Shown one piece after another: positions 1-64,000 of a stretch of 64,000 nt of DNA. How positions within the stretch are numbered: position 1 is the first letter of the stretch; every line of letters starts with the position of its first letter. The DNA comes from Solibacillus palustris. GTDB taxonomy: Bacteria > Bacillota > Bacilli > Bacillales_A > Planococcaceae. The stretch covers positions 682,001 through 746,000 of the forward strand of contig NZ_JAKZFC010000001.1 of the NCBI RefSeq assembly GCF_022549215.1, given 5' to 3'. The notes beneath the pieces are model-generated. The model was not told where the DNA came from. It did not search any database and saw only the letters and a program-made list of their open reading frames with translations. The translations under genes were made by a program, and so were the position numbers.

Positions 1-191
1 GTGGATCGATTTTCATCGAGAACGTATTTGCATACAATGGTATGGGTAAATTATTTATCGAATCAATTTCAGGGCGTGACTACAGTGTAATTACTGCATT
101 AGTTATGTTATATGGCTTCTTAGCATTATTAGGTAGTCTATTATCCGATATTATTTTAAGTATTGTCGATCCGCGTATCCGCATAGACTAA
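1..191 (+). CDS. Oligopeptide ABC transporter permease, OppB/DppB type (C-terminal fragment)
   Basis: Open from the window edge in frame 3 to the TAA at 189-191, giving the last 62 residues of a protein that begins outside the window. It holds part of the cytoplasmic loop, a final hydrophobic segment (around [19 protein letters not shown]) and the ending DPRIRID, which is typical of OppB/DppB-type inner-membrane permeases. A complete OppC-type permease follows 36 bases downstream and a peptide-binding lipoprotein follows that, which fits an oligopeptide or dipeptide uptake operon. Substrate cannot be read from the fragment. Confidence 0.85.
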
Positions 192-227
192 TCAATTAAT
201 AATGACTAAGGAGAGGTGATTTTAATC

Positions 228-1139
228 ATGGAAAACAAAAAAGAACAAACAGTAGCAAAATTAGAATCTCAAAGCTCTCCGCCAACAGGTATTCAAGTAA
301 TATTGCGAGAGTTTAAAAAAGATAAATTAGCACTAGGCTCATTAATATTCATCGTACTATTAATGGTGGCAGTTTTAGTATTATCGGTCGTTATCGATCA
401 AGCAGCTGTAATGAAAATTCAATTATTAGAGCGTTTCACTGAACCGGGTGTTCGTGGCTATATTCTGGGGGCTGATGAGGCTGGACGAGATATGTTCGGT
501 CAGTTAATCATTGGTGCAAAAAACTCTATATTAATTGCAGTGGCCATTACAATTATAGCAAACTTTGTAGGTATTGGTCTTGGTATTATCATGGGTTACT
601 ACGGTGGATTTATCGATAATTTCTTTATGCGTATTATTGATTTCTTCATCACTTTACCAACAACAATGATCATCATCGTTGTTGTAACAATCGTTCCATC
701 ATATGGAATTTTGGATTTAATCTTGATTATCGCAGCATTTCAATGGATGGGGACGGCCCGACTTGTGCGTTCAAAAGCGCTTTCGGAAGCACGTCGCGAC
801 TATATTAGTGCCTCTAAAACAATGGGTACAAGTGATTTCGCGATTATGTTTAAAGGGCTATTACCAAACTTAAGTTCTCTATTAATCGTGGAAGTTACAC
901 TTAGCTTTGCTGGTAACGTAGGGATTGAAACGGGTCTTTCATTCTTAGGTTTTGGTTTACCACCGTCAACACCAAGTTTAGGAACTTTAGTAAGTTATGC
1001 CATGAACCCGATAATATTATCGAGTAAATGGTGGGTATGGTTACCTGCATCGATCTTAATATTAGTGATGATGCTTGGTATAAATTATGTCGGTCAAGCG
1101 TTACGACGCGCAGCTGACGCAAAACAACGTTTAGGATAA
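228..1139 (+). CDS. oppC: Oligopeptide ABC transporter permease, OppC type
   Basis: A 303-residue membrane permease that pairs with the upstream OppB-type subunit to form the transmembrane channel of a peptide importer. The N-terminal region (about residues 12-50) carries the OppC-type cytoplasmic segment and first membrane helix. Several more hydrophobic helices follow, with the EAA-loop region around SEARRDYISASKTMG that contacts the ATPase subunit. Start chosen at ATG 228 because AAGGAGAGGTGA (209-220) is well placed for it; an in-frame GTG at 216 lies inside that ribosome site. The binding protein gene starts 19 bases after its stop. The ATPase genes are presumably upstream, outside the window. 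Confidence 0.9.
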   Translation: MENKKEQTVAKLESQSSPPTGIQVILREFKKDKLALGSLIFIVLLMVAVLVLSVVIDQAAVMKIQLLERFTEPGVRGYILGADEAGRDMFGQLIIGAKNSILIAVAITIIANFVGIGLGIIMGYYGGFIDNFFMRIIDFFITLPTTMIIIVVVTIVPSYGILDLILIIAAFQWMGTARLVRSKALSEARRDYISASKTMGTSDFAIMFKGLLPNLSSLLIVEVTLSFAGNVGIETGLSFLGFGLPPSTPSLGTLVSYAMNPIILSSKWWVWLPASILILVMMLGINYVGQALRRAADAKQRLG

Positions 1140-1158
1140 AAAAAGGGAGGAAAAACGA

Positions 1159-2991
1159 ATGATGAAAAAGAAAGGCTTAATGCTTACAACTGTATTTGCA
1201 TCTGCTTTAGCACTTGCTGCATGTAATGGTGACGACAAAGAAACAACAACTGAAAAACCAGCAGGAGACAGCACTAAATCAACTACTGAAGAAAAACCAA
1301 AAGATGAAGGTACTTCTACTGCAGAGACGCCAACATTACCTATGAATGTTGAAAACGAAGGGGACGTTATCGATGGCGGTACTTTAAAATTCGCTTTAGT
1401 AACAGATTCTCCATTCTCGGGTATTATGTTAGCTGAATTATATGAAAATGCATATGATGCAGATGTTATGGACTTCATGACGAACTCAATTTTCGATACT
1501 GATGGTGACTTCTTAATCACAGATGAAGGTATCGCGAAATTAGGCGTTGATGCTGATAACAACAAAGTAACGATTACAATCCAACATGACGTTAAGTGGT
1601 CTGATGGTACGCCATTAACTGCTGATGACATCATTTATTCTTATGAAATCATTGGTCACCCTGATTATACGGGTATCCGTTATGACGGCGACTTCCAAAA
1701 CATCATCGGTGCTGCTGAATATAAAGCAGGTACTGCAGATACAATTTCTGGTATCAAAAAAATCGATGATAAAACTGTAGAAATCTCGATGACAAAAGTG
1801 TCTCCAGCAATCTATTCTGGTGGTGACGGGTTATGGAGCTATGCAGCACCTAAACACCAATTGAAAGATATTCCAGTTAAAGATTTAGTTTCTTCTGAAG
1901 CGGTTCGTAAAAACCCTGTAACTTTAGGACCATTCAAACTTGATAAATTAGTAGACGGTGAGTCTGTACAGTATGTTGCAAATGAAAACTACTGGCAAGG
2001 CGCTCCGAAATTAGATAAAATCGTATTACAAGTAGTACCTTCTACTTCAATTGGTGAAGCATTACGTACAGGTCAATATGATATGGTATCTTCTTATGCA
2101 ACAACTCAGTATGATGGTATTAAAGATTTAGAAAACATTTCAATTTTAGCTCGTCCAGAATTAGCATACTCTTACTTAGGATTCAAACTTGGTAAATGGG
2201 ATTCTGCTACTAACAAAAACGTAACGGACGAAAATGCAAAAATGAATAATAAGCAATTACGTCAAGCAATCGCTTATGCTATGGACATTGAATCAGTAAC
2301 TGAGAAATTCTACCAAGGCTTACGTTCTCGTGCAACTTCTTTAATTCCACCAGCATTCTCTACATTCCATGACAATACGTTAACTGGATACAACTATGAT
2401 CCAGAAAAAGCAAAAGCTTTATTAGATGAAGCTGGCTATAAAGACGTTGATGGCGATGGTATTCGTGAAGACGCTAAAGGTGAAAAATTTGCAATCCGTA
2501 TGGCGGGTATGTCTGGTTCAGATACTGACGAAGCAATCGTAGAATACTATCGTCAAAACTGGAAAGATGTAGGTTTAGATGTACAGTTAACAACTGGTCG
2601 TTTAATCGAGTTCAACAGCTTCTATGATAAAGTAAAAGCTGACGATGCTGAAATCGATATGTGGATGGCTGCTTGGGGTACTGGTACAAACCCATCTCCA
2701 CTTGGATTATATGGCGAGGAATCTGCATTCAACTACAGCCGTTATGTAACACCTGAATTAGAAAGCTTATTAGTTGCTATCGACTCTAAAGAGGCAATTG
2801 ATCCAGCTGTACGTGCGGGTGCATTCCGTGCATGGGAAGATTATATGTTCGAACAAGCTACAACAGTTCCAACATACTTCCGTACAGAAATCATGCCAGT
2901 CAACAAGCGTGTTAAAAACTATGACGCTTCGTATGCTAACCTTACGCAATGGCATGAAGTTGAGTTAACAGCTGAAGAGCCAATTAAATAA
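1159..2991 (+). CDS. oppA: Oligopeptide-binding lipoprotein, SBP family 5 (OppA type)
   Basis: A 610-residue extracellular solute-binding lipoprotein that captures peptides for the OppBC permease. The first 21 residues form a lipoprotein signal peptide ending in the lipobox L-A-A-C with the lipidated cysteine at residue 22. An acidic and Thr/Lys-rich linker (about 23-60) follows. The body has family-5 features: a strand around GGTLKFALVTDSPF, the segment HDVKWSDGTPLTADD (about 139-153), and a C-terminal lobe with FEQATTVPTYF. GGGAGG lies just upstream of ATG 1159. A strong terminator follows, so this is the last gene of the transporter operon. Exact ligand range is not readable. Confidence 0.9.
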   Translation: MMKKKGLMLTTVFASALALAACNGDDKETTTEKPAGDSTKSTTEEKPKDEGTSTAETPTLPMNVENEGDVIDGGTLKFALVTDSPFSGIMLAELYENAYDADVMDFMTNSIFDTDGDFLITDEGIAKLGVDADNNKVTITIQHDVKWSDGTPLTADDIIYSYEIIGHPDYTGIRYDGDFQNIIGAAEYKAGTADTISGIKKIDDKTVEISMTKVSPAIYSGGDGLWSYAAPKHQLKDIPVKDLVSSEAVRKNPVTLGPFKLDKLVDGESVQYVANENYWQGAPKLDKIVLQVVPSTSIGEALRTGQYDMVSSYATTQYDGIKDLENISILARPELAYSYLGFKLGKWDSATNKNVTDENAKMNNKQLRQAIAYAMDIESVTEKFYQGLRSRATSLIPPAFSTFHDNTLTGYNYDPEKAKALLDEAGYKDVDGDGIREDAKGEKFAIRMAGMSGSDTDEAIVEYYRQNWKDVGLDVQLTTGRLIEFNSFYDKVKADDAEIDMWMAAWGTGTNPSPLGLYGEESAFNYSRYVTPELESLLVAIDSKEAIDPAVRAGAFRAWEDYMFEQATTVPTYFRTEIMPVNKRVKNYDASYANLTQWHEVELTAEEPIK

Positions 2992-3003
2992 TTGGTCAAT
3001 TAT

Positions 3004-3037
3004 GAAACCACTTAGGATTATCCTAGGTGGTTTTTTT
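3004..3037 (+). terminator. Rho-independent terminator after oppA
   Basis: The stem ACCACTTAGGA pairs with TCCTAGGTGGT across a short TTA loop and is followed by seven Ts. It closes the opp operon. Confidence 0.9.
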
Positions 3038-3514
3038 AGTGTAAAAGGGCTTATTCAGAAAGTGATTTCTGGACAGGCCCCTTCCTATTAAAGTTGAAAT
3101 TTACGTACAAGTTGGAAAGTTTTGTGCATTTTGGTTAAGTTCTATCGATACATTGTTAACTTGTTCCGTTATAGCGGATTATCCCCCACTTATAGAAGTA
3201 GGGGGCTTCTGTACCTGTCGCTTTTTTTTGCTACAAAAAGATTTTGCTAAATCAACTCGAAATATGTAAGTTTATACATCAGTTTAATCAAACAATTTAA
3301 TGGGTGTGATTCTTTTATAAACTTGAAAAATTAAATATTTCCCTGAAAAGTTATTATACAAAATTTAGTATTTTGTGGAGGATTTTTCTATTTTATGTAG
3401 AAATTTAATATGTCGGCAAAAATGATGGATACATATAATTATTTTTGTTTTAGCGACGTTGCTCTAATTTCGGAGCTGACAATACAAAGGGAATAAAAAA
3501 GAGGAGGAGAAGAA
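3038..3514. other. Long intergenic region between oppA and the CoA-transferase
   Basis: About 480 bases with no coding potential that I can support. It contains an inverted copy of the GTACAGAAG hairpin repeat at 3175-3221 (listed separately). The rest is AT-rich and should include the promoter of the downstream gene. A TATAAT-like hexamer occurs near 3436, but no good -35 box stands at the right distance, so I do not assign a promoter. Confidence 0.5.
3175..3221 (-). repeat. Inverted copy of the hairpin module (IS200/IS605-end-like)
   Basis: Read on the minus strand this segment carries GCGACAGGTACAGAAG followed by a hairpin (3183-3205) in which CCCCC-T-ACTT pairs with AAGTGGGGG and the T is unpaired. 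The same GGTACAGAAGT plus hairpin text recurs on the plus strand at 5101-5140 and 8985-9016. No other part of those repeats is clearly present here. Confidence 0.7.
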
Positions 3515-5017
3515 ATGGATGCAACTTTAAATGCAAGAATTCGTCACAGCGCACTTGAGGGTAAAGTCGTATCTGCTGAAACAGCAGCTTCATGGATTCA
3601 AGATGGTATGGTTGTTGGTATGAGTGGCTTTACACGCGCAGGGGATGCAAAAACAGTACCATTAGCGCTAGTTGAACGAGCGAAAAATGAAAAATTCCAA
3701 ATCGATGTTTACACAGGCGCATCATTAGGTCCTGAAGTGGATCAATTAATGGCTGATGCAGGTATCATTCGTAAACGTGCACCATATCAAGGGGACCCAG
3801 CAATTCGCAAACTAATTAATACAGGACAAGTTTTGTATTCAGATATGCACTTATCACATAACGCAGAGTTAATTCGCCAAGGGATTATCGGACCAATTGA
3901 CTTTGCAATTATTGAAGCAACTGCAATTACAGAAGATGGTATGATTATTCCGACAACATCAATCGGAAATTCACCAATTATTGTACAAATGGCGAAGGAA
4001 ATTATTATTGAATTAAATCCAGAACAGCCAAATCTAGAAGGTATTCATGATATTTATTTACCAGGACCACAGGGCGACCGTGATCCGATTCCATTACTAA
4101 CAGCAAGTGATCGTATCGGTACAACTGGAATTCCAGTAGATATTAGTAAAATTAAAGGCATTGTCCATTCAACGATTAAGGATGCACCGTCATTAATTGT
4201 GCAGCCTGATGAAGAAACAGAGCAAATTGCGCAGCACTTATTAACGTTTTTACGTGATGAAATTACTGCAGGGCGCTTACCGAAAAACTTATTGCCATTA
4301 CAATCAGGGGTTGGTTCAGTAGCAAATGCGGTATTAAATGGCTTTTTAAATTCTGAATTTGAAGAGCTAGAAATTTATTCGGAAGTTTTACAAGATGCGG
4401 TATTCAATTTACTTGATGCGAACAAAGTAAAAATCGCTTCTGGTACGTCAATTACATTAAGCGAAGAATGTGGCAATAAAGTATATGGCGATATCGGACA
4501 GTACAAGGATCGTTTAGTATTGCGTCCGCAAGAAATTTCCAACCATCCCGAAGTAATCCGTCGAATCGGAATTATTGCAATTAATACAGCGCTTGAGACA
4601 GATATTTACGGAAACGTGAACTCAACACATGTTAACGGGACACATATGATGAACGGTTTAGGTGGTTCAGGAGACTTTACGCGTAATGCACGCTTAGGAA
4701 TTTTCGTAACGAAATCATATGCGAAAGGTGGAGACATTTCGTCAATCGTGCCAATGGTTGCGCACCATGACCATACGGAGCATGATGTTGATGTAATTGC
4801 AACAGAGCAAGGTATTGCCGATTTACGCGGAATGGCACCAAAAGAGCGTGTAAAAGCGATTATTGAAAACTGCGTACATCCTGACTTTAAAGAGGCATTG
4901 TGGGATTATTACAACGGTGCAGTTGAAAAAACAGGTAACGCACATACACCACATGATTTAGAAAAAGCATTGTCTTGGCATGTGAGTTACCAAAAAAATA
5001 AAACGATGAAGCAATAA
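3515..5017 (+). CDS. Acetyl-CoA hydrolase/transferase family protein (succinate CoA-transferase type)
   Basis: A 500-residue class I CoA-transferase of the Cat1/AarC-like family, which moves CoA between acyl-CoA and a free acid such as succinate or acetate in the cytoplasm. Family signs are the N-terminal GMSGFTRAGDAKTVP (about 36-50), the glycine-rich GVGSVANAVLNG, and YSEVLQDAV, in which Glu290 matches the catalytic glutamate of AarC-type enzymes. A C-terminal GDFTRNARL and AEQGIADLRGM block is also usual. GAGGAGGAG sits 5 bases before the ATG. It is a single-gene unit with its own terminator. The exact acid pair is inferred from the family only. Confidence 0.85.
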   Translation: MDATLNARIRHSALEGKVVSAETAASWIQDGMVVGMSGFTRAGDAKTVPLALVERAKNEKFQIDVYTGASLGPEVDQLMADAGIIRKRAPYQGDPAIRKLINTGQVLYSDMHLSHNAELIRQGIIGPIDFAIIEATAITEDGMIIPTTSIGNSPIIVQMAKEIIIELNPEQPNLEGIHDIYLPGPQGDRDPIPLLTASDRIGTTGIPVDISKIKGIVHSTIKDAPSLIVQPDEETEQIAQHLLTFLRDEITAGRLPKNLLPLQSGVGSVANAVLNGFLNSEFEELEIYSEVLQDAVFNLLDANKVKIASGTSITLSEECGNKVYGDIGQYKDRLVLRPQEISNHPEVIRRIGIIAINTALETDIYGNVNSTHVNGTHMMNGLGGSGDFTRNARLGIFVTKSYAKGGDISSIVPMVAHHDHTEHDVDVIATEQGIADLRGMAPKERVKAIIENCVHPDFKEALWDYYNGAVEKTGNAHTPHDLEKALSWHVSYQKNKTMKQ

Positions 5018-5020
5018 TAT

Positions 5021-5057
5021 AAAAGCGCACTCTAAAAACCTACTAGAGTGCGCTTTT
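5021..5057 (+). terminator. Terminator after the CoA-transferase gene
   Basis: AAAAGCGCACTCTA pairs with TAGAGTGCGCTTTT across a 9-base loop. The run of Ts at the end of the stem merges with the left edge (TAACTTGCTTCAG) of the repeat that starts at 5057. Confidence 0.85.
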
Positions 5058-5290
5058 AACTTGCTTCAGAAAATTCTTATTGTACCATAAGCAAAGCGTC
5101 AGGTACAGAAGTCATCCACTTCTATTGGTAGGGGATAAATACCAGGTATGTCTTTCATTCCGTAGGGGTTTAACCCCCGATTGAATCAAGTTAAAGCCCC
5201 TGGCGGATGTCACAGATTTTTATAGGAATTTTTCGAGTGAACTCGAAAAAAATCTGGACGCAATTACGCCGAGGCGTAATTGATTGTTTA
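5057..5290 (+). repeat. Modular intergenic repeat, copy 1 (hairpin module plus long palindrome)
   Basis: The left edge reads TAACTTGCTTCAG, as in copies at 8940 and 38580. Next come TTGTACCATAAGCAAAGCG and GGTACAGAAGT with a degenerate hairpin (5081-5140). A segment with AGGGGTTTAA and TTAAAGCCCCT that can pair (about 5163-5200) follows. The last part is the long palindrome module: GGCGGATGTCACAG, an A/T-rich inverted repeat centred on TCGAGTGAACTCGA, CTGGACGCA, then AATTACGCC-GA-GGCGTAATT. It ends at the stop codon of the convergent rqcH gene. It lacks the two-hairpin module of the other copies. Confidence 0.8.
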
Positions 5291-6970
5291 TTTTTTTAGC
5301 TGCATAACAATGGCTTCATCTGGAGTGACGAAGAGTGTTTTTTGCTCGAAATAAATGACAAAGCCAGGTTTCGAACCACTAGGCTTTTTCACATGTCGTA
5401 TTTCTGTATAGTCTACTGGTACAGAGGCCGATTCACGAGCCTTACTGAAGTACGCACTTAACATCGCCGCTTCTTTTAATGTTGTCTCATCTGGATGTTC
5501 TGAATGGATGACAACGTGTGAGCCAGGGATATCTTTTGTGTGTAACCAAATTTCGTTACGCTTGCCGATTTTGAATGTTAAATAATCATTTTGCTTATTA
5601 TTTTTACCGACAGAAATAAGTGTACCTGTAGAAGAAATGAATTTCTCAGGCTCAGGTTTTGTCGGTTTCTTTTTGCGTTTCGCATGGCGTAAACGCAGTA
5701 GCCCTTGCTCTGCTAGTTCTTCACGAATTTCTTCAATATCGGCAGGGGATGCTTGTTGTACTTGCTGTGCTAACATTTCTAAATAGTTAATGTCATCTGT
5801 TGTTTTTTCCTGTTGCTCTTCAATCATAACAAGCGCTGTTTTTGCTTTATTGTATTTTGTGTAATAGCTTTGCGCGTTTTCAATAGGAGTTTTGCGCGGG
5901 CTAATCGGAATACGTATTTTTTCGGCGGTTTCACTGTAGTAATTTTCTACGTCTACATATTCCGCGCCTTTTGCAAAATTGTACAGGTTAGCCATTAATA
6001 GTTCTCCGTACAGTTGGAATTGCTCTAAATTTTGTGCACGTTCTAAATCTTTTTGTAGTTTTTTTTGTTTCAGTTTTAGTTTGTTCAATTCATTTTGTAA
6101 CCAGCGTTCTAAATCGCCCGCTTGTTGTTTTACGCGATCACGCTCTGCACGTGCGAAAAAGACACGATCTAACAGCTCGCCAAGTGTATCATACTGTGTT
6201 TCTGTACCATTTAGATGTGTTAAATTTGTTGGCGAGAAATAACTTTTACCGTCTTGCTCCACGTATGTTGGACAAGCGGTTGTTATAATTTCATTCATAA
6301 ATTGGCGCGCAGCTGTCACGGGCTCTTTCATTGTTAAACGATGTAATAACTCATTGGCATGCAATGGTGAAAAGCCAGCGAACTTTTCAATCAGTTCTTT
6401 TGCTACTAGATTTTGTGCGAATGTTTGTTTTAGTTCCTCATCGGATAAACTTGTCATAGATATTTTATCTTGCTTTGGTGGCTCGATGTAAGTCTGGCCA
6501 GGTAACACAGTACGATAGCTATTTACGGATGGAGGTAAGTGCTTTAAGCTATCGATAATTTTATTATTCTCGGCATCAATTAATAGTAAATTACTATGGC
6601 GCCCCATAATTTCGATAACAAGTTTACGTTTTATCGAATCACCAATTTCGTTTTTGCTGTCGATATCAAATGTAATGACACGTTCGAAGCCTTGCTGTGT
6701 AATGTCTGAAATAAACCCTCCCTCTATATGCTTGCGTAGTAGCATACAGAACATTGGTGGGTCTGCTGGGTTTTCGATTGATTGTTGTGTCGTATGTACG
6801 CGGGAATACGAAGGATGAATCGAAAATAAAAGTTTTGTGTTTGCACCGGCAGCGCGTATTTGTAAAACTACTTCAAGCGCGTTTGGTTGATAAATTTTAG
6901 TAATGCGTCCAGATGTGAGCGTTTGTAATTCTTTGCTCATCGAACGGGTAAATAATCCGTCAAATGCCAT
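5288..6970 (-). CDS. rqcH: Rqc2 homolog RqcH (NFACT family, fibronectin-binding-protein-like)
   Basis: A 560-residue NFACT protein; the B. subtilis homolog (YloA/RqcH) binds stalled 50S subunits and recruits tRNA-Ala to add C-terminal alanine tails. The order is NFACT-N (from MAFDGLFTRSMSKEL), a helix-hairpin-helix region (around ELIEKFAGFSPLHANELLHR), long coiled coils (about 275-430) and the C-terminal NFACT-R domain (GKNNKQNDYLTFKIG to the end, with WLHTKDIPGSHV). At the place of the conserved Asp-Arg pair the sequence reads GFERV, that is Glu-Arg. The start is preceded by AAAGAGGAATAAACA. It is transcribed convergently with the CoA-transferase and divergently from the yicC gene. Older annotations call it fibronectin/fibrinogen-binding protein. 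Confidence 0.9.
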   Translation of the reverse strand: MAFDGLFTRSMSKELQTLTSGRITKIYQPNALEVVLQIRAAGANTKLLFSIHPSYSRVHTTQQSIENPADPPMFCMLLRKHIEGGFISDITQQGFERVITFDIDSKNEIGDSIKRKLVIEIMGRHSNLLLIDAENNKIIDSLKHLPPSVNSYRTVLPGQTYIEPPKQDKISMTSLSDEELKQTFAQNLVAKELIEKFAGFSPLHANELLHRLTMKEPVTAARQFMNEIITTACPTYVEQDGKSYFSPTNLTHLNGTETQYDTLGELLDRVFFARAERDRVKQQAGDLERWLQNELNKLKLKQKKLQKDLERAQNLEQFQLYGELLMANLYNFAKGAEYVDVENYYSETAEKIRIPISPRKTPIENAQSYYTKYNKAKTALVMIEEQQEKTTDDINYLEMLAQQVQQASPADIEEIREELAEQGLLRLRHAKRKKKPTKPEPEKFISSTGTLISVGKNNKQNDYLTFKIGKRNEIWLHTKDIPGSHVVIHSEHPDETTLKEAAMLSAYFSKARESASVPVDYTEIRHVKKPSGSKPGFVIYFEQKTLFVTPDEAIVMQLKK

Positions 6971-7139
6971 TGTTTATTCCTCTTTCGTTTCCATAAATTC
7001 ATTGTGCATTTATCATACCATTTTTTAGCGATAATGCTGTAGATATATGAAGTGTCTATTCTTTTGATCGATAAAATAGAAATGAATTATAAAAATTTCC
7101 CTCTCGGTTGGTACGAAATGTAGGGATGATTTAAATCGG

Positions 7140-7170
7140 TAACGAAAATTGATAGAACATATGCTATAAT
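7140..7170 (+). promoter_or_regulatory. Likely sigma-A promoter of the yicC-gmk-rpoZ unit
   Basis: The -10 hexamer is TATAAT at 7165-7170 with an extended -10 TG at 7162-7163. The -35 region is weak, which is common with an extended -10. It lies 34 bases before the TTG start of the yicC-family gene. Confidence 0.6.
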
Positions 7171-7203
7171 TGTTTCAATATGCAAAGAAGGATGTGACGA
7201 ACC

Positions 7204-8079
7204 TTGGTACGTAGTATGACCGGTTTCGGCAGGGGGGTCACAACAACGAAAAAATTTCAACTTACGGTTGAAATTCGTGCTGTGAATCATCGTTTTTTAG
7301 AATTGAACACAAAGTTTCCAAGAGAATGGATGGAAGCAGAAGTTCTTGCAAAAAAAATGTTGTCGGATGCAGTTTCTCGTGGGAAAATAGATGTTATCAT
7401 TTTTCTAAAAGAACTAAAGGATGCCGAGCAGACAATTCAAATAAATTGGCCGCTACTTAATGCATTTTTACGAGCAAAAGAGGAGCTTGCACAGTCCGTT
7501 GCAATGGAAGAAAAATGGACAATGCAAGAAATCGTCAGTCTTGAGCAAGTGCTACAGATTGAAAAAATGGAACTTGAACAAACGCAAATTTTAGAAGCAG
7601 TGCACACAGCATTAACAGAAGCTATTGCCAATTTACTTACGATGCGTGAGCGTGAGGGCGGGCAATTACAGCAAGTTATGCTGCAATATAAAGCTGAGCT
7701 TGAAACAGAAATTGCACAAATTCGGACGCATGCACCAGTGGCAGTTGATAAGTATCGTGAACGTTTAGTGAATCGTTTACAAGATATTGCAAGTGGACAA
7801 GTAATGGAAGATCGCTTATTAACAGAAGTGGCGATTTTTGCGGAGCGTATTGATATTACCGAAGAACTGGATCGTCTAGAGAGTCATTTTGGTCAATTAG
7901 TAGAGACATTAACTGAGCAAAATGCAATTGGTCGTAAATTAGACTTCATCATGCAAGAAATGAATCGTGAAATAAACACCATTGGTTCGAAAAATCAGTC
8001 GACGATTTGTTCTGCGGCAGTAGTGCAAGCAAAAACAATTTTAGAAAAAATGCGAGAACAAGTTCAAAATATTGAATAA
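7204..8079 (+). CDS. yicC: YicC/YloC family endoribonuclease
   Basis: A 291-residue protein of the YicC family, members of which act as endoribonucleases in RNA turnover. It begins with the family-defining RSMTGFGRG (residues 3-11) and ends with the conserved block EQNAIGRKLDFIMQEMNREINTIGSK (about 238-263) followed by a short helix. The start is TTG at 7204, chosen because the motif must begin about two residues after the initiator and because AAGGATG precedes it. gmk follows after only 15 bases. In B. subtilis and many relatives the biofilm regulator gene remA lies in this gap; here no such ORF is present. Confidence 0.9.
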   Translation: MVRSMTGFGRGVTTTKKFQLTVEIRAVNHRFLELNTKFPREWMEAEVLAKKMLSDAVSRGKIDVIIFLKELKDAEQTIQINWPLLNAFLRAKEELAQSVAMEEKWTMQEIVSLEQVLQIEKMELEQTQILEAVHTALTEAIANLLTMREREGGQLQQVMLQYKAELETEIAQIRTHAPVAVDKYRERLVNRLQDIASGQVMEDRLLTEVAIFAERIDITEELDRLESHFGQLVETLTEQNAIGRKLDFIMQEMNREINTIGSKNQSTICSAAVVQAKTILEKMREQVQNIE

Positions 8080-8712
<633 letters not shown>

Positions 8713-8717
8713 AAACA

Positions 8718-8942
8718 ATGTTATACCCATCAGTAGATAAATTAAAAAAACAAATCGATTCTAAATACTCTTTAGTGAGCTTAGCATCAAAACGTGCGCG
8801 TCAAATGCAAGAAGAAGGCGGCGAACAGTTAGACAAATACGTTTCGTATAAACCAGTAGGTAAAGCGTTAGAAGAAGTTGCTTCTGGCAAATTACGCAAA
8901 GTTCAGCAAGACGCTTCAACAGTTTACGAAGACGAAATCTAA
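8718..8942 (+). CDS. rpoZ: RNA polymerase omega subunit
   Basis: A 74-residue protein with the omega core: LYPSVDKLKKQIDSKYSLVSLASKRARQM, in which the helix SLVSLASKRARQM holds the beta-prime tail, and then KPVGKALEEVASGK. It follows gmk by 5 bases. Its TAA stop (8940-8942) is also the first three bases of a copy of the intergenic repeat (TAACTTGTTTCAG), so the repeat begins exactly at the end of the gene. Confidence 0.95.
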   Translation: MLYPSVDKLKKQIDSKYSLVSLASKRARQMQEEGGEQLDKYVSYKPVGKALEEVASGKLRKVQQDASTVYEDEI

Positions 8943-9180
8943 CTTGTTTCAGCAATTTTCGTTTGTACCATAAGTAAAGTGATAGGTACAGAAGTCCCCT
9001 ACTTCTATAAGTGGGGTTCAAAACCGGCTGAATAGTGGAACTCAGGCTAAGGACGCCGCATCGTGCGGCAACGCCTAAGTGACCAACATCGTGTCGGCCC
9101 ATGCCCGGCGGATGTCACAGATTTTTTTCAAGCCTGCTTGAAAAAAATCTGGACGCAATTACGCCGAGGTGTAATTATAC
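8940..9180 (+). repeat. Modular intergenic repeat, copy 2 (all three modules)
   Basis: The fullest copy. The left edge is TAACTTGTTTCAG. The hairpin module (8963-9022) has GGTACAGAAGT and CCCC-T-ACTT pairing with AAGTGGGG (8996-9016), one T bulged. The two-hairpin module follows: outer stem AGGC/GCCT (9044-9076) with inner stem GCCGC/GCGGC (9055-9069), then GACCAAC/GTCGGCC (9081-9099), both with 5-base loops. The palindrome module is at about 9105-9180 and ends in AATTACGCC-GA-GGTGTAATT. It separates rpoZ from the coaC train. Confidence 0.85.
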
Positions 9181-9202
9181 AGTAAAAATATGTGTTGAGT
9201 TA

Positions 9203-9240
9203 GAGCTCCCTTAGAATCTTTCTTAGGGAGCTTATCCTTT
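9203..9240 (+). terminator. Hairpin upstream of coaC, possible terminator
   Basis: AGCTCCCT pairs with AGGGAGCT, and inside it AGAA pairs with TTCT, leaving a 3-base loop. The T run after the stem is poor (TTATCCTTT), so it could be a weak terminator of the rpoZ unit or a leader structure of the next gene. Confidence 0.5.
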
Positions 9241-9252
9241 GAAAAGGCGGTT

Positions 9253-9819
9253 ATGATGATGAAAAAAAACAATGTATTATTGTGTGTTTCAGGCGGCATT
9301 GCCGTATATAAAGCAGTGGCACTCGTTAGTAAGTTATCGCAGGCTGGAATGAACGTAAAGGTGATTATGACAGCTTCGGCTAGGGAATTCGTGACGCCGC
9401 TAAGTTTTCAAGTGATGTCAAAAAATGATGTGTTTTTTGATACGTTCGATGAAAAAGACTCTAATGTTATTGCACATATTGATTTAGCCGATTGGGCGGA
9501 TTTAATTATTGTAGCACCTGCGACAGCCAATATAATTGCAAAAATGGCACACGGGATGGCAGATGATATGGTAACAACGACATTGCTTGCGACAACTGCA
9601 CCTGTTTGGGTGGCGCCTGCCATGAATGTGCATATGTACGAGCATCCAGCAGTATTACGAAATATTCAACAACTGCATGAAGATGGCATTCGCTTTATCG
9701 AACCGTCTGAAGGGTTTTTAGCATGTGGTTATATTGGAAAAGGGCGCTTAGAGGAGCCTGAAAAAATTACTGCACTTGTTGTGAAGCATTTTACTGAACA
9801 ACGAAGTGATGGGCAATGA
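9253..9819 (+). CDS. coaC: Phosphopantothenoylcysteine decarboxylase (CoaC-type flavoprotein, no CoaB domain)
   Basis: A 188-residue HFCD-family flavoprotein that decarboxylates phosphopantothenoylcysteine to phosphopantetheine in CoA synthesis. The FMN-binding start VLLCVSGGIAVYKA (about 9-22), catalytic-type HIDLADWADLIIVAPATANIIAK (His about 75), PAMNVHMYEHPAV and the substrate clamp GFLACGYIGKGRL are all present. The protein stops after this domain and priA begins four bases before its stop. In B. subtilis the same locus encodes fused CoaBC of about 400 residues; the ligase half is not found here in any frame. Three consecutive ATGs occur at 9253, 9256 and 9259; the ribosome site AAAGGCGG (9243-9250) favours the later ones. 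Confidence 0.88.
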   Translation: MMMKKNNVLLCVSGGIAVYKAVALVSKLSQAGMNVKVIMTASAREFVTPLSFQVMSKNDVFFDTFDEKDSNVIAHIDLADWADLIIVAPATANIIAKMAHGMADDMVTTTLLATTAPVWVAPAMNVHMYEHPAVLRNIQQLHEDGIRFIEPSEGFLACGYIGKGRLEEPEKITALVVKHFTEQRSDGQ

Positions 9820-12224
9820 AGTTTGCGCAAGTCATTGTCGATGTATCGGCCTATCCGGTAGATCGTCCGTTTGATTACGTTATTACAACAGAGTGGGAAG
9901 AATTGATCGATATTGGTTGTCGTGTGAAAGTACCATTTGGACCGCGAAATGTGCTCGGTTTTGTTGTCGGTATTTCGGAGCAATCGGATGTACCTGTTGA
10001 AAAAATGAAGGCAGTAGCACAAGTGCTGGACATTGAATCAATTTTAACCCCTGAAATGCTTGAGTTAGCAAAATGGCTAAAGCATCAAACAATTTGCTAT
10101 GAAATTGATGCCTTACAAGTGATGCTACCAGGTGCGTTACGCGCTAATTATGAAAAATATGCGCTATTACAAGGTGAGGTCACACAATTAGTGCCACAAT
10201 TACAGCCGTATTTTGATAAAACAACAAAAGTAAATATTACACAACTAGAAAAGGCTGATTTATTAAAGCCTTTAAAACGTGCGGTAAATGACGGAATTGT
10301 CGTGATTGAAAACGAAGTAAAGCAAAAAGGGCAAATAAAGCAAGTGCGTAAAGTGCAAATTGCTGCCATTGAACAGTTAGAAATTGTTCAACAACAAATC
10401 GGCAAGCGTTCAGCGAAACAACTCGCGCTTATCGAATGGATGAAGCCTTATGCTGGCGCCATTTTAATGCCAAATGTGATTTGTGAAACGGTAAATGTAT
10501 CGACTGCAGTTTTAAAGGGCGTAATTGAAAAGGGTGCAGCTAATTATTTTCAAGAAGAAGTGTATCGCGATCCATATAAGAAAGAGATTGTTCACACAGA
10601 CTTTTTACAATTAACAGATGAGCAGCACGAAGCATTGACGAAAATTAAACAAGCAATGGATGATGTACGTCAAGAAACTTTTTTACTGCATGGGGTTACG
10701 GGGAGTGGGAAAACCGAAATTTATTTACAAGCGATTCAGCGTGCAATTGCAGATGGTAAAGAAGCGATTGTACTTGTGCCTGAAATTTCATTAACACCGC
10801 AAATGACCGAGCGCTTTAAGTCCCGTTTTGGTGATGAAGTTGCAGTAATGCATAGTGGCTTGTCGGTTGGTGAAAAATACGATGAATGGCGCAAAGTACA
10901 GCAAGGAAAAGTAAAAGTTGTAGTCGGAGCTCGTTCTGCGATTTTTGCACCGTTTAAAAATTTAGGGCTTATCATTTTAGATGAAGAGCACGAATCCACA
11001 TATAAACAAGAAGATTCTCCGCGCTATCATGCTCGAGATGTTGCGATTTGGCGCGGGAATTATTACAATTGTCCAGTCATTTTAGGGAGTGCAACACCTG
11101 CATTAGAATCATTTGCACGTGCCAAAAAAGGTGTGTATACACTATTAACACTGCAAAATCGTGCGAAGAAACAAGCATTACCAACTGTTCATATTGTCGA
11201 TATGCGTGAGCAATTACAAGCGGGCAATCGTTCGATGTTTTCGGAACCGTTAACGGAAGCGTTAAGAGAAAGACTTGAGCGCGGTGAGCAAACAGTATTG
11301 TTTTTAAACCGCCGCGGCTATTCCTCTTTTATACTTTGCCGAGATTGTGGAACCAGCGTGCAATGTCCAAACTGCGATATTTCACTAACGTACCATCGCT
11401 ATCAAGAAAAGCTAAAATGTCATTATTGTGGACATGAGGAATACATCCCACAAACATGCCCTGAATGTCAAAGTGAAAACATTCGCTATTTTGGAACAGG
11501 TACGCAAAAAGTGGAGGAAGAAATTTTTAAGCTTTTTCCACAGGCACAAGTACTACGAATGGACGTAGATACGACGAAGCAAAAAGGATCGCATGAAAAA
11601 ATGCTCGATGCGTTTGGACGTGGGGAGGCAGACATTTTACTTGGCACCCAAATGATTGCTAAAGGACTAGATTTTCCGAATATTACATTAGTTGGTGTGT
11701 TAAGTGCCGATACAAGCTTGCATTTACCGGATTATCGTGCAGCAGAAAAGACATTTCAGCTGATGACGCAAGTAAGTGGACGTGCAGGGCGCCACGAAAA
11801 GCCCGGAGAAGTATTTATTCAAACGTATACACCTGAGCATTATGCTATTGAATTATCAAAAGAACAACTGTACACGCCGTTTTATGAGCAAGAAATGCAA
11901 GTGCGTCATATGGCGGGCTATCCACCATATTATTTTTTAGCACTTGTGCAAGTTTCGCATGAGGATGTTGTGATGGCAGCAGAGTATGCGGGCCGTGTTG
12001 CTGAGTATTTACGCTCAAATTTATCGTTTCAAGTTTCGGTCATTGGACCAACGACGGCAAGTATCGCTCGTCTCCAAAATAGATATCGTTATCAATGTTT
12101 GATAAAATATAAAGTAGAACCTAATTTAATTCCTACGTTATTACAGCTCATTAAGTTGTATCGTTCGGAATGGATTAAAAAGGGCATTGTGTTAACGGTT
12201 GATTTAGATCCTCAGATGATCTAA
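9816..12224 (+). CDS. priA: Primosomal replication protein N', helicase PriA
   Basis: An 802-residue superfamily 2 helicase that reloads the replisome at collapsed forks. The N-terminal DNA-binding domain begins AQVIVDVSAYPVDRPFDY. Walker A GVTGSGKTE is at about 293-301 and the DEEH box at about 389-392. The zinc-binding cysteine pairs run from CRDCGTSVQCPNC through CHYCG and CPEC (about 508-556), and helicase motif VI is QVSGRAGR. Length equals the B. subtilis protein. It overlaps the coaC stop by four bases (ATGA), so the two are translationally coupled. Confidence 0.97.
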   Translation: MKFAQVIVDVSAYPVDRPFDYVITTEWEELIDIGCRVKVPFGPRNVLGFVVGISEQSDVPVEKMKAVAQVLDIESILTPEMLELAKWLKHQTICYEIDALQVMLPGALRANYEKYALLQGEVTQLVPQLQPYFDKTTKVNITQLEKADLLKPLKRAVNDGIVVIENEVKQKGQIKQVRKVQIAAIEQLEIVQQQIGKRSAKQLALIEWMKPYAGAILMPNVICETVNVSTAVLKGVIEKGAANYFQEEVYRDPYKKEIVHTDFLQLTDEQHEALTKIKQAMDDVRQETFLLHGVTGSGKTEIYLQAIQRAIADGKEAIVLVPEISLTPQMTERFKSRFGDEVAVMHSGLSVGEKYDEWRKVQQGKVKVVVGARSAIFAPFKNLGLIILDEEHESTYKQEDSPRYHARDVAIWRGNYYNCPVILGSATPALESFARAKKGVYTLLTLQNRAKKQALPTVHIVDMREQLQAGNRSMFSEPLTEALRERLERGEQTVLFLNRRGYSSFILCRDCGTSVQCPNCDISLTYHRYQEKLKCHYCGHEEYIPQTCPECQSENIRYFGTGTQKVEEEIFKLFPQAQVLRMDVDTTKQKGSHEKMLDAFGRGEADILLGTQMIAKGLDFPNITLVGVLSADTSLHLPDYRAAEKTFQLMTQVSGRAGRHEKPGEVFIQTYTPEHYAIELSKEQLYTPFYEQEMQVRHMAGYPPYYFLALVQVSHEDVVMAAEYAGRVAEYLRSNLSFQVSVIGPTTASIARLQNRYRYQCLIKYKVEPNLIPTLLQLIKLYRSEWIKKGIVLTVDLDPQMI

Positions 12225-12249
12225 TGCATATAGAAAGAGGTAAGAGGTT

Positions 12250-12741
12250 ATGGCAATTAAAGAAGTTATTAAAAATCCGGCAGATGTATTAAACGCACAA
12301 ACAAAAGAAGTAGAAGTAATTGATGAAAAAATCATTGAATTATTAGATGATTTATATGAAACGATGGTTGAGCATGACGGCGTTGGTATTGCAGCACCAC
12401 AAATTAACGTTAGCTTACGCGTTGCAATTGTTGAGCTAGGTGAAGACATTTTAGAAATGATTAACCCAGTTATCATTGAAACTCGTGGAGAAGAAGAAGA
12501 TGTAGAGGGTTGTTTAAGCTTCCCTGATTTATTTGGAATGGTAAAACGCCCGACTTATGTGAAAATCGAAGCGGCTGACCGTGAAGGACGTATTTACGAA
12601 TTAGAAGCAGAAGATTTCGAAGCGCGTTGTATTTTACATGAAATCGATCATTTAGATGGCGTATTGTTTGATTCTAAAATGACACGTGTATTAACAGAAG
12701 AAGAGTTAGAAGAGCTATACGCTGACGCTGAGGAGGAATAA
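12250..12741 (+). CDS. def: Peptide deformylase
   Basis: A 163-residue metalloenzyme that removes the formyl group from the N-terminal methionine of new proteins. The three signature motifs are present: GVGIAAPQ (about 45-52), EGCLSFP with the metal-ligand Cys (about 87-93), and HEIDHLDG (about 131-138) with the two histidine ligands and catalytic glutamate. GAGGTAAGAGG precedes the ATG. It is followed directly by fmt, the enzyme that adds the formyl group. Confidence 0.97.
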   Translation: MAIKEVIKNPADVLNAQTKEVEVIDEKIIELLDDLYETMVEHDGVGIAAPQINVSLRVAIVELGEDILEMINPVIIETRGEEEDVEGCLSFPDLFGMVKRPTYVKIEAADREGRIYELEAEDFEARCILHEIDHLDGVLFDSKMTRVLTEEELEELYADAEEE

Positions 12742-12744
12742 TTG

Positions 12745-13686
12745 ATGACAAAAATCGTTTTCATGGGAACTCCAGCGTTCTCAGCGCCGATTTTACGCAT
12801 GCTGCATGAGGAAGGTTATGATGTATTAGCTGTTGTTACACAGCCTGACCGCCCAGTAGGACGTAAAAAAGTGTTAACTCCACCTCCAGTAAAGGAAGAA
12901 GCGTTAGCACTAGGTTTACCAGTTATTCAGCCTGAAAAATTACGAGGCTCGGAGGAATTACAGCAAATACTTGCGTTAAATCCCGATTTGGTAGTAACGG
13001 CGGCATTCGGTCAAATTTTACCGAAAGAATTACTTGATGCACCACGCTTAGGTTGCATAAATGTACATGCTTCTTTATTACCAGCTTATCGTGGTGGTGC
13101 GCCAATTCACCAAGCGATTATCGATGGTCAAGTAAAAACAGGTGTAACCATTATGTATATGGCTGAAAAGTTAGATGCAGGCGACATTATTTCACAACGC
13201 GACATTGTGATTGAAGATACAGACCACACAGGTGGTATGTTCGACAAATTAAGTGATGTTGGCCGTGAGTTATTAAAGGACACATTGCCGTCAATTATTG
13301 ATGGTACAAATGAGCGCACGGTTCAGGATGAGGCATCTGTAACATATGCAAGTAATATTAGTCGCGAGCAGGAGCTAATTGATTGGAACAAAGATGCAAG
13401 CACATTATATAATCAAGTGCGCGGATTACATCCATGGCCAGTTGCTTATACAACATTCGAGGATGCAAACTTCAAAATTTGGTGGGCAAAGCCAGGCGAA
13501 ACTCAGGCAAATGCTATACCGGGTGAAGTAGTGAAAATTGCAAAAGAATATTTCGAAGTAGCAACAGGCGACGGCACAACATTAGCATTATACGATGTAC
13601 AGCCAGCAGGTAAAAAACGTATGACAGTAGAAGAATATTTACGTGGTACGGGCTCGAAATTACAGATTGGGGACCGTTTTCAATGA
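12745..13686 (+). CDS. fmt: Methionyl-tRNA formyltransferase
   Basis: A 313-residue enzyme that formylates initiator Met-tRNA using 10-formyl-tetrahydrofolate. The start [13 protein letters not shown], the catalytic [17 protein letters not shown] (about 104-120, with Asn, His and Ser) and LDAGDI (catalytic Asp) mark the transferase domain. A C-terminal OB-fold domain follows with LHPWPVAYT at its border. Start at ATG 12745 with AGGAGG at 12731-12736; a TTG three bases earlier is less likely. def ends at 12741 and rsmB overlaps the stop by four bases. Confidence 0.97.
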
Positions 13687-15044
13687 GTAAGAAAAAGCAA
13701 GTCATTTGGGATGGAAATGTACGTGATGCAGCATTAACGATACTCCTCACGGTCGATAAAAGCCAAGCATACAGCAATTTACTATTACACCAAACGATTG
13801 AAAAGTATAAAATTGACGCCAAAGACCGTGGATTATTGACAGAATTAACGTATGGTACGTTACAACATAAGTATACACTTGATTATTATTTAGAGCCGTT
13901 TATTCGTGGGAAAGTGGATATTTGGGTACGTTGGTTACTACGCATGTCACTATACCAAATGCATTATTTAACACGTATTCCAGCACACGCCGCAGTAAAT
14001 GAAGCGGTAGAAATCGCAAAACGTCGTGGTCATAAAGGAATTGCGTCAATGGTCAACGGTATTTTACGTTCGATTTTACGAGAAGGTGTACGTTCGACAG
14101 ATTTAATCGAAAATGCCAATGAGCGTTTAGCCATCGAAACGAGCCATCCACAATGGTTAGTTGATCGTTGGGTAGAAAGCTATGGCTATGAACATACACG
14201 TGAAATGCTACTAGAAAACAATATTGCACCATTACAAACGGTGCGTGTCAATACAACAAAAGCAACGGTAGACCAAGTAATAACTACGCTGGAGCGTGAA
14301 GGCATTAAAGCACGTCGTAGCGAATTTATGCCACAGTGTTTATATATTGAAAGTGGTCAAGCGGCACGTACAGGTGCATTTCGTAATGGTTTAATTACGA
14401 TTCAAGATGAAAGCTCGATGTTACCAGCAACAGTGCTAAATCCACAGCCAGGTATGAAAGTTCTTGATATGTGTGCAGCACCAGGTGGGAAAACAACGCA
14501 TTTAGCGGAAATTATGGACAACGAAGGCTCGATTTTAGCGACCGATTTACATCCGAAGAAACTAGATTTAATCGTAGAAAATCTGGCACGCTTAGGGTTA
14601 GACATTGTTGAAACCGCACCACTTGATGGGCGAAAAGCGGCGAACTTTTTACAAAAAGAAGGCTATGATGCGATTTTAGTCGATGCACCATGCTCAGGCT
14701 TGGGGGTTATGCGCCGTAAACCAGACATTAAATATACGAAGCGCGAAGAGGATTTAGAAAGTTTACAAACAATCCAATTAGCGATTTTAGATAATGCCGT
14801 TCAACTTTTAAAAGACGGTGGACGATTAGTGTACTCAACTTGTACAGTGGATCGTCGCGAAAACGAAGGTACGGTACAAGCCTTCTTACAAGCACATCCT
14901 GCTATGCAGGCAGTGGCTTTAGAAAATTTACCAGCACAACTAGATGCGAAACAACAAGACGGGATGCTACAAGTATTCCCTCAAGATATTGGCAGCGACG
15001 GATTTTTTGTTGCTGCATTCGTAAAAAAAGGAGCGTCCAATTAA
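13683..15044 (+). CDS. rsmB: 16S rRNA (cytosine-967-C5)-methyltransferase
   Basis: A 453-residue RsmB/Sun methyltransferase acting on 16S rRNA with S-adenosylmethionine. An N-terminal NusB-like RNA-binding domain (about 1-145) is followed by the Rossmann methyltransferase domain with [17 protein letters not shown] (about 259-275). Motif IV is DAPCSGLG (about 335-342), and the nucleophile cysteine is in [13 protein letters not shown] (about 384-396). It overlaps the fmt stop (ATGA) and runs into rlmN after 4 bases, as part of the def-fmt-rsmB-rlmN translation cluster. Confidence 0.95.
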
Positions 15045-15048
15045 ACTA

Positions 15049-16197
15049 ATGGAGCAAGAACAGTTAAAACAATTTGATGAACGAATTCAGGATTTAGTCG
15101 AAGAAGCAGTAGACCAACCTGTACGCCGTGTGAAAAAAGAAAAACCACAATTAAAACCTTCTATCTACTCATTACGTCTAGATGAAATGAAGGAATGGTT
15201 AACAGAGAATGGTGAAAAAGCATTCCGAGCTGGCCAAATTTTTGAGTGGCTATATGAAAAGCGTGTCAAAACGTTTGAGGAAATGTCAAACCTATCAAAA
15301 GGCTTACGTGAAAAGCTAGAAGCACAGTTCGCGTTAACAACACTTTCAACAATTATTAAACAGGAATCAAAAGACGGCACAATTAAATTTTTATTCCAGC
15401 TACAAGATGGCTATTCAATCGAAACGGTATTAATGCGTCATGAATACGGAAATTCCATTTGTGTTACGACGCAAGTAGGTTGCCGAATCGGTTGTACATT
15501 CTGTGCCTCTACATTGGGTGGATTAAAACGTCACTTAATGGCAGGAGAAATCGTAGAGCAAGTTGTCAAAGTACAGCAACAGCTTGATGAAACGAATGAA
15601 CGTGTCTCTTCAATCGTAATTATGGGTATCGGTGAGCCATTCGATAACTACGACGCGATGATGAATTTCTTGAAAATTATGAACGACGACAAAGGTTTAA
15701 ATATCGGTGCACGTCATATTACGGTATCAACGTCAGGAATTGTACCTAAAATTTATCAATTTGCTGATGAAGGCATGCAAATTAACTTTGCGGTATCATT
15801 ACACGCACCAAACCAAGAGGCACGTCAAAAATTAATGCCGATTGCCAAAGCATATAAATTAGAAGAGCTGATGGAAGCAGTAAAATACTACACGAAGAAA
15901 ACTGGTCGCCGTGTGACATTTGAATACGGTTTAATGTCTGGTGAAAACGATACAGAAGAAGTGGCGTTAGAGTTAGCAAAATTAATTAAAAATATTAAAT
16001 GTCACGTCAACTTAATTCCAATCAACTACGTGCCAGAACGCGATTATGTGCGTACATCACGTAGTAAAATCTTTGCATTTGAAAAAACGTTAAAGGATCA
16101 AGGGATTAACGTAACAATTCGTCGTGAGCAAGGTGCGGATATCGCAGCAGCTTGTGGCCAGTTACGTGCACAGGAACGATCACAAGAAACAAAGTAG
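15049..16197 (+). CDS. rlmN: Dual-specificity RNA methyltransferase RlmN
   Basis: A 382-residue radical-SAM enzyme that makes 2-methyladenosine in 23S rRNA (A2503) and in some tRNAs. The iron-sulfur motif CRIGCTFC gives Cys145, Cys149 and Cys152. Also seen are the SAM-binding [22 protein letters not shown], and the C-terminal cysteine in [10 protein letters not shown] (about 369) used in the methyl transfer. The N-terminal part before about residue 35 is charged and longer than usual. The ribosome site is AAAGGAG at 15028-15034. Confidence 0.96.
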
Positions 16198-16207
16198 GTG
16201 GACGATA

Positions 16208-16954
16208 GTGAACTTTACAGTGGAAAGTGATATTGGGTTAAAACGAACAATCAATGAAGATCGGGCAGCATTTTTTGTGCGCCCCGATCGTTTTAAGCTT
16301 GCGATTTTAGCAGACGGCATGGGTGGACATAATGCAGGCGATGTAGCGAGTGAAATGACGATTACTGGAATGCAGCAGCTTTTCGAATTAGTCGATAGTT
16401 CACAACTAGCTACGAAACAAGCGCAATTAGAATGGTTGCGTGATGCGGTTTCACATATTAATCAGCAAATTTATCAATATTCCTTAACGCATGAAAATTG
16501 CCAAGGGATGGGGACGACAATGATTGCCGTATTAATTGATCAACAGCAATGTGTCATTAGTCATGTCGGCGATAGTCGCGTATATCATTTTACAAATGAA
16601 TCCGTAGAGTTAGTAACAAGTGACCATTCATACGTAAATATTTTATTGGAAAATGGAGAAATTAGTGAGGAAGAGGCGAAAATCCATCCGAAACGTAACT
16701 TCATTTTAAAAGCATTAGGCACAGAAGTTTCTATTGAACCTGATTTTTATGAAATTACTTTAACAGATGATTCTCATTTACTCATTTGCTCAGATGGTTT
16801 AAGCAACAAGCTAACAACTGAAGAAATGGTGGAAGTAGTAGAAATGAACATTTCGATTCAAGAAAAAGGTAGGAAGTTTGTTCAATTTGCCAATGATCGT
16901 GGCGGAGAAGATAATATTTCCCTTATTTTAATGACGACAAAGCAGGAGGTGTAG
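16208..16954 (+). CDS. stp: PP2C-type serine/threonine protein phosphatase (Stp/PrpC)
   Basis: A 248-residue PPM-family phosphatase that reverses PrkC-type phosphorylation. Metal-binding and catalytic motifs are present: RTINEDRA near the N-terminus, LADGMGGHNAGDVAS (about 35-49), GMGTTM, SHVGDSRVY, CSDGLSNKL and GGEDNISLIL near the C-terminus. The start is GTG 16208, preceded by TAGGTGG; a longer frame reaching back into rlmN is rejected because the family starts close to this point. The kinase gene prkC follows after three bases. Confidence 0.95.
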   Translation: MNFTVESDIGLKRTINEDRAAFFVRPDRFKLAILADGMGGHNAGDVASEMTITGMQQLFELVDSSQLATKQAQLEWLRDAVSHINQQIYQYSLTHENCQGMGTTMIAVLIDQQQCVISHVGDSRVYHFTNESVELVTSDHSYVNILLENGEISEEEAKIHPKRNFILKALGTEVSIEPDFYEITLTDDSHLLICSDGLSNKLTTEEMVEVVEMNISIQEKGRKFVQFANDRGGEDNISLILMTTKQEV

Positions 16955-16957
16955 TCA

Positions 16958-18919
16958 ATGCTAGTAGGAAAACATATTAGCGGCCGTTATAAAATTTTGC
17001 AATTAATTGGCGGCGGTGGTATGTCGAATGTGTATTTAGCACATGACATTATTTTAAATCGTGATGTAGCAATTAAAATTTTGCGATATGACTTGTCAAA
17101 TGAAGAAGAATTGCATCGTCGTTTCCAACGTGAGGCATTGTCTGCAACAAGCTTGACACATCCAAATATTGTAAGTATTTATGATGTTGGTGAAGATGGA
17201 GATATGCATTATATCGTCATGGAGTACATTAAAGGGAAAACATTGAAACAATACATACAAGAGTTTTCGCCTTTATCATCTGCGCGTAGTGTGCACATTA
17301 TGAAGCAACTGACTTCAGCGATGACACATGCACATGAACATGGTATTATCCATCGCGATATTAAGCCGCAAAACATTTTAATGGACGAAGCTGGAAACGT
17401 AAAAATTACGGACTTTGGAATTGCAACATCATTAAATGCAACAAGCTATACACAAACGAACTCCGTTATTGGCACGGTTCATTACTTATCACCGGAGCAA
17501 GCACGTGGTGGGCTTGCTACGATGAAGTCTGATATTTATGCGCTAGGTATTGTGTTATACGAATTATTAACAGGTGAATTACCGTTTTCGGGAGAATCTG
17601 CAGTCTCGATTGCTTTAAAGCATCTACAATCGGAAACACCCTCTGTGCGTGAATTCGATGCGACAATTCCACAAAGTGTTGAAAATATCGTATTAAAGGC
17701 AACTTCAAAAGATGCCAACCATCGATATGCAAATGCTGAAGAAATGGAAGCAGAATTAGATACGTGTTTATCCTTACAACGTGTCAATGAACCAAAATTT
17801 GCACCACCTGTTGATAACGATGCAACGAAGCTCATTCCGATTATTAAAAATCCAAAAATAGAGCAACCGCCAATGCAAAAGCCTTCTATGGATGTGACGA
17901 AGCAAACGGAGTTGAAAGAAAAAACGCCACCGCCACCAAGCAAGCCGGAAGTAAAACAGAAGCAAAAGAAAAAATGGCCGATATTTATAGGGGTTATCGC
18001 AATGTTAGTAATAGTAGGGATAGCTGCCGCGGTTGTATTAACACCGAAAAAATACCCAGTGCCGGATGTTACGAATATGCCACTAGATGAAGCCATTGCT
18101 GAAATTGAAAAAGCTGGCTTCGTTGTTGGAGAGCAAGAAGAGCTTAATAACGAAGAAGTTGAGAAAGGCCATATTATTGAGTCAACACCACGTGCAGGGC
18201 TTGAAAAAGTAAAGGGTACTGAAATTGATTTATTTGTAAGTATTGGTAAATTGTCATCTGAAATGCCTGATTTTGTTGGTAAACAAAGAGCGCAAGTAGA
18301 ACCTGTTAGCAATGGCTATAAAAGTTTTAACTTTGAAGAAGTTCATTCAGATGAACTGGAAGGTGAAATTGTAAAGCAATCGCCGTTACCAGGTACTGAA
18401 ATTATCGCTGAAGAAACGGATGTTGTTCTGGAAGTAAGTAAAGGAAGAGAATTGCAAACGGTCATTAGCTTAAGTAACTTTAGTGCTGCAGACCGTAAAG
18501 AATATGCACGTACATCTGGCTTTAATATCAAAGTTGTCGAGGAAAGGTATTCAAATACAGTGCCAGTAGGTCTTGTAATTGAACAAAAGCCAAAAGCAGG
18601 TAAATCAGTGGAAGTAGGAAGTACGATTGAAGTCGTCATTTCAAAGGGACCAAAAGCAAAAAGAGAAAAGCTCTTTACAGGCACAATCGAAATTCCGTAT
18701 GAGCCTTTAGAAGAAGGGGCAGAGCAAACGGTCTCAATTTTCGTTCAAGATAAAACACGTACGATGGTTGAACCAATCAAAACGATGACGATTAAAGAAT
18801 CTACGACGTATCTACTTCAATTAACGATCGTCGAAGGGGAACCCGCAGCTTATCAAGTTGTACGTGATAATAATGTCATTGAAAGTAAAACGATTAAGTA
18901 TGAAGACCTCGTTGAGTAA
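16958..18919 (+). CDS. prkC: PASTA-domain serine/threonine kinase PrkC
   Basis: A 653-residue membrane kinase that senses muropeptides or cell-wall state and phosphorylates cytoplasmic targets. The kinase domain (about 10-270) has GGGGMSNVY, AIKIL, catalytic HRDIKPQNI, DFGIA and the activation segment with SPEQARG. A proline- and lysine-rich linker leads to one membrane helix (about 338-360, WPIFIGVIAMLVIVGIAAAV). Three PASTA repeats lie outside (about 363-430, 431-497, 498-566), then a small C-terminal beta-rich region as in the B. subtilis protein. It pairs with the phosphatase gene just upstream and with rsgA 17 bases downstream. Confidence 0.96.
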   Translation: MLVGKHISGRYKILQLIGGGGMSNVYLAHDIILNRDVAIKILRYDLSNEEELHRRFQREALSATSLTHPNIVSIYDVGEDGDMHYIVMEYIKGKTLKQYIQEFSPLSSARSVHIMKQLTSAMTHAHEHGIIHRDIKPQNILMDEAGNVKITDFGIATSLNATSYTQTNSVIGTVHYLSPEQARGGLATMKSDIYALGIVLYELLTGELPFSGESAVSIALKHLQSETPSVREFDATIPQSVENIVLKATSKDANHRYANAEEMEAELDTCLSLQRVNEPKFAPPVDNDATKLIPIIKNPKIEQPPMQKPSMDVTKQTELKEKTPPPPSKPEVKQKQKKKWPIFIGVIAMLVIVGIAAAVVLTPKKYPVPDVTNMPLDEAIAEIEKAGFVVGEQEELNNEEVEKGHIIESTPRAGLEKVKGTEIDLFVSIGKLSSEMPDFVGKQRAQVEPVSNGYKSFNFEEVHSDELEGEIVKQSPLPGTEIIAEETDVVLEVSKGRELQTVISLSNFSAADRKEYARTSGFNIKVVEERYSNTVPVGLVIEQKPKAGKSVEVGSTIEVVISKGPKAKREKLFTGTIEIPYEPLEEGAEQTVSIFVQDKTRTMVEPIKTMTIKESTTYLLQLTIVEGEPAAYQVVRDNNVIESKTIKYEDLVE

Positions 18920-18936
18920 GAGTAAGGAGGAATTGG

Positions 18937-19818
18937 ATGGCGCAAGCCCAAATTCGAAAAGCATTAAGTGGTTATTATTATGTTGAAAAAGAAGGCGAAT
19001 TAATTCAATGTCGCGCACGTGGGATTTTCCGTAATCGCGGAGAATCTCCACTCGTGGGTGATTTTGTTGAATATTCGTATGATGGAGAATCAGATGGCTC
19101 GATTGATAAAATTTTAGAGCGTCATAACTCATTAGTTCGTCCACCAATTGCCAATGTTGATCAAGCATTGCTTGTATTTTCAGCGAAAGAACCTGATTTT
19201 AATACGATTTTATTGGACCGTTTTTTAGTGGTCTTGGAGTCATTCCGTGTACAGCCGATCATCATTTTAACCAAACTGGATTTATTAAGTAATGATGAGC
19301 GTGCCAATTTACAGCACTACATTAACGATTATAAAGAAATTGGCTATGAAATTATCGAAACATTTAAAGATGATGAGACGTTAATGGAGAAGCTAGAGCC
19401 ATTTTTAAAAGATAAAACCTCGGTATTAGCAGGTCAATCAGGCGTAGGAAAGTCCACGTTACTGAATACACTTTTACCGGATTTAGATTTAAAAACAGGC
19501 ATTATTTCAAAAAGCTTAGGGCGTGGTAAGCATACAACACGTCATGTAGAGCTAATTGAAGTGTGTGGCGGGTTACTTGCGGATACGCCAGGCTTTAGTT
19601 CGTTTGATTTTGATACAATCGAAAAAGAAGAGTTAACCGCATGCCTACCAGAATTTTTACGTGCGAGTGAGGACTGCAAATTCCGGGGTTGCTTACATAT
19701 GAAGGAGCCGAAGTGTGCAGTCAAGCAAGCGGTAGAAGTTGGGGAAATCCGTGCATATCGCTATGAGCATTATGAACAATTTTTACAAGAAATAATGGAT
19801 CGAAAGCCGAGGTACTAA
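18937..19818 (+). CDS. rsgA: Ribosome small-subunit-dependent GTPase A
   Basis: A 293-residue circularly permuted GTPase that helps late 30S maturation. An N-terminal OB-fold (about 1-68) comes first. The G motifs then appear in permuted order: TKLD (G4, about 110), GQSGVGKST (G1, about 167-175), and DTPGF (G3, about 212-216). A C-terminal zinc-binding part follows with CLPEF, CKFRGCLHMKEPKC. AAGGAGG precedes the ATG. rpe starts two bases after its stop. Confidence 0.96.
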   Translation: MAQAQIRKALSGYYYVEKEGELIQCRARGIFRNRGESPLVGDFVEYSYDGESDGSIDKILERHNSLVRPPIANVDQALLVFSAKEPDFNTILLDRFLVVLESFRVQPIIILTKLDLLSNDERANLQHYINDYKEIGYEIIETFKDDETLMEKLEPFLKDKTSVLAGQSGVGKSTLLNTLLPDLDLKTGIISKSLGRGKHTTRHVELIEVCGGLLADTPGFSSFDFDTIEKEELTACLPEFLRASEDCKFRGCLHMKEPKCAVKQAVEVGEIRAYRYEHYEQFLQEIMDRKPRY

Positions 19819-19820
19819 AC

Positions 19821-20486
19821 ATGATTAAAATTGCACCATCGATTTTAGCAGCAGATTTTGCAAAGTTAGGTCAAGAAGTAAAAGAAGTGGAAGCAGCAGG
19901 GGCAGAACTGATTCATATCGACGTAATGGATGGCCATTTCGTACCGAATATTTCATTTGGAGCAATTGCATTAGAGGCGATTCGTCCACTTTCTACATTG
20001 CCAATGGACGTGCATTTAATGATTGAAAATCCAGACCAGTATATTGAACAGTTCGCAAAAGCGGGCGCGGATTATATTACTGTTCATGTGGAAGCGTGTC
20101 GACACCTCCATCGCACGATTCAATTAATTCGCTCATTTGGCGTAAAACCAGGTGTTGTGTTAAACCCACATACTCCGATTGAATCAATCCAACATGTGTT
20201 AGAAGATGTGGATATGGTGTTATTTATGACGGTAAACCCAGGTTTTGGCGGGCAAAAATTCATTGAGTCGGTTGTACCAAAAGTAGAAGCATTATCGAAA
20301 ATTGTTAAAGAGCGCGGCTTAAATATCGAGATTGAAATTGATGGCGGTATTAATGCAGAGACAATCGTACCTTGTGCGAAAGCGGGGGCAACGATTTTCG
20401 TAGCAGGCTCAGCAATTTACGGAAAAGAAGATCGCGCACAAGCTTTACAAGAAATTAAACAAGCAGGACTTTCAGCAATTAAGTGA
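19821..20486 (+). CDS. rpe: Ribulose-phosphate 3-epimerase
   Basis: A 221-residue TIM-barrel enzyme that interconverts ribulose 5-phosphate and xylulose 5-phosphate in the pentose phosphate pathway. Family motifs are APSILAADFAKLGQE, HIDVMDGHFVPNISFG (metal ligands His and Asp), DVHLMIENP, MTVNPGFGGQKF and EIDGGINAET (second catalytic Asp). The stop overlaps the GTG start of thiN by four bases (GTGA). Confidence 0.97.
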   Translation: MIKIAPSILAADFAKLGQEVKEVEAAGAELIHIDVMDGHFVPNISFGAIALEAIRPLSTLPMDVHLMIENPDQYIEQFAKAGADYITVHVEACRHLHRTIQLIRSFGVKPGVVLNPHTPIESIQHVLEDVDMVLFMTVNPGFGGQKFIESVVPKVEALSKIVKERGLNIEIEIDGGINAETIVPCAKAGATIFVAGSAIYGKEDRAQALQEIKQAGLSAIK

Positions 20487-21112
20487 TTGTAGCTATTTGC
20501 GCAGGCGGCCCCTTAAGTGAGGTCGCCTTTTCTTTAAAGCCTGATATATGGATTGGTGTCGATCGAGGGGCCTTATATTTAGTGGATGAGGCAATTGTTC
20601 CTAATGCTATTGTCGGTGATTTTGATTCGGTATCTGCCGAGGAATTTGCGCGAATTTCGAAAGCGGTACAGTATATTGAACAATTTCAGGCTGAAAAGGA
20701 TGAAACAGATACAGATTTAGCGCTTGAAAAGGCATTGGGTTATGCTCCAACAGAAATTTGGCTGACAGGTGTTACAGGTGGCCGTCTAGATCATTATGAG
20801 GCTGTATTGCGTTCTGTCTACCATTTACAGCAGCAACATCCAAATATCGTTTTTAAAATCGTCAATCCTTATAATGAAATTCAATTTTTAATGCCGGGGC
20901 AGCATGTATTACGAAAAGGAAATTATTCGTATGTATCGTTTTTTGCCTATGGTCAAACGCTGGTAAATGTTACGTTACGTGGCGTCAAATACGAAACGAC
21001 GGATGAAGTCATTGAACAAGGAACAACGCGCTTTACAAGTAATGAAATACTTTCTGAAGGGTCTATATCTTTTCTTGGCGGCATATGTTTAATGATAAAG
21101 AGTAGAGACTAG
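20483..21112 (+). CDS. thiN: Thiamine pyrophosphokinase
   Basis: A 209-residue enzyme that converts thiamine to thiamine pyrophosphate. The N-terminal catalytic domain has the early ICAGGPLSE, GVDRGALYL, IVGDFDSVS and EKDETDTDLALEKAL (metal- and ATP-binding acidic residues), then TGVTGGRLDHYEA. The C-terminal half is the thiamine-binding beta domain. The start is GTG 20483, coupled to the rpe stop. In B. subtilis the same slot holds yloS (thiN) followed by spoVM and rpmB, as here. Confidence 0.93.
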   Translation: MIVAICAGGPLSEVAFSLKPDIWIGVDRGALYLVDEAIVPNAIVGDFDSVSAEEFARISKAVQYIEQFQAEKDETDTDLALEKALGYAPTEIWLTGVTGGRLDHYEAVLRSVYHLQQQHPNIVFKIVNPYNEIQFLMPGQHVLRKGNYSYVSFFAYGQTLVNVTLRGVKYETTDEVIEQGTTRFTSNEILSEGSISFLGGICLMIKSRD

Positions 21113-21122
21113 GAGGAGTAAT

Positions 21123-21215
21123 TTGAAGGTGTATACATTTCAATTACCAAAATGGGTTAGTGGGATGGCAAGAGGCTGTGTAAAGCTGTTTCGACGAGAC
21201 AAGAAAGAAAAATGA
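21123..21215 (+). CDS. spoVM: Stage V sporulation protein M (30 residues)
   Basis: A TTG-started 30-codon ORF encoding a small amphipathic peptide that matches B. subtilis SpoVM (26 residues) in plan: MK.YT..LPK at the start with Pro9 kept, a hydrophobic/small middle (VSGMARG), then LFRRDKKEK in place of SFRKD. SpoVM binds the convex forespore membrane and anchors the spore-coat scaffold ATPase SpoIVA. AGGAGG at 21111-21116 overlaps the thiN stop and gives a 6-base spacing. A strong terminator follows. Position between thiN and rpmB is the same as in B. subtilis. The four extra C-terminal residues are basic or acidic (KKEK). Confidence 0.93.
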   Translation: MKVYTFQLPKWVSGMARGCVKLFRRDKKEK

Positions 21216-21219
21216 TGGG

Positions 21220-21259
21220 TAGCTATCGTTCGCTAATAGGCGGACGGTAGCTTTTTTTT
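21220..21259 (+). terminator. Terminator after spoVM
   Basis: A stem built from GCTATCGTTCGC and GCGGACGGTAGC with one mismatch, followed by eight Ts. It closes the long coaC-spoVM gene train. Confidence 0.9.
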
Positions 21260-21324
21260 GTGGAGTGGGAACGTTTTTCTAATATTTATAATGGAAGCTA
21301 TAAAAATACATTGATGTTTTATGG

Positions 21325-21764
21325 GTGTGGGAAACAGGAAAGTTGGTTAAATGGCAATTGTTAAATGAACTAGTGTTTGATCGGTTTCACAAGCCTATGT
21401 ATTTAGATAGTATTGAATTTGATGTGAAATTAACAAGGACTTTTGCTAGTGACAACTACCATGATCAGTTCAGCTGTAAACAATATGAAACTTATTATTA
21501 TACAATTCGCATACATCACATACTTCAAGGGCAAATTAGGACAGGTATAGGAATGCTGATAGCGCAATATGTAACGGAATTAAAGGAGCGATTATTGTCA
21601 TCATTTTTATATGATGATACTTTTTTGAAGTGGTATTGAAGTCTAGTTCATCTATTCCGGATTTTGAAAACCGAGAATTACATCATTATTTATATATTGT
21701 GGATGATTATTTGATTGACGTATTAACATTGATTCTGCCCACTATAAGTGAATTTCCCTTATAA
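21325..21764 (+). pseudogene. Frameshifted hypothetical ORF between spoVM and rpmB
   Basis: An ORF from 21325 gives about 104 residues and ends at 21639. If one T were added to the six-T run at 21621-21626, the frame would continue as FFEVVLKSSSSIPDF... to a TAA at 21762-21764, about 146 residues in total. Upstream, the same frame is open back to a stop at 21301-21303, reading YIDVLWVWETG without a convincing start or ribosome site, so the 5' end may be lost too. I do not recognise the family. It may be a decaying gene or a sequencing error in a homopolymer. Confidence 0.5.
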
Positions 21765-21790
21765 AATAAGTGGCTTAAATTATCTCAAAA

Positions 21791-21822
21791 TAAAAAGAGC
21801 ATCAGCAAAAGCTGACGCTCCG
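21791..21822 (-). terminator. Terminator of rpmB (minus strand)
   Basis: On the minus strand GAGCGTCAGC and GCTGATGCTC pair across TTTT, with one G/A mismatch inside the stem, followed by five Ts. Confidence 0.85.
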
Positions 21823-21829
21823 TACGCGA

Positions 21830-22018
21830 TTATACGCGCTCGATTTTACCTGATTTTAAAGCACGAGCAGAAACCCATACACGTTTTGGCTTACCGTCAA
21901 CTAAGATACGAACTTTTTGAAGGTTAGCACCCCAAGTACGTTTAGAAGCGTTCATAGCGTGTGAACGGTTGTTGCCTGTACGAGCTTTACGGCCAGTAAT
22001 TACGCATTGTTTTGGCAT
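21830..22018 (-). CDS. rpmB: 50S ribosomal protein L28
   Basis: A 62-residue basic ribosomal protein: start [16 protein letters not shown], then [11 protein letters not shown] and [14 protein letters not shown], all typical of L28. Only one cysteine (Cys5) is present, so this is a form without a four-cysteine zinc site. TAAGGAGG precedes the start on the minus strand. It is a single-gene unit with its own promoter and terminator, opposite to its neighbours as in B. subtilis. Confidence 0.97.
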
Positions 22019-22085
22019 TGTAAAATTCCTCCTTACAGCTGAATCTGAAATCTATATTTCAGTTCGATATTTCACATACCATAAT

Positions 22086-22114
22086 AATTTAACATACCTC
22101 CTGAATGAGTGCAA
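22086..22114 (-). promoter_or_regulatory. Sigma-A-type promoter of rpmB
   Basis: On the minus strand, -35 TTGCAC (22109-22114) and -10 TAAATT (22086-22091) are 17 bases apart. They sit about 70 bases before the rpmB start. Confidence 0.7.
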
Positions 22115-22469
22115 GACATTTTGCACAACCTTTCAAGAAAAAAACCTTTACACCTATTTTTGGCTGAAAGGCTTATAACTTTTTCGATGTAAAAATAGAG
22201 TGAAGTGACTGTACATGCAGTTAATAGCATGTCTTAAACGTCAATGGAGACTTATTATATGAAATATCTGCAACGAATTCAATTGTGCAAAATCATACTG
22301 AATTTTTTAGGGGAATTTAGGTAACTCACTTAGATTTTGTTACTTTGCACTCGTCGGATTTTGTCAGAAAAACAAGTTCAAACTAGACGAATACGAACGT
22401 TTTCTTTTATAATCGACTTTTGTATAGTACAATGTAGATTAGTTAACTAGAGCCAAGGGGGCATACACT
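22115..22469. other. Divergent intergenic region between rpmB and the Asp23-family gene
   Basis: About 355 AT-rich bases. The plus-strand promoter for 22470 probably lies near 22400-22435, where TATAAT (about 22410) and TACAAT (about 22428) occur, but neither has a convincing -35 box. I see no other gene or RNA here. Confidence 0.4.
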
Positions 22470-22832
22470 ATGTCAGTTGAATTAAATAATGAATTCGGCC
22501 ATATTGATATTTCCAACGATGTAATTGCACAAATTGCTGGTGGAGCGGCAATCGAATGCTACGGAATCGTGGGCATGGCTTCAAAACATCAAATTCGAGA
22601 TGGTTTAACAGATATTTTACGAAAAGAAAATTTTGCAAAAGGTGTACTTATTCGCCAAGAAGGTGAAGACTTACATATTGATATGTATATTATTGTAAGC
22701 TATGGTACGAAAATTTCAGAAATCGCATATCAAGTTCAATCAAAAGTAAAATACACAGTAAATAAAACATTAGGCATGAGCGTTAAGTCAGTTAACATTT
22801 TTGTTCAAGGCGTTCGTGTAGCGAACGTGTAA
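22470..22832 (+). CDS. yloU: Asp23/Gls24 family envelope-associated protein (YloU type)
   Basis: A 120-residue soluble protein of the Asp23/Gls24 family, which in Firmicutes is linked to cell-envelope stress. Typical features are the start with GHIDISNDVIAQIAGGAAIECYGIVGM (about 9-35) and the C-terminal VKYTVNKTLGMSVKSVNIFVQGV. AAGGGGG precedes the ATG. The downstream DAK2-domain gene follows with a short gap, the usual yloU-yloV pair. The biochemical role is not established. Confidence 0.88.
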   Translation: MSVELNNEFGHIDISNDVIAQIAGGAAIECYGIVGMASKHQIRDGLTDILRKENFAKGVLIRQEGEDLHIDMYIIVSYGTKISEIAYQVQSKVKYTVNKTLGMSVKSVNIFVQGVRVANV

Positions 22833-22850
22833 GAGGAGGAAATGAATCGG

Positions 22851-24497
22851 ATGAAGTCTTTAGACGGAATTAAATTTGCTGAAATGGTACAAATGGGCGC
22901 ACACCACTTATACCAAAACGCAGCATATGTAGATTCACTAAATGTATTCCCTGTACCAGACGGGGATACTGGGACAAATATGAATTTGTCTATGACATCT
23001 GGTGCAAAGGAAACGGAAGCAAACGTAAGCGAGCATATTGGGAAAGTAGCGCAAAGCTTATCAAAAGGATTACTTATGGGGGCACGCGGAAACTCAGGCG
23101 TTATTTTATCGCAATTATTCCGTGGTTTCGGCAAAGCAATCGAAAAAGAGGCAACAATCGACGCATTAGGTTTAGCAAAAGCATTCCAAGCGGGTGTTGA
23201 TACAGCGTACAAAGCTGTTATGAAGCCAGTGGAAGGGACAATCCTAACAGTAGCGCGTGAAGCAGCTGCTAAGGCGGTAGATGTTGCGGAAACAGAACAA
23301 GACATGATCGCCGTGATGGAAGTATTCACTAAAGAAGCAAAAGCATCACTTAACCGTACACCGGATCTTTTACCAGTGCTAAAAGAAGTTGGCGTAGTAG
23401 ATAGTGGTGGTCAAGGTTTACTATTCGTTTATGAAGGTTTCCTTGCCTCTATGAAGGGCGAGCCATTACCAGAGAAAAACGAATCTTCATTAGATGATTT
23501 AATTAATGCAGAACATCACCGTGTACAAGACTTCATGGATACATCGGAGATCGAGTTCGGCTATTGTACAGAAATTATGGTTCGCTTTGAAGAAGACAAA
23601 GCACCATTCGATGAAGAACAATTCCGCCAAGAACTAAACCCAATGGGTGACTCATTATTAGTTATTTCAGATGATGAAATTGCGAAAGTACATATTCACT
23701 CGGAAACTCCAGGTGCTGTACTAGCTGCGGGTCAAAAATACGGTAGCTTAATTAAAATCAAAGTAGATAACATGCGTGAGCAACACTCTGCTATTGTGAG
23801 TGACGCGCCAAAAGCACCTGCTAAAAAAGCGCAAACAAAAGTACCATATGCTGTTGTTACCATTGCAATGGGTGAAGGTGTGGCCAATTTATTACGTTCA
23901 ATCGGTGCTTCTTATGTCATTGAAGGCGGTCAAACAATGAATCCTTCAACAGAGGATATCGTAAAAGCTGTCCAAGAAATTGGTGCTGAGCGCGTATTAA
24001 TTTTACCGAATAACAAGAACATAATTATGGCTGCAGAGCAAGCGGCAGAGTTATTAGAAATTGAAGCAGCGGTTGTACCAACTAAAACGATTCCTCAAGG
24101 GATGGCGGCAATTTTAGCATTCAACCCAGAAGAGTCAGTTGAAAATAACAAAAACAACATGGCAAATGGCTTTGCACACGTAAAAACAGGTCAAGTAACA
24201 TTTGCTGTACGTGATACTTCAATCGACGGCGTTGAAATTCGTAAAGACGATTACATGGCTTTAGCAGAAGGGAAAATCATTTTATCAACAAAAGAAATGA
24301 TGGATGCTGCGAAGACAGTATTAGAAAACTTAATGGATGAAGATGCAGAAATTGTAACGGTGATTTACGGTGAAGATGCAGCAGCTGAGCAAGCTGAAGA
24401 ATTACAAAGCTTTATCGAAGAAAATTATCCAGATGCAGAAGTAGAAATCGTGGAAGGTAAGCAATCACTTTATCCATTCATCTTATCTGTAGAATAA
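22851..24497 (+). CDS. fakA: DAK2 domain fatty acid kinase FakA-type protein (YloV)
   Basis: A protein of about 548 residues. The N-terminal DAK2/DhaL domain has NVFPVPDGDTGTNMNLSM and GARGNSGVILSQLFRG, the metal-ATP binding loops. A middle region and a C-terminal FakA/DegV-like domain (from about residue 320, VPYAVVTIAMGEGVANLL) follow. FakA with FakB phosphorylates exogenous fatty acids; YloV of B. subtilis is the matching ortholog. Two in-frame ATGs exist, 22842 and 22851. AGGAGG at 22834-22839 is only two bases from the first, so I chose the second, although the first cannot be excluded. Confidence 0.88.
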   Translation: MKSLDGIKFAEMVQMGAHHLYQNAAYVDSLNVFPVPDGDTGTNMNLSMTSGAKETEANVSEHIGKVAQSLSKGLLMGARGNSGVILSQLFRGFGKAIEKEATIDALGLAKAFQAGVDTAYKAVMKPVEGTILTVAREAAAKAVDVAETEQDMIAVMEVFTKEAKASLNRTPDLLPVLKEVGVVDSGGQGLLFVYEGFLASMKGEPLPEKNESSLDDLINAEHHRVQDFMDTSEIEFGYCTEIMVRFEEDKAPFDEEQFRQELNPMGDSLLVISDDEIAKVHIHSETPGAVLAAGQKYGSLIKIKVDNMREQHSAIVSDAPKAPAKKAQTKVPYAVVTIAMGEGVANLLRSIGASYVIEGGQTMNPSTEDIVKAVQEIGAERVLILPNNKNIIMAAEQAAELLEIEAAVVPTKTIPQGMAAILAFNPEESVENNKNNMANGFAHVKTGQVTFAVRDTSIDGVEIRKDDYMALAEGKIILSTKEMMDAAKTVLENLMDEDAEIVTVIYGEDAAAEQAEELQSFIEENYPDAEVEIVEGKQSLYPFILSVE

Positions 24498-24542
24498 TTG
24501 ATCTTTGTTTTCAAGGAAATCAATATTTTGATTCTTAAAACA

Positions 24543-24578
24543 TTCGACTCTCGTATAATAGCGAGAGTCGTCTTTTCG
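24543..24578 (+). terminator. Terminator after fakA
   Basis: GACTCTCG pairs with CGAGAGTC across an 8-base loop, followed by GTCTTTTC. The T run is short, so termination may be partial. Confidence 0.65.
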
Positions 24579-24594
24579 TTTCGTGACAAGAAAT

Positions 24595-24623
24595 TTGTTA
24601 ATTGTAGCAAAAATGGTTACAAT
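24595..24623 (+). promoter_or_regulatory. Sigma-A-type promoter of sdaAB-sdaAA
   Basis: -35 TTGTTA (24595-24600) and -10 TACAAT (24618-24623) with a 17-base spacer, 42 bases before the sdaAB start. Confidence 0.7.
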
Positions 24624-24664
24624 GGTAGTAAATAAAAGAATCAAAGAAAAGGGAGGGACCACTT

Positions 24665-25327
24665 ATGAAATTTACGTCAGTTTTTGATATTATCGGTCCT
24701 GTAATGATCGGTCCTTCTTCGTCGCATACAGCAGGTGCTGCGCGAATTGGACGTGTAGCACGCGATTTATTTGGACGTCAGCCAAAATGGGTGAAAATTT
24801 ATTTGTATGGCTCGTTTGCAGAGACTTATCGTGGCCACGGGACAGATGTTGCGATTGTTGGCGGCTTGCTAGATTATGATACAGATGACGAGCGCATTAA
24901 AACGGCATTTGAAGAAGCGCAAAAAGCAGGCTTACAATTTGAATTTATTCCTGAAACGGCAAATAAAGAACATCCAAACACAGCGCGTTTATTGATGGGC
25001 GATGATGCAGGTGAAATGAGTGTTGAAGGGATTTCAATCGGTGGCGGTAAAATCGAAATTAGCGAAGTAAACGGATTCAAGCTACGTTTAACTGGTGGTA
25101 TGCCAGCGATTTTAGTTGTTCATGATGATCGCGCGGGCTGTATTGCCAACGTCGCGAACTGTTTAGCGATGCACGATGTCAATATTGGTCATATGGAAGT
25201 GTCTCGCATTGAGCGCGGATTAACGGCATTAATGGTTATTGAAGTTGACCAAAATATTGATGATCGCATTATAGAACAAATTTCTTACATCCCACATATA
25301 ACAAAAGTTTCGAAAATTAATAACTAA
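24665..25327 (+). CDS. sdaAB: L-serine dehydratase, beta subunit
   Basis: A 220-residue subunit of the iron-sulfur L-serine dehydratase, which turns serine into pyruvate and ammonia. The N-terminal domain has the signature IGPSSSHTAGAARIGR (about 16-31), and an ACT domain lies at the C-terminus (about 147-218, starting ILVVHDDRAGCIANV). GGGAGGG precedes the ATG. The alpha subunit gene follows after 11 bases. Confidence 0.95.
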   Translation: MKFTSVFDIIGPVMIGPSSSHTAGAARIGRVARDLFGRQPKWVKIYLYGSFAETYRGHGTDVAIVGGLLDYDTDDERIKTAFEEAQKAGLQFEFIPETANKEHPNTARLLMGDDAGEMSVEGISIGGGKIEISEVNGFKLRLTGGMPAILVVHDDRAGCIANVANCLAMHDVNIGHMEVSRIERGLTALMVIEVDQNIDDRIIEQISYIPHITKVSKINN

Positions 25328-25338
25328 GGGGTGAGCGT

Positions 25339-26259
25339 ATGGATGTATTATTTCGAAGTGTTCGAGAATTAGTAGACCTTGCTGAAAATGAAGGGAAGCA
25401 AATTTCAGAATTAATGATAGAGCAAGAAATGTTAATTAGCGGTCGTTCGCGTGATGAAATTTTTGCGCAAATGGATCGTAACTTAACAGTAATGGAAGAA
25501 GCGGTTGAGCGCGGGCTTCGCGGTGTACAATCCGTAACGGGCTTAACTGGTGGTGACGCAGTATTACTGCAAAAGTATATAGCACAGGGTAAGTCGTTAG
25601 CCGGGGATTTATTATTAGATGCAGTTAGTAAAGCGGTTGCTACGAATGAAGTCAATGCGGCAATGGGGACGATTTGTGCGACACCAACTGCGGGCTCTGC
25701 CGGTGTTGTACCAGGTACACTATTTGCAGTAAAAAATAAATTAAACCCAACGCGTGAGCAAATGATTCGCTATTTATTCACTTCAGGTGCATTTGGCTTT
25801 ATCGTAGCAAACAATGCGTCGATTTCTGGTGCTGAAGGTGGCTGTCAGGCAGAGGTCGGAAGCGCGTCGGCAATGGCAGCAGCGGCAATTGTTGAAATGG
25901 CGGGTGGTTCACCACAGCAAAGTTCAGAAGCATTTGCCATTACACTAAAAAACATGCTCGGACTTGTTTGTGATCCAGTAGCTGGACTTGTAGAAGTACC
26001 TTGTGTGAAACGTAATGCGATGGGGGCGTCAAATTCGCTTGTGGCAGCAGATATGGCATTGGCTGGCGTAACGAGCCGTATTCCATGTGACGAAGTAATT
26101 GGCGCGATGTATCGAATCGGTCAAGCTATGAGTCCGAACTTAAAAGAAACGGCACGTGGTGGTTTAGCGGCAACGCCAACAGGAAAAGCAATTACACATG
26201 CTATTTTTGAAGGTGGCAATTTAAAAGATATTTTAAAATCACGAACAGTTAGTCATTAA
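25339..26259 (+). CDS. sdaAA: L-serine dehydratase, iron-sulfur alpha subunit
   Basis: A 306-residue catalytic subunit carrying the 4Fe-4S cluster. Conserved cysteines occur in GAEGGCQAEVGSASAM, in GLVCDPVAGLVEVPCVKRNAMGAS, and near RIPCDEVIGAM, which matches the cluster-ligand pattern of the SdaAA family. The start MDVLFRSVRELVDLAE is typical. It forms a two-gene operon with sdaAB and is followed by a terminator. Confidence 0.95.
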   Translation: MDVLFRSVRELVDLAENEGKQISELMIEQEMLISGRSRDEIFAQMDRNLTVMEEAVERGLRGVQSVTGLTGGDAVLLQKYIAQGKSLAGDLLLDAVSKAVATNEVNAAMGTICATPTAGSAGVVPGTLFAVKNKLNPTREQMIRYLFTSGAFGFIVANNASISGAEGGCQAEVGSASAMAAAAIVEMAGGSPQQSSEAFAITLKNMLGLVCDPVAGLVEVPCVKRNAMGASNSLVAADMALAGVTSRIPCDEVIGAMYRIGQAMSPNLKETARGGLAATPTGKAITHAIFEGGNLKDILKSRTVSH

Positions 26260-26268
26260 ATTGAAATT

Positions 26269-26300
26269 GAATGTGTCCAAATGTGGATGCATTCTTTTTT
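26269..26300 (+). terminator. Terminator after sdaAA
   Basis: GAATG...TCC pairs with GGA...CATTC with a small internal mismatch, followed by six Ts. Confidence 0.75.
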
Positions 26301-26380
26301 GGTTTCTAACAGAACATATGCACTCATTTTGTGCTATGCTATGTACAAACATTAAAGTAAAGTAAAGGAAGTGTCGATCG

Positions 26381-28420
26381 ATGATTCATGAACCGGTTTC
26401 GAAGTTAAAAGGTATCGGAAAAGAAACAGCAGAACATTTAGCAAAAATCGGCATCGATAGCGTACATGATTTAATTTGGACATTTCCATATCGCCATGAA
26501 GATTTTAGATTAAAAGATTTAGCAGAAACACCTCATAATGAACGTGTTACTATTGAAGCGCGTGTAGAAAGTGAACCAACGGCATTATTTTTAGGGAAAA
26601 ATAAATCACGCTTACAATTTACAGCTTTAGCGGGAAGACATTTGATTAAAGTAGTGTTTTTTAACCAAAACTATTTACGCCAAAAAATTTCAACAGGCAT
26701 GATTATTACGATTACAGGAAAATGGGATCGGGGTCGACAAACGATCATTGGAAGCTCGGTAACATTTGGACCGAAAACCGAGCAAGTCGATTTTGAACCT
26801 GTATATAGTTTAAAAGGTGGTTTGCAGCAAAAGCGCTTCCGCAAGTATATGCGCCAGGCCCTTGATGCTGTAAAAGAAGAATTACCAGAAACGTTGCCGT
26901 ATACGATTCGTGATAGCTATCAATTGTTGGCGCTACAAGATGCGCTTGAGGGGGTACATTTCCCAACAGACGCCGATCAAGCAAAACAAGCACGACGTCG
27001 ATTTGTTTACGAGGAGTTGCTTGAATTTCAGTTGCGCATTCAAGCATTGCGAAAAGCAAATAAAGAACATGAAAAGGGCATTACAATTCGCTATGATTTA
27101 GAGAAGTTAAAAACATTTATTAAGGCATTACCATACGAATTAACGGGTGCCCAAAAACGTGTAGTAAATGAAATATGTAAAGATTTATTGGTCCCGCAGC
27201 GTATGAATCGCTTATTACAAGGTGACGTTGGTTCTGGTAAAACGGTTGTAGCGGCAATTGGTTTATACGCAGCAGTAACAGCTGGCTATCAAGGGGCATT
27301 AATGGCTCCGACTGAAATTTTAGCCGAACAGCATGCGGAAAACTTGCATGCTTGGTTTGAACCCATCGGCATTAATGTGGCGATATTATCTGGTTCGACA
27401 AAAGCAAAGGCGCGTCGAGAGCTGTTAGCTCAACTCACTGCTGGAGAAATCGATATTTTAATCGGGACGCATGCATTAATACAGCCAGATGTGGAATTTA
27501 ATAATTTAGGCTTTGTTATTACCGATGAGCAACACCGTTTTGGCGTAGAGCAACGACGTGTTTTACGAGATAAAGGTGAAAATCCAGATGTCTTGTTCAT
27601 GACGGCAACACCCATTCCCCGAACACTTGCTATTACGGCATTTGGTGAAATGGATGTATCGATTATAGATGAGCTACCAGCTGGACGAAAAGAAATTGAA
27701 ACACATTGGTTGAAAAAAGAACAACTTAATAGTGTGTTAATGCGAATGTCGCAAGAGCTGGAAGCCGGGCGCCAAGCGTATGTCATTACACCGCTAATTG
27801 AAGAATCGGATAAGCTTGATGTGCAAAATGCTGTCGATGCATATGAACATTTAGCGATGTACTTTGGGAGTCGTTTTAAAGTAGGGTTAATGCATGGCAA
27901 ATTGCATCCGGATGAAAAGGATGCTGTCATGCGAACTTTTAGTGATGGTGATATTCATGTACTCGTATCTACAACCGTTGTCGAAGTTGGTGTAAACGTT
28001 CCGAATGCGACGTTTATGACGATTTACGATGCCGAGCGCTTTGGTTTAGCGCAGCTTCATCAATTACGTGGACGTGTTGGACGTGGAGAACATCAGTCGT
28101 ATTGTGTATTAATTGCTGATCCGAAAACCGATGAGGGAAAAGAGCGTATGATGAGCATGACTGAAACAAATGACGGCTTCCGATTAGCTGAAAAAGATTT
28201 AGAGTTGCGCGGCTCGGGCGATTTTTTTGGTAAGCGTCAAAGTGGGGTGCCAGAATTTAAAATGGCAGATTTAGTGCATGATTACCGAACGCTTGAAACA
28301 GCGAGACAAGATGCGGCAAAAATGCTGTACGATGAAGCGTTTTGGCAAGACGCTGAGTATGAACCGTTACGTGAAAAACTTGTTTCTTCTGGTGTACTCG
28401 AAGGAAATCGTATCGATTAA
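26381..28420 (+). CDS. recG: ATP-dependent DNA helicase RecG
   Basis: A 679-residue superfamily 2 helicase that reverses stalled forks and processes branched DNA. The N-terminal wedge/OB domain (about 1-230) contains KGIGKETAEHL and FPYRHEDF. The motor has Walker A LLQGDVGSGKT (about 277-287), the box TDEQHRFGVEQR, TATPIPRTLA, and motif VI QLRGRVGRG. The C-terminal DLELRGSGDFFGKRQSG is diagnostic. AAAGGAAGTG precedes the ATG. In B. subtilis fapR follows directly; here a VOC-fold gene lies between. Confidence 0.97.
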   Translation: MIHEPVSKLKGIGKETAEHLAKIGIDSVHDLIWTFPYRHEDFRLKDLAETPHNERVTIEARVESEPTALFLGKNKSRLQFTALAGRHLIKVVFFNQNYLRQKISTGMIITITGKWDRGRQTIIGSSVTFGPKTEQVDFEPVYSLKGGLQQKRFRKYMRQALDAVKEELPETLPYTIRDSYQLLALQDALEGVHFPTDADQAKQARRRFVYEELLEFQLRIQALRKANKEHEKGITIRYDLEKLKTFIKALPYELTGAQKRVVNEICKDLLVPQRMNRLLQGDVGSGKTVVAAIGLYAAVTAGYQGALMAPTEILAEQHAENLHAWFEPIGINVAILSGSTKAKARRELLAQLTAGEIDILIGTHALIQPDVEFNNLGFVITDEQHRFGVEQRRVLRDKGENPDVLFMTATPIPRTLAITAFGEMDVSIIDELPAGRKEIETHWLKKEQLNSVLMRMSQELEAGRQAYVITPLIEESDKLDVQNAVDAYEHLAMYFGSRFKVGLMHGKLHPDEKDAVMRTFSDGDIHVLVSTTVVEVGVNVPNATFMTIYDAERFGLAQLHQLRGRVGRGEHQSYCVLIADPKTDEGKERMMSMTETNDGFRLAEKDLELRGSGDFFGKRQSGVPEFKMADLVHDYRTLETARQDAAKMLYDEAFWQDAEYEPLREKLVSSGVLEGNRID

Positions 28421-28424
28421 AGGT

Positions 28425-28451
28425 TTGAAATTTAGAAAATTGTGGTACAAT
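28425..28451 (+). promoter_or_regulatory. Possible promoter of the VOC-fold gene
   Basis: TTGAAA (28425-28430) and TACAAT (28446-28451), 15 bases apart, with an extended -10 TG at 28443-28444. The spacing is short, so the extended -10 is the main support. Confidence 0.5.
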
Positions 28452-28489
28452 AAAAGGCAAAAAATTAAAATAGAAATGAGGAATAATGA

Positions 28490-28912
28490 ATGGCAAAAAT
28501 GCATCCGTATTTTGTATTTAAAGGTGAAACAAAAGAGGCAGTGGCGCTTTATGCAAAGCTATTTAATGCGAAGAATGTAAACGTATTAACATTTGGAGAG
28601 ATGCCAGAAGATCCGGCGCATCCAGTACCTGAGGAAGCAAAGCATTTAGTCATGCACGCGTTAATCGAATTAGAAGGTGACATTAAAATGATGTTCTCGG
28701 ATACATTCCCGGGTTCACCACAAGTAACAGTAGGTGACAATATTACGATTGCCTATATGTCAGAAGATGAAAATCATATTCGCTCGATTTTTGAAGGGTT
28801 ATCGGAAGGCGGCTTGGTAACAATGCCATTACAAGAAACTTTTTGGAGTAAATGCTATGGACAAGTAACGGACAAGTTTGGCGTCTTATGGCAATTAAGC
28901 TACGAACAATAA
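28490..28912 (+). CDS. VOC family protein, PhnB/YjdN-like
   Basis: A 140-residue glyoxalase-fold protein. It has the PhnB-like opening HPYFVFKGETKEAVALYAKLFNAKNV, the middle HALIELEGDIKMMFSDTFPG, and the end WSKCYGQVTDKFGVLWQLS, which is typical of proteins annotated as PhnB-like or 3-demethylubiquinone methyltransferase-like. No reaction is established for this group and no function is claimed. It has its own likely promoter and terminator and interrupts the recG-fapR neighbourhood seen in B. subtilis, so it was probably inserted as a single unit. Confidence 0.8.
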   Translation: MAKMHPYFVFKGETKEAVALYAKLFNAKNVNVLTFGEMPEDPAHPVPEEAKHLVMHALIELEGDIKMMFSDTFPGSPQVTVGDNITIAYMSEDENHIRSIFEGLSEGGLVTMPLQETFWSKCYGQVTDKFGVLWQLSYEQ

Positions 28913-28923
28913 TAGAATTATGC

Positions 28924-28957
28924 AGAACGCAACAAAAAAATGTTGCGTTCTTTTTTT
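28924..28957 (+). terminator. Terminator after the VOC-fold gene
   Basis: AGAACGCAACA pairs with TGTTGCGTTCT across six As, followed by seven Ts. Confidence 0.93.
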
Positions 28958-28969
28958 GTACCATGTATA

Positions 28970-28998
28970 TTGATATTAGTACCAAGTGCTAATACTAA
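28970..28998 (+). promoter_or_regulatory. fapR promoter with overlapping FapR operator
   Basis: -35 TTGATA (28970-28975) and -10 TACTAA (28993-28998) with a 17-base spacer. The inverted repeat TTAGTA-N11-TACTAA (28976-28998) fills the spacer and the -10 box. It matches the FapR operator type known from Bacilli (TTAGTAC...TACTAA-like), so FapR probably represses its own operon until malonyl-CoA releases it. Confidence 0.8.
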
Positions 28999-29033
28999 TC
29001 TTATAAAAAATTAAAGGCAGGTAACAAATACGT

Positions 29034-29606
29034 ATGAAGCGTTCCAAAAAAGAGCGTCAGTCATTATTGACTGAAAAAATAGCCGACAATCCTTTCATAA
29101 CAGATGAACAATTAGCAACAGAATTTTGTGTCAGTGTTCAAACGATTCGTCTGGATCGTATGGAGCTAGCTATCCCGGAATTGCGTGAGCGTATAAAAAA
29201 TGTTGCTGCGAAAAAATATGATGAAGTAAAGTCGCTACCTCTAGATGAAGTGATTGGTGAAATTATTGATATAGAGTTAGATAATCGTGCTATCTCGATT
29301 TTTGATGTCGGTGAAGAACATGTTTTCCAACGCAATGGCATTGCACGAGGACATCATTTATTTGCACAGGCCAATTCATTAGCGGTTGCGGTAATAGATG
29401 ATGAGCTTGCTCTAACAGTAAAATCAAATGTAGCTTTTGTTAAGCCTGTTAAAGCAGGTGATCGTGTTGTAACCAAAGCGATTGTAAAAGGGCGAAACAC
29501 TGAAAAAAATCGTACATTTATTGACGTTATTTCAACAGTGGATAATGAAGTCGTTTTTAAAGGCGAATTTGAAATGTACCGCACGAAAGGTGAAGAAGCA
29601 ATATGA
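29034..29606 (+). CDS. fapR: Transcription factor FapR, regulator of fatty acid and phospholipid synthesis
   Basis: A 190-residue repressor released from DNA by malonyl-CoA. An N-terminal DeoR-like helix-turn-helix (about 8-45, with [19 protein letters not shown]) is joined by a linker helix to a hot-dog effector domain (about 75-185). That domain contains [18 protein letters not shown] and the [18 protein letters not shown] strand. It heads the fapR-plsX-fabD-fabG-acpP operon and has its own predicted operator. plsX overlaps its stop by four bases. Confidence 0.95.
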
Positions 29607-30598
29607 AATTAGCAGTAGATGGTATGGGTGGAGACAATGCTCCTCAAGCAATTGTCGAAGGTGTCTTAATAGCCCTTGATGATTTTCCAAATTTAGAAAT
29701 TGATTTGTATGGTGACGAGCAAAAGATGGCACCATATTTAAAGCAGCATAGCCGCTTAAATATAATACATTGTACAGAAGTTGTAGAAGCAGATGATGAT
29801 CCAGCACGTGCGGTTCGTCGTAAAAAGGACTCTTCCATGACACGTATGCTTGATGCGGTAGCAGAGGGGAAAGCGGATGCGTGTCTATCAGCAGGTAATA
29901 CGGGTGCATTAATGGCAGGTGGCTTGTTTAAAGTAGGGCGTATTGAAGGCGTATCGCGACCAGCTTTAGCAACAACATTACCAACAATGAATGGTGATGG
30001 TTTCTTAATGTTAGATTTAGGCGCAAATGCGGATGCTAAGCCTGAAAACTTATTGCAATATGCAATTATGGGGGACATTTATGTCAAACAAGTACGCGGT
30101 ACTGCATCACCACGTGTGGGATTACTAAATATCGGTACCGAAGATAAAAAAGGGAACGAATTAACGAAATCCGCATTTACATTATTAAAAGATGCAGATT
30201 TCAATTTTGAAGGTAATGTTGAATCACGCGAGCTATTAAATGGAGTAGCGGATGTCGTAGTGACAGATGGTTTCACAGGTAATATGACATTGAAGACACT
30301 TGAAGGAACAGCAGGCGCGATTTTTAAAATGTTAAAAGAGGCATTATTTGCAACGACGAAAACAAAAATCGCAGCGGCGTTAGTAAAAAACGATTTAAAA
30401 CAATTAAAAGATAAAATGGATTACACAGAGTACGGTGGTGCGGCGTTATTTGGTTTAAAAGCACCGGTAATTAAAGCGCATGGCTCGTCTAATCCACGTG
30501 CAATCTATAGTGCTATTCGACAAGCTTCAATTATGGTGGAACATAAAGTTTGCGAAACAATAACTGAAAAAATTGAGCAAATGCCAAAATCACAATAA
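29603..30598 (+). CDS. plsX: Phosphate acyltransferase PlsX
   Basis: A 331-residue enzyme that makes acyl-phosphate from acyl-ACP, the first committed step of phospholipid synthesis in this group. It opens with [19 protein letters not shown] and has [41 protein letters not shown] and the C-terminal [13 protein letters not shown], all typical. The ATGA overlap with fapR indicates translational coupling. Confidence 0.96.
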
Positions 30599-30626
30599 GG
30601 GCTTTTCATAAAGGGGAATTATATAT

Positions 30627-31580
30627 ATGACAAAAATTGCGTTTATTTTTCCGGGGCAAGGTTCGCAATCCGTGGGGATGGGTGCGGAACTTGTAGCAAG
30701 CGACGAAAATAGTAACCAATATTATGTTCGTGCAGACGAAGTGTTAAATTTACCATTGTCGGACTATATGTTGAATGGTCCACAAGAAACTTTAACACTG
30801 ACGTATCATGCACAGCCAGCACTTTTAACTACAGGCGTAATGATTGCGAATAAGTTATTAGCAGCGGGGATTAAGCCGCATTTTACGGCAGGTCATTCAT
30901 TGGGGGAATATAGTGCATTAGTTATTTCAGAAGTATTATCTTTTGAAGATGCGGTGCAAACGGTTCACCAACGTGGGGTGTATATGGACGAGGCAGTACC
31001 AGCAGGTCAAGGGGCAATGGCGGCAATTTTAGCAATGGACGGGGAACAGCTAAATGCCATTTGTGAACAAGTATCAACTACTGGTGAAGTTGTGCAAGTT
31101 GCGAACTTCAACTGCCCAGGACAAATTGTGATTTCGGGGACGAAACAAGGTGTCGATGAGGCATGTAAACGTGCGAAGGAAGCTGGCGCAAAACGAGCGC
31201 TTCCATTAGTTGTAAGTGGACCATTCCATAGTACGTTAATGCAAAAGGCGGCAGACAACTTAGCAACATCAATTTCTACATTATCGATTCAAAGTCCGAA
31301 AATCCCAGTTGTGAGTAATGTAACATCACAATTGTTAACGACACCAGAGCAAATACAACAAGAAATGGTCGCACAAGTAACGAGCTCAGTACAATGGGAA
31401 CAAAACGTACAAACGCTTATTGCGCAAGGTGTTACGGTCTTTATTGAATGTGGTCCAGGGAAAGTATTATCTGGTTTAATAAAGAAAATTGATCGCAACG
31501 TGCAAACATATTGTGTTTATGATGAAGCAAGCTTTGCACAAGTTGTCGAAGCATCAAAGGAGTGGACGCAATGGGTTTAA
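30627..31580 (+). CDS. fabD: Malonyl-CoA:ACP transacylase
   Basis: A 317-residue enzyme that loads malonate onto acyl carrier protein. [14 protein letters not shown] (about 5-18) is the oxyanion-hole region and GHSLGEYSA (about 91-99) contains the active-site serine. A conserved histidine lies in [10 protein letters not shown] (about 199). AAAGGGGAA precedes the ATG. The ribosome site and start of fabG lie inside its last codons. Confidence 0.96.
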
Positions 31581-32317
31581 TGGGGAAATGTGCAATAGTA
31601 ACGGGAGCCTCACGGGGTATAGGTCGTGCGATAGCGTTAGAATTAGCCAGTCAAGGTGCACGCGTTGTAGTAAATTACAGTGGTAGCGTGGAAAAGGCGA
31701 AACAAGTTGTAGAAGAAATTCAAGCAAACGGTGGTGAGGCAATTGCTGTACAAGCAGATGTAGCAAATGGTGAATCTGTACAGCAATTAATGCAAACTGC
31801 GCTTGAAACTTACGGTTCAATTGATATTTTAGTTAATAACGCAGGCATTACACGCGATAATCTATTGATGCGTATGAAAGATGATGAATGGGATGATGTC
31901 ATCAACACCAATTTAAAAGGTGTGTTCCTTTGTACAAAAGCGGTAACACGTCAAATGATGAAGCAGCGTGCAGGTCGTATTATTAATATTTCATCAATTG
32001 TTGGTGTTGCAGGAAACCCTGGTCAGGCAAATTACGTTGCAGCAAAGGCAGGAGTAATCGGTTTAACAAAAACGACTGCTCAAGAGCTTGCTTCGCGAAA
32101 TATTTTAGTCAATGCAATTGCACCAGGCTTTATTACAACAGAGATGACAGACGGTTTACCAGAAGATTTAAAGCAAGCGATGCTAAAGCAAATTCCATTA
32201 GCGAAGCTTGGACAGCCAGAGGATATCGCAAAAGCCGTAACGTTTTTCGCATCTGACAGCGCAAATTACATTACTGGCCAAACATTACAAATAGATGGTG
32301 GTATGGTGATGGCTTAG
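31571..32317 (+). CDS. fabG: 3-oxoacyl-[ACP] reductase
   Basis: A 248-residue short-chain dehydrogenase that reduces 3-oxoacyl-ACP with NADPH. Cofactor motif [20 protein letters not shown], catalytic Ser in [15 protein letters not shown], and [13 protein letters not shown] with the catalytic Tyr and Lys are present. The start is ATG 31571, since AAAGGAG at 31557-31563 serves it; a GTG at 31562 is too close to that site. It overlaps the end of fabD by ten bases. Confidence 0.96.
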
Positions 32318-32350
32318 CTTTTTAGCACATTCTTGAGGGGAGGTGACATT

Positions 32351-32587
32351 ATGTCTACAGTAATTGAACGTGTAACAAAAGTAGTAGTTGACCGCTTAGG
32401 CGTTGACGAAAGTGAAGTTAAATTAGAAGCATCATTCCGTGATGATTTAGGTGCCGATTCATTAGACGTTGTTGAACTAGTAATGGAACTAGAAGATGAG
32501 TTCGATATGGAAATTTCTGATGAAGATGCAGAAAAAATCGCTACAGTTGGTGATGCTATCTCATACATCGAAAGCAAAGTAAGCTAA
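32351..32587 (+). CDS. acpP: Acyl carrier protein
   Basis: A 78-residue acidic four-helix protein that carries growing fatty acyl chains. The phosphopantetheine-attachment serine is in [16 protein letters not shown] (Ser about residue 37). GAGGGGAGGTGAC precedes ATG 32351; an upstream in-frame start at 32333 would place the ribosome site inside the gene. It ends the fapR operon. Confidence 0.97.
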
Positions 32588-32603
32588 TAAATAAACGTAA
32601 AGA

Positions 32604-32636
32604 GACAGCCCAAAAAGTATTGACTTTTTGGGCTGT
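32604..32636 (+). terminator. Perfect hairpin after acpP, no T run
   Basis: ACAGCCCAAAAAGT pairs perfectly with ACTTTTTGGGCTGT (14 base pairs, 4-base loop). The following bases are GTCCGTCTC, so it is not a standard intrinsic terminator. It may protect the acpP mRNA 3' end. Confidence 0.55.
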
Positions 32637-32659
32637 GTCCGTCTCAAGTATTAATAATT

Positions 32660-32760
32660 CGCTGTAGGCTGATTTTCGCGGTGGTCAGAAGAAAAGATCG
32701 AATGCTTTGTCACGTCCTGTGACAAAGCATTCATGACAAGCTTCGTGCTAGCCCCCCTCC
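32660..32760 (+). repeat. Two-hairpin repeat, copy 3, after acpP
   Basis: The first hairpin is a perfect 14-pair stem, GAATGCTTTGTCAC/GTGACAAAGCATTC (32700-32732), with the 5-base loop GTCCT. The second is GACAAGC/GCTAGCC (32735-32753) with loop TTCGT. Both correspond to the module in copies 2, 4 and 5. The flanks differ: no TAACTTG edge and no palindrome module, and CTCCTCGGCGCAAAG follows instead. Confidence 0.8.
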
Positions 32761-32770
32761 TCGGCGCAAA

Positions 32771-32812
32771 GGGAATGTTCTAGAATTACTTCTCAGACAT
32801 TCTCTTTTTTGT
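32771..32812 (+). terminator. Terminator downstream of the acpP repeat
   Basis: GAATGT pairs with ACATTC, with inner CT/AG and AGAA/TTCT pairs and small bulges, then TCTTTTTT. It is likely the real end of the fapR-acpP transcript, which would place the repeat inside the 3' untranslated region. Confidence 0.75.
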
Positions 32813-32978
32813 GGTTGAAAATAAGAAAAGTTAGCAAATTATTGTAAAAGTATGCGCCGTATGATTCTCATTTGTTAAATTCCTTGATTTTACGCGTTTT
32901 TTTAGCGACTACCCTTTGCACAATAGTATATAACAATGTAAACTAAACGATAGAAACTAGAAGGAAGGCAGAAAGTCC

Positions 32979-33740
32979 ATGATGCAAAGAAGAAAAGGTA
33001 GTAACCAAAAAGTTGGGGTACTCCCTGAAAAAGTAAGAGCACAATTTCAATTAGTACAAGATGAAATGAATATTCATTTCACAAATAAGGCCTTAATATA
33101 CCAAGCCTTTACACATTCATCTTATGTGAATGAGCATCGCCGCAAACAATTTACGGACAATGAACGCTTAGAATTTTTAGGGGACGCAGTATTAGAATTA
33201 TCAGTTTCAAAATATTTATTTGAAAAGTTCCCGAATATGAGTGAAGGTGAACTAACGAAATTACGTGCGTCAATCGTATGCGAGCCTTCGTTAGTCGTTT
33301 TTGCCAATGAACTAAATTTTGGTCAATTTGTTTTATTAGGTAAAGGCGAAGAACTAACAGGTGGTCGTGAACGTCCAGCTTTACTTGCGGACGTATTTGA
33401 ATCATTTGTTGGAGCTCTTTATTTAGACCAAGGTTTAGAAGTCGTTGTCGCGTTTTTAGAACGTATCGTATTCCCTAAAGTAGAAGTCGGTGCTTTTTCG
33501 CATGTGATGGATTTTAAAAGTCAATTGCAGGAAATCATTCAACAAACAAATAATGGCCTTTTACATTATGAAATTGTCGATGAAAAAGGACCAGCGCATA
33601 ACAGAACCTTTGTTTCGCGCGTATTGTTAAATAACCAAGAATTAGGCCTTGGTCGTGGTAAATCGAAGAAAGAAGCTGAGCAGCAGGCTGCGCAAAGTGC
33701 GATGGCTATGCTTAAGCAGTCAAAGCCAGAGGGGGAATAA
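32979..33740 (+). CDS. rnc: Ribonuclease III
   Basis: A 253-residue double-strand RNase that processes rRNA and other structured RNAs. The catalytic domain has the signature [17 protein letters not shown] (about 59-75) and the second acidic cluster [18 protein letters not shown]-terminal double-stranded-RNA-binding domain (about 180-248) ends with [29 protein letters not shown] precedes two adjacent ATGs at 32979 and 32982. smc starts one base after its stop region. Confidence 0.96.
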
Positions 33741-33741
33741 A

Positions 33742-36700
33742 ATGTTCCTTAAACGACTTGAAGTAGTAGGATTTAAATCTTTTGCTGAACGGATTGGCAT
33801 TGATTTTGTTCCTGGAGTAACTGCAGTAGTTGGCCCAAATGGTAGTGGTAAAAGTAATGTTACAGATGCCATTCGTTGGGTTTTAGGTGAGCAATCTGCA
33901 AAAAGTCTACGTGGTGCGAAAATGGAGGATGTTATCTTCGCCGGAAGTGAATCACGTAAAGCATTAAATTTTGCAGAAGTAACACTTGTTTTGGACAATA
34001 CAGATGAGCAAATCGCTATTCCATATACAGAAATAAATGTCACAAGACGTGTGTATCGTTCAGGTGATAGCGAATATTTGCTGAACAGTCAGCAATGTCG
34101 CCTGAAGGATATTACGGACTTGTTTATGGATTCAGGTCTTGGAAAAGAAGCGTTTTCGATTATTTCACAAGGGCGTGTTGATGAAATTTTAAACAGCCGT
34201 CCAGATGATCGTCGCAGCATTTTTGAAGAGGCGGCAGGTGTTTTAAAATATAAATTACGTAAGAAAAAAGCCGAGCATAAATTAGTCGAAACTGATGAAA
34301 ACTTAAATCGTGTTCTCGATATTTTACATGAAATCGAAATTCGCCTAGAACCGTTAAAAATCCAGGCTTCTAGCGCAAAAGACTATATTCGCATGACGGC
34401 AGAATTGAAGGACTTTGACATCGCGTTAATGGTCCACGACATGCTAGCACATGATGCAACATTAAAAGCATTTGATGTAGAGCATGGTACATTAGCAATT
34501 TCGGAAAAAGAGCAAGCAACAAAAATGTCCCAGTTTGAGACGAATTTACGTAAAATGCGTAGCGAGTTAAAAACGATTGATGAAGTGCTAGACATCTCAC
34601 AAGAGCAGCTTGTCGAAGCGAGTGCTGAAGTAGAGCGTTGGGAAGGACGTAAAGCATTATTTAATGAAAAACGTTCGAATGCAGAAAAGCAAATCCAACA
34701 ATTAAAACAGTCACTTAAACAAGCGAATGACACAGTTATAGAACTAGTAGGACAAGAGCAAGAAAAACGCAAGCAATTTATCGGAAAGCAAAAAGTAGTA
34801 CAACAAGTGCGTTCATCATTAAAACAAGTTGAACAAGCATTGACACGTACAGCCTCTGAAATTGAACAAGAAATTGAACAGGCGAAAAATACGTTTATTA
34901 ACTTATTAAATGAAGAAGCAACGGTTAAAAACGAACTGAAGCATATTGATCAGCAACTTTCACAAGAGCAGGCTTCTGCAGAGCGAATGACAGGTCGATC
35001 GTCTGAGGTGCAAAAAGAGCTCGCACAGGTAGTTGTAGAACAGCAAACAACAGCACGTGCACTTGAACAATCAGAGCTTGCAGTAAAAGAACAACTTGGT
35101 CGTTATGATGTATTACAAATGCAGCTAAAAACAGCAACAGCTAATTTAGATGAAAAGCAAGCATTGTTATATAAAGCATACCAGCACCATCAACAATTAA
35201 AAGCACGTAAAGAAACGTTAGCCGAGTTAGAGGCCGATTTTTCGGGCTTCTTCCATGGTGTAAAAGAAATACTACTTGCCCGTGATCGTGGTGAGTTACA
35301 AGGAATTGAAGGGGCAGTAGCGGAACTAATTCAAGTAGAGTCGAAATATTCACAAGCACTTGAAACGGCATTAGGAGCAGCTTCACAGCATATTGTGACG
35401 GCCAATGAGCAACACGCACAAAAAGCAATAGGGTGGTTAAAGCAAAAGCGTGCGGGTCGTGCAACATTTTTACCGAAAACTGTTATGCGTTCACGAAAAA
35501 TCCAACCTCATCAATTGCAAGATATTCAGTCGCATCCCGCATATATTGCATTGGCATACGAATTAGTAAGTTATGCACCTGAAAATACGAATATTATCGA
35601 AAATCTTTTAGGTAACGTCCTAGTAGCCGCGAATTTAGAGGGAGCGAGTCAAATCGCACGTATTTTAGGTTTTAAATACCGCGTTGTGACGCTAGAAGGC
35701 GATATCGTCAATGCAGGTGGTTCGTTAACTGGTGGTGCATTAAAGCAACAAAGTTCCCTATTTTCAAGAAAAGCTGAGCTCGAAAAATTAGTGACAACAT
35801 TAGCTGAAATGGAAGCGACGATTCAATCTGCTGAACAAAAGGTTTCAACGAAGAAGTCTGAAATTGCAGAGCTACGTCATACATTAGAAGAGATGAAGTT
35901 ACAAGGTGAGACACTACGTGAGCAAGAGCAAATTCATCGTTCAAAGCTATTAGAGTTGGATATGACGGTAAAGAGCTTACAAACAACGGTTACGTTAACT
36001 GAATCTGAACAATCGACAGTAACAACACGTAAAGAAACGTTAGCCGAACAGCAGCAGCTTTCGACCGTACGTTTAGCACAACTACAAGAAGAATTACAGC
36101 AAGTACAGCAAACGGTTGATGAGCTAACGAAGGCAAAAGAACAAAGTGAAACACAAAAGGATGTGTTGCGTGAACAATTAGCGCAGCAACGTTCAGAACT
36201 AGCTGTTGCGCAGGAGCAGTTAACGCAAGTACAAGCTGCAATTGCAGACATCGAGCTAAGCTTAACAAAAGCGAAAAACCAATCTGATAAAATTTCCCAG
36301 GAAATCGAGTGGATTGAATCTGAAGATGGTGTGAATGGCCCATCTGCTGAAGAATTAGCCCAAACGATTACAGACTGGACAATGAAAAAAGACGCACTAA
36401 CGGAAACGATTCAAAAAAACCGAAAGTCTCGAGATTCATTGCATGAACAAATTACAGAAATTGAAATTCAACTACAAGAAGTACAACGGGTACATAAAAG
36501 CTATGTCGACGCAATTCGCTCATTAGAATTAAAACGTAGTCGTATTGAATTTGAAAAAACAAACTTGCAACAGCTATTACTCGAGCAATATGAGCTGGAT
36601 ATTATTACTGCGCAAGATGAAGCAATCCAGATTGAAGATGTCGAACAAGTGCGTCGTAAAGTGAAGCTATTAAAGCAATCGATTGAAGAATTGGGCCCAG

Positions 36701-37323
36701 TAAACTTGTCGTCAATTGAAGAGTTTGACCGAGTACAAGAGCGCTACTCCTTCTTAAGTGAGCAGCGTGAAGATTTAGTTGCGGCCAAAGATACATTGCA
36801 TAAAGCAATTGGTGAAATGGATGGAGAAATGAGCGAACGCTTTAGCGAAACATTTAAGCAGATTCGTCAGCAATTTGTTGTTTCATTCCGCGAATTATTT
36901 GGTGGTGGTACCGCTGATTTGGTACTGTTAGAACCAGAGAATATATTAGAAACAGGTATTGAAATTATTGCGCAACCGCCAGGCAAAAAGCTGCAAAGTC
37001 TAAGCCTTTTATCCGGTGGTGAACGTGCATTAACTGCAATTGCTTTATTGTTTGCGATTTTGAATACACGTCCAGTACCGTTCTGTGTACTTGATGAAGT
37101 AGAGGCCGCACTTGATGAATCGAATGTTGCGCGCTATAGTGAATATTTACGGAAATTTAGCAGTCAGACGCAATTCATCGTCATTACACACCGTAAAGGT
37201 ACGATGGAAGGTGCGGACGTTCTATACGGTATTACAATGCAAGAATCGGGTGTTTCGAAGCTTGTATCAGTAAAACTAGAGGAAGAACCCGATTTAGTAA
37301 CGCAAGGGAGTGTCGAAAAATGA
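33742..37323 (+). CDS. smc: Chromosome segregation protein SMC
   Basis: A 1193-residue condensin ATPase that organises and separates chromosomes with ScpA and ScpB. The N-terminal head has MFLKRLEVVGFKSFAERI and Walker A GPNGSGKSN (about 32-40). Long coiled coils flank a hinge (about 500-660, with FSGFFHGVKEILLARDRGELQGIEGAVAEL at its start). The C-terminal head has the signature LSLLSGGERALTAIALLFAIL and Walker B FCVLDEVEAALDESN. The start is ATG 33742 with GAGGGGGAA upstream; an extended frame reaching into rnc is rejected. ftsY overlaps its stop by four bases. Confidence 0.97.
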   Translation: MFLKRLEVVGFKSFAERIGIDFVPGVTAVVGPNGSGKSNVTDAIRWVLGEQSAKSLRGAKMEDVIFAGSESRKALNFAEVTLVLDNTDEQIAIPYTEINVTRRVYRSGDSEYLLNSQQCRLKDITDLFMDSGLGKEAFSIISQGRVDEILNSRPDDRRSIFEEAAGVLKYKLRKKKAEHKLVETDENLNRVLDILHEIEIRLEPLKIQASSAKDYIRMTAELKDFDIALMVHDMLAHDATLKAFDVEHGTLAISEKEQATKMSQFETNLRKMRSELKTIDEVLDISQEQLVEASAEVERWEGRKALFNEKRSNAEKQIQQLKQSLKQANDTVIELVGQEQEKRKQFIGKQKVVQQVRSSLKQVEQALTRTASEIEQEIEQAKNTFINLLNEEATVKNELKHIDQQLSQEQASAERMTGRSSEVQKELAQVVVEQQTTARALEQSELAVKEQLGRYDVLQMQLKTATANLDEKQALLYKAYQHHQQLKARKETLAELEADFSGFFHGVKEILLARDRGELQGIEGAVAELIQVESKYSQALETALGAASQHIVTANEQHAQKAIGWLKQKRAGRATFLPKTVMRSRKIQPHQLQDIQSHPAYIALAYELVSYAPENTNIIENLLGNVLVAANLEGASQIARILGFKYRVVTLEGDIVNAGGSLTGGALKQQSSLFSRKAELEKLVTTLAEMEATIQSAEQKVSTKKSEIAELRHTLEEMKLQGETLREQEQIHRSKLLELDMTVKSLQTTVTLTESEQSTVTTRKETLAEQQQLSTVRLAQLQEELQQVQQTVDELTKAKEQSETQKDVLREQLAQQRSELAVAQEQLTQVQAAIADIELSLTKAKNQSDKISQEIEWIESEDGVNGPSAEELAQTITDWTMKKDALTETIQKNRKSRDSLHEQITEIEIQLQEVQRVHKSYVDAIRSLELKRSRIEFEKTNLQQLLLEQYELDIITAQDEAIQIEDVEQVRRKVKLLKQSIEELGPVNLSSIEEFDRVQERYSFLSEQREDLVAAKDTLHKAIGEMDGEMSERFSETFKQIRQQFVVSFRELFGGGTADLVLLEPENILETGIEIIAQPPGKKLQSLSLLSGGERALTAIALLFAILNTRPVPFCVLDEVEAALDESNVARYSEYLRKFSSQTQFIVITHRKGTMEGADVLYGITMQESGVSKLVSVKLEEEPDLVTQGSVEK

Positions 37324-38582
37324 GCTTTTTTAAGCGACTAAAAGAAAAGTTAGTAGGTAGTAACGAAGAACAGAAAGTTGAGCAAGCCGAACTTGGTGAG
37401 CAACAAGTAGTCGAACTGCCTCAGCCAGAAGTTATTGAAGAAACAGTGATACCGGTTCAAGAAGTTGAAAAAGAGATTGAACAAGCAGCTAGAGAAGAAG
37501 TAGAAGCATCATCAACAGCAATAGAACCAGTCGAAGAAGTTTTATTTGGCAATGAGCCAGTTGAAACAGTAGAAGAAATCGTTGAGGAACAAGTAGAAGA
37601 AGAGTCGAAGAAACCTTCTGCATGGTCGATTACGCAAAAATTCAAAGCTGGTTTAGAAAAAACACGTAATTCGTTTACATCAAAGGTTAATGATTTAGTA
37701 GCGCGTTACCGTAAAGTAGATGAAGATTTCTTTGAAGAATTAGAAGAATTACTGTTACAAGCAGACGTAGGGTTTGAAACGGTTATGGATTTAATGGATA
37801 AATTACGCTATGAAGTACAGCGTCAAAACATTAAAGATACAAACGGCATTCAAGCAATTATCTCAGAAAAATTAGTTGAAATTTATGAGTCTGGCGAGGA
37901 AAATTTAACGGGCTTGAATATGCAGCAAAACGGTGATTTAACAGTTATTTTATTTGTAGGTGTTAACGGTGTTGGGAAAACGACGACTATTGGTAAATTG
38001 GCACACCGTTTAAAATCAGAAGGGAAGTCGGTTATGCTTGCCGCGGGTGATACATTCCGTGCAGGTGCGATTGACCAATTACAAGTTTGGGGCGAGCGTG
38101 TCGGTGTTGAAGTGATAGCTCAATCAGAAGGTTCTGACCCAGCTGCTGTAATGTATGATGCAGTTCGTGCGGCGAAAAACCGTGGCGTTGACGTATTAAT
38201 TTGTGATACAGCAGGACGTTTACAAAACAAGGTCAACTTAATGAACGAGCTTGAAAAGGTGCACCGTGTCATTTCACGCGAAATTCCAAACGCGCCACAT
38301 GAAGTATTATTAGCATTAGATGCGACAACAGGTCAAAACGCGCTAGTACAGGCACAAATGTTCAAAGAGGCAACAAATGTTACAGGTATCGTATTAACGA
38401 AACTAGATGGTACGGCAAAAGGTGGTATCGTTTTAGCCATCCGCAACAAATTACACATTCCAGTAAAATTTGTGGGACTTGGTGAAAAAATGGACGATCT
38501 ACAACCGTTTGATGCAGAGCGTTACGTATACGGTTTATTTGCGGATGGTTTAGAAAAAGAGTTGAAAGAAATAGAAGATTAA
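37320..38582 (+). CDS. ftsY: Signal recognition particle receptor FtsY
   Basis: A 420-residue SRP receptor GTPase that docks ribosome-SRP complexes at the membrane. A glutamate-rich N-terminal region (about 10-100) precedes the helical N domain and the G domain. G motifs are GVNGVGKTTTIGKLA (about 218-232), DTAGRLQNK, and TKLDGTAKGG. The acidic region is richer and longer than in B. subtilis FtsY (329 residues), hence the greater length. The ATGA overlap couples it to smc. Its TAA stop forms the start of a repeat copy. Confidence 0.96.
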   Translation: MSFFKRLKEKLVGSNEEQKVEQAELGEQQVVELPQPEVIEETVIPVQEVEKEIEQAAREEVEASSTAIEPVEEVLFGNEPVETVEEIVEEQVEEESKKPSAWSITQKFKAGLEKTRNSFTSKVNDLVARYRKVDEDFFEELEELLLQADVGFETVMDLMDKLRYEVQRQNIKDTNGIQAIISEKLVEIYESGEENLTGLNMQQNGDLTVILFVGVNGVGKTTTIGKLAHRLKSEGKSVMLAAGDTFRAGAIDQLQVWGERVGVEVIAQSEGSDPAAVMYDAVRAAKNRGVDVLICDTAGRLQNKVNLMNELEKVHRVISREIPNAPHEVLLALDATTGQNALVQAQMFKEATNVTGIVLTKLDGTAKGGIVLAIRNKLHIPVKFVGLGEKMDDLQPFDAERYVYGLFADGLEKELKEIED

Positions 38583-38765
38583 CTTGCTTCAGTAGGTTTT
38601 TACGGCTGAATAGGGAAACGAAGGTTAAAAACGTCACGCCCTGTGACAATGCCTTCGTGATCAACTTTTTGTTGACCTAATGCTCCCTCGGATGTCCCAG
38701 ATTTTTTTCGAGTGAACTTGAAAAAAATCTGGACGAAAGTTAGCCGAGGTGTAATTGATTGTTTA
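38580..38765 (+). repeat. Modular intergenic repeat, copy 4 (after ftsY)
   Basis: It begins with TAACTTGCTTCAG, whose TAA is the ftsY stop. The GTACAGAAG hairpin module is absent, and the sequence passes directly to CGGCTGAATAG as in copy 2. First hairpin: CGAAGG/CCTTCG (38619-38657) with inner GTCAC/GTGAC (38633-38647). Second: GATCAAC/GTTGACC (38659-38677), loop TTTTT. The palindrome module (38690-38760) has a CAGATTTTTT/AAAAAATCTG stem centred on TCGAGTGAACTTGA and then GCCGAGGTGTAATTGATTG. Confidence 0.85.
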
Positions 38766-38799
38766 ACGGGCAACGATTTTGTTGCTCGTTTTTCTTTTT
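38765..38799 (+). terminator. Terminator after ftsY and its repeat
   Basis: AACGGGCAAC pairs with GTTGCTCGTT with one G-T pair, followed by TTTCTTTTT. Confidence 0.85.
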
Positions 38800-38842
38800 C
38801 GTAAATTTTGTCACAATCAAAATGAAAGACAAGGGAATTACC

Positions 38843-38871
38843 TTGACAGTGAGCGTTATCACGATTATGAT
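38843..38871 (+). promoter_or_regulatory. Strong sigma-A promoter of ylxM-ffh
   Basis: -35 TTGACA (38843-38848), 17-base spacer, -10 TATGAT (38866-38871). It lies 32 bases before the ylxM start and after the ftsY terminator, so ylxM-ffh is a separate unit. Confidence 0.85.
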
Positions 38872-38903
38872 AAGGTAGACAAAATATGATTGGAGAGATT
38901 AAG

Positions 38904-39239
38904 ATGCTACTTGAAAAAACAACACGCATGAACTTTCTCTTCGACTTTTATCAAGCACTTTTAACAGATAAGCAGCGCAGTTATATGGAGCTTTATTATT
39001 TAGATGACAATTCACTTGGTGAAATTGCCGAAAGCTACAATATTTCGCGTCAAGCTGTTTATGATAACATTCGTCGTACTGAGGCGATGCTTGAAGAATA
39101 TGAAGAAAAACTAAAGCTTTTTGAAAAATTTCAACAACGTCAAGATGTGTTAAAGCAGCTAACAGAGGCTATACAAGATGATGCTTCTACTATAGAAGCG
39201 CGTTTAGCATTAGTTGAACAATTGAAGGAATCGGATTAG
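38904..39239 (+). CDS. ylxM: SRP-associated helix-turn-helix protein YlxM
   Basis: A 111-residue UPF0122/YlxM protein, found with the signal recognition particle gene in Firmicutes and reported to modulate SRP activity in some species. The sigma-70 region 4-like helix-turn-helix is [31 protein letters not shown] (about 35-66). A charged helical tail follows. The start is ATG 38904, since GGAGAG at 38892-38897 serves it; an earlier in-frame ATG at 38886 precedes that site. ffh follows after 12 bases. Confidence 0.93.
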
Positions 39240-39251
39240 GAGGCGAACGAG

Positions 39252-40610
39252 TTGGCTTTTGAAGGTTTAGCAGAGCGACTCCAAGGTACGATCCAAAAGA
39301 TTAAAGGTAAAGGAAAAGTTTCGGAACAAGACGTTAAAGAAATGATGCGTGAAGTCCGATTTGCCTTAATCGAAGCGGACGTAAACTTAAAGGTAGTTAA
39401 GGAATTCGTTAAAAAGGTTAGTGAGCGTGCGGTCGGCATTGATGTAATGAAATCATTAACACCTGGTCAGCAAGTTATTAAAATTGTACAAGATGAGTTA
39501 ACTACATTAATGGGCGGCGAACAAAGCCCAATTAAATTCAGTAACCGTCCACCAACAGTTATTATGATGGTCGGTTTACAAGGTGCCGGTAAAACGACGA
39601 CAACAGGTAAGTTAGCGAACGTTTTACGCAAAAAATATAATAAAAAACCACTATTAGTTGCTGCTGACGTTTATCGTCCGGCTGCGGTTCAACAGCTACA
39701 AACTTTAGGGAAACAATTAAGCTTACCAGTGTTTGCACTAGGTACGGATATTTCTCCGGTAGAAATTGCACGCCAAGCGATTGAACACGCCAAAGAAGAG
39801 CATCATGATGTTGTATTAATCGATACAGCAGGTCGTTTGCACATTGATGAGCAATTAATGCAAGAATTAAAGGATATTCGCGCACTAAAAGAGCCAGACG
39901 AAGTATTCTTAGTAGTGGACTCAATGACAGGGCAAGATGCAGTAAATGTAGCGCAAAGCTTTAACGAAGCTGTAGGCATTACAGGCGTTGTCTTAACAAA
40001 ATTAGATGGTGATACACGTGGTGGTGCGGCACTTTCAATTCGTGCTGTAACCGAAAAACCGATTAAATTCGTCGGTATGGGTGAAAAAATGGACGCACTT
40101 GAGCCATTCTACCCTGATCGTATGGCGTCACGTATTTTAGGGATGGGCGACGTATTATCGTTAATCGAAAAAGCACAAGCAAACGTTGACATGGAAAAAG
40201 CAAAAGAGCTTGAAGAAAAATTCATGACGCAAAGCTTTACATTCGACGACTTTATCGAGCAAATGCAAGCCGTAAAAAAAATGGGTCCATTAGAAGATTT
40301 ATTGAAAATGATTCCAGGTGCCAACAAAATGAAGGGCTTAGACAATGTCAAAGTCGATGAAAAGCAAATGGGACGTATTGAAGCAATTATTTATTCAATG
40401 ACACCTGCTGAAAAAACAAACCCAGAAATCATCTCTTCAAGCCGTAAAAAACGTATTGCAACTGGTTCTGGGACGACAATTCAAGAAGTCAATCGTTTGT
40501 TGAAACAGTTTGAAGAAATGAAAAAAATGATGAAGCAAATGACTGGTATGACGCAAGGAAAAGGCAAGAAAAAGATGAAAATGCCAGGGTTTGACCAATT
40601 ATTTAAATAA
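39252..40610 (+). CDS. ffh: Signal recognition particle protein Ffh
   Basis: A 452-residue SRP54 GTPase that binds signal sequences and the SRP RNA. The N domain starts AFEGLAERLQ and the G domain has GLQGAGKTTTTGKLA (about 105-119), DTAGRLHIDEQL and TKLDGDTRGGAALSI. The methionine-rich M domain (about 300-452) ends in a run with MKKMMKQMTGM. The start is TTG 39252, preceded by TAGGAGGCGAACGAG. SRP RNA itself is not in this window. Confidence 0.97.
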   Translation: MAFEGLAERLQGTIQKIKGKGKVSEQDVKEMMREVRFALIEADVNLKVVKEFVKKVSERAVGIDVMKSLTPGQQVIKIVQDELTTLMGGEQSPIKFSNRPPTVIMMVGLQGAGKTTTTGKLANVLRKKYNKKPLLVAADVYRPAAVQQLQTLGKQLSLPVFALGTDISPVEIARQAIEHAKEEHHDVVLIDTAGRLHIDEQLMQELKDIRALKEPDEVFLVVDSMTGQDAVNVAQSFNEAVGITGVVLTKLDGDTRGGAALSIRAVTEKPIKFVGMGEKMDALEPFYPDRMASRILGMGDVLSLIEKAQANVDMEKAKELEEKFMTQSFTFDDFIEQMQAVKKMGPLEDLLKMIPGANKMKGLDNVKVDEKQMGRIEAIIYSMTPAEKTNPEIISSSRKKRIATGSGTTIQEVNRLLKQFEEMKKMMKQMTGMTQGKGKKKMKMPGFDQLFK

Positions 40611-40636
40611 AAAATATAGGTGTTAAGAAAAAACAC

Positions 40637-40665
40637 TTTACAAACAACCAAGACATTGCTAATAT
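40637..40665 (+). promoter_or_regulatory. Probable promoter of rpsP
   Basis: -35 TTTACA (40637-40642), 17-base spacer, -10 TAATAT (40660-40665). A TATAAT overlaps just downstream but is 20 bases from the -35 box. The rpsP start is 39 bases further on. Confidence 0.55.
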
Positions 40666-40703
40666 AATATCTTGTGTGAAACTTATTCGGAGGTGCTATT
40701 AAA

Positions 40704-40976
40704 ATGGCAGTTAAAATTCGCTTAAAACGTATGGGAGCTAAAAAATCTCCTTTCTATCGTATCGTAGTTGCAGACGCTCGTTCACCACGTGACGGTCGTC
40801 AAATCGAAACAGTAGGTACTTACAACCCACTTACTCAACCAGCTACAGTAGAAATCAATGAAGAGTTAGCTCTTAAATGGTTAGCTGATGGTGCAAAACC
40901 ATCTGACACTGTACGTAACCTGTTCTCAGAACAAGGTATCATGGAAAAATTCCATAACGCTAAATACAGCAAATAA
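40704..40976 (+). CDS. rpsP: 30S ribosomal protein S16
   Basis: A 90-residue ribosomal protein with the standard opening [30 protein letters not shown] (about 3-32) and the later [25 protein letters not shown] precedes the ATG. It begins the rpsP-khpA unit and is followed after 27 bases by khpA. Confidence 0.98.
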
Positions 40977-41003
40977 TTCAATGATTAATTCGGAGGTGGC
41001 TTT

Positions 41004-41234
41004 ATGCAGCAGCTGATTGAAGCAATTGTGAAACCATTAGTCGATTATCCTGAGGACGTACGTATTGAGACGGACGAAACTTCAAATCGAGTTGTTTATA
41101 AGCTTTTTGTTCATCCAGAGGATCGAGGGAAAGTCATAGGCAAGCAAGGACGTGTTGCGAAGGCAATTCGTACGATTGTGTACTCAGCAGCGGGCGGCCA
41201 CCAGAAGAAGACATACGTCGATATATTGGATTAG
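41004..41234 (+). CDS. khpA: KH-domain RNA-binding protein KhpA (YlqC)
   Basis: A 76-residue single-KH-domain protein, partner of KhpB (Jag) in RNA binding and cell-size control in Firmicutes. The KH signature GKVIGKQGRVAKAIRTIV (about 41-58) contains the GxxG loop. CGGAGGTGG precedes the ATG. In B. subtilis ylqD comes next and then rimM; here a terminator and a repeat fill that place. Confidence 0.95.
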   Translation: MQQLIEAIVKPLVDYPEDVRIETDETSNRVVYKLFVHPEDRGKVIGKQGRVAKAIRTIVYSAAGGHQKKTYVDILD

Positions 41235-41237
41235 TAA

Positions 41238-41270
41238 AAGGAGGGTGGCATTTTGCTAACCCTTCTTTTT
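41238..41270 (+). terminator. Terminator after khpA
   Basis: AAGGAGGGT pairs with ACCCTTCTT (one G-T pair) across a 12-base loop, and the stem runs into a string of Ts. Confidence 0.8.
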
Positions 41271-41287
41271 CATATTTGTTATGATAA

Positions 41288-41327
41288 TTCAATCAACAAT
41301 ATTTTATGAATAAGCTAGTTGATTGAA
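41288..41327. repeat. 10-bp inverted repeat before the repeat block
   Basis: TTCAATCAAC (41288-41297) and GTTGATTGAA (41318-41327) are perfect inverted repeats 20 bases apart. They directly precede repeat copy 5 and are followed by AATGGAGGTGGCGAG. Function unknown. Confidence 0.5.
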
Positions 41328-41329
41328 AT

Positions 41330-41565
41330 GGAGGTGGCGAGTGTAGCTGACGGCTAACGCCTTTCGCTACAGAGCGAAGCATCCTGTGGGAACAGCACAT
41401 GTCTATTTGCGACGAAAGCAAAGCGACAGGAGCTACCGACACCTGAGACGCATGGAACAAAAGCTAAGACCGCCACGTCCTGTGGCAACGCTTTTGTGAC
41501 CAACGTCGTGTTGGCCTCGTGCCCACGGAAAGCGTCCACCGGAATGGAAATCAACGGGACTTTAA
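41330..41565 (+). repeat. Composite intergenic repeat, copy 5, between khpA and rimM
   Basis: The outer parts (TTCGCTACAGAGCGAAGC, CATCCTGTGGGAACAGCAC, AAAGCGACAGGAGC, then GGAAAGCGTCC and GGAATGGAAATCAACGG) resemble an intergenic repeat type I recall from many Bacillaceae; this is recollection, not a search. Embedded in it is the two-hairpin module. It consists of AAAAGC/GCTTTT (41459-41495) with inner GCCAC/GTGGC (41472-41486), then GACCAAC/GTTGGCC (41498-41516). The block occupies the slot of ylqD in B. subtilis. Confidence 0.75.
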
Positions 41566-41581
41566 AAGAGGTGGATTAAAC

Positions 41582-42100
41582 ATGGAATGGTTTAACGTTG
41601 GACGTATTGTAAATACGCATGGTATTCGCGGAGAACTACGTATATTATCAACAACTGATTTTGAAGATGAGCGCTTTGCGATTGGTTCAAAATTAGCTGC
41701 ATTTAAAAAAGATGACAAACACCCAACTTGGGTAACAATTGCCTCATCACGCCGTCATAAGAACTTTATTTTAGTGACGTTTGAAGGAATGGAAAACATC
41801 AATTTAGTAGAGCCTTTCAAAGAAGGGATGCTAAAAGTAACGATGGATCAATTAGCAGAAGACGAACTAGAAGAAAACGAATACTACTACTTCGAAATTA
41901 AAGATTGCGAAGTGTATTCAGAAGAAGGCGAGCTCATAGGTGTTATTACAGACATTTTAGAAACGGGTGCCAATGATGTATGGGAAGTAAAAGCTAAAGG
42001 TGGCAAAAAGCATTATATTCCGTACATTGAAGAGATCGTGAAAGAAATCGATGTAGAAGAAAAGAAAATTGTGATTCACGTGATGGAAGGCTTATTATAA
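41582..42100 (+). CDS. rimM: 16S rRNA-processing protein RimM
   Basis: A 172-residue assembly factor for the 30S head that binds S19. The N-terminal RimM domain starts [24 protein letters not shown] and the C-terminal PRC barrel covers about 98-170 ([33 protein letters not shown] end). The start is ATG 41582 with AGAGGTGG upstream; an extended frame at 41519 lies in the repeat and is rejected. trmD starts on the last base of its stop (TAATG). Confidence 0.95.
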
Positions 42101-42828
42101 TGAACATTCATGTATTAAGTTTATTTCCGGACATGTTTACAGGTGTTTTCGGCGCGTCCATTTTAAAAAAGGCACAAGAAAAAGGTGCTGTTGAATTAGC
42201 GGTTACTGATATTCGTGAATTTAGTGAAAATAAGCATAAGCAAGTGGATGACTATCCATACGGTGGTGGCGCTGGCATGGTGTTGAAGCCAGAACCGATG
42301 TTTAATGCTGTAGAAGCGATTACAGCGGGTCGAAAACCACGAGTCATTCTCATGTGTCCACAAGGCGAACGCTTTACACAGAAGAAAGCCGAGGAGCTTG
42401 CACAAGAAGATGATTTAGTATTCTTATGTGGGCACTATGAAGGTTACGATGAACGTATTCGAGAGCATCTTGTAACTGATGAGATTTCGATTGGTGACTT
42501 CGTATTAACAGGTGGAGAGTTACCAGCTATGACAGTCATTGATGCGGTTGTACGTCTTTTACCGGGTGTTTTAGGGCAAGCAGATTCACATATTCAAGAT
42601 TCGTTTTCGACAGGATTACTTGAACATCCACATTACACACGTCCCGCTGATTTTCGCGGAATGAAGGTGCCAGATGTGTTGTTATCAGGTAATCATGCGA
42701 AAATTGATGAGTGGCGTGAAGAGCAGTCATTTTTACGTACATTGCAGCGTCGACCGGATCTTTTAGAGGCATTAGAATTGACGGAAAAACAACAAGAAAT
42801 CCTTGCGAAAATTAAATCACAAATGTAA
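42100..42828 (+). CDS. trmD: tRNA (guanine-37-N1)-methyltransferase
   Basis: A 242-residue SPOUT methyltransferase that methylates G37 of tRNAs and so prevents frameshifting. Typical blocks are [31 protein letters not shown], the knot region [13 protein letters not shown] (about 107-119), and [18 protein letters not shown] with LLPGVLGQ. One-base overlap with rimM. Confidence 0.97.
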
Positions 42829-42839
42829 AGCAAAACTAC

Positions 42840-42868
42840 TTGAAATGCCATGTTTTTTATGTTAAGAT
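42840..42868 (+). promoter_or_regulatory. Sigma-A promoter of rplS
   Basis: -35 TTGAAA (42840-42845), 17-base spacer, -10 TAAGAT (42863-42868) with an upstream TG. A start near 42875 would put the whole L19 leader in the transcript. Confidence 0.75.
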
Positions 42869-42875
42869 TCAATCT

Positions 42876-42957
42876 GTGCTAAATATGCACTGAATTACGG
42901 TGTTCCGCTGTGGCGTAAAGTGCGCGTGCAAGAGCATCTGTCTAAGGAGAGAAAACA
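42876..42957 (+). ncRNA. L19-type ribosomal protein leader
   Basis: The 5' untranslated region of rplS can fold as an outer stem TGCAC/GTGCA (42886-42890 with 42926-42930), an inner stem TTACG/CGTAA (42895-42899 with 42914-42918) and a CGG/CCG hairpin inside. Position and layout fit the L19 leader known upstream of rplS in Bacilli, thought to mediate autoregulation by L19. I assigned it by eye, not by a covariance model. Confidence 0.7.
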
Positions 42958-43302
42958 ATGTCAAACATTATTACAGAGATCACAAAATCTCAATTACGTA
43001 CAGACTTAGCTTCATTCAAACCGGGTGACACAGTTAAGGTACACGTTAAAATCGTTGAGGGTACTCGTGAGCGTATCCAATTATTCGAAGGTGTAGTTAT
43101 TAAACGTCGTGGTGGCGGAATTAGCGAAACTTTCACAGTACGTAAAATTTCTTACGGCGTTGGTGTAGAGCGTACTTTCCCAGTACACACTCCAAAAATC
43201 GCTCAATTAGAAGTTGTTCGTAAAGGTAAAGTACGTCGTGCTAAACTTTACTACCTACGTAACTTACGTGGTAAAGCTGCTCGTATTAAAGAAATTCGAT
43301 AA
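42958..43302 (+). CDS. rplS: 50S ribosomal protein L19
   Basis: A 114-residue ribosomal protein at the 30S-50S interface. Typical stretches are [43 protein letters not shown] and the C-terminal [26 protein letters not shown] precedes the ATG. It has its own promoter and structured leader. Confidence 0.98.
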
Positions 43303-43310
43303 GAACTTTT

Positions 43311-43349
43311 TAGAAGGGGGCTTGTACTTACAAGCTCCTTTCTTTCTTT
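43311..43349 (+). terminator. Terminator after rplS
   Basis: A stem of GAAGGGGGCTTGT with ACAAGCTCCTTTC (small mismatches) and a T-rich tail. Confidence 0.75.
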
Positions 43350-43369
43350 AACAAATGTAGACTATATTT

Positions 43370-43398
43370 TTGCTTGTATTACATATTTCGTATACAAT
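43370..43398 (+). promoter_or_regulatory. Probable promoter of lepB
   Basis: -35 TTGCTT (43370-43375), 17-base spacer, -10 TACAAT (43393-43398), 28 bases before the GTG start. Confidence 0.6.
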
Positions 43399-43426
43399 AA
43401 GTGTTATAAGCAAGGGGGATCGCTAC

Positions 43427-43990
43427 GTGGAAAAAACTGAAAAAGAGAAAAATGAGCTTTGGGAATGGACGAAAGCTCTACTAATTGCGTTTGCAATCGC
43501 AGCATTTATTCGATATTTTTTATTTACACCGATTGTAGTTGACGGGGATTCAATGATGCCAACCCTTGAAAATGGAGATCGAATGATTGTTAATAAATTT
43601 AGCTATAAAATCGGAGAGCCAGAGCGCTTTGATATCGTAGTGTTCCATGCGCCAGAACAAAAGGATTACATCAAGCGAGTAATCGGACTTCCTGGTGATT
43701 ATGTTGAATATAAAGATGACCAGCTATACATTAATGGTGAAGCGATCGACGAGCCATATTTAGACGCTTATAAAGCACAAATTAGCGAAGGGAATTTAAC
43801 AGGTGATTTCTCGCTAAATGATATTGATCCATCACTCGATGTGATTCCTGAAGGCTATGTATTTGTAATGGGGGATAACCGTCGTTTCAGTAAGGATAGT
43901 CGTCATATCGGGATTGTCGAGCAAAAAGAAATTATTGGTAACACAAGCATTATTTTTTGGCCACTTAATGAAATTGAAATTGTAAAATAA
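43427..43990 (+). CDS. lepB: Type I signal peptidase
   Basis: A 187-residue membrane protease that cleaves signal peptides of exported proteins. One N-terminal membrane helix (about 17-37, ALLIAFAIAAFIRYFLF) is followed by the catalytic domain with Ser in VDGDSMMPTLENGDR (about 40-54), Lys in DYIKRVIGLPGD, and the GDNR...SKDSRHIG box. The start is GTG 43427 with AAGGGGG eight bases upstream. It is a single gene with its own promoter and terminator. Confidence 0.95.
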   Translation: MEKTEKEKNELWEWTKALLIAFAIAAFIRYFLFTPIVVDGDSMMPTLENGDRMIVNKFSYKIGEPERFDIVVFHAPEQKDYIKRVIGLPGDYVEYKDDQLYINGEAIDEPYLDAYKAQISEGNLTGDFSLNDIDPSLDVIPEGYVFVMGDNRRFSKDSRHIGIVEQKEIIGNTSIIFWPLNEIEIVK

Positions 43991-44015
43991 CTATGCAAAC
44001 AAATTTAAACACAAC

Positions 44016-44048
44016 TAATGAGGGGGCATTTTATCTCCTCATTTTTTT
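44016..44048 (+). terminator. Terminator after lepB
   Basis: ATGAGG pairs with CCTCAT around a 13-base loop, followed by seven Ts. Confidence 0.8.
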
Positions 44049-44076
44049 ATTGGAAGAACATTAGGAGGTAATTTTT

Positions 44077-45030
44077 ATGACAATACAATGGTTTCCAGGA
44101 CATATGGCGAAAGCGCGTCGCCAAGTATCAGAAAGTTTAAAATTAGTTGATATCGTATTTGAGTTAGTAGACGCACGCTTACCATTATCTTCACGTAACC
44201 CGATGATCGATGAAGTCATTCATCAAAAACCACGCTTACTTATTTTAAATAAACAAGATATGGCGGATGAAACTGAAACACGCCGTTGGATTCAATATTT
44301 TGCCAATAAAGGATTTAAGGCTGTAGCAATCAACTCACTTGAGGGAAAAGGCTTACAGGCGGTTACAAAGGCTGCTCAGGAGATTTTAGCAGACAAGTGG
44401 GAGCGCATGAAAGCAAAAGGGATGAAACCACGTGCTATTCGTGCAATGATTGTTGGGATTCCAAACGTAGGGAAATCGACATTAATTAACCGTCTAGCAA
44501 AGAAGAATTTAGCGAAAACTGGGAATACACCAGGTGTTACAAAAGCACAGCAATGGATTAAAGTGGCAAAAGACATCGAGCTATTAGACACACCAGGTAT
44601 TTTATGGCCAAAATTTGAGGACCAAGAAGTTGGCTATAAATTAGCGTTAACTGGTGCTATTAAAGATACGATTACAAACATGGAAGATTTAGCGGTGTAC
44701 GGCTTAAATTTTTTAGCCTTACATTACCCAGAGCGTATGGAAGAACGTTATAAATTGACTTCCGTAAGTGAAGAATTGGTAGAAACGTTCGATCATATCG
44801 GCAAATTACGCCGCGTATTTGGTCAAGGTGGCGAAATTGATTACGATCAGGTAGCGGTACTAATCGTACGTGATATACGTGACCAAAACTTAGGTAAAGT
44901 AACATTCGATTTTGTAGATGAGCAAACCGAAAAAGAACAATTAGCAGAAGCAATCGAAAAGGAAAACGAAGAACGCCGTAAAAAAACAGCAGAACTTCGT
45001 CGTCAAAGTCGTATACAAAACAAAGAATAA
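44077..45030 (+). CDS. rbgA: Ribosome biogenesis GTPase RbgA (YlqF)
   Basis: A 317-residue GTPase needed for late 50S assembly. It opens with [15 protein letters not shown] and the G motifs are permuted: NKQD (G4, about 59-62), [14 protein letters not shown] (G1, about 127-140), TPGVTK (G2), DTPGILWPK (G3, about 170-178). A C-terminal RNA-binding ANTAR-like helical domain and a charged tail follow. TTAGGAGG precedes the ATG. Confidence 0.96.
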
Positions 45031-45037
45031 TGAAGCG

Positions 45038-45075
45038 AAAACCTTTTTCATTTTTATGAGGAGGGTTTTTTCTTT
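45038..45075 (+). terminator. Terminator after rbgA
   Basis: AAAACCTTTTTCAT pairs with ATGAGGAGGGTTTT through several G-T pairs around TTTT, followed by more Ts. Confidence 0.75.
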
Positions 45076-45129
45076 TATAATAAAAAGAAATGTCGATATA
45101 ACAGTTAATGAAAGATTTGAGGGTTGAAT

Positions 45130-45903
45130 ATGAAAACGATTAAAGAAATTACACAAGCATTAAAGGAAGCAAAACAAGTAGAGCAGTGGATGACAGAAAT
45201 TGAACAAGATGAGCGCGCGGGTGTCGTAAAGGCGTGGGCGCAATTTCAAAAGCGTTTGGAGAAGCAAGAGGCATTGAAGCAGGCGCATCAAGTTAAACTT
45301 GATTTTGATGCAAGCTATTTACCATATGAAAATGCGTATATTGCTGGGACAGATGAAGCTGGCAGAGGACCACTTGCAGGCCCGGTTGTAACGGCAGCAG
45401 TTATATTACCAAACAATTGTATGGAATTATTGGGCGTAAACGATTCAAAGCAACTATCAAAAGAAAAGCGCAATGTTTTTGCAGCACGTATTAAACAGCA
45501 TGCACTCTATTACGCAGTGCATTTTCAAAGTGCTGAAGAAATTGACCGATTAAATATTTATGAGGCAACGCGTCAATCCATGCTAAAAAGTATCGAAGCA
45601 TTAGAAGTAGCACCAAGCTTTATTTTAGCGGATGCCATGACATTACATACGAATATTCCGCAAGCATCTATTATTAAAGGGGATTCACAAAGCTTAGCGA
45701 TTGCAGCCGCATCGATTTTAGCGAAAACGGCACGTGATGACTATATGGAAGTACTTGATCAGGAGTTTCCGCAATATGGCTTTGCTCAACACGCAGGCTA
45801 CGGGACGAGACAGCATGTAGACGCTTTAGAAAAATATGGACCGACAATACATCACCGTAAAACATTTGAACCGATTAAATCTATGATTGAACAAAGGGAG
45901 TGA
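45130..45903 (+). CDS. rnhB: Ribonuclease HII
   Basis: A 257-residue enzyme that cuts RNA at RNA-DNA junctions and single ribonucleotides. A helical N-terminal extension (about 1-65), as in the B. subtilis protein, precedes the catalytic domain with GTDEAGRGPLAGPVV (Asp-Glu pair about 74-75), DSKQLSKEKR, ILADA and IIKGDSQSLAIAAASILAKTARD. ATG 45130 is chosen because GAGGG ends 6 bases before it. ylqG follows immediately. Confidence 0.95.
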   Translation: MKTIKEITQALKEAKQVEQWMTEIEQDERAGVVKAWAQFQKRLEKQEALKQAHQVKLDFDASYLPYENAYIAGTDEAGRGPLAGPVVTAAVILPNNCMELLGVNDSKQLSKEKRNVFAARIKQHALYYAVHFQSAEEIDRLNIYEATRQSMLKSIEALEVAPSFILADAMTLHTNIPQASIIKGDSQSLAIAAASILAKTARDDYMEVLDQEFPQYGFAQHAGYGTRQHVDALEKYGPTIHHRKTFEPIKSMIEQRE

Positions 45904-45905
45904 CT

Positions 45906-47807
45906 ATGATGAATTTTACATCCTTTAATCCAATACAAGTAAATGCACAGCAGCAAGTAAGCGCCAATCAACCACTATCATTACGTCAAGATCAAGTATT
46001 TCACGGTACAATTAAACAGCTCTATCCAGATCAAATGGCTGAAGTACAAGTGGGGAACCAAAAGCTAATGGCGAAGCTTGAGGTACCATTGAAAGTAGGG
46101 GACGCTCACTTTTTTCAAGTGACTGCAACAACTCCACAAACTGAACTTAAAGTAGTAACTGGTCCAATGTCACAAGCGATGACACCAGCACAACAAATGA
46201 ATCAATTGTTAGAAACGATGAATTTACCAAAGTCTTCAGAAATGCAACAAGTGTTGTTGCATTTTATGAAAGCACAGCTACCGATTTCAAAGGACCAATT
46301 GATAGCTGCTGAAAACTGGATGAAAAATTTGCCAAATGGTGTGGATAAAAATAATGCCCTACAAGCATTACAGCGTATGGTCGAACTAAAAATGCCGTTT
46401 AACAGTACCGTGTTCCAAGCGTTAACACAAGGTACGAAAACAGAAGGCATGTCAGCAAATTTAGCAAATTTAGCACAGCTATTAACTAATCAAACAGGGG
46501 GCAATGAGGTATTAAAAAGTAATTTACTTCAACAAATTAATGCTATTGCAAAACCGCTTAACAATGAAACGGGCGGTGTACTATTAGCACGTGCTACCCA
46601 AACATTACTAGACCAATTTGCGCCAACTGCTGTGAAAATCCAAGCGCTAGCTACTTTAAAAGAAGCAGGAATCTTGCCAAATCAAGCAACACTGCAAAAC
46701 TGGCAAAGTATAAATCAATCCGCAACAACCCAAAATGTTTCAACAACGTTACCTGCGCAAGCTGGGCCAATGATTCAGCAACTTGCGAATACATCCCAAG
46801 AGCTAGTAAAGCCGATGTTAGATCAAGTAAAGGCGTGGGTGAATAATGAATCACTGCTAACATCAAATCAAAAACAACAAATTCAACAGCTAATCACTCG
46901 CTTTGAGCAAATTCCACCGTCTAAGCAAGCCATTGAAGTATTTGTCAAACAGATGCAGGAGCAATTAACAAAAGCTTTTAGTGACAATTCAACAGCCCGT
47001 TTATTCACACAAAATGAGCAGGGGGTATCCGCAAAGGACCAGCTACTGAGTTTAATCAAGCCAGATTCGAATTTCACGTTGAATGATGCTTTACTGCGAA
47101 ATTTAGTGAAAGCAACACAGGATAGCCCTCAACCGCAAAGTATATTGACACAGGCAGAGGCACAAGTGCAATCAGCTGCTGATAGTAAAGCGATGGAACA
47201 AGCGATTAAAACGGTATTAAAAGGGCTTGGTGTCAGTTATGAGGCGACCCTTGCAAGCAAAGCAGGTGATGTCCAAGCTATCGCACAGCAAATGAAGCCG
47301 CAGCTGTTAGCGTTAATTCAAGATATGCAAACGCCTCCTGCATTACGTGACGCAGCAGAAACAGTAATGGCCAGATTAAATGGTATGCAACTATCTTCGG
47401 GGGAAAATGGTCATCAGCATCAGCTTGTCATGCAAGTTCCGTTAGAGTTTTTTGGTAAAAAAATGGACGCAACATTGCAATGGAATGGCAGGATGAAGGA
47501 TGACGGCAAAATTGATGCGAACTTTGCTCGTGTTATGTTCTATTTGAATATGGAATCATTACAACAGACAGTGATAGACATGCAAGTACAAAACCGTGTC
47601 GTGATCATTAATGTGTACAATGATATCCCTAATTTAGAAACGCTTGCAATGTCGTTAAAAAGTTCATTGAAGGCTGGTTTATCAGATAAAGAATATACAT
47701 TATCCGGTTTATTTGTTAAGCCGTTTGGTGAGCAGCATACGAAAAATGTCACAAAAAGTTCAAATCATCCAGATGAACAGCAGGGCGGGGTGGATATCCG
47801 CGTATGA
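45906..47807 (+). CDS. ylqG: YlqG-like protein of unknown function, possible FliK-like C-terminal domain
   Basis: A glutamine-rich protein of about 633 residues in the position of B. subtilis ylqG. The N-terminal third has an OB-like start (QVFHGTIKQLYPDQMAEVQVGNQKLMAKLEVPLKVGDAHFF), and the middle is helical and rich in Gln, Leu and Ala. The C-terminal part (about 500-600; QVPLEFFGKKMDATLQWNG... and NFARVMFYLNMESL) resembles in layout the hook-length-control domain of FliK. That resemblance is by eye. No signal peptide or membrane helix. AAAGGGAG precedes two ATGs at 45906 and 45909. The stop overlaps ylqH. Confidence 0.75.
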   Translation: MMNFTSFNPIQVNAQQQVSANQPLSLRQDQVFHGTIKQLYPDQMAEVQVGNQKLMAKLEVPLKVGDAHFFQVTATTPQTELKVVTGPMSQAMTPAQQMNQLLETMNLPKSSEMQQVLLHFMKAQLPISKDQLIAAENWMKNLPNGVDKNNALQALQRMVELKMPFNSTVFQALTQGTKTEGMSANLANLAQLLTNQTGGNEVLKSNLLQQINAIAKPLNNETGGVLLARATQTLLDQFAPTAVKIQALATLKEAGILPNQATLQNWQSINQSATTQNVSTTLPAQAGPMIQQLANTSQELVKPMLDQVKAWVNNESLLTSNQKQQIQQLITRFEQIPPSKQAIEVFVKQMQEQLTKAFSDNSTARLFTQNEQGVSAKDQLLSLIKPDSNFTLNDALLRNLVKATQDSPQPQSILTQAEAQVQSAADSKAMEQAIKTVLKGLGVSYEATLASKAGDVQAIAQQMKPQLLALIQDMQTPPALRDAAETVMARLNGMQLSSGENGHQHQLVMQVPLEFFGKKMDATLQWNGRMKDDGKIDANFARVMFYLNMESLQQTVIDMQVQNRVVIINVYNDIPNLETLAMSLKSSLKAGLSDKEYTLSGLFVKPFGEQHTKNVTKSSNHPDEQQGGVDIRV

Positions 47808-48115
47808 GCGACAAAAAATATAAACGAAAAGAAGCTATTGCGTTATCATATGATCCACACAAAAAAAATGGTCCAACAGTTGTCGCAAAAGGAAAGGGAA
47901 AAATTGCTGAAAATATTTTAGAGCAGGCAACGCTTCATGATGTGCCTGTATATGAAGACCCAAACCTTGTAGAATTATTGGGACAGCTTGATTTAAATAC
48001 ATCCATTCCTGAAGAGTTATACCAAGCAGTAGCCGAAGTATTCGCTTTTATCTATCATTTAGATGAAAAGCATAAATTAACATCTAGCAACAAAAACGGT
48101 AAACTATTAAAGTAG
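47804..48115 (+). CDS. ylqH: FlhB C-terminal-domain-like protein (YlqH)
   Basis: A 103-residue soluble homolog of the cytoplasmic domain of the flagellar export protein FlhB. It has RKEAIALSYDP...NGPTVVAKGKGKIAENILEQATLHDVPVYEDPNLVELL, closely following FlhB after its cleavage site. The FlhB self-cleavage motif NPTH is not present; the matching place reads NGPTVV. No membrane helices. It overlaps the ylqG stop by four bases (ATGA), so the two are probably made together. The terminator hairpin includes its last codons. Confidence 0.88.
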   Translation: MSDKKYKRKEAIALSYDPHKKNGPTVVAKGKGKIAENILEQATLHDVPVYEDPNLVELLGQLDLNTSIPEELYQAVAEVFAFIYHLDEKHKLTSSNKNGKLLK

Positions 48116-48129
48116 TTTGCCGTTTTTTT
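48092..48129 (+). terminator. Terminator overlapping the end of ylqH
   Basis: AAAAACGG-T-AAACTA pairs with TAGTTT-G-CCGTTTTT. The TAG stop of ylqH is inside the right arm, and seven Ts follow. Confidence 0.85.
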
Positions 48130-48271
48130 GCAGTAATATTTTTTTGATTCTGTGACAAAATAAAGCTGTATAATGATTTTTTGCTTTATCTATTTTTTTG
48201 TCTATTGTAAAAATTAATTGAAGAGAAATTTTCGACATAAACAAAAGGAAAAAATGAAACTATGACAAATC

Positions 48272-48300
48272 TAGACATTATCAGAATTATTGTATAAAAT
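48272..48300 (+). promoter_or_regulatory. Possible promoter of sucCD
   Basis: -35 TAGACA (48272-48277), 17-base spacer, -10 TAAAAT (48295-48300). The start codon of sucC is 49 bases downstream. Another TATAAT-like box near 48170 lacks a clear -35. Confidence 0.5.
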
Positions 48301-48349
48301 AGATTATGTTAGTAGAATAATTTCCAAATGTCCGATGGGAGGATGTATC

Positions 48350-49531
48350 ATGAATATCCATGAGTATCAAGGGAAAGAGATTTTAAGAAAATACGGTGTA
48401 GCTGTTCCAAAAGGGAGTGTAGCGTTTTCACCTGAAGAAGCGGTTAAAGTAGCAAAGGAACTTGGTGCAAATGTAACGGTTGTTAAAGCGCAAATCCATG
48501 CAGGTGGACGTGGTAAAGCTGGCGGTGTAAAAATCGCAAAGAATTTAGATGAAGTGCGTTCTTATGCAAAAGAATTACTAGGGAAAATTTTAGTAACACA
48601 CCAAACAGGTCCAGATGGCAAAGAAGTAAAGCGTCTTTATATAGAGGAAGGCTCAGATATTAAAAAAGAGTATTACTTAAGTTTAGTACTTGACCGTGCC
48701 ACTTCTCGAGTAGTAATGATGGGCTCAGAAGAAGGCGGAATGGATATTGAAGAAGTAGCAGAGTCAAACCCTGAAAAAATCTTCAAAGAAGTGATTGACC
48801 CAGTAACAGGTCTGAATGCCTTCCAAGCGCGTCGCATGGCATTTAGTATGAATATTCCTTCAAAATTAGTGAACAAAGCAGTTGCGCTAATGCTTGGAAT
48901 TTACAAAGCGTTTATTGACAAAGATGCATCAACTGTAGAAATTAACCCGTTAGTAGTAACAGGTGATGATCAAGTAGTTGCATTAGATGCAAAATTCAAC
49001 TTCGACTCAAATGCATTGTATCGTCAAAAAGATATCGTCGAATTACGCGACTTCGATGAAGAAGATTCAAAAGAGATCGAAGCCTCAAAATATGACTTAA
49101 GCTATATTTCATTAGACGGAAATATTGGCTGTATGGTTAATGGTGCAGGTCTTGCGATGGCAACAATGGATACGATTAGTTATTATGGCGGTTCACCGGC
49201 TAACTTCCTTGACGTTGGGGGCGGTGCTACAGCTGAAAAAGTAACTGAAGCATTTAAAATTATTTTATCAGACAAAAATGTTAAAGGGATTTTCGTTAAC
49301 ATTTTCGGTGGTATTATGAAATGTGACATCATCGCAAAAGGTGTTATTACCGCTGCGAAAGAGGTCGGCTTAGCTGTGCCATTAGTCGTTCGTTTAGAAG
49401 GAACAAACGTAGACTTAGGTAAAAAATTATTAAATGAATCTGGCTTAAACATTGTTGCAGCAGATTCAATGGCTGACGGTGCACAAAAAATCGTAAAATT
49501 AGTCGAGGCTGAAGGCGGGGTTATGGCATGA
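48350..49531 (+). CDS. sucC: Succinate-CoA ligase (ADP-forming), beta subunit
   Basis: A 393-residue subunit of the citric-acid-cycle enzyme that couples succinyl-CoA cleavage to ATP formation. The ATP-grasp domain opens with [22 protein letters not shown]. It has [16 protein letters not shown] and [20 protein letters not shown]. The C-terminal CoA-ligase domain has [11 protein letters not shown] and [16 protein letters not shown]. The start is ATG 48350 with GGGAGGATG upstream. A longer frame from 48290 has no ribosome site. sucD overlaps the stop by four bases. Confidence 0.97.
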
Positions 49532-50430
49532 GCGTGTTCATTAACAAAGAGACAAAAGTAATCGTACAAGGGATTACAGGGGAAACAGCCCTATTCCATA
49601 CAAAACAAATGCTTGAATACGGTACAAAAATCGTTGCAGGGGTAACGCCAGGTAAGGGTGGCCTTGAAATTGAAGGTGTTCCAGTATTCAACACAGTAGA
49701 AGAAGCAGTAAAAGCAACAGGTGCCAATGTATCGGTTATTTATGTACCAGCACCTTTTGCAGCGGACGCGATTGTAGAAGCAGTAGATGCTGGTTTAGAT
49801 ATGACAATTTGTATTACAGAGCATATTCCAGTGCTGGATATGGTAAAAGTAAAACGTTATATGGAAGGGAAGAAAACACGTTTAGTTGGACCAAACTGCC
49901 CAGGTGTAATTACGGCTGATGAATGTAAAATTGGTATTATGCCAGGCTATATTCACACAAAAGGTCACGTAGGGGTTGTATCACGTTCTGGTACATTAAC
50001 TTATGAAGCTGTACACCAACTGTCACAAGCAGGAATTGGTCAAACAACAGCGGTAGGTATCGGGGGAGACCCAGTAAACGGTACAAACTTTATCGACTGC
50101 TTAAAAGCATTCAATGAAGACCCTGAAACATATGCAGTAGTTATGATTGGTGAAATCGGTGGAACAGCTGAGGAAGAAGCTGCTGAATGGATTCAAACAA
50201 ACATGACAAAACCAGTAGTTGGCTTCATTGGTGGTCAAACAGCGCCTCCAGGTAAGCGTATGGGTCACGCAGGTGCGATTATTTCGGGTGGTAAAGGTAC
50301 AGCAGCTGAAAAAATCAAAGCAATGAACGAAGCTGGCATTGAAGTTGCGCCAACGCCTTCTGTTATTGGAGAAACATTAATTAAAGTTATTAAAGAAAAA
50401 GGTCTATACGAAGTTTGTAAGACACATTAA
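49528..50430 (+). CDS. sucD: Succinate-CoA ligase (ADP-forming), alpha subunit
   Basis: A 300-residue CoA-binding subunit. [24 protein letters not shown] (about 10-33) is the CoA-binding Rossmann start, GPNCPGVI lies in the middle, and the phosphorylated histidine is in [14 protein letters not shown] (about 247-260). It is coupled to sucC by an ATGA overlap and followed by a strong terminator. Confidence 0.97.
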
Positions 50431-50433
50431 AAT

Positions 50434-50467
50434 AAAAGATGTAGCGAACGCCTCGCTACATCTTTTT
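50434..50467 (+). terminator. Terminator after sucD
   Basis: AAAGATGTAGCGA pairs with TCGCTACATCTTT across a 5-base loop, then more Ts. Confidence 0.93.
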
Positions 50468-50566
50468 CTATGAAAATATCTATTTTGTCGAAATTTGCTT
50501 ACAAAACTTCCCCATTCAAAAGAGCGGTCATTTAAATTTCTTCTATTTAAATAAGGAGTGTTTAAT

Positions 50567-51460
50567 ATGACAAATTCTATGGACGAAAAATTATTAAGGC
50601 TTCATTACATTCATCCTCTACCCTGGCAAAAAATCCAACATTTGTTGACGCTTATTAGTGATTTAGATGAGTTACGTAACTTATCACCGACTATTTTAGC
50701 GATGCATTTAAATATCAAACAGTCTACTGCGGCATCAATGATTGAGCTATACGATAAAATGCAGGCGACATTATTGCAACAATATTACGAAAAACATCAA
50801 ATTTATGCGATTCCATATACAAGTAAATTCTATCCACTACGATTAAAGGAAGTGTTTGATCCGCCAGCGGTTATTTATGCAAAAGGAAATATTTCGTTAT
50901 TACAAGAGCCGCGTATGATGGCGGTAATTGGTTCGAGAATTGCAACGAACTATAGTGAAAATGCGTTAAAATTACTGATACCCCCACTTATTCAACAAAA
51001 ATTTGTTGTTGTTAGTGGTCTTGCGAAAGGGGCAGACCGACTAGCTCATGAAGCGGCAATACGATATGGTGGCAACACGATTGGTGTATTAGGACATGGA
51101 TTATTCCATAGCTATCCAAAAGAAAATGATGAACTACATCGTTACATGACGGAACATCAGCTTGTGATTACTGAATATCCACCATATGTGGGCGTGCAAA
51201 AATGGCATTTTCCTGCACGCAACCGTATAATAAGTGGCTTAAGTGAAGCATTACTTGTGACAGAAGCAAAATTAAAAAGTGGTACTTTAATCACGACAGA
51301 GCTAGCCCTTGAGCAGGGGAAGGATGTATTTGTGGTGCCGGGAAATATATTTAGTGAACTGTCAAAAGGGACAAATAAATTAATAAAAGAAGGCGCCATT
51401 CCTGTGTGGGATGGACATCAAATGTTAGCTGAATTGCAAATGTTTTCAAATTTTCGTTGA
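50567..51460 (+). CDS. dprA: DNA processing protein DprA
   Basis: A 297-residue protein that loads RecA on incoming single-stranded DNA during transformation. An N-terminal helical domain (about 1-95) is followed by the Rossmann-fold DprA domain with MMAVIGSRIATNYSENA, VVSGLAKGADRLAHEAAI, TIGVLGHG, FPARNRIISGLSEALLVTEAKLKSGTLIT and FVVPGNIF. No C-terminal winged-helix domain is present. The start is ATG 50567, because AAGGAG at 50553-50558 overlaps an alternative GTG. Confidence 0.95.
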   Translation: MTNSMDEKLLRLHYIHPLPWQKIQHLLTLISDLDELRNLSPTILAMHLNIKQSTAASMIELYDKMQATLLQQYYEKHQIYAIPYTSKFYPLRLKEVFDPPAVIYAKGNISLLQEPRMMAVIGSRIATNYSENALKLLIPPLIQQKFVVVSGLAKGADRLAHEAAIRYGGNTIGVLGHGLFHSYPKENDELHRYMTEHQLVITEYPPYVGVQKWHFPARNRIISGLSEALLVTEAKLKSGTLITTELALEQGKDVFVVPGNIFSELSKGTNKLIKEGAIPVWDGHQMLAELQMFSNFR

Positions 51461-51523
51461 AAAAAAGTTGCATTCTCCGCCAATCTGTTATACATTTTGC
51501 AACAGGAAAAGCTTTGAAAAACA

Positions 51524-51552
51524 TTGACAAATTCATTTAGAATGAATTTAAG
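51524..51552 (+). promoter_or_regulatory. Possible promoter of topA
   Basis: -35 TTGACA (51524-51529) is perfect; the hexamer 17 bases later is TTTAAG (51547-51552), a poor -10. The topA start is 33 bases further. Confidence 0.4.
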
Positions 51553-51584
51553 AAAATAACAAACCTCTATAAGGAGGAAAACAG

Positions 51585-53669
51585 ATGGCAGATTATTTAG
51601 TAATTGTAGAATCACCTGCGAAGGCGAAAACTATTGAACGCTATTTAGGAAAAAAATATAAAGTAAAAGCATCAATCGGGCATGTGCGGGATTTACCACG
51701 CAGTCAAATGGGAATTGATACTGAAAACAACTATGAACCAAAATATATTACGATTCGCGGGAAAGGCCCTGTGTTACAAGAATTAAAAACAGCAGCCAAA
51801 AAAGTGAAGAAAATCTATCTCGCAGCCGACCCCGACCGTGAAGGGGAGGCAATCGCTTGGCATTTAGCGAATGCGTTAAACGTTGATATTCATTCAGATT
51901 GCCGCGTAGTATTCAATGAGATTACTAAAGAAGCGATATTAGAAAGCTTTAAGCATCCACGTCCGATTAATATGGATTTAGTTGATGCGCAACAAGCACG
52001 TCGTATTTTAGACCGTTTAGTTGGTTATAACATTAGTCCGATTCTTTGGAAAAAAGTAAAAAAAGGTTTATCAGCGGGTCGTGTGCAATCGGTCTCATTG
52101 CGATTAATTATTGATCGTGAAAATGAAATTAAAAGTTTTGAACCAGAAGAATACTGGTCAATCGAAGCATCGTTTGAGAAAGGTAAAAAGGAATTTGAAG
52201 CCTTTTATTATGGCGATGGCAAGGAAAAAGTGAAGTTAACAAATGAAGAACAAGTAACGAAAGTACTGAAAAACGTTAAAGGTTCTGACTTTGAAGTGAT
52301 GAATGTTGTGAAAAAGGAGCGTAAACGAAATGCGGCACCTGCCTTTACAACTTCTTCTTTACAACAAGAGGCTGCACGTAAATTAAATTTCCGTGCTAAA
52401 AAGACGATGATGCTTGCCCAACAGTTATACGAAGGGATCGAGCTGAGCAAAAAAGAAGGCGCGGTCGGGTTAATTACGTATATGCGTACTGATTCAACAC
52501 GTATTTCTGATTCAGCCAAAGCAGAGGCTATTTCTTATATTGAAGGCAAATACGGTAAAGACTTTATAGCCCAAGAGCAAAAGCAAGTAAAGGCAAAAGC
52601 GAATGCCCAAGATGCCCACGAAGCGATTCGTCCAACTAGTGCGATGCGTACACCAGAAGAGTTAAAAGCGGTGTTAAGTCGTGACCAATTACGCTTATAC
52701 CGTCTTATTTGGGAGCGCTTTGTTGCCAGTCAAATGGCACCGGCAATTTTAGATACGGTAACGGTAGACTTGCAAAACAATGATGTGATGTTCCGAGCAA
52801 ATGGTTCACAAGTGAAATTTGCAGGGTTCATGAAGCTTTATATTGAAGGAACTGACGATCAAACAGAGGAAACGAACAAGCTGTTACCGGAAATGGAAGT
52901 TGGCGATAAAGTGAAATCACTTGAAATCGAACCGAAGCAGCATTTCACACAGCCGCCACCACGCTATTCAGAGGCTCGATTAGTAAAAACGCTTGAAGAG
53001 CTAGGTATAGGCCGTCCATCAACGTATGCACCAACGCTTGATACAATTCAAAAACGAGGCTATGTACAGCTAGATGCAAAACGCTTTGTACCGACTGAGC
53101 TTGGTGAAATTGTTCATCAGGCAACATTAGAATTTTTCCCGGAAATCATTAACATTGAATTCACAGCTCAAATGGAGCAAAACTTAGATGAAATCGAAGA
53201 AGGCATTACACAATGGGTCAATGTCATCGACGAATTTTATAAAGACTTTGAACCACGCGTGAAATATGCCGATGAAGCAATGGAAAAAATTGAAATTAAA
53301 GACGAGCCAGCCGGAGAAGATTGTGAAAAATGTGGCGCGCCAATGGTATTTAAACTAGGGCGCTATGGTAAGTTTATGGCATGTTCAAACTTCCCAGATT
53401 GCCGTAATACAAAAGCAATCGTCAAACCAATTGGTGTACAATGCCCAACATGTAAGGAAGGCGAAATCGTAGAGCGTAAGTCAAAAACAAAACGTATTTT
53501 CTACGGTTGCAATCGCTACCCAGAATGTGACTTCGTATCATGGGATAAGCCAATAAGTAGACCATGTCCGAAATGTAGTGCATTATTAGTTGAGAAGAAA
53601 TTGAAAAAAGGTGTTCAAATTCAATGTACAAACAGTGAATGTGACTATGAAGAAACACCATCACAATAA
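51585..53669 (+). CDS. topA: DNA topoisomerase I
   Basis: A 694-residue type IA topoisomerase that relaxes negative supercoils. The TOPRIM domain (about 3-115) has [32 protein letters not shown] and [14 protein letters not shown]. The cleavage tyrosine is in [15 protein letters not shown] (about 296-310). Three C-terminal zinc ribbons (from about 575) have CEKC...C, CPTC...C and CPKC...C pairs. AAGGAGG precedes the ATG. trmFO follows after 17 bases. Confidence 0.97.
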
Positions 53670-53686
53670 GATTTGAGGTAATAACA

Positions 53687-55000
53687 ATGACACAACCAGT
53701 AGTAAATGTAATTGGTGCAGGTCTTGCGGGATCTGAGGCAGCTTGGCAAATCGCAAAGCGCGGCGTGAATGTTCGCCTTTATGAAATGCGCCCAGTAAAA
53801 CAGACACCAGCCCACCATACTGATAAATTTGCAGAGCTAGTATGCTCGAACTCATTACGTGCAAACGGCCTCACAAATGCAGTTGGCGTAATTAAAGAAG
53901 AAATGCGTAAACTAGATTCGGTGATTATGTCAGCGGCTGATAATTGTTCTGTACCTGCAGGTGGTGCATTAGCGGTCGACCGTCATGAGTTTGCAGGCTA
54001 TGTAACTGAGCACGTGAAAAACCATCCATTAATCGAAGTGATTAATGAAGAGGTAACGGAAATTCCAGAAGGTATCACAGTTATTGCAACAGGCCCATTA
54101 ACGTCTGAAGCGTTAGCGCAAAAAATTCAAGGTCTAACTGGCGAAGAGTATTTATACTTCTACGATGCAGCAGCACCAATTATCGAAAAAGATTCAATCG
54201 ACATGGACAAAGTTTATTTAAAGTCTCGTTATGACAAAGGCGAAGCGGCATACTTAAACTGCCCAATGAACAAGGAAGAATTCGATGCATTCCGCCTAGC
54301 GTTAATTGAAGCAGAATGTGCACCATTAAAAGAATTCGAAAAAGAGAAGTATTTCGAAGGCTGTATGCCAATCGAGGTTATGGCAGCGCGTGGTGAAAAA
54401 ACGATGACATTTGGACCGATGAAGCCAGTTGGTTTAGAAGATCCGAAAACTGACAAACGTCCATATGCGGTCGTTCAATTACGTCAAGATGATGCAGCAG
54501 GTACACTTTACAACTTAGTAGGCTTCCAAACGCATTTAAAATGGCCAGAGCAAAAACGTGTATTCTCGATGATTCCAGGTTTAGAAAGCTTAGAAATCGT
54601 TCGTTATGGTGTTATGCATCGTAACACTTTCATCAACTCACCGAAAGTGTTAGCGCAGACGTATCAATTAAAAGCACGCCCAAACCTATTCTTTGCTGGT
54701 CAAATGACAGGTGTTGAAGGTTATGTAGAATCTGCTGGGAGTGGTTTAATCGCAGGGATTAACGCAGCTCGTATGGCATTAGGTCAAGAGCTTCTATACT
54801 TCCCGCACGAAACGGCACTTGGTTCGATGGCACGTTATATTACACATACTGATGCGAAAAACTTCCAACCAATGAATGTTAACTTCGGTATTTTCCCAGA
54901 GCTTGGTGAACGTATTAAATCGAAACCGGAGCGCGCGGAAAAACACGCTACAAGAGCGTTAGAATCAATTCAGAATTTTATTAATACTCAGGTAATTTAA
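53687..55000 (+). CDS. trmFO: Methylenetetrahydrofolate-tRNA-(uracil-54-C5)-methyltransferase TrmFO
   Basis: A 437-residue folate- and FAD-dependent enzyme that makes ribothymidine at position 54 of tRNA. The FAD-binding start is [21 protein letters not shown] (about 6-26), followed by [22 protein letters not shown]. The catalytic cysteine lies in [14 protein letters not shown] or the nearby [10 protein letters not shown]. The C-terminal [20 protein letters not shown] is typical. It ends with a terminator and a long gap before xerC. Confidence 0.96.
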
Positions 55001-55005
55001 TTGCG

Positions 55006-55043
55006 AAAAGCCCTTAAAGACTGTTATACTTTAAGGGCTTTTA
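55006..55043 (+). terminator. Terminator after trmFO
   Basis: AAAAGCCCTTAAAG pairs perfectly with CTTTAAGGGCTTTT across a 9-base loop. Confidence 0.9.
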
Positions 55044-55383
55044 TGTTTTAATTAGTACTATTAAAATTACAATGAAAAAGTGGTTCATCACCATAATATA
55101 GATTTTTTTGTAATCTGCGTCTCCCTAAGCGAAATAAATCATATTATACACAACCATGTAGTCCTAAAAAAGGGATTAACTACTTAGGAAATATTACTAA
55201 ATGATATTTTTCGAAGAAGATATCATTAAATATCTGGAAAGATACAAGAAATGCGAATAACTTAAGTAAAAACAGATTGAAATCTTTACTCGATAAGTAT
55301 AGTGTCAATATGTATGTTTTTTATGTGATTCGATTTAAATCACACGATTCAATATTACTTCTGTAATTAGGGGGTCATGTACA
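55044..55383. other. Long intergenic region before xerC
   Basis: About 340 AT-rich bases without a gene. It holds inverted repeats AATGATAT/ATATCATT (about 55200-55228) and GTGATT/AATCAC (about 55325-55345), the latter close to the xerC start. TTGAAA and TATAGT near 55278-55305 are only 15 bases apart, so a promoter there is uncertain. Confidence 0.4.
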
Positions 55384-56280
55384 ATGAATGTACAAATGGA
55401 AGAAGCGCTCGAGCAATTTATTCGCTATGTACAACTAGAAAAAAACTTTTCTCTACATACCGTGCGCGAGTATCAGTCCGACCTTGAAAATTTCTTTACA
55501 TTTTTACAATCAGAAGGCATTGCCGATATTGCCGAAGTTGATTATATTCATGCAAGACTATACGTTACGAAACTGTATGATGAACAAAAAGCGAGAACTT
55601 CAATTTCAAGAAAGATCTCATCTATCCGTTCTTTTTTTCGTTTTTTAAATCGTGAACAGCATATTGATGATGCTCCGTTTCGTTCACTTTATCATCCGAA
55701 AAAGGAAGAACGATTACCGAGCTTTTTTTATGAGGAAGAACTAGCCCAGCTATTCGAGAAAAATCAAGGAGACGAACCGAAGCAAATTCGAAATATCGCG
55801 CTTTTGGAGCTACTTTATGCAACGGGGATGCGTGTTAGTGAATGCGTAGGTTTAGAGCTATCAGATGTTGATTTTCACTATAGCATTATTCGCGTAATGG
55901 GGAAGGGGCGTAAAGAACGTATTATTCCGTTTGGGCAATTTGCGCATGATGCACTGACGCGTTATTTATATGTTCGTTCCACATTAATGAAAACGAATGA
56001 GCATCAAAAAGTATTTGTTAATTTGCGAGGTGGCGAACTTACTGCACGTGGCGTACGTTATATATTAAGCGAGATGATTGAACATGCGAGCATGCATACC
56101 AAGATTTATCCACATATGTTACGACATACATTCGCAACTCATTTATTAAATAATGGGGCAGATATGCGTACCGTTCAAGAATTACTCGGGCATGCGAACT
56201 TATCTTCTACTCAAATTTATACTCATGTAACGAAGGAAGCTCTTCGAAAGACGTATATGAATAGTCATCCGAGGGCATAA
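55384..56280 (+). CDS. xerC: Tyrosine recombinase XerC (CodV)
   Basis: A 298-residue site-specific recombinase that, with XerD, resolves chromosome dimers at dif. An N-terminal SAM-like core-binding domain (about 4-90) precedes the catalytic domain with Arg in LLYATGMRVSECVGL, the HMLRHTFATHLL box (His-x-x-Arg), LLGHANLSSTQIYTHVT (His and nucleophile Tyr). It begins the xerC-hslV-hslU-codY cluster and hslV follows after 17 bases. Confidence 0.95.
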   Translation: MNVQMEEALEQFIRYVQLEKNFSLHTVREYQSDLENFFTFLQSEGIADIAEVDYIHARLYVTKLYDEQKARTSISRKISSIRSFFRFLNREQHIDDAPFRSLYHPKKEERLPSFFYEEELAQLFEKNQGDEPKQIRNIALLELLYATGMRVSECVGLELSDVDFHYSIIRVMGKGRKERIIPFGQFAHDALTRYLYVRSTLMKTNEHQKVFVNLRGGELTARGVRYILSEMIEHASMHTKIYPHMLRHTFATHLLNNGADMRTVQELLGHANLSSTQIYTHVTKEALRKTYMNSHPRA

Positions 56281-56297
56281 GTTAAGGAGGAAATAGG

Positions 56298-56840
56298 ATG
56301 GGACAAATTCATGCAACAACGATTTTTGCCATTCATCACAATGGTGAATGTGCGATGGCAGGCGACGGTCAAGTAACATTAGGCAATCAAGTTGTGATGA
56401 AGCATACGGCAAAAAAGGTCAGACGTCTGTTTAATGGTAAAGTACTTGCAGGCTTTGCTGGTTCTGTAGCAGATGCTTTCACATTATTTGAAATGTTTGA
56501 GGCGAAATTAAATGAATATAATGGTAACTTACAACGTGCAGCTGTTGAGGTGGCAAAGCAATGGAGAGGCGATAAAATGCTACGCCAATTAGAAGCGATG
56601 TTGTTAGTGATGGATAAAACAACATTATTATTAGTTTCTGGAACAGGTGAAGTCATTGAGCCGGATGATGGAATTTTAGCGATTGGTTCTGGTGGCAATT
56701 ATGCATTGTCAGCTGGACGTGCGTTAAAAACACATGCTGGAGATCATTTGTCTGCAAAGGAAATTGCACAAGCAGCTTTAACAACAGCAGCGGATATTTG
56801 TGTGTTTACGAATCATAATATTATCTTGGAGGTATTATAA
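56298..56840 (+). CDS. hslV: ATP-dependent protease peptidase subunit HslV (ClpQ)
   Basis: A 180-residue proteasome-like peptidase that works with HslU. The start is [12 protein letters not shown] and the body has [44 protein letters not shown] and [24 protein letters not shown]. The usual catalytic threonine corresponds to Thr7 (ATTIFA). In B. subtilis ClpQ the residue after Met is Ser and is the reported N-terminal nucleophile; here it is Gly. AAGGAGG precedes the ATG. hslU begins on the last base of its stop (TAATG). Confidence 0.95.
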
Positions 56841-58225
56841 TGACGACGAATTTAACACCAAAACAAATTACGGAGCATTTAAACCGCCATATTGTAGGGC
56901 AAGAAACGGCAAAACGCGCTGTTGCAATTGCGTTGCGTAATCGCTATCGCCGTTCGTTATTAAGTGAAGAACTAAAAGGTGAAGTCATTCCAAAAAATAT
57001 TTTAATGATTGGGCCTACAGGTGTTGGGAAAACTGAAATTGCGCGCCGTATTGCCAAGCTAACAAATGCACCGTTCATTAAGGTCGAAGCGACAAAATTT
57101 ACAGAAGTAGGCTATGTTGGACGCGACGTTGAATCGATGGTTCGTGATTTAGTGGAAGCAGCACGTCGACTTGTAAAAGAGGAAATGACTGTGGCGGTAC
57201 AAGAACAGGCTGAGCACAATGCCAATGAAGTGCTTGTGAAATTGCTAGTTCCTTCGAAAATAAAAGAAACGCTTACTCAAAATCCATTTGAAATGTTCTT
57301 TGGACAAAAGGGGCAACAAGAAGAACAGGCACAGCAAGAGGAACCTGAAATTCGTTCCCGTCGAGCTCAAATCGCGCAAGACTTACAAGCTGGAAAATTA
57401 GAAGACCAATGGGTAACGATTGAAGTGACGGAAAATGCACCAACGCTATTTGATGCAATGCCTGGCATGAATATGGACGGCGCAAATGGTATGCAAGACA
57501 TGTTATCGAACTTGATGCCGAAAAAAACAAAAAAACGAAAAGTGCAAGTGAAAGATGCACGTCGTATTTTAACGCAAGAAGAGGCAAATAAGCTAATTGA
57601 TACAGATGCACTTTCTAGTGAAGCCATTCACCGTGCAGAACAGGCGGGTATTATTTTTATTGATGAAATCGATAAAATTGCAAGCAAAGGTTCATCCTCT
57701 GCGGAAGTATCGCGTGAAGGCGTGCAACGTGATATTTTACCAATTGTTGAAGGCTCTACGGTAACGACAAAATATGGACCAGTGAAAACGGATTTTATGC
57801 TATTCATCGCAGCAGGTGCTTTCCATATGTCAAAGCCAAGTGATTTAATTCCTGAATTACAGGGGCGTTTCCCGATTCGTGTTGAATTAGAGAAATTAAC
57901 GAAAGCGGATTTTGTACGTATTTTACAAGAACCAGATCAATCGTTAATTTTACAATATAAAGCATTATTAGAAACAGAAGGTGTAACGATAGACTTTACG
58001 GAAGCGGCCATTGAGCGTATTGCAGAAATCGCAACAGAAGTAAACCAAGAAACAGATAATATTGGTGCACGTCGTTTACATACGATTTTAGAACGCCTTT
58101 TAGAAGAATTATCATACGAGGCTTCTGAAATTGCACCAGCGCATATCGAAATTACACCAAGCTATGTCGATCAAAAATTAGCGAATATCGTAAAAAACAA
58201 AGATTTGTCTCAATTTATCCTATAA
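56840..58225 (+). CDS. hslU: ATP-dependent protease ATPase subunit HslU (ClpY)
   Basis: A 461-residue AAA+ unfoldase that feeds proteins to HslV. Walker [16 protein letters not shown] (about 57-71), [18 protein letters not shown] pore-loop region, and Walker [12 protein letters not shown] (about 271-281) are present, with the inserted I domain between about 110 and 240. The C-terminus ends DLSQFIL, the tail that docks into HslV. One-base overlap with hslV. Confidence 0.97.
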
Positions 58226-58308
58226 TGTAAGTTGAAATAGTATCTTTAAATTGTAAAAACCTTTAGAATATTAAGTGAATTAATTAGCCCGTAGGAGGAA
58301 ATATAAAA

Positions 58309-59088
58309 ATGAATTTATTAGCAAAGACACGAAAAATCAATGCAATGTTACAAGCTTCAGCTGGTAAGCCTGTTAACTTTAAAGAAATGGCTCAAACATT
58401 AGGTGATATTATCGAAAGTAACGTTTTCATCGTTAGCCGAAAAGGTAAATTATTAGGTATTTCAATTCACCAACAAATTGAAAACGATCGCATTAAAAAA
58501 ATGTTTGAAGAACGCCAATTCCCAGAAGAATATACGCAGAATTTATTCAACATTACGGAGACTTCTCCAAACTTGGATATTAACAACGAACATACAGCAT
58601 TCCCTGTTGAAAATAAAGATTTATTTGAAAAAGGTTTAACAACAATCGTACCAATTATCGGTGGTGGTGATCGTTTAGGTACATTGATGCTAGCTCGTAT
58701 TAGCGATCAATTTGAAGATGATGATTTAATTTTAGCTGAATACGGTGCAACTGTAGTAGGTATGGAAATTTTACGTGAAAAGTCAGAAGAAATTGAAGAG
58801 GAAGCACGTTCAAAAGCTATTGTACAAATGGCAATTAACTCATTATCATACTCAGAATTAGAAGCGATCGAGCATATTTTTGAAGAGCTTGATGGTCACG
58901 AAGGCTTATTAGTAGCATCTAAAATTGCTGACCGCGTAGGAATTACACGTTCTGTAATTGTAAACGCATTACGCAAATTAGAATCTGCTGGTGTAATTGA
59001 GTCACGTTCATTAGGCATGAAGGGTACTTACATCAAAGTATTAAACGGTAAATTTTTAACAGCTTTAGCTGAAATTAAAATGAAATAA
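58309..59088 (+). CDS. codY: GTP- and branched-chain-amino-acid-sensing global repressor CodY
   Basis: A 259-residue transition-state regulator. The N-terminal GAF domain (about 1-155) starts [27 protein letters not shown]. The C-terminal winged helix-turn-helix is [37 protein letters not shown] (about 203-239), the near-invariant CodY recognition segment. GTAGGAGG precedes the ATG. It ends the xerC-hslVU-codY cluster and lies upstream of the flagellar operon. Confidence 0.98.
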
Positions 59089-59097
59089 TAGGATTGA

Positions 59098-59132
59098 AGC
59101 GATAAAGTTGTAATAACTTTATCGCTTTTTTT
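59098..59132 (+). terminator. Terminator after codY
   Basis: AGCGATAAAGTT pairs perfectly with AACTTTATCGCT across GTAAT, followed by a T run. Confidence 0.95.
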
Positions 59133-59670
59133 ATGGATACAGGGATTAGTTTATTAACCTATGAGAATATAATATCAACTGGAATGCAATGGTTACATTA
59201 TATGTAAATAATTATAAAATACATGGCTTGAAAAGATTTTATTTCATCAAGTCAAATAAATATTATTTTAGGAAATTAATCTTTACAAATATGAGTCGAA
59301 GGTTTTGTTACAAAATAATGAACAATCCCAATAATTACATGAATAATGCTATTATATTCTAAAGATGCACATATCGAATACATATTTGTGTATGGGTAAT
59401 TTACATGTATGGGTAATTGTTAATAGGAGTTTTGTGGTAATATTCTATTGTTATATGGAAGTTTCCGATAATATTGTCGGTAAAAAAGGGTGAAATTACG
59501 AAAAGCGATACAATATTATGTTTAAATCAAAGTATATTAACGAAAAAATAGTTCATTAAGACTATCAAAAAGTGCCAAAAGTCAATAGACACTCCAAATT
59601 AATATAATTACAATTGTAGTATTAAGTTGTCGTGACTAAAGAATTGGCAAAAGTAAATGAGGTGAAAAAT
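59133..59670 (+). promoter_or_regulatory. Long regulatory region upstream of the flagellar operon
   Basis: About 540 very AT-rich bases without a gene. It must hold the start of the large flagellar operon. Visible items are an extended -10 candidate TGC-TATTAT near 59348-59356, two 13-base direct repeats TGTATGGGTAATT at 59389-59401 and 59406-59418, and an imperfect palindrome TTTCCGA/TCGGTAAA at about 59462-59484. TATAAT lies near 59603. I could not fix a sigma-A or sigma-D promoter with proper spacing. Confidence 0.5.
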
Positions 59671-60063
59671 TTGAATTTATTTGGTGGTACGATTAGCAAA
59701 TTAGAAAATGGACTTTCATATGCTACGCTAAAAAATAAAGCGATAACACAAAATATAGCGAATGTTGATACACCGAATTACAAAACAAAAGAAGTAAGTT
59801 TCCAAGATATTTTTAATGAAGCGAAAGAATCTTCTATTTCTGCAAATCGCACGGATGCGAGACATTATGATTTTTCAATTGAAATTGGAACAAGCGGTGT
59901 ATACTCAAACGAAAATTTCCGAACAAGACCAAATGGGAATGCTGTAAACATGGATGCAGAGCAAGCTAAATTGGCGGAAAATACAATTTACTATAATGCA
60001 TTGATAGAGCGGTTAAATAGTAAATTTTCAACATTAAACACGGTAGTAAAGGGAGGTAGATAA
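59671..60063 (+). CDS. flgB: Flagellar basal-body rod protein FlgB
   Basis: A 130-residue proximal rod protein. It begins NLFGGTISKLENGLSYATLKNKAITQNIANVDTPNYKTKEVSF; the NIANVDTPNYK stretch is the flagellar rod signature. The start is TTG 59671, preceded by GAGGTG; it gives the same N-terminus as B. subtilis FlgB (MSLFSGTI...). An earlier in-frame start at 59632 adds 13 unrelated residues and is rejected. It is the first gene of the flagellar operon and flgC follows after two bases. Confidence 0.94.
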   Translation: MNLFGGTISKLENGLSYATLKNKAITQNIANVDTPNYKTKEVSFQDIFNEAKESSISANRTDARHYDFSIEIGTSGVYSNENFRTRPNGNAVNMDAEQAKLAENTIYYNALIERLNSKFSTLNTVVKGGR

Positions 60064-60065
60064 TT

Positions 60066-60530
60066 TTGTCGATTTTTCATAGTATGAATACAACTGCGTC
60101 GGCATTAACTGCACAACGTTTAAGAATGGATGTAATTTCCTCCAATATTGCCAATGTTGATACAACAAGAGCAAAGCAAGTAAATGGTGAGTGGGAGCCA
60201 TACCGTAAAAAATCAATTACATTAAAAGAAAATGAAGGTCAATTTTCAAGTTTTTTGAACATGGCAATGGGGAAAACGGTAAAGGCTGGAGTAGGGAACG
60301 GCGTGAAAGTAACTTCTATTAAAGAAGATACAGAAACACCGTTTAAATTAGTTTTTGACCCTACACACCCAGATGCAAATGAAGATGGTTATGTTCAAAT
60401 GTCGAATGTTGACTTATTAAAAGAAATGGTGGATTTAATATCAGCTACACGTTCATATGAAGCAAATATTACAGCATTTAATGCAAACAAAAGCATGTTA
60501 ACAAAAGCGCTTGAAATTGGGAAAGGGTGA
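60066..60530 (+). CDS. flgC: Flagellar basal-body rod protein FlgC
   Basis: A 154-residue rod protein. The N-terminus SIFHSMNTTASALTAQRLRMDVISSNIANVDTT carries the rod signature, and the C-terminus NVDLLKEMVDLISATRSYEANITAFNANKSM is the matching coiled-coil end of the family. The start is TTG 60066 with GGGAGG upstream. Confidence 0.95.
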   Translation: MSIFHSMNTTASALTAQRLRMDVISSNIANVDTTRAKQVNGEWEPYRKKSITLKENEGQFSSFLNMAMGKTVKAGVGNGVKVTSIKEDTETPFKLVFDPTHPDANEDGYVQMSNVDLLKEMVDLISATRSYEANITAFNANKSMLTKALEIGKG

Positions 60531-60537
60531 TAACTAA

Positions 60538-60846
60538 ATGGCGATAAATGCAGTTTCATTTATGTCTCCTGTACAATCTACGAATGAAGTGAGTCAGAAT
60601 AACAAAATAACATCTGCGAATGCACAACAACAGTTTGCTGACGCTTTAAAAGAAGCCATTAGTAGTGTAAATGAGTACCAAAATACATCAGATATGATGA
60701 CACAAAAATTAATAAGTGGTGGAGATGTTGATTTATTTGAAGTAATGGTTGCTGCTCAGAAGGCGAGTGTTACTTTAAATACAACCATTGAAATTCGTAA
60801 CAAAGCTGTAGAAGCTTATCAAGAAATTATGCGTATGAGTGTATAA
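60538..60846 (+). CDS. fliE: Flagellar hook-basal body complex protein FliE
   Basis: A 102-residue protein linking the MS ring to the rod. The C-terminal half QKLISGGDVDLFEVMVAAQKASVTLNTTIEIRNKAVEAYQEIMRM is typical FliE. GGGTGATAA precedes the ATG. It is followed by fliF after 58 bases. Confidence 0.94.
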   Translation: MAINAVSFMSPVQSTNEVSQNNKITSANAQQQFADALKEAISSVNEYQNTSDMMTQKLISGGDVDLFEVMVAAQKASVTLNTTIEIRNKAVEAYQEIMRMSV

Positions 60847-60904
60847 TTATTTTGTTTAACGAATAATTACTTGTTGGGCATTCACTATAACCGGAGGATT
60901 CATA

Positions 60905-62494
60905 ATGAATGAACGATTTACAAAAATTAAAAGCGACTCCACTACCTTTTGGCAGAGTCGAACTAAAAACCAAAAAGGTGCAATGATTGGTGCTGCTGTA
61001 GCGATTATTGCGCTTGCAGCTGCTATTACATATTTTTCGACCCGCACAACGATGGTGCAACTTTTCCCAGAAATGTCTCAAGCAGAGGTGGGAAGCATAA
61101 CAGAAGTACTTACTTCTCAAGGAGTTAAGTATGAAGTAACAAATGGAGGAACAACGATTTTAGTTCCTGAAAATCAAGTGCAAGACCTACAGGTATCTCT
61201 TGCTTCTCAAGGGTATCCTGACTCAGGAGAAATCGATACATCTTTCTTCACATCTAATGCTGGTTTTGGTATGACAGATAACGAATTCAACGTTATTAAA
61301 AAAGCGGCAATAGAAACAGACTTAACAAACCTATTACGCAAATTTGATGGTGTAAAAGATGCAAAAACAATCATTACATTACCAGATGAAGGCGTATTTC
61401 TAAAGGATGCTCAAGGTGAGTCAACAGCAGCAATTGTTTTAACAACATCACCAGGTCATAAATTTACAGATGATCAAATTAAAGGACTATTTAATTTAGT
61501 CGCAATGAGTATTCCAAACTTAACAAAGGAAAATATTCAGATTTCCAACCAATACGGTGATTACTATGATTTAGAATCTGCTGAAAATGGCGGAAGTGGT
61601 ATTAATACTGTAGAAGGTCAAATGGGCGTTAAAAAAACAATCGAACGTGATCTTCAACGCCAAGTGCAACAAATGCTAGGCACATTAATTGGTCAAGACA
61701 AAGTTGTTGTAAATGTTTCGGCTGATATTGATTTTAAAAAAGAAAATCGTGAAGAAAACTTAGTGAAACCTGTGGATGAAGAGAATATGTCAGGGATTGA
61801 AATAAGTGCACAGCGTATTACAGAGACATATTCTGGTGGTACCGCAGCAGCTGGTTCTCCAGAAGCTGAAAACGCAACAGATAATTTCGTGGATTACAAA
61901 GAAGGTACAACAGGCGATGGTGATTATGAACGTGTAGAAGAAACGATTAACAACGATGTCAATCGTATTCGACGTGAAATTCAAGAAAGCCCATATAAAA
62001 TCCGTGATTTAGGGATTCAAGTAATGGTTGAACCCCCAGGCACAGCAGAAGAGTTTGATCCAAGTATTCGTACAGACATTGAACAAATTTTATCAACAAT
62101 TGTTCGTACATCAATCGATCAAGATTCTGCTGGTGACTTAACAGATGAAGAAATTGCTAATCGAATCGTTGTATCAGTACAACAATTCCAAGGTAATAAT
62201 GGTGAAAATGCTGAACCTGAATCATTTATTCCTTGGTGGGTATGGGTTATTGGCGGTATCTTATTAGTAGCAATTGCATTATTAGTGCTTTATGTATTAC
62301 GTGCGCGTAAACGTAAGCAAGAGGAAGAAGAGCTAGATATTTTAGAACAACAACAGCAATTAATTGACGTTGAAGATATTTCAGAAGAAAAAGAAACGGA
62401 AGCGACTGTACGCCGTAAGCAACTAGAAAAAATGGCGAAAGAAAAGCCAGATGACTTTGCGAAGCTATTGCGTAGTTGGATTGCTGAAGAATAA
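60905..62494 (+). CDS. fliF: Flagellar MS-ring protein FliF
   Basis: A 529-residue membrane protein that forms the MS ring. The first membrane helix is at about 28-46 (AMIGAAVAIIALAAAITYF). The periplasmic ring-building domains follow, with the secretin-like YscJ/FliF part around LTNLLRKFDGVKDAKTIITLPD. The second membrane helix is at about 444-466 (WWVWVIGGILLVAIALLVLYVL), and the acidic C-terminal tail (PDDFAKLLRSWIAEE) binds FliG. CCGGAGG precedes the ATG. Confidence 0.96.
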   Translation: MNERFTKIKSDSTTFWQSRTKNQKGAMIGAAVAIIALAAAITYFSTRTTMVQLFPEMSQAEVGSITEVLTSQGVKYEVTNGGTTILVPENQVQDLQVSLASQGYPDSGEIDTSFFTSNAGFGMTDNEFNVIKKAAIETDLTNLLRKFDGVKDAKTIITLPDEGVFLKDAQGESTAAIVLTTSPGHKFTDDQIKGLFNLVAMSIPNLTKENIQISNQYGDYYDLESAENGGSGINTVEGQMGVKKTIERDLQRQVQQMLGTLIGQDKVVVNVSADIDFKKENREENLVKPVDEENMSGIEISAQRITETYSGGTAAAGSPEAENATDNFVDYKEGTTGDGDYERVEETINNDVNRIRREIQESPYKIRDLGIQVMVEPPGTAEEFDPSIRTDIEQILSTIVRTSIDQDSAGDLTDEEIANRIVVSVQQFQGNNGENAEPESFIPWWVWVIGGILLVAIALLVLYVLRARKRKQEEEELDILEQQQQLIDVEDISEEKETEATVRRKQLEKMAKEKPDDFAKLLRSWIAEE

Positions 62495-62509
62495 TAGGAG
62501 GTTCGGTTC

Positions 62510-63523
62510 TTGTCCAAGAAAGATAAAGATTTATCAGGAAAGCAAAAGGCTGCTTTACTGCTAATTTCTCTAGGGCCAGAAGTTTCGGCTTCTGTTTATA
62601 AGCATTTAAGTGAAGAAGAAATTGAACGTCTAACACTTGAAATTTCAAGTGTAAAAAAAGTGGAAGCTTCGGTGAAGGAAGATATCATCGAAGAATTCCA
62701 CCAAATTGCATTAGCGCAAGATTATATCACGCAAGGTGGTATTGGTTATGCGAAAACAGTGCTAGAAAAAGCATTAGGTGCTGAACAAGCACAAGCAATT
62801 TTAAATCGTTTAACATCATCTTTACAGGTGCGCCCATTTGATTTTGCACGAAAAGCAGATCCGTCACAAATTTTCAATTTTATTCAAAACGAACATCCAC
62901 AAACGATTGCTCTTATCCTATCTTATTTAGATCCAGGGCAAGCGGGGGTTATTCTTTCTTCATTACCACAAGAAGTACAGGCAGATATCGCAAAACGTAT
63001 CGCCATTATGGAGTCAACATCACCAGAAGTTATTAGTGAAATCGAATCTGTATTAGAGCGAAAATTGTCGTCTACTGTTACGCAGGATTACACGGAAACA
63101 GGCGGTGTAGATGCAGTGGTCGAAGTATTAAACGGTGTAGATCGTCAAACAGAAAAAACGATTCTCGATGCACTCGAAATTCAAGATCCAGAGCTTGCAG
63201 AAGAAATCAAAAAACGTATGTTTGTATTCGAAGATATTGTTACGCTGGACAATCGTTCAATTCAACGAGTTATTCGTGATTGTGAAAATGAAGACCTATT
63301 ACTGTCGATGAAGGTTTCTTCAGACGAAGTAAAAGATATTATTTTCCGCAATATGTCACAACGTATGGCTGAAACATTCCGCGAAGAAATGGAAATCATG
63401 GGTCCTGTTCGATTACGTGATGTAGAGGAAGCTCAGACTCGCATTGTAGCGGTTATCCGTCGACTAGAAGATGCAGGAGAAATTATTATTGCGCGTGGTG
63501 GAGGAGATGACGTAATTGTCTAG
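62510..63523 (+). CDS. fliG: Flagellar motor switch protein FliG
   Basis: A 337-residue rotor protein that interacts with the stator and sets rotation direction. The N-terminal domain has LSGKQKAALLLISLGPEVSASVYKHL. The middle domain has NEHPQTIALILSYLDPGQAG (the EHPQ motif), and the C-terminal domain has the charged torque helix around LLLSMKVSSDEVKDIIFRNMSQRMAE. The start is TTG 62510 with ATAGGAGG upstream. fliH overlaps its end by eight bases. Confidence 0.96.
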   Translation: MSKKDKDLSGKQKAALLLISLGPEVSASVYKHLSEEEIERLTLEISSVKKVEASVKEDIIEEFHQIALAQDYITQGGIGYAKTVLEKALGAEQAQAILNRLTSSLQVRPFDFARKADPSQIFNFIQNEHPQTIALILSYLDPGQAGVILSSLPQEVQADIAKRIAIMESTSPEVISEIESVLERKLSSTVTQDYTETGGVDAVVEVLNGVDRQTEKTILDALEIQDPELAEEIKKRMFVFEDIVTLDNRSIQRVIRDCENEDLLLSMKVSSDEVKDIIFRNMSQRMAETFREEMEIMGPVRLRDVEEAQTRIVAVIRRLEDAGEIIIARGGGDDVIV

Positions 63524-64000
63524 AATCATCCGTTCAACGAATGCTCAATCAACTGAAGAGAAACCCATTGTAGAAATTAAACTACATAGTTTCTTTGAGC
63601 CCATCCATTATGGAGAAGCAGCAGAAGAGCTTGTAGACGATACTCCTCAGTTAACGTTAGAGGAGATTCAACAAGAACGTCAAATGATGTTGCTACAAGC
63701 TGAACAAGAAATTGAACAACAAAAGCGACAATTTGATCATTTTCACAATGAGCAATTGCAAGCAGTAGAGGCATTAAAGCAAATGTGGGAAGAAGAAAAA
63801 ATCGTCCTTCAACAAGAAGCATATGATGCAGGTTTTGCCCAAGGGTATGAAGACGGCGTGCATAAAGCAAACGCAAATATGCAGCATTCCATTCTTACAG
63901 CAAATGAAACAATGCGTAATGCGCAAGTAAATGCAGCTGTCTATATTGAATCGCAAGAATCGGTATTATTGGAGCTTGCCTTAACATCAGCCGAACGTAT
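63516..64000 (+). CDS. fliH: Flagellar assembly protein FliH (partial, runs off the window)
   Basis: An open frame from TTG 63516 to the window end, 161 codons. The start is preceded by GGAGGAG (63500-63506) inside the fliG end. The sequence SRIIRSTNAQ and then EIKLHSFFEPI is followed by a long glutamine- and glutamate-rich coiled coil. It continues with the FliH-type glycine-repeat segment DAGFAQGYEDGVHKA, where G-x3-G-x3-G spacing is usual, and the beginning of the C-terminal domain. FliH regulates the export ATPase FliI, expected just downstream. Confidence 0.9.
   Translation, partial: MSRIIRSTNAQSTEEKPIVEIKLHSFFEPIHYGEAAEELVDDTPQLTLEEIQQERQMMLLQAEQEIEQQKRQFDHFHNEQLQAVEALKQMWEEEKIVLQQEAYDAGFAQGYEDGVHKANANMQHSILTANETMRNAQVNAAVYIESQESVLLELALTSAER

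What the first reader, a model, noticed from the sequence alone, without database searches (positions are those of the whole stretch)
9044..41516. Two-hairpin module with compensating base changes in four intergenic copies
Copies at 9044-9099, 32700-32753, 38619-38677 and 41459-41516 share one plan: an outer stem, an inner 5-pair stem with a 5-base loop, and 1-4 bases later a 7-base stem with a 5-base loop. The inner stem is GCCGC/GCGGC, GTCAC/GTGAC (twice) and GCCAC/GTGGC, so pairs 2 and 4 change on both sides. The outer stem is wholly different each time yet still pairs (AGGC/GCCT, CGAAGG/CCTTCG, AAAAGC/GCTTTT, GAATGCTTT/AAAGCATTC). The second stem is GACCAAC/GTCGGCC, GATCAAC/GTTGACC, GACCAAC/GTTGGCC and GACAAGC/GCTAGCC, keeping the same A-C mismatch. 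All four are downstream of a gene and in its direction. The pairing is seen directly. That the fold is selected, as a 3' RNA element or as a transposition substrate, is inference.
Basis: partly seen in the sequence, partly recalled or inferred. Interest (0 to 1): 0.8.

Follow-up and report, generated by a model that had tools for sequence, protein, structure and literature searches.

The report
Mobile double-hairpin that nests in palindromes
The four look-alike double hairpins belong to a database family listed as a small RNA, but here they behave more like a tiny mobile piece of DNA, about 65 letters long, that turns up inside several kinds of larger repeated palindromes and once inside a copy of itself.

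Summary
All four copies match Rfam RF01690, Bacillaceae-1, listed as an sRNA without known function. The own genome has 101 matches. Stem covariation is strong.

The better reading is a mobile DNA module rather than an RNA gene. Conservation is confined to ~63-70 nt, while the flanks fall into about 6-14 families, by threshold. Empty and filled forms of several palindromic repeats exist, some within one genome or locus. One B1 sits inside hairpin 1 of another. Two of the four window copies are absent from a same-species genome. Both orientations occur in related frames.

No Y1/RAYT transposase was found in the own genome or in seven of 18 relatives, including G061 with 93 copies, so the mover is unknown. 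The complementary strand folds better in 74 of 82 copies, against a sense 3' RNA element. The published CsrA idea is weakened in copy-rich genomes, yet B1 and CsrA co-occur. Copies lie outside genes (101/101) and mostly behind genes (75/100). Mechanism and any RNA role are unproven.

The parts
9031..9099 (+). B1 module (Bacillaceae-1), copy 1
   Evidence: RF01690 match 9031-9097, 67.8 bits; stem 2 ends at 9099
8942..9177 (+). type A palindromic frame around copy 1 (ACTTGTTTCAG ... GGTGTAATTA), behind rpoZ
   Evidence: sequence; same-species G061 keeps only the left hairpin here; the other ten genus genomes compared have no such frame
32689..32753 (+). B1 module, copy 2
   Evidence: RF01690 match 32689-32751, 47.5 bits
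32600..32810 (+). type B frame around copy 2, ending in a terminator-like hairpin with a T run; present in G000 only, not in the 11 other genus genomes compared
38609..38677 (+). B1 module, copy 3
   Evidence: RF01690 match 38609-38675, 53.9 bits
38582..38759 (+). type A frame around copy 3, starting at the ftsY stop codon; shared with same-species G061, a remnant without B1 in G013, not seen in the other genomes compared
41448..41516 (+). B1 module, copy 4
   Evidence: RF01690 match 41448-41514, 74.8 bits
41318..41555 (+). type D frame around copy 4 (GTTGATT ... AATCAAC ends); G004 and G006 carry this frame at the same site without B1
5059..5284 (+). type A frame WITHOUT a B1 module: GAATCAAGTTAAAGCCC stands where B1 sits in other copies
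   Evidence: same empty form in other own-genome frames

Best explanation
Bacillaceae-1 (here 'B1') is a non-autonomous mobile DNA module of about 63-70 nt made of two hairpins. It spreads among intergenic sites of Bacillales, often by lodging in the loop or arm of a larger palindromic repeat in place of a few of its bases. Both the module and the larger frames that carry it (type A, B, D and others) have moved. The hairpins are kept by compensatory changes because a folded strand, more likely the complement of the Rfam strand, is recognised by an unidentified enzyme or handled by the replication machinery. Copies are tolerated, or kept, mainly behind genes. Shown: family membership, covariation, sharp edges, several different host frames with empty and filled forms, one self-nesting, site differences within a species, intergenic and 3' placement, no Y1 or TnpB match in this genome. 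Inferred: that it moves as DNA and by itself, how it is cut and joined, what moves it, and that it is chiefly selfish.
For:: in 34 named-species contexts under 50% identical position by position in the flanks (from 81 rows; 103 matches), conservation spans columns 4-73 and is below 0.3 bits outside; the search pattern fixed only columns 16-44; by local alignment the flanks of 95 named-species rows form 6, 10 or 14 families at three thresholds; in Psychrobacillus antarcticus (L247) a B1 lies inside hairpin 1 of another B1 whose 3' arm is gone, near an intact sister; empty and filled frames: in one Rossellomorea locus (L203) the same frame holds 11 nt (three times) or 74 nt with B1; G028 frame D2 15 v 75 nt; type A GAAT-CAAGTT-AAGCC v about 67 nt with B1; type A second position 25-27 v 83 nt; 21 of 51 type A right ends in the own genome have a listed B1 upstream, 30 have none; two of four window copies absent in same-species G061; of 23 G061 copies (the best-scoring of 93), 11 match a held G000 B1 site on both flanks, 11 match none, 1 on one flank; 101 and 93 copies in two genomes of the species, 7 in close relative G013. 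B1 in opposite orientations in related frames (L103; L139 and L161 v L142-L149); head-to-tail tandems with a 63-bp step; true left/right flanks pair better than permuted ones (0 of 5000); compensatory changes, nearly all Watson-Crick; 101 of 101 outside genes.
Against: No mover was found: among ORFs within 800 bp of B1 in 232 loci, the 25 largest similarity clusters looked to me like ordinary paralogues or spurious ORFs in the repeats (smaller clusters not seen). No Y1 in G000, G061, G009, G008 and four more, no TnpB in G000. No target duplication or terminal inverted repeat was seen for B1 itself. No insertion was watched; loss could explain site differences. At rpoZ-coaBC G061 keeps part of the frame, which looks like a deletion as much as a pre-insertion state. 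Most contexts belong to a few shared frames, so many copies may descend from few insertions. Rows for one search had to match my model over its full length, so copies without the edges would be missed. The palindrome preference is modest: junction enclosed by a stem in 94 of 100 contexts v 82% with permuted flanks (best of 12 permutations 86%) and at most 88% at control positions; in a hairpin loop 29% v 24% permuted and up to 37% at a control position, so loops as such are not shown to be preferred. The strand that folds better is opposite to the upstream gene, which this model does not predict.
Confidence: 0.56

Rival explanations
1. Passive passenger: B1 has no mobility of its own. It was captured by several mobile palindromic frames and is passed between frames by recombination or template switching at hairpins.
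For: Frames are themselves polymorphic; most copies sit in a few shared frame families; replaced stretches of a few bases and tandem 63-bp steps fit replication template switching; no enzyme found.
Against: The same sharp edges in roughly 6-14 flank families, self-nesting, and conservation of loops and internal loop across genera point to specific recognition.
Confidence: 0.27
2. Cis-acting RNA element at 3' ends: the hairpins are transcribed with the upstream gene and protect its 3' end, help termination or bind a protein. They spread as part of terminator-like repeats and are kept for this function.
For: Upstream gene on the same strand in 75 of 100 copies; ++ 45 v -- 12, convergent 30 v divergent 13. 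Type B frames end in a terminator-like hairpin with a T run, and at acpP-rnc the frame stands where relatives have a plain terminator.
Against: B1 has no T run of its own. G.U pairs are scarcer than A.C on the sense strand. The complement folds better in 74 of 82. Two of four window copies are missing in a genome of the same species. Repeats avoiding promoters and genes would also collect behind genes.
Confidence: 0.2
3. CsrA-binding RNA on the complementary strand, as proposed in PMC4333381: the loops read AGGAY on the complement and act as decoys for CsrA.
For: PMC4333381 (passages) reports CsrA-motif matches on the reverse complement and uncertainty about the strand. The complement folds better. 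In the named-species set 37 of 68 distinct copies carry GGA in both loops. All 35 B1-bearing genomes of 61 have CsrA v 17 of 26 without B1 (p 1.8e-4); within the family but outside the genus 14/14 v 4/8 (p 0.0096).
Against: In the copies read from copy-rich genomes GGA is rarely in both loops: 2 of 82 distinct copies in G000, 0 of 23 in G061, 0 of 18 in G028, and 0 of 7 in G013 (G061 and G028 are their best-scoring copies only). G000, G013 and G028 have CsrA (G061 not tested). Only 42 of 100 classified copies have a downstream gene that would read the complement as its 3' end. Genome size and kinship confound the co-occurrence.
Confidence: 0.1
4. REP/RAYT-type element moved by a Y1 transposase (TnpA-REP) acting in trans.
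For: Size, hairpins, copy number, intergenic placement; no terminal repeats or target duplication seen; 11 of 18 relatives searched carry Y1 genes, among them B1-rich G002, G003, G007 and G028.
Against: No PF01797 match in G000, G061 (93 copies), G009, G008, G014, G019, G025, G027; the 10 Y1 loci fetched (of 26 matches) lack B1 and frame motifs.
Confidence: 0.07

Closest known systems
Rfam RF01690 Bacillaceae-1 (Weinberg et al. 2010, PMC2864571)
   Same: Same sequence and structure family; all four window copies exceed its gathering score.
   Different: Listed there as an RNA (RNA? Y; cis-reg n; table row seen). Here it shows mobile-module behaviour: nesting, empty and filled frames, site differences; and the complement folds better.
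REP/REPIN elements with RAYT (TnpA-REP): PMC2817692, PMC3116915 (search listings), PMC3733652 (listing and two passages)
   Same: Short hairpin DNA, high copy number, intergenic, composite arrangements.
   Different: No Y1/RAYT match in this genome or in several B1-rich ones; edges are GGAAC and GGCC, not GTAG or CGTC tags; it nests inside other repeats.
MITE-like intergenic repeats of Bacillus such as bcr1 (named in a passage of PMC3733652)
   Same: Non-coding, mobile, intergenic; the type D frame has inverted ends.
   Different: B1 itself has no terminal inverted repeats or target duplication that I could see and uses other repeats as host sites.
Insertion sequences housed in REPs (ISPpu9, PMC8450116, search listing)
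   Same: A mobile element housed inside palindromic repeats.
   Different: B1 is a ~65-nt non-coding module with no transposase gene.

Membership tests
Rfam RF01690 Bacillaceae-1 | score above gathering threshold with full-length match | tested here: met
   4 of 4 window copies, 100 of 101 genome matches over the cut-off
Rfam RF01690 Bacillaceae-1 | conserved two-hairpin structure with covariation | tested here: met
Rfam RF01690 Bacillaceae-1 as an sRNA gene | existence of a discrete transcript | not testable with these tools
   no expression data; BSGatlas counts 8 B. subtilis matches among Rfam hits absent from earlier B. subtilis annotation (passage)
REP/RAYT system | Y1 transposase (PF01797) in the genome | tested here: not met
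   none in G000 and in 7 of 18 others searched, among them G061 with 93 copies; 11 of the 18 have one
REP/RAYT system | GTAG or CGTC tag at one end of the palindrome | tested here: not met
   conserved ends are (AAA)GGAAC and GGCC(TC) in the 34 contexts
IS200/IS605 non-autonomous element | TnpA (Y1) or TnpB in the genome or nearby | tested here: not met
   G000 has neither PF01797 nor PF07282; 10 Y1 loci elsewhere have no B1. TnpB not sought in other genomes
MITE of a DDE transposon | terminal inverted repeats and target-site duplication of B1 itself | tested here: not met
   edges read by eye and in paired empty/filled sites; type D frame ends are inverted, the module's are not
CsrA-sequestering RNA | GGA in both hairpin loops of the complement | tested here: inconclusive
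   2 of 82 (G000), 0 of 23 (G061), 0 of 18 (G028), 0 of 7 (G013), but 37 of 68 in named species
CsrA-sequestering RNA | CsrA present in bearing genomes | tested here: met
   35 of 35 B1-bearing genomes among 61
Intrinsic terminator | T run directly after the hairpin | tested here: not met
   no T run after column 69 of B1; the type B frame does end so

The most novel reading that the evidence does not exclude
B1 is a mobile element of a new kind: a ~65-nt double DNA hairpin that propagates by replacing part of other hairpins, including its own, without Y1, TnpB or terminal repeats, moved either by an unknown hairpin-specific enzyme or by replication template switching at palindromes.
Probability: 0.32. 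Interest if true: 0.8.

Novelty: new variant of a known kind. Interest (0 to 1): 0.57.

Why it matters
An Rfam family annotated as an sRNA may be misread: many 'sRNA' calls from it in Bacillales genomes could be copies of a mobile DNA hairpin. Its host frames come with natural empty and filled forms in single genomes, so the rules of insertion can be worked out directly. If a dedicated mover exists, the element is a handle for finding it; if none does, it is a case of hairpin-driven spread by replication. A host role for the repeats behind genes also becomes testable, because two genomes of one species differ at many sites.

Tried and rejected
RAYT/Y1 mobilisation: judged unlikely for this genome. 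TnpB or guide-RNA link: no PF07282 match in G000. Linked helper gene: clustering of ORFs near B1 in 232 partly overlapping loci showed, in its 25 largest clusters, nothing that I read as a mover. Plasmid or phage carriage: no blastn match of copy 4 in PLSDB or INPHARED at E 1e-5 (one 71-nt query, so divergent copies would be missed). Integron attC: considered from memory of the attC consensus, not tested by a tool, set aside. tRNA stems as a G.U control: 17 tRNAs in held loci, not pursued, so the scarcity of G.U has no RNA control. Replication strand: 61 v 32 leading/lagging in G061 if the origin is at the record start, which was assumed; gene direction confounds it. Literature: searches listed no paper whose title, abstract or seen passages treat Bacillaceae-1 as a mobile element; some searches looked for REP-like or MITE-like relatives, and nothing listed was seen to be the same; only open-licence PMC papers are held, and I read passages, not whole papers. 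The regex class counts are crude (16 of 101 unclassified, some visibly misplaced) and carry no claim here.

An earlier count gave 12/10/1 for the comparison; the output shows 11/11/1, used here.
Full report
What was reported is there. The four copies were read at 9031-9099, 32689-32753, 38609-38677 and 41448-41516. Rfam names them: all four match RF01690, Bacillaceae-1, at 47.5-74.8 bits against a gathering score of 35. The family was published in 2010 with the marks RNA 'Y', cis-regulatory 'n' (table row in PMC2864571). BSGatlas counts 8 matches in B. subtilis among Rfam hits absent from earlier B. subtilis annotation (passage in PMC8208703). A 2014 paper noted that its discoverers were not confident of the strand and that the reverse complement resembles CsrA sites (passages in PMC4333381). 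I call the element B1.

Copy number and distribution. The own genome (G000, 3.99 Mb draft) has 101 matches, 100 over the cut-off; 150 of 444 first-look candidates were scored, so there may be more. A second genome of the species, G061, has 93, and the close relative G013 has 7. Of 61 relatives 35 have B1, including all 15 of the genus in that set (stricter filters and at most 69 candidates scored per genome).

Structure. On 29 diverse own-genome copies, 14 of 19 pairs show a change on both sides, in 76 cells against a shuffle mean of 24.8; 84.8% of cells are paired against 27-36% when slid. Over all 82 distinct ungapped copies it is 86.5% against 28-36%. The rows are related and the structure was read from them, so these controls are not probabilities. 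In three sets of distinct ungapped rows (82 own-genome, 68 named species, 48 from G061, G013, G028 and a few copies of other relatives) the stems are almost wholly Watson-Crick, with G.T 20, 9 and 4 against A.C 49, 31 and 6, leaving out pairs 11-49 and 52-68. Pair 52-68 is A.C in 74 of 82, 55 of 68 and 46 of 48. On the complement these are G.U pairs. With the consensus structure the complement is more stable in 74 of 82 copies (mean -20.2 v -15.0 kcal/mol) and its free fold is lower in 75 of 82. So if one strand's fold is selected, it is more likely the complement of the strand in Rfam. I had no known-RNA control for the scarcity of G.U.

Boundaries. Among 81 named-species rows I kept 34 whose flanks share under 50% identity position by position. 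Conservation rises at AAA-GGAAC, runs through GCTAAG, hairpin 1, CAACG, TGACC, hairpin 2 and GGCC, and falls to background after about CTCAG. The search pattern had fixed only columns 16-44, though rows had to match my model over its full length. These 34 are not 34 independent settings: with gaps and both orientations allowed, the 60-nt flanks of 95 named-species rows fall into 6, 10 or 14 families at local-alignment scores of 24, 28 and 32 (24 is the 99.9% point of shuffles), and 274 rows of all sets into 3, 10 or 16, most rows lying in a few large families (single linkage).

Host frames. In G000 B1 sits in several larger repeats: type A (left end TTTAACTTGATTCAG, right end GGCGTAATTGAT), a second position inside the AT-rich hairpin of type A, type B with a terminator-like end, and types C and D. 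In G028, in most of the 30 copies read, it sits within large imperfect palindromes, for instance with ends GTTGATT/AATCAAC or CACATGG/AATGTG. The same frames exist without B1. Of 51 type A right ends in G000 (up to 3 mismatches), 21 have a listed B1 upstream and 30 do not. The window holds such an empty type A frame at 5059-5284.

Empty against filled. Type A: GAAT-CAAGTT-AAGCC empty, about 67 nt in place of CAAGTT when filled. Type A second position: 25-27 nt in four empty frames, 83 nt in the filled one read. Frame D2 in G028: 15 v 75 nt. Frame E in one locus of Rossellomorea sp. BNER (L203): 11 nt three times and 74 nt once. Type D at khpA-rimM: G004 and G006 have the frame with a short hairpin, G000 and G061 with B1. 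In the measured pairs the net gain is about 56-63 nt, a little less than the conserved stretch, so a few target bases seem to be replaced; whether they went at insertion or diverged later cannot be told.

Self-nesting and tandems. In Psychrobacillus antarcticus (L247) one B1 is interrupted inside hairpin 1 by another B1, its 3' arm missing, while a sister copy about 900 bp away is whole. Two places in G028 have head-to-tail B1 with a 63-bp step, the joint falling in hairpin 2. B1 also occurs in opposite orientation in related frames: G009 at khpA-rimM against G000's nested copies, and L139 and L161 against L142-L149 in G028.

Turnover. For the four window sites in same-species G061: ftsY-ylxM and khpA-rimM carry B1; acpP-rnc and rpoZ-coaBC do not. 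At acpP-rnc none of the 11 other genus genomes read has the type B frame. At rpoZ-coaBC G061 keeps only the left hairpin of the frame, and the other ten genus genomes read have neither frame nor B1. Of 23 G061 copies compared (the best-scoring), 11 match a held G000 B1 locus on both flanks, 11 match none and 1 matches on one side; G000's list may be incomplete.

Placement. With a simple gene caller of my own, 101 of 101 copies fall outside called genes. Upstream/downstream gene strands relative to B1 are ++ 45, +- 30, -+ 13, -- 12, with one undetermined; ++ against -- gives p 1.3e-5 and convergent against divergent p 0.014 by binomial test, which ignores shared descent. This fits both a role behind genes and simple survival where insertions do least harm.

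Palindrome preference. Over 81 contexts true left and right flanks pair better than permuted ones (mean -10.2 v -8.8, 0 of 5000 permutations as strong), and 15 of 81 rank in the best five. In a second test on 100 contexts (longer flanks) the junction is enclosed by a stem in 94% v 82% with permuted flanks (best of 12, 86%) and 78% at control positions (highest 88%). It lies in a hairpin loop in 29% v 24% permuted, and up to 37% at a control position. So palindromic surroundings are favoured modestly, loops as such are not shown to be, and the contexts are not independent.

What moves it. Not, it seems, a Y1/RAYT enzyme in this genome: PF01797 has no match in G000 nor in G061, G009, G008, G014, G019, G025 or G027, though 11 of the 18 searched have one, B1-rich G002, G003, G007 and G028 among them. 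The ten Y1 loci fetched, of 26 matches, carry neither B1 nor frame motifs. PF07282 has no match in G000. The largest clusters of neighbouring ORFs showed no candidate. An unknown enzyme, a lost one, or replication template switching all remain open.

CsrA. The published idea is not dead. GGA stands in both complement loops in 37 of 68 named-species copies, and all 35 B1-bearing genomes of 61 have CsrA against 17 of 26 without B1 (p 1.8e-4; within the family outside the genus 14/14 v 4/8, p 0.0096), though kinship and genome size confound this. But among copies read in G000, G061, G028 and G013 both loops carry GGA in 2 of 82, 0 of 23, 0 of 18 and 0 of 7, and copies more often lie in the sense of the gene before them.

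Verdict. The finding is a true set of members of a known Rfam family. The evidence gathered here favours a mobile DNA module that lives in, and partly replaces, other hairpins, with 0.56 confidence. Searches listed no paper that I saw saying so.

Noticed in passing
window 5059-5284: An empty type A palindromic frame (no B1) close to copy 1; a natural empty-site control in the window itself.
   Followed up: yes
window 3184-3224 and 8976-9016: 41-nt inverted pair (93%) CCCCACTTATAGAAGTAGGGG...; the 8976 arm is the left part of the type A frame of copy 1, the 3184 arm stands apart in inverse orientation, perhaps a remnant.
   Followed up: partly
window 32600-32810 v relatives (L089-L103): At acpP-rnc the type B frame stands where same-genus genomes have only a plain terminator hairpin: a repeat seems to have taken over the terminator.
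   Followed up: partly
G000 type A copies, e.g. window 8940-8949 and 38580-38589: Type A frames often start with TTTAACTTG, in some cases with the TAA being the upstream gene's stop codon, suggesting a TTTA-like target of the frame.
   Followed up: partly
L203 about 7267-7680: Three copies of one frame in a row in Rossellomorea sp. BNER, only the middle one filled with B1.
   Followed up: partly
L098, L099, L100, L101 (G008, G005, G012, G007): ftsY and ylxM are about 8.7 kb apart in L098-L100, and ftsY falls outside the stretch in L101, against about 0.1-0.3 kb in the other genomes read: a large insertion or rearrangement there.
   Followed up: no
G028:C1:2674309-2676437 (L138, L158): Four B1 copies on one strand within 2.2 kb.
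   Followed up: no
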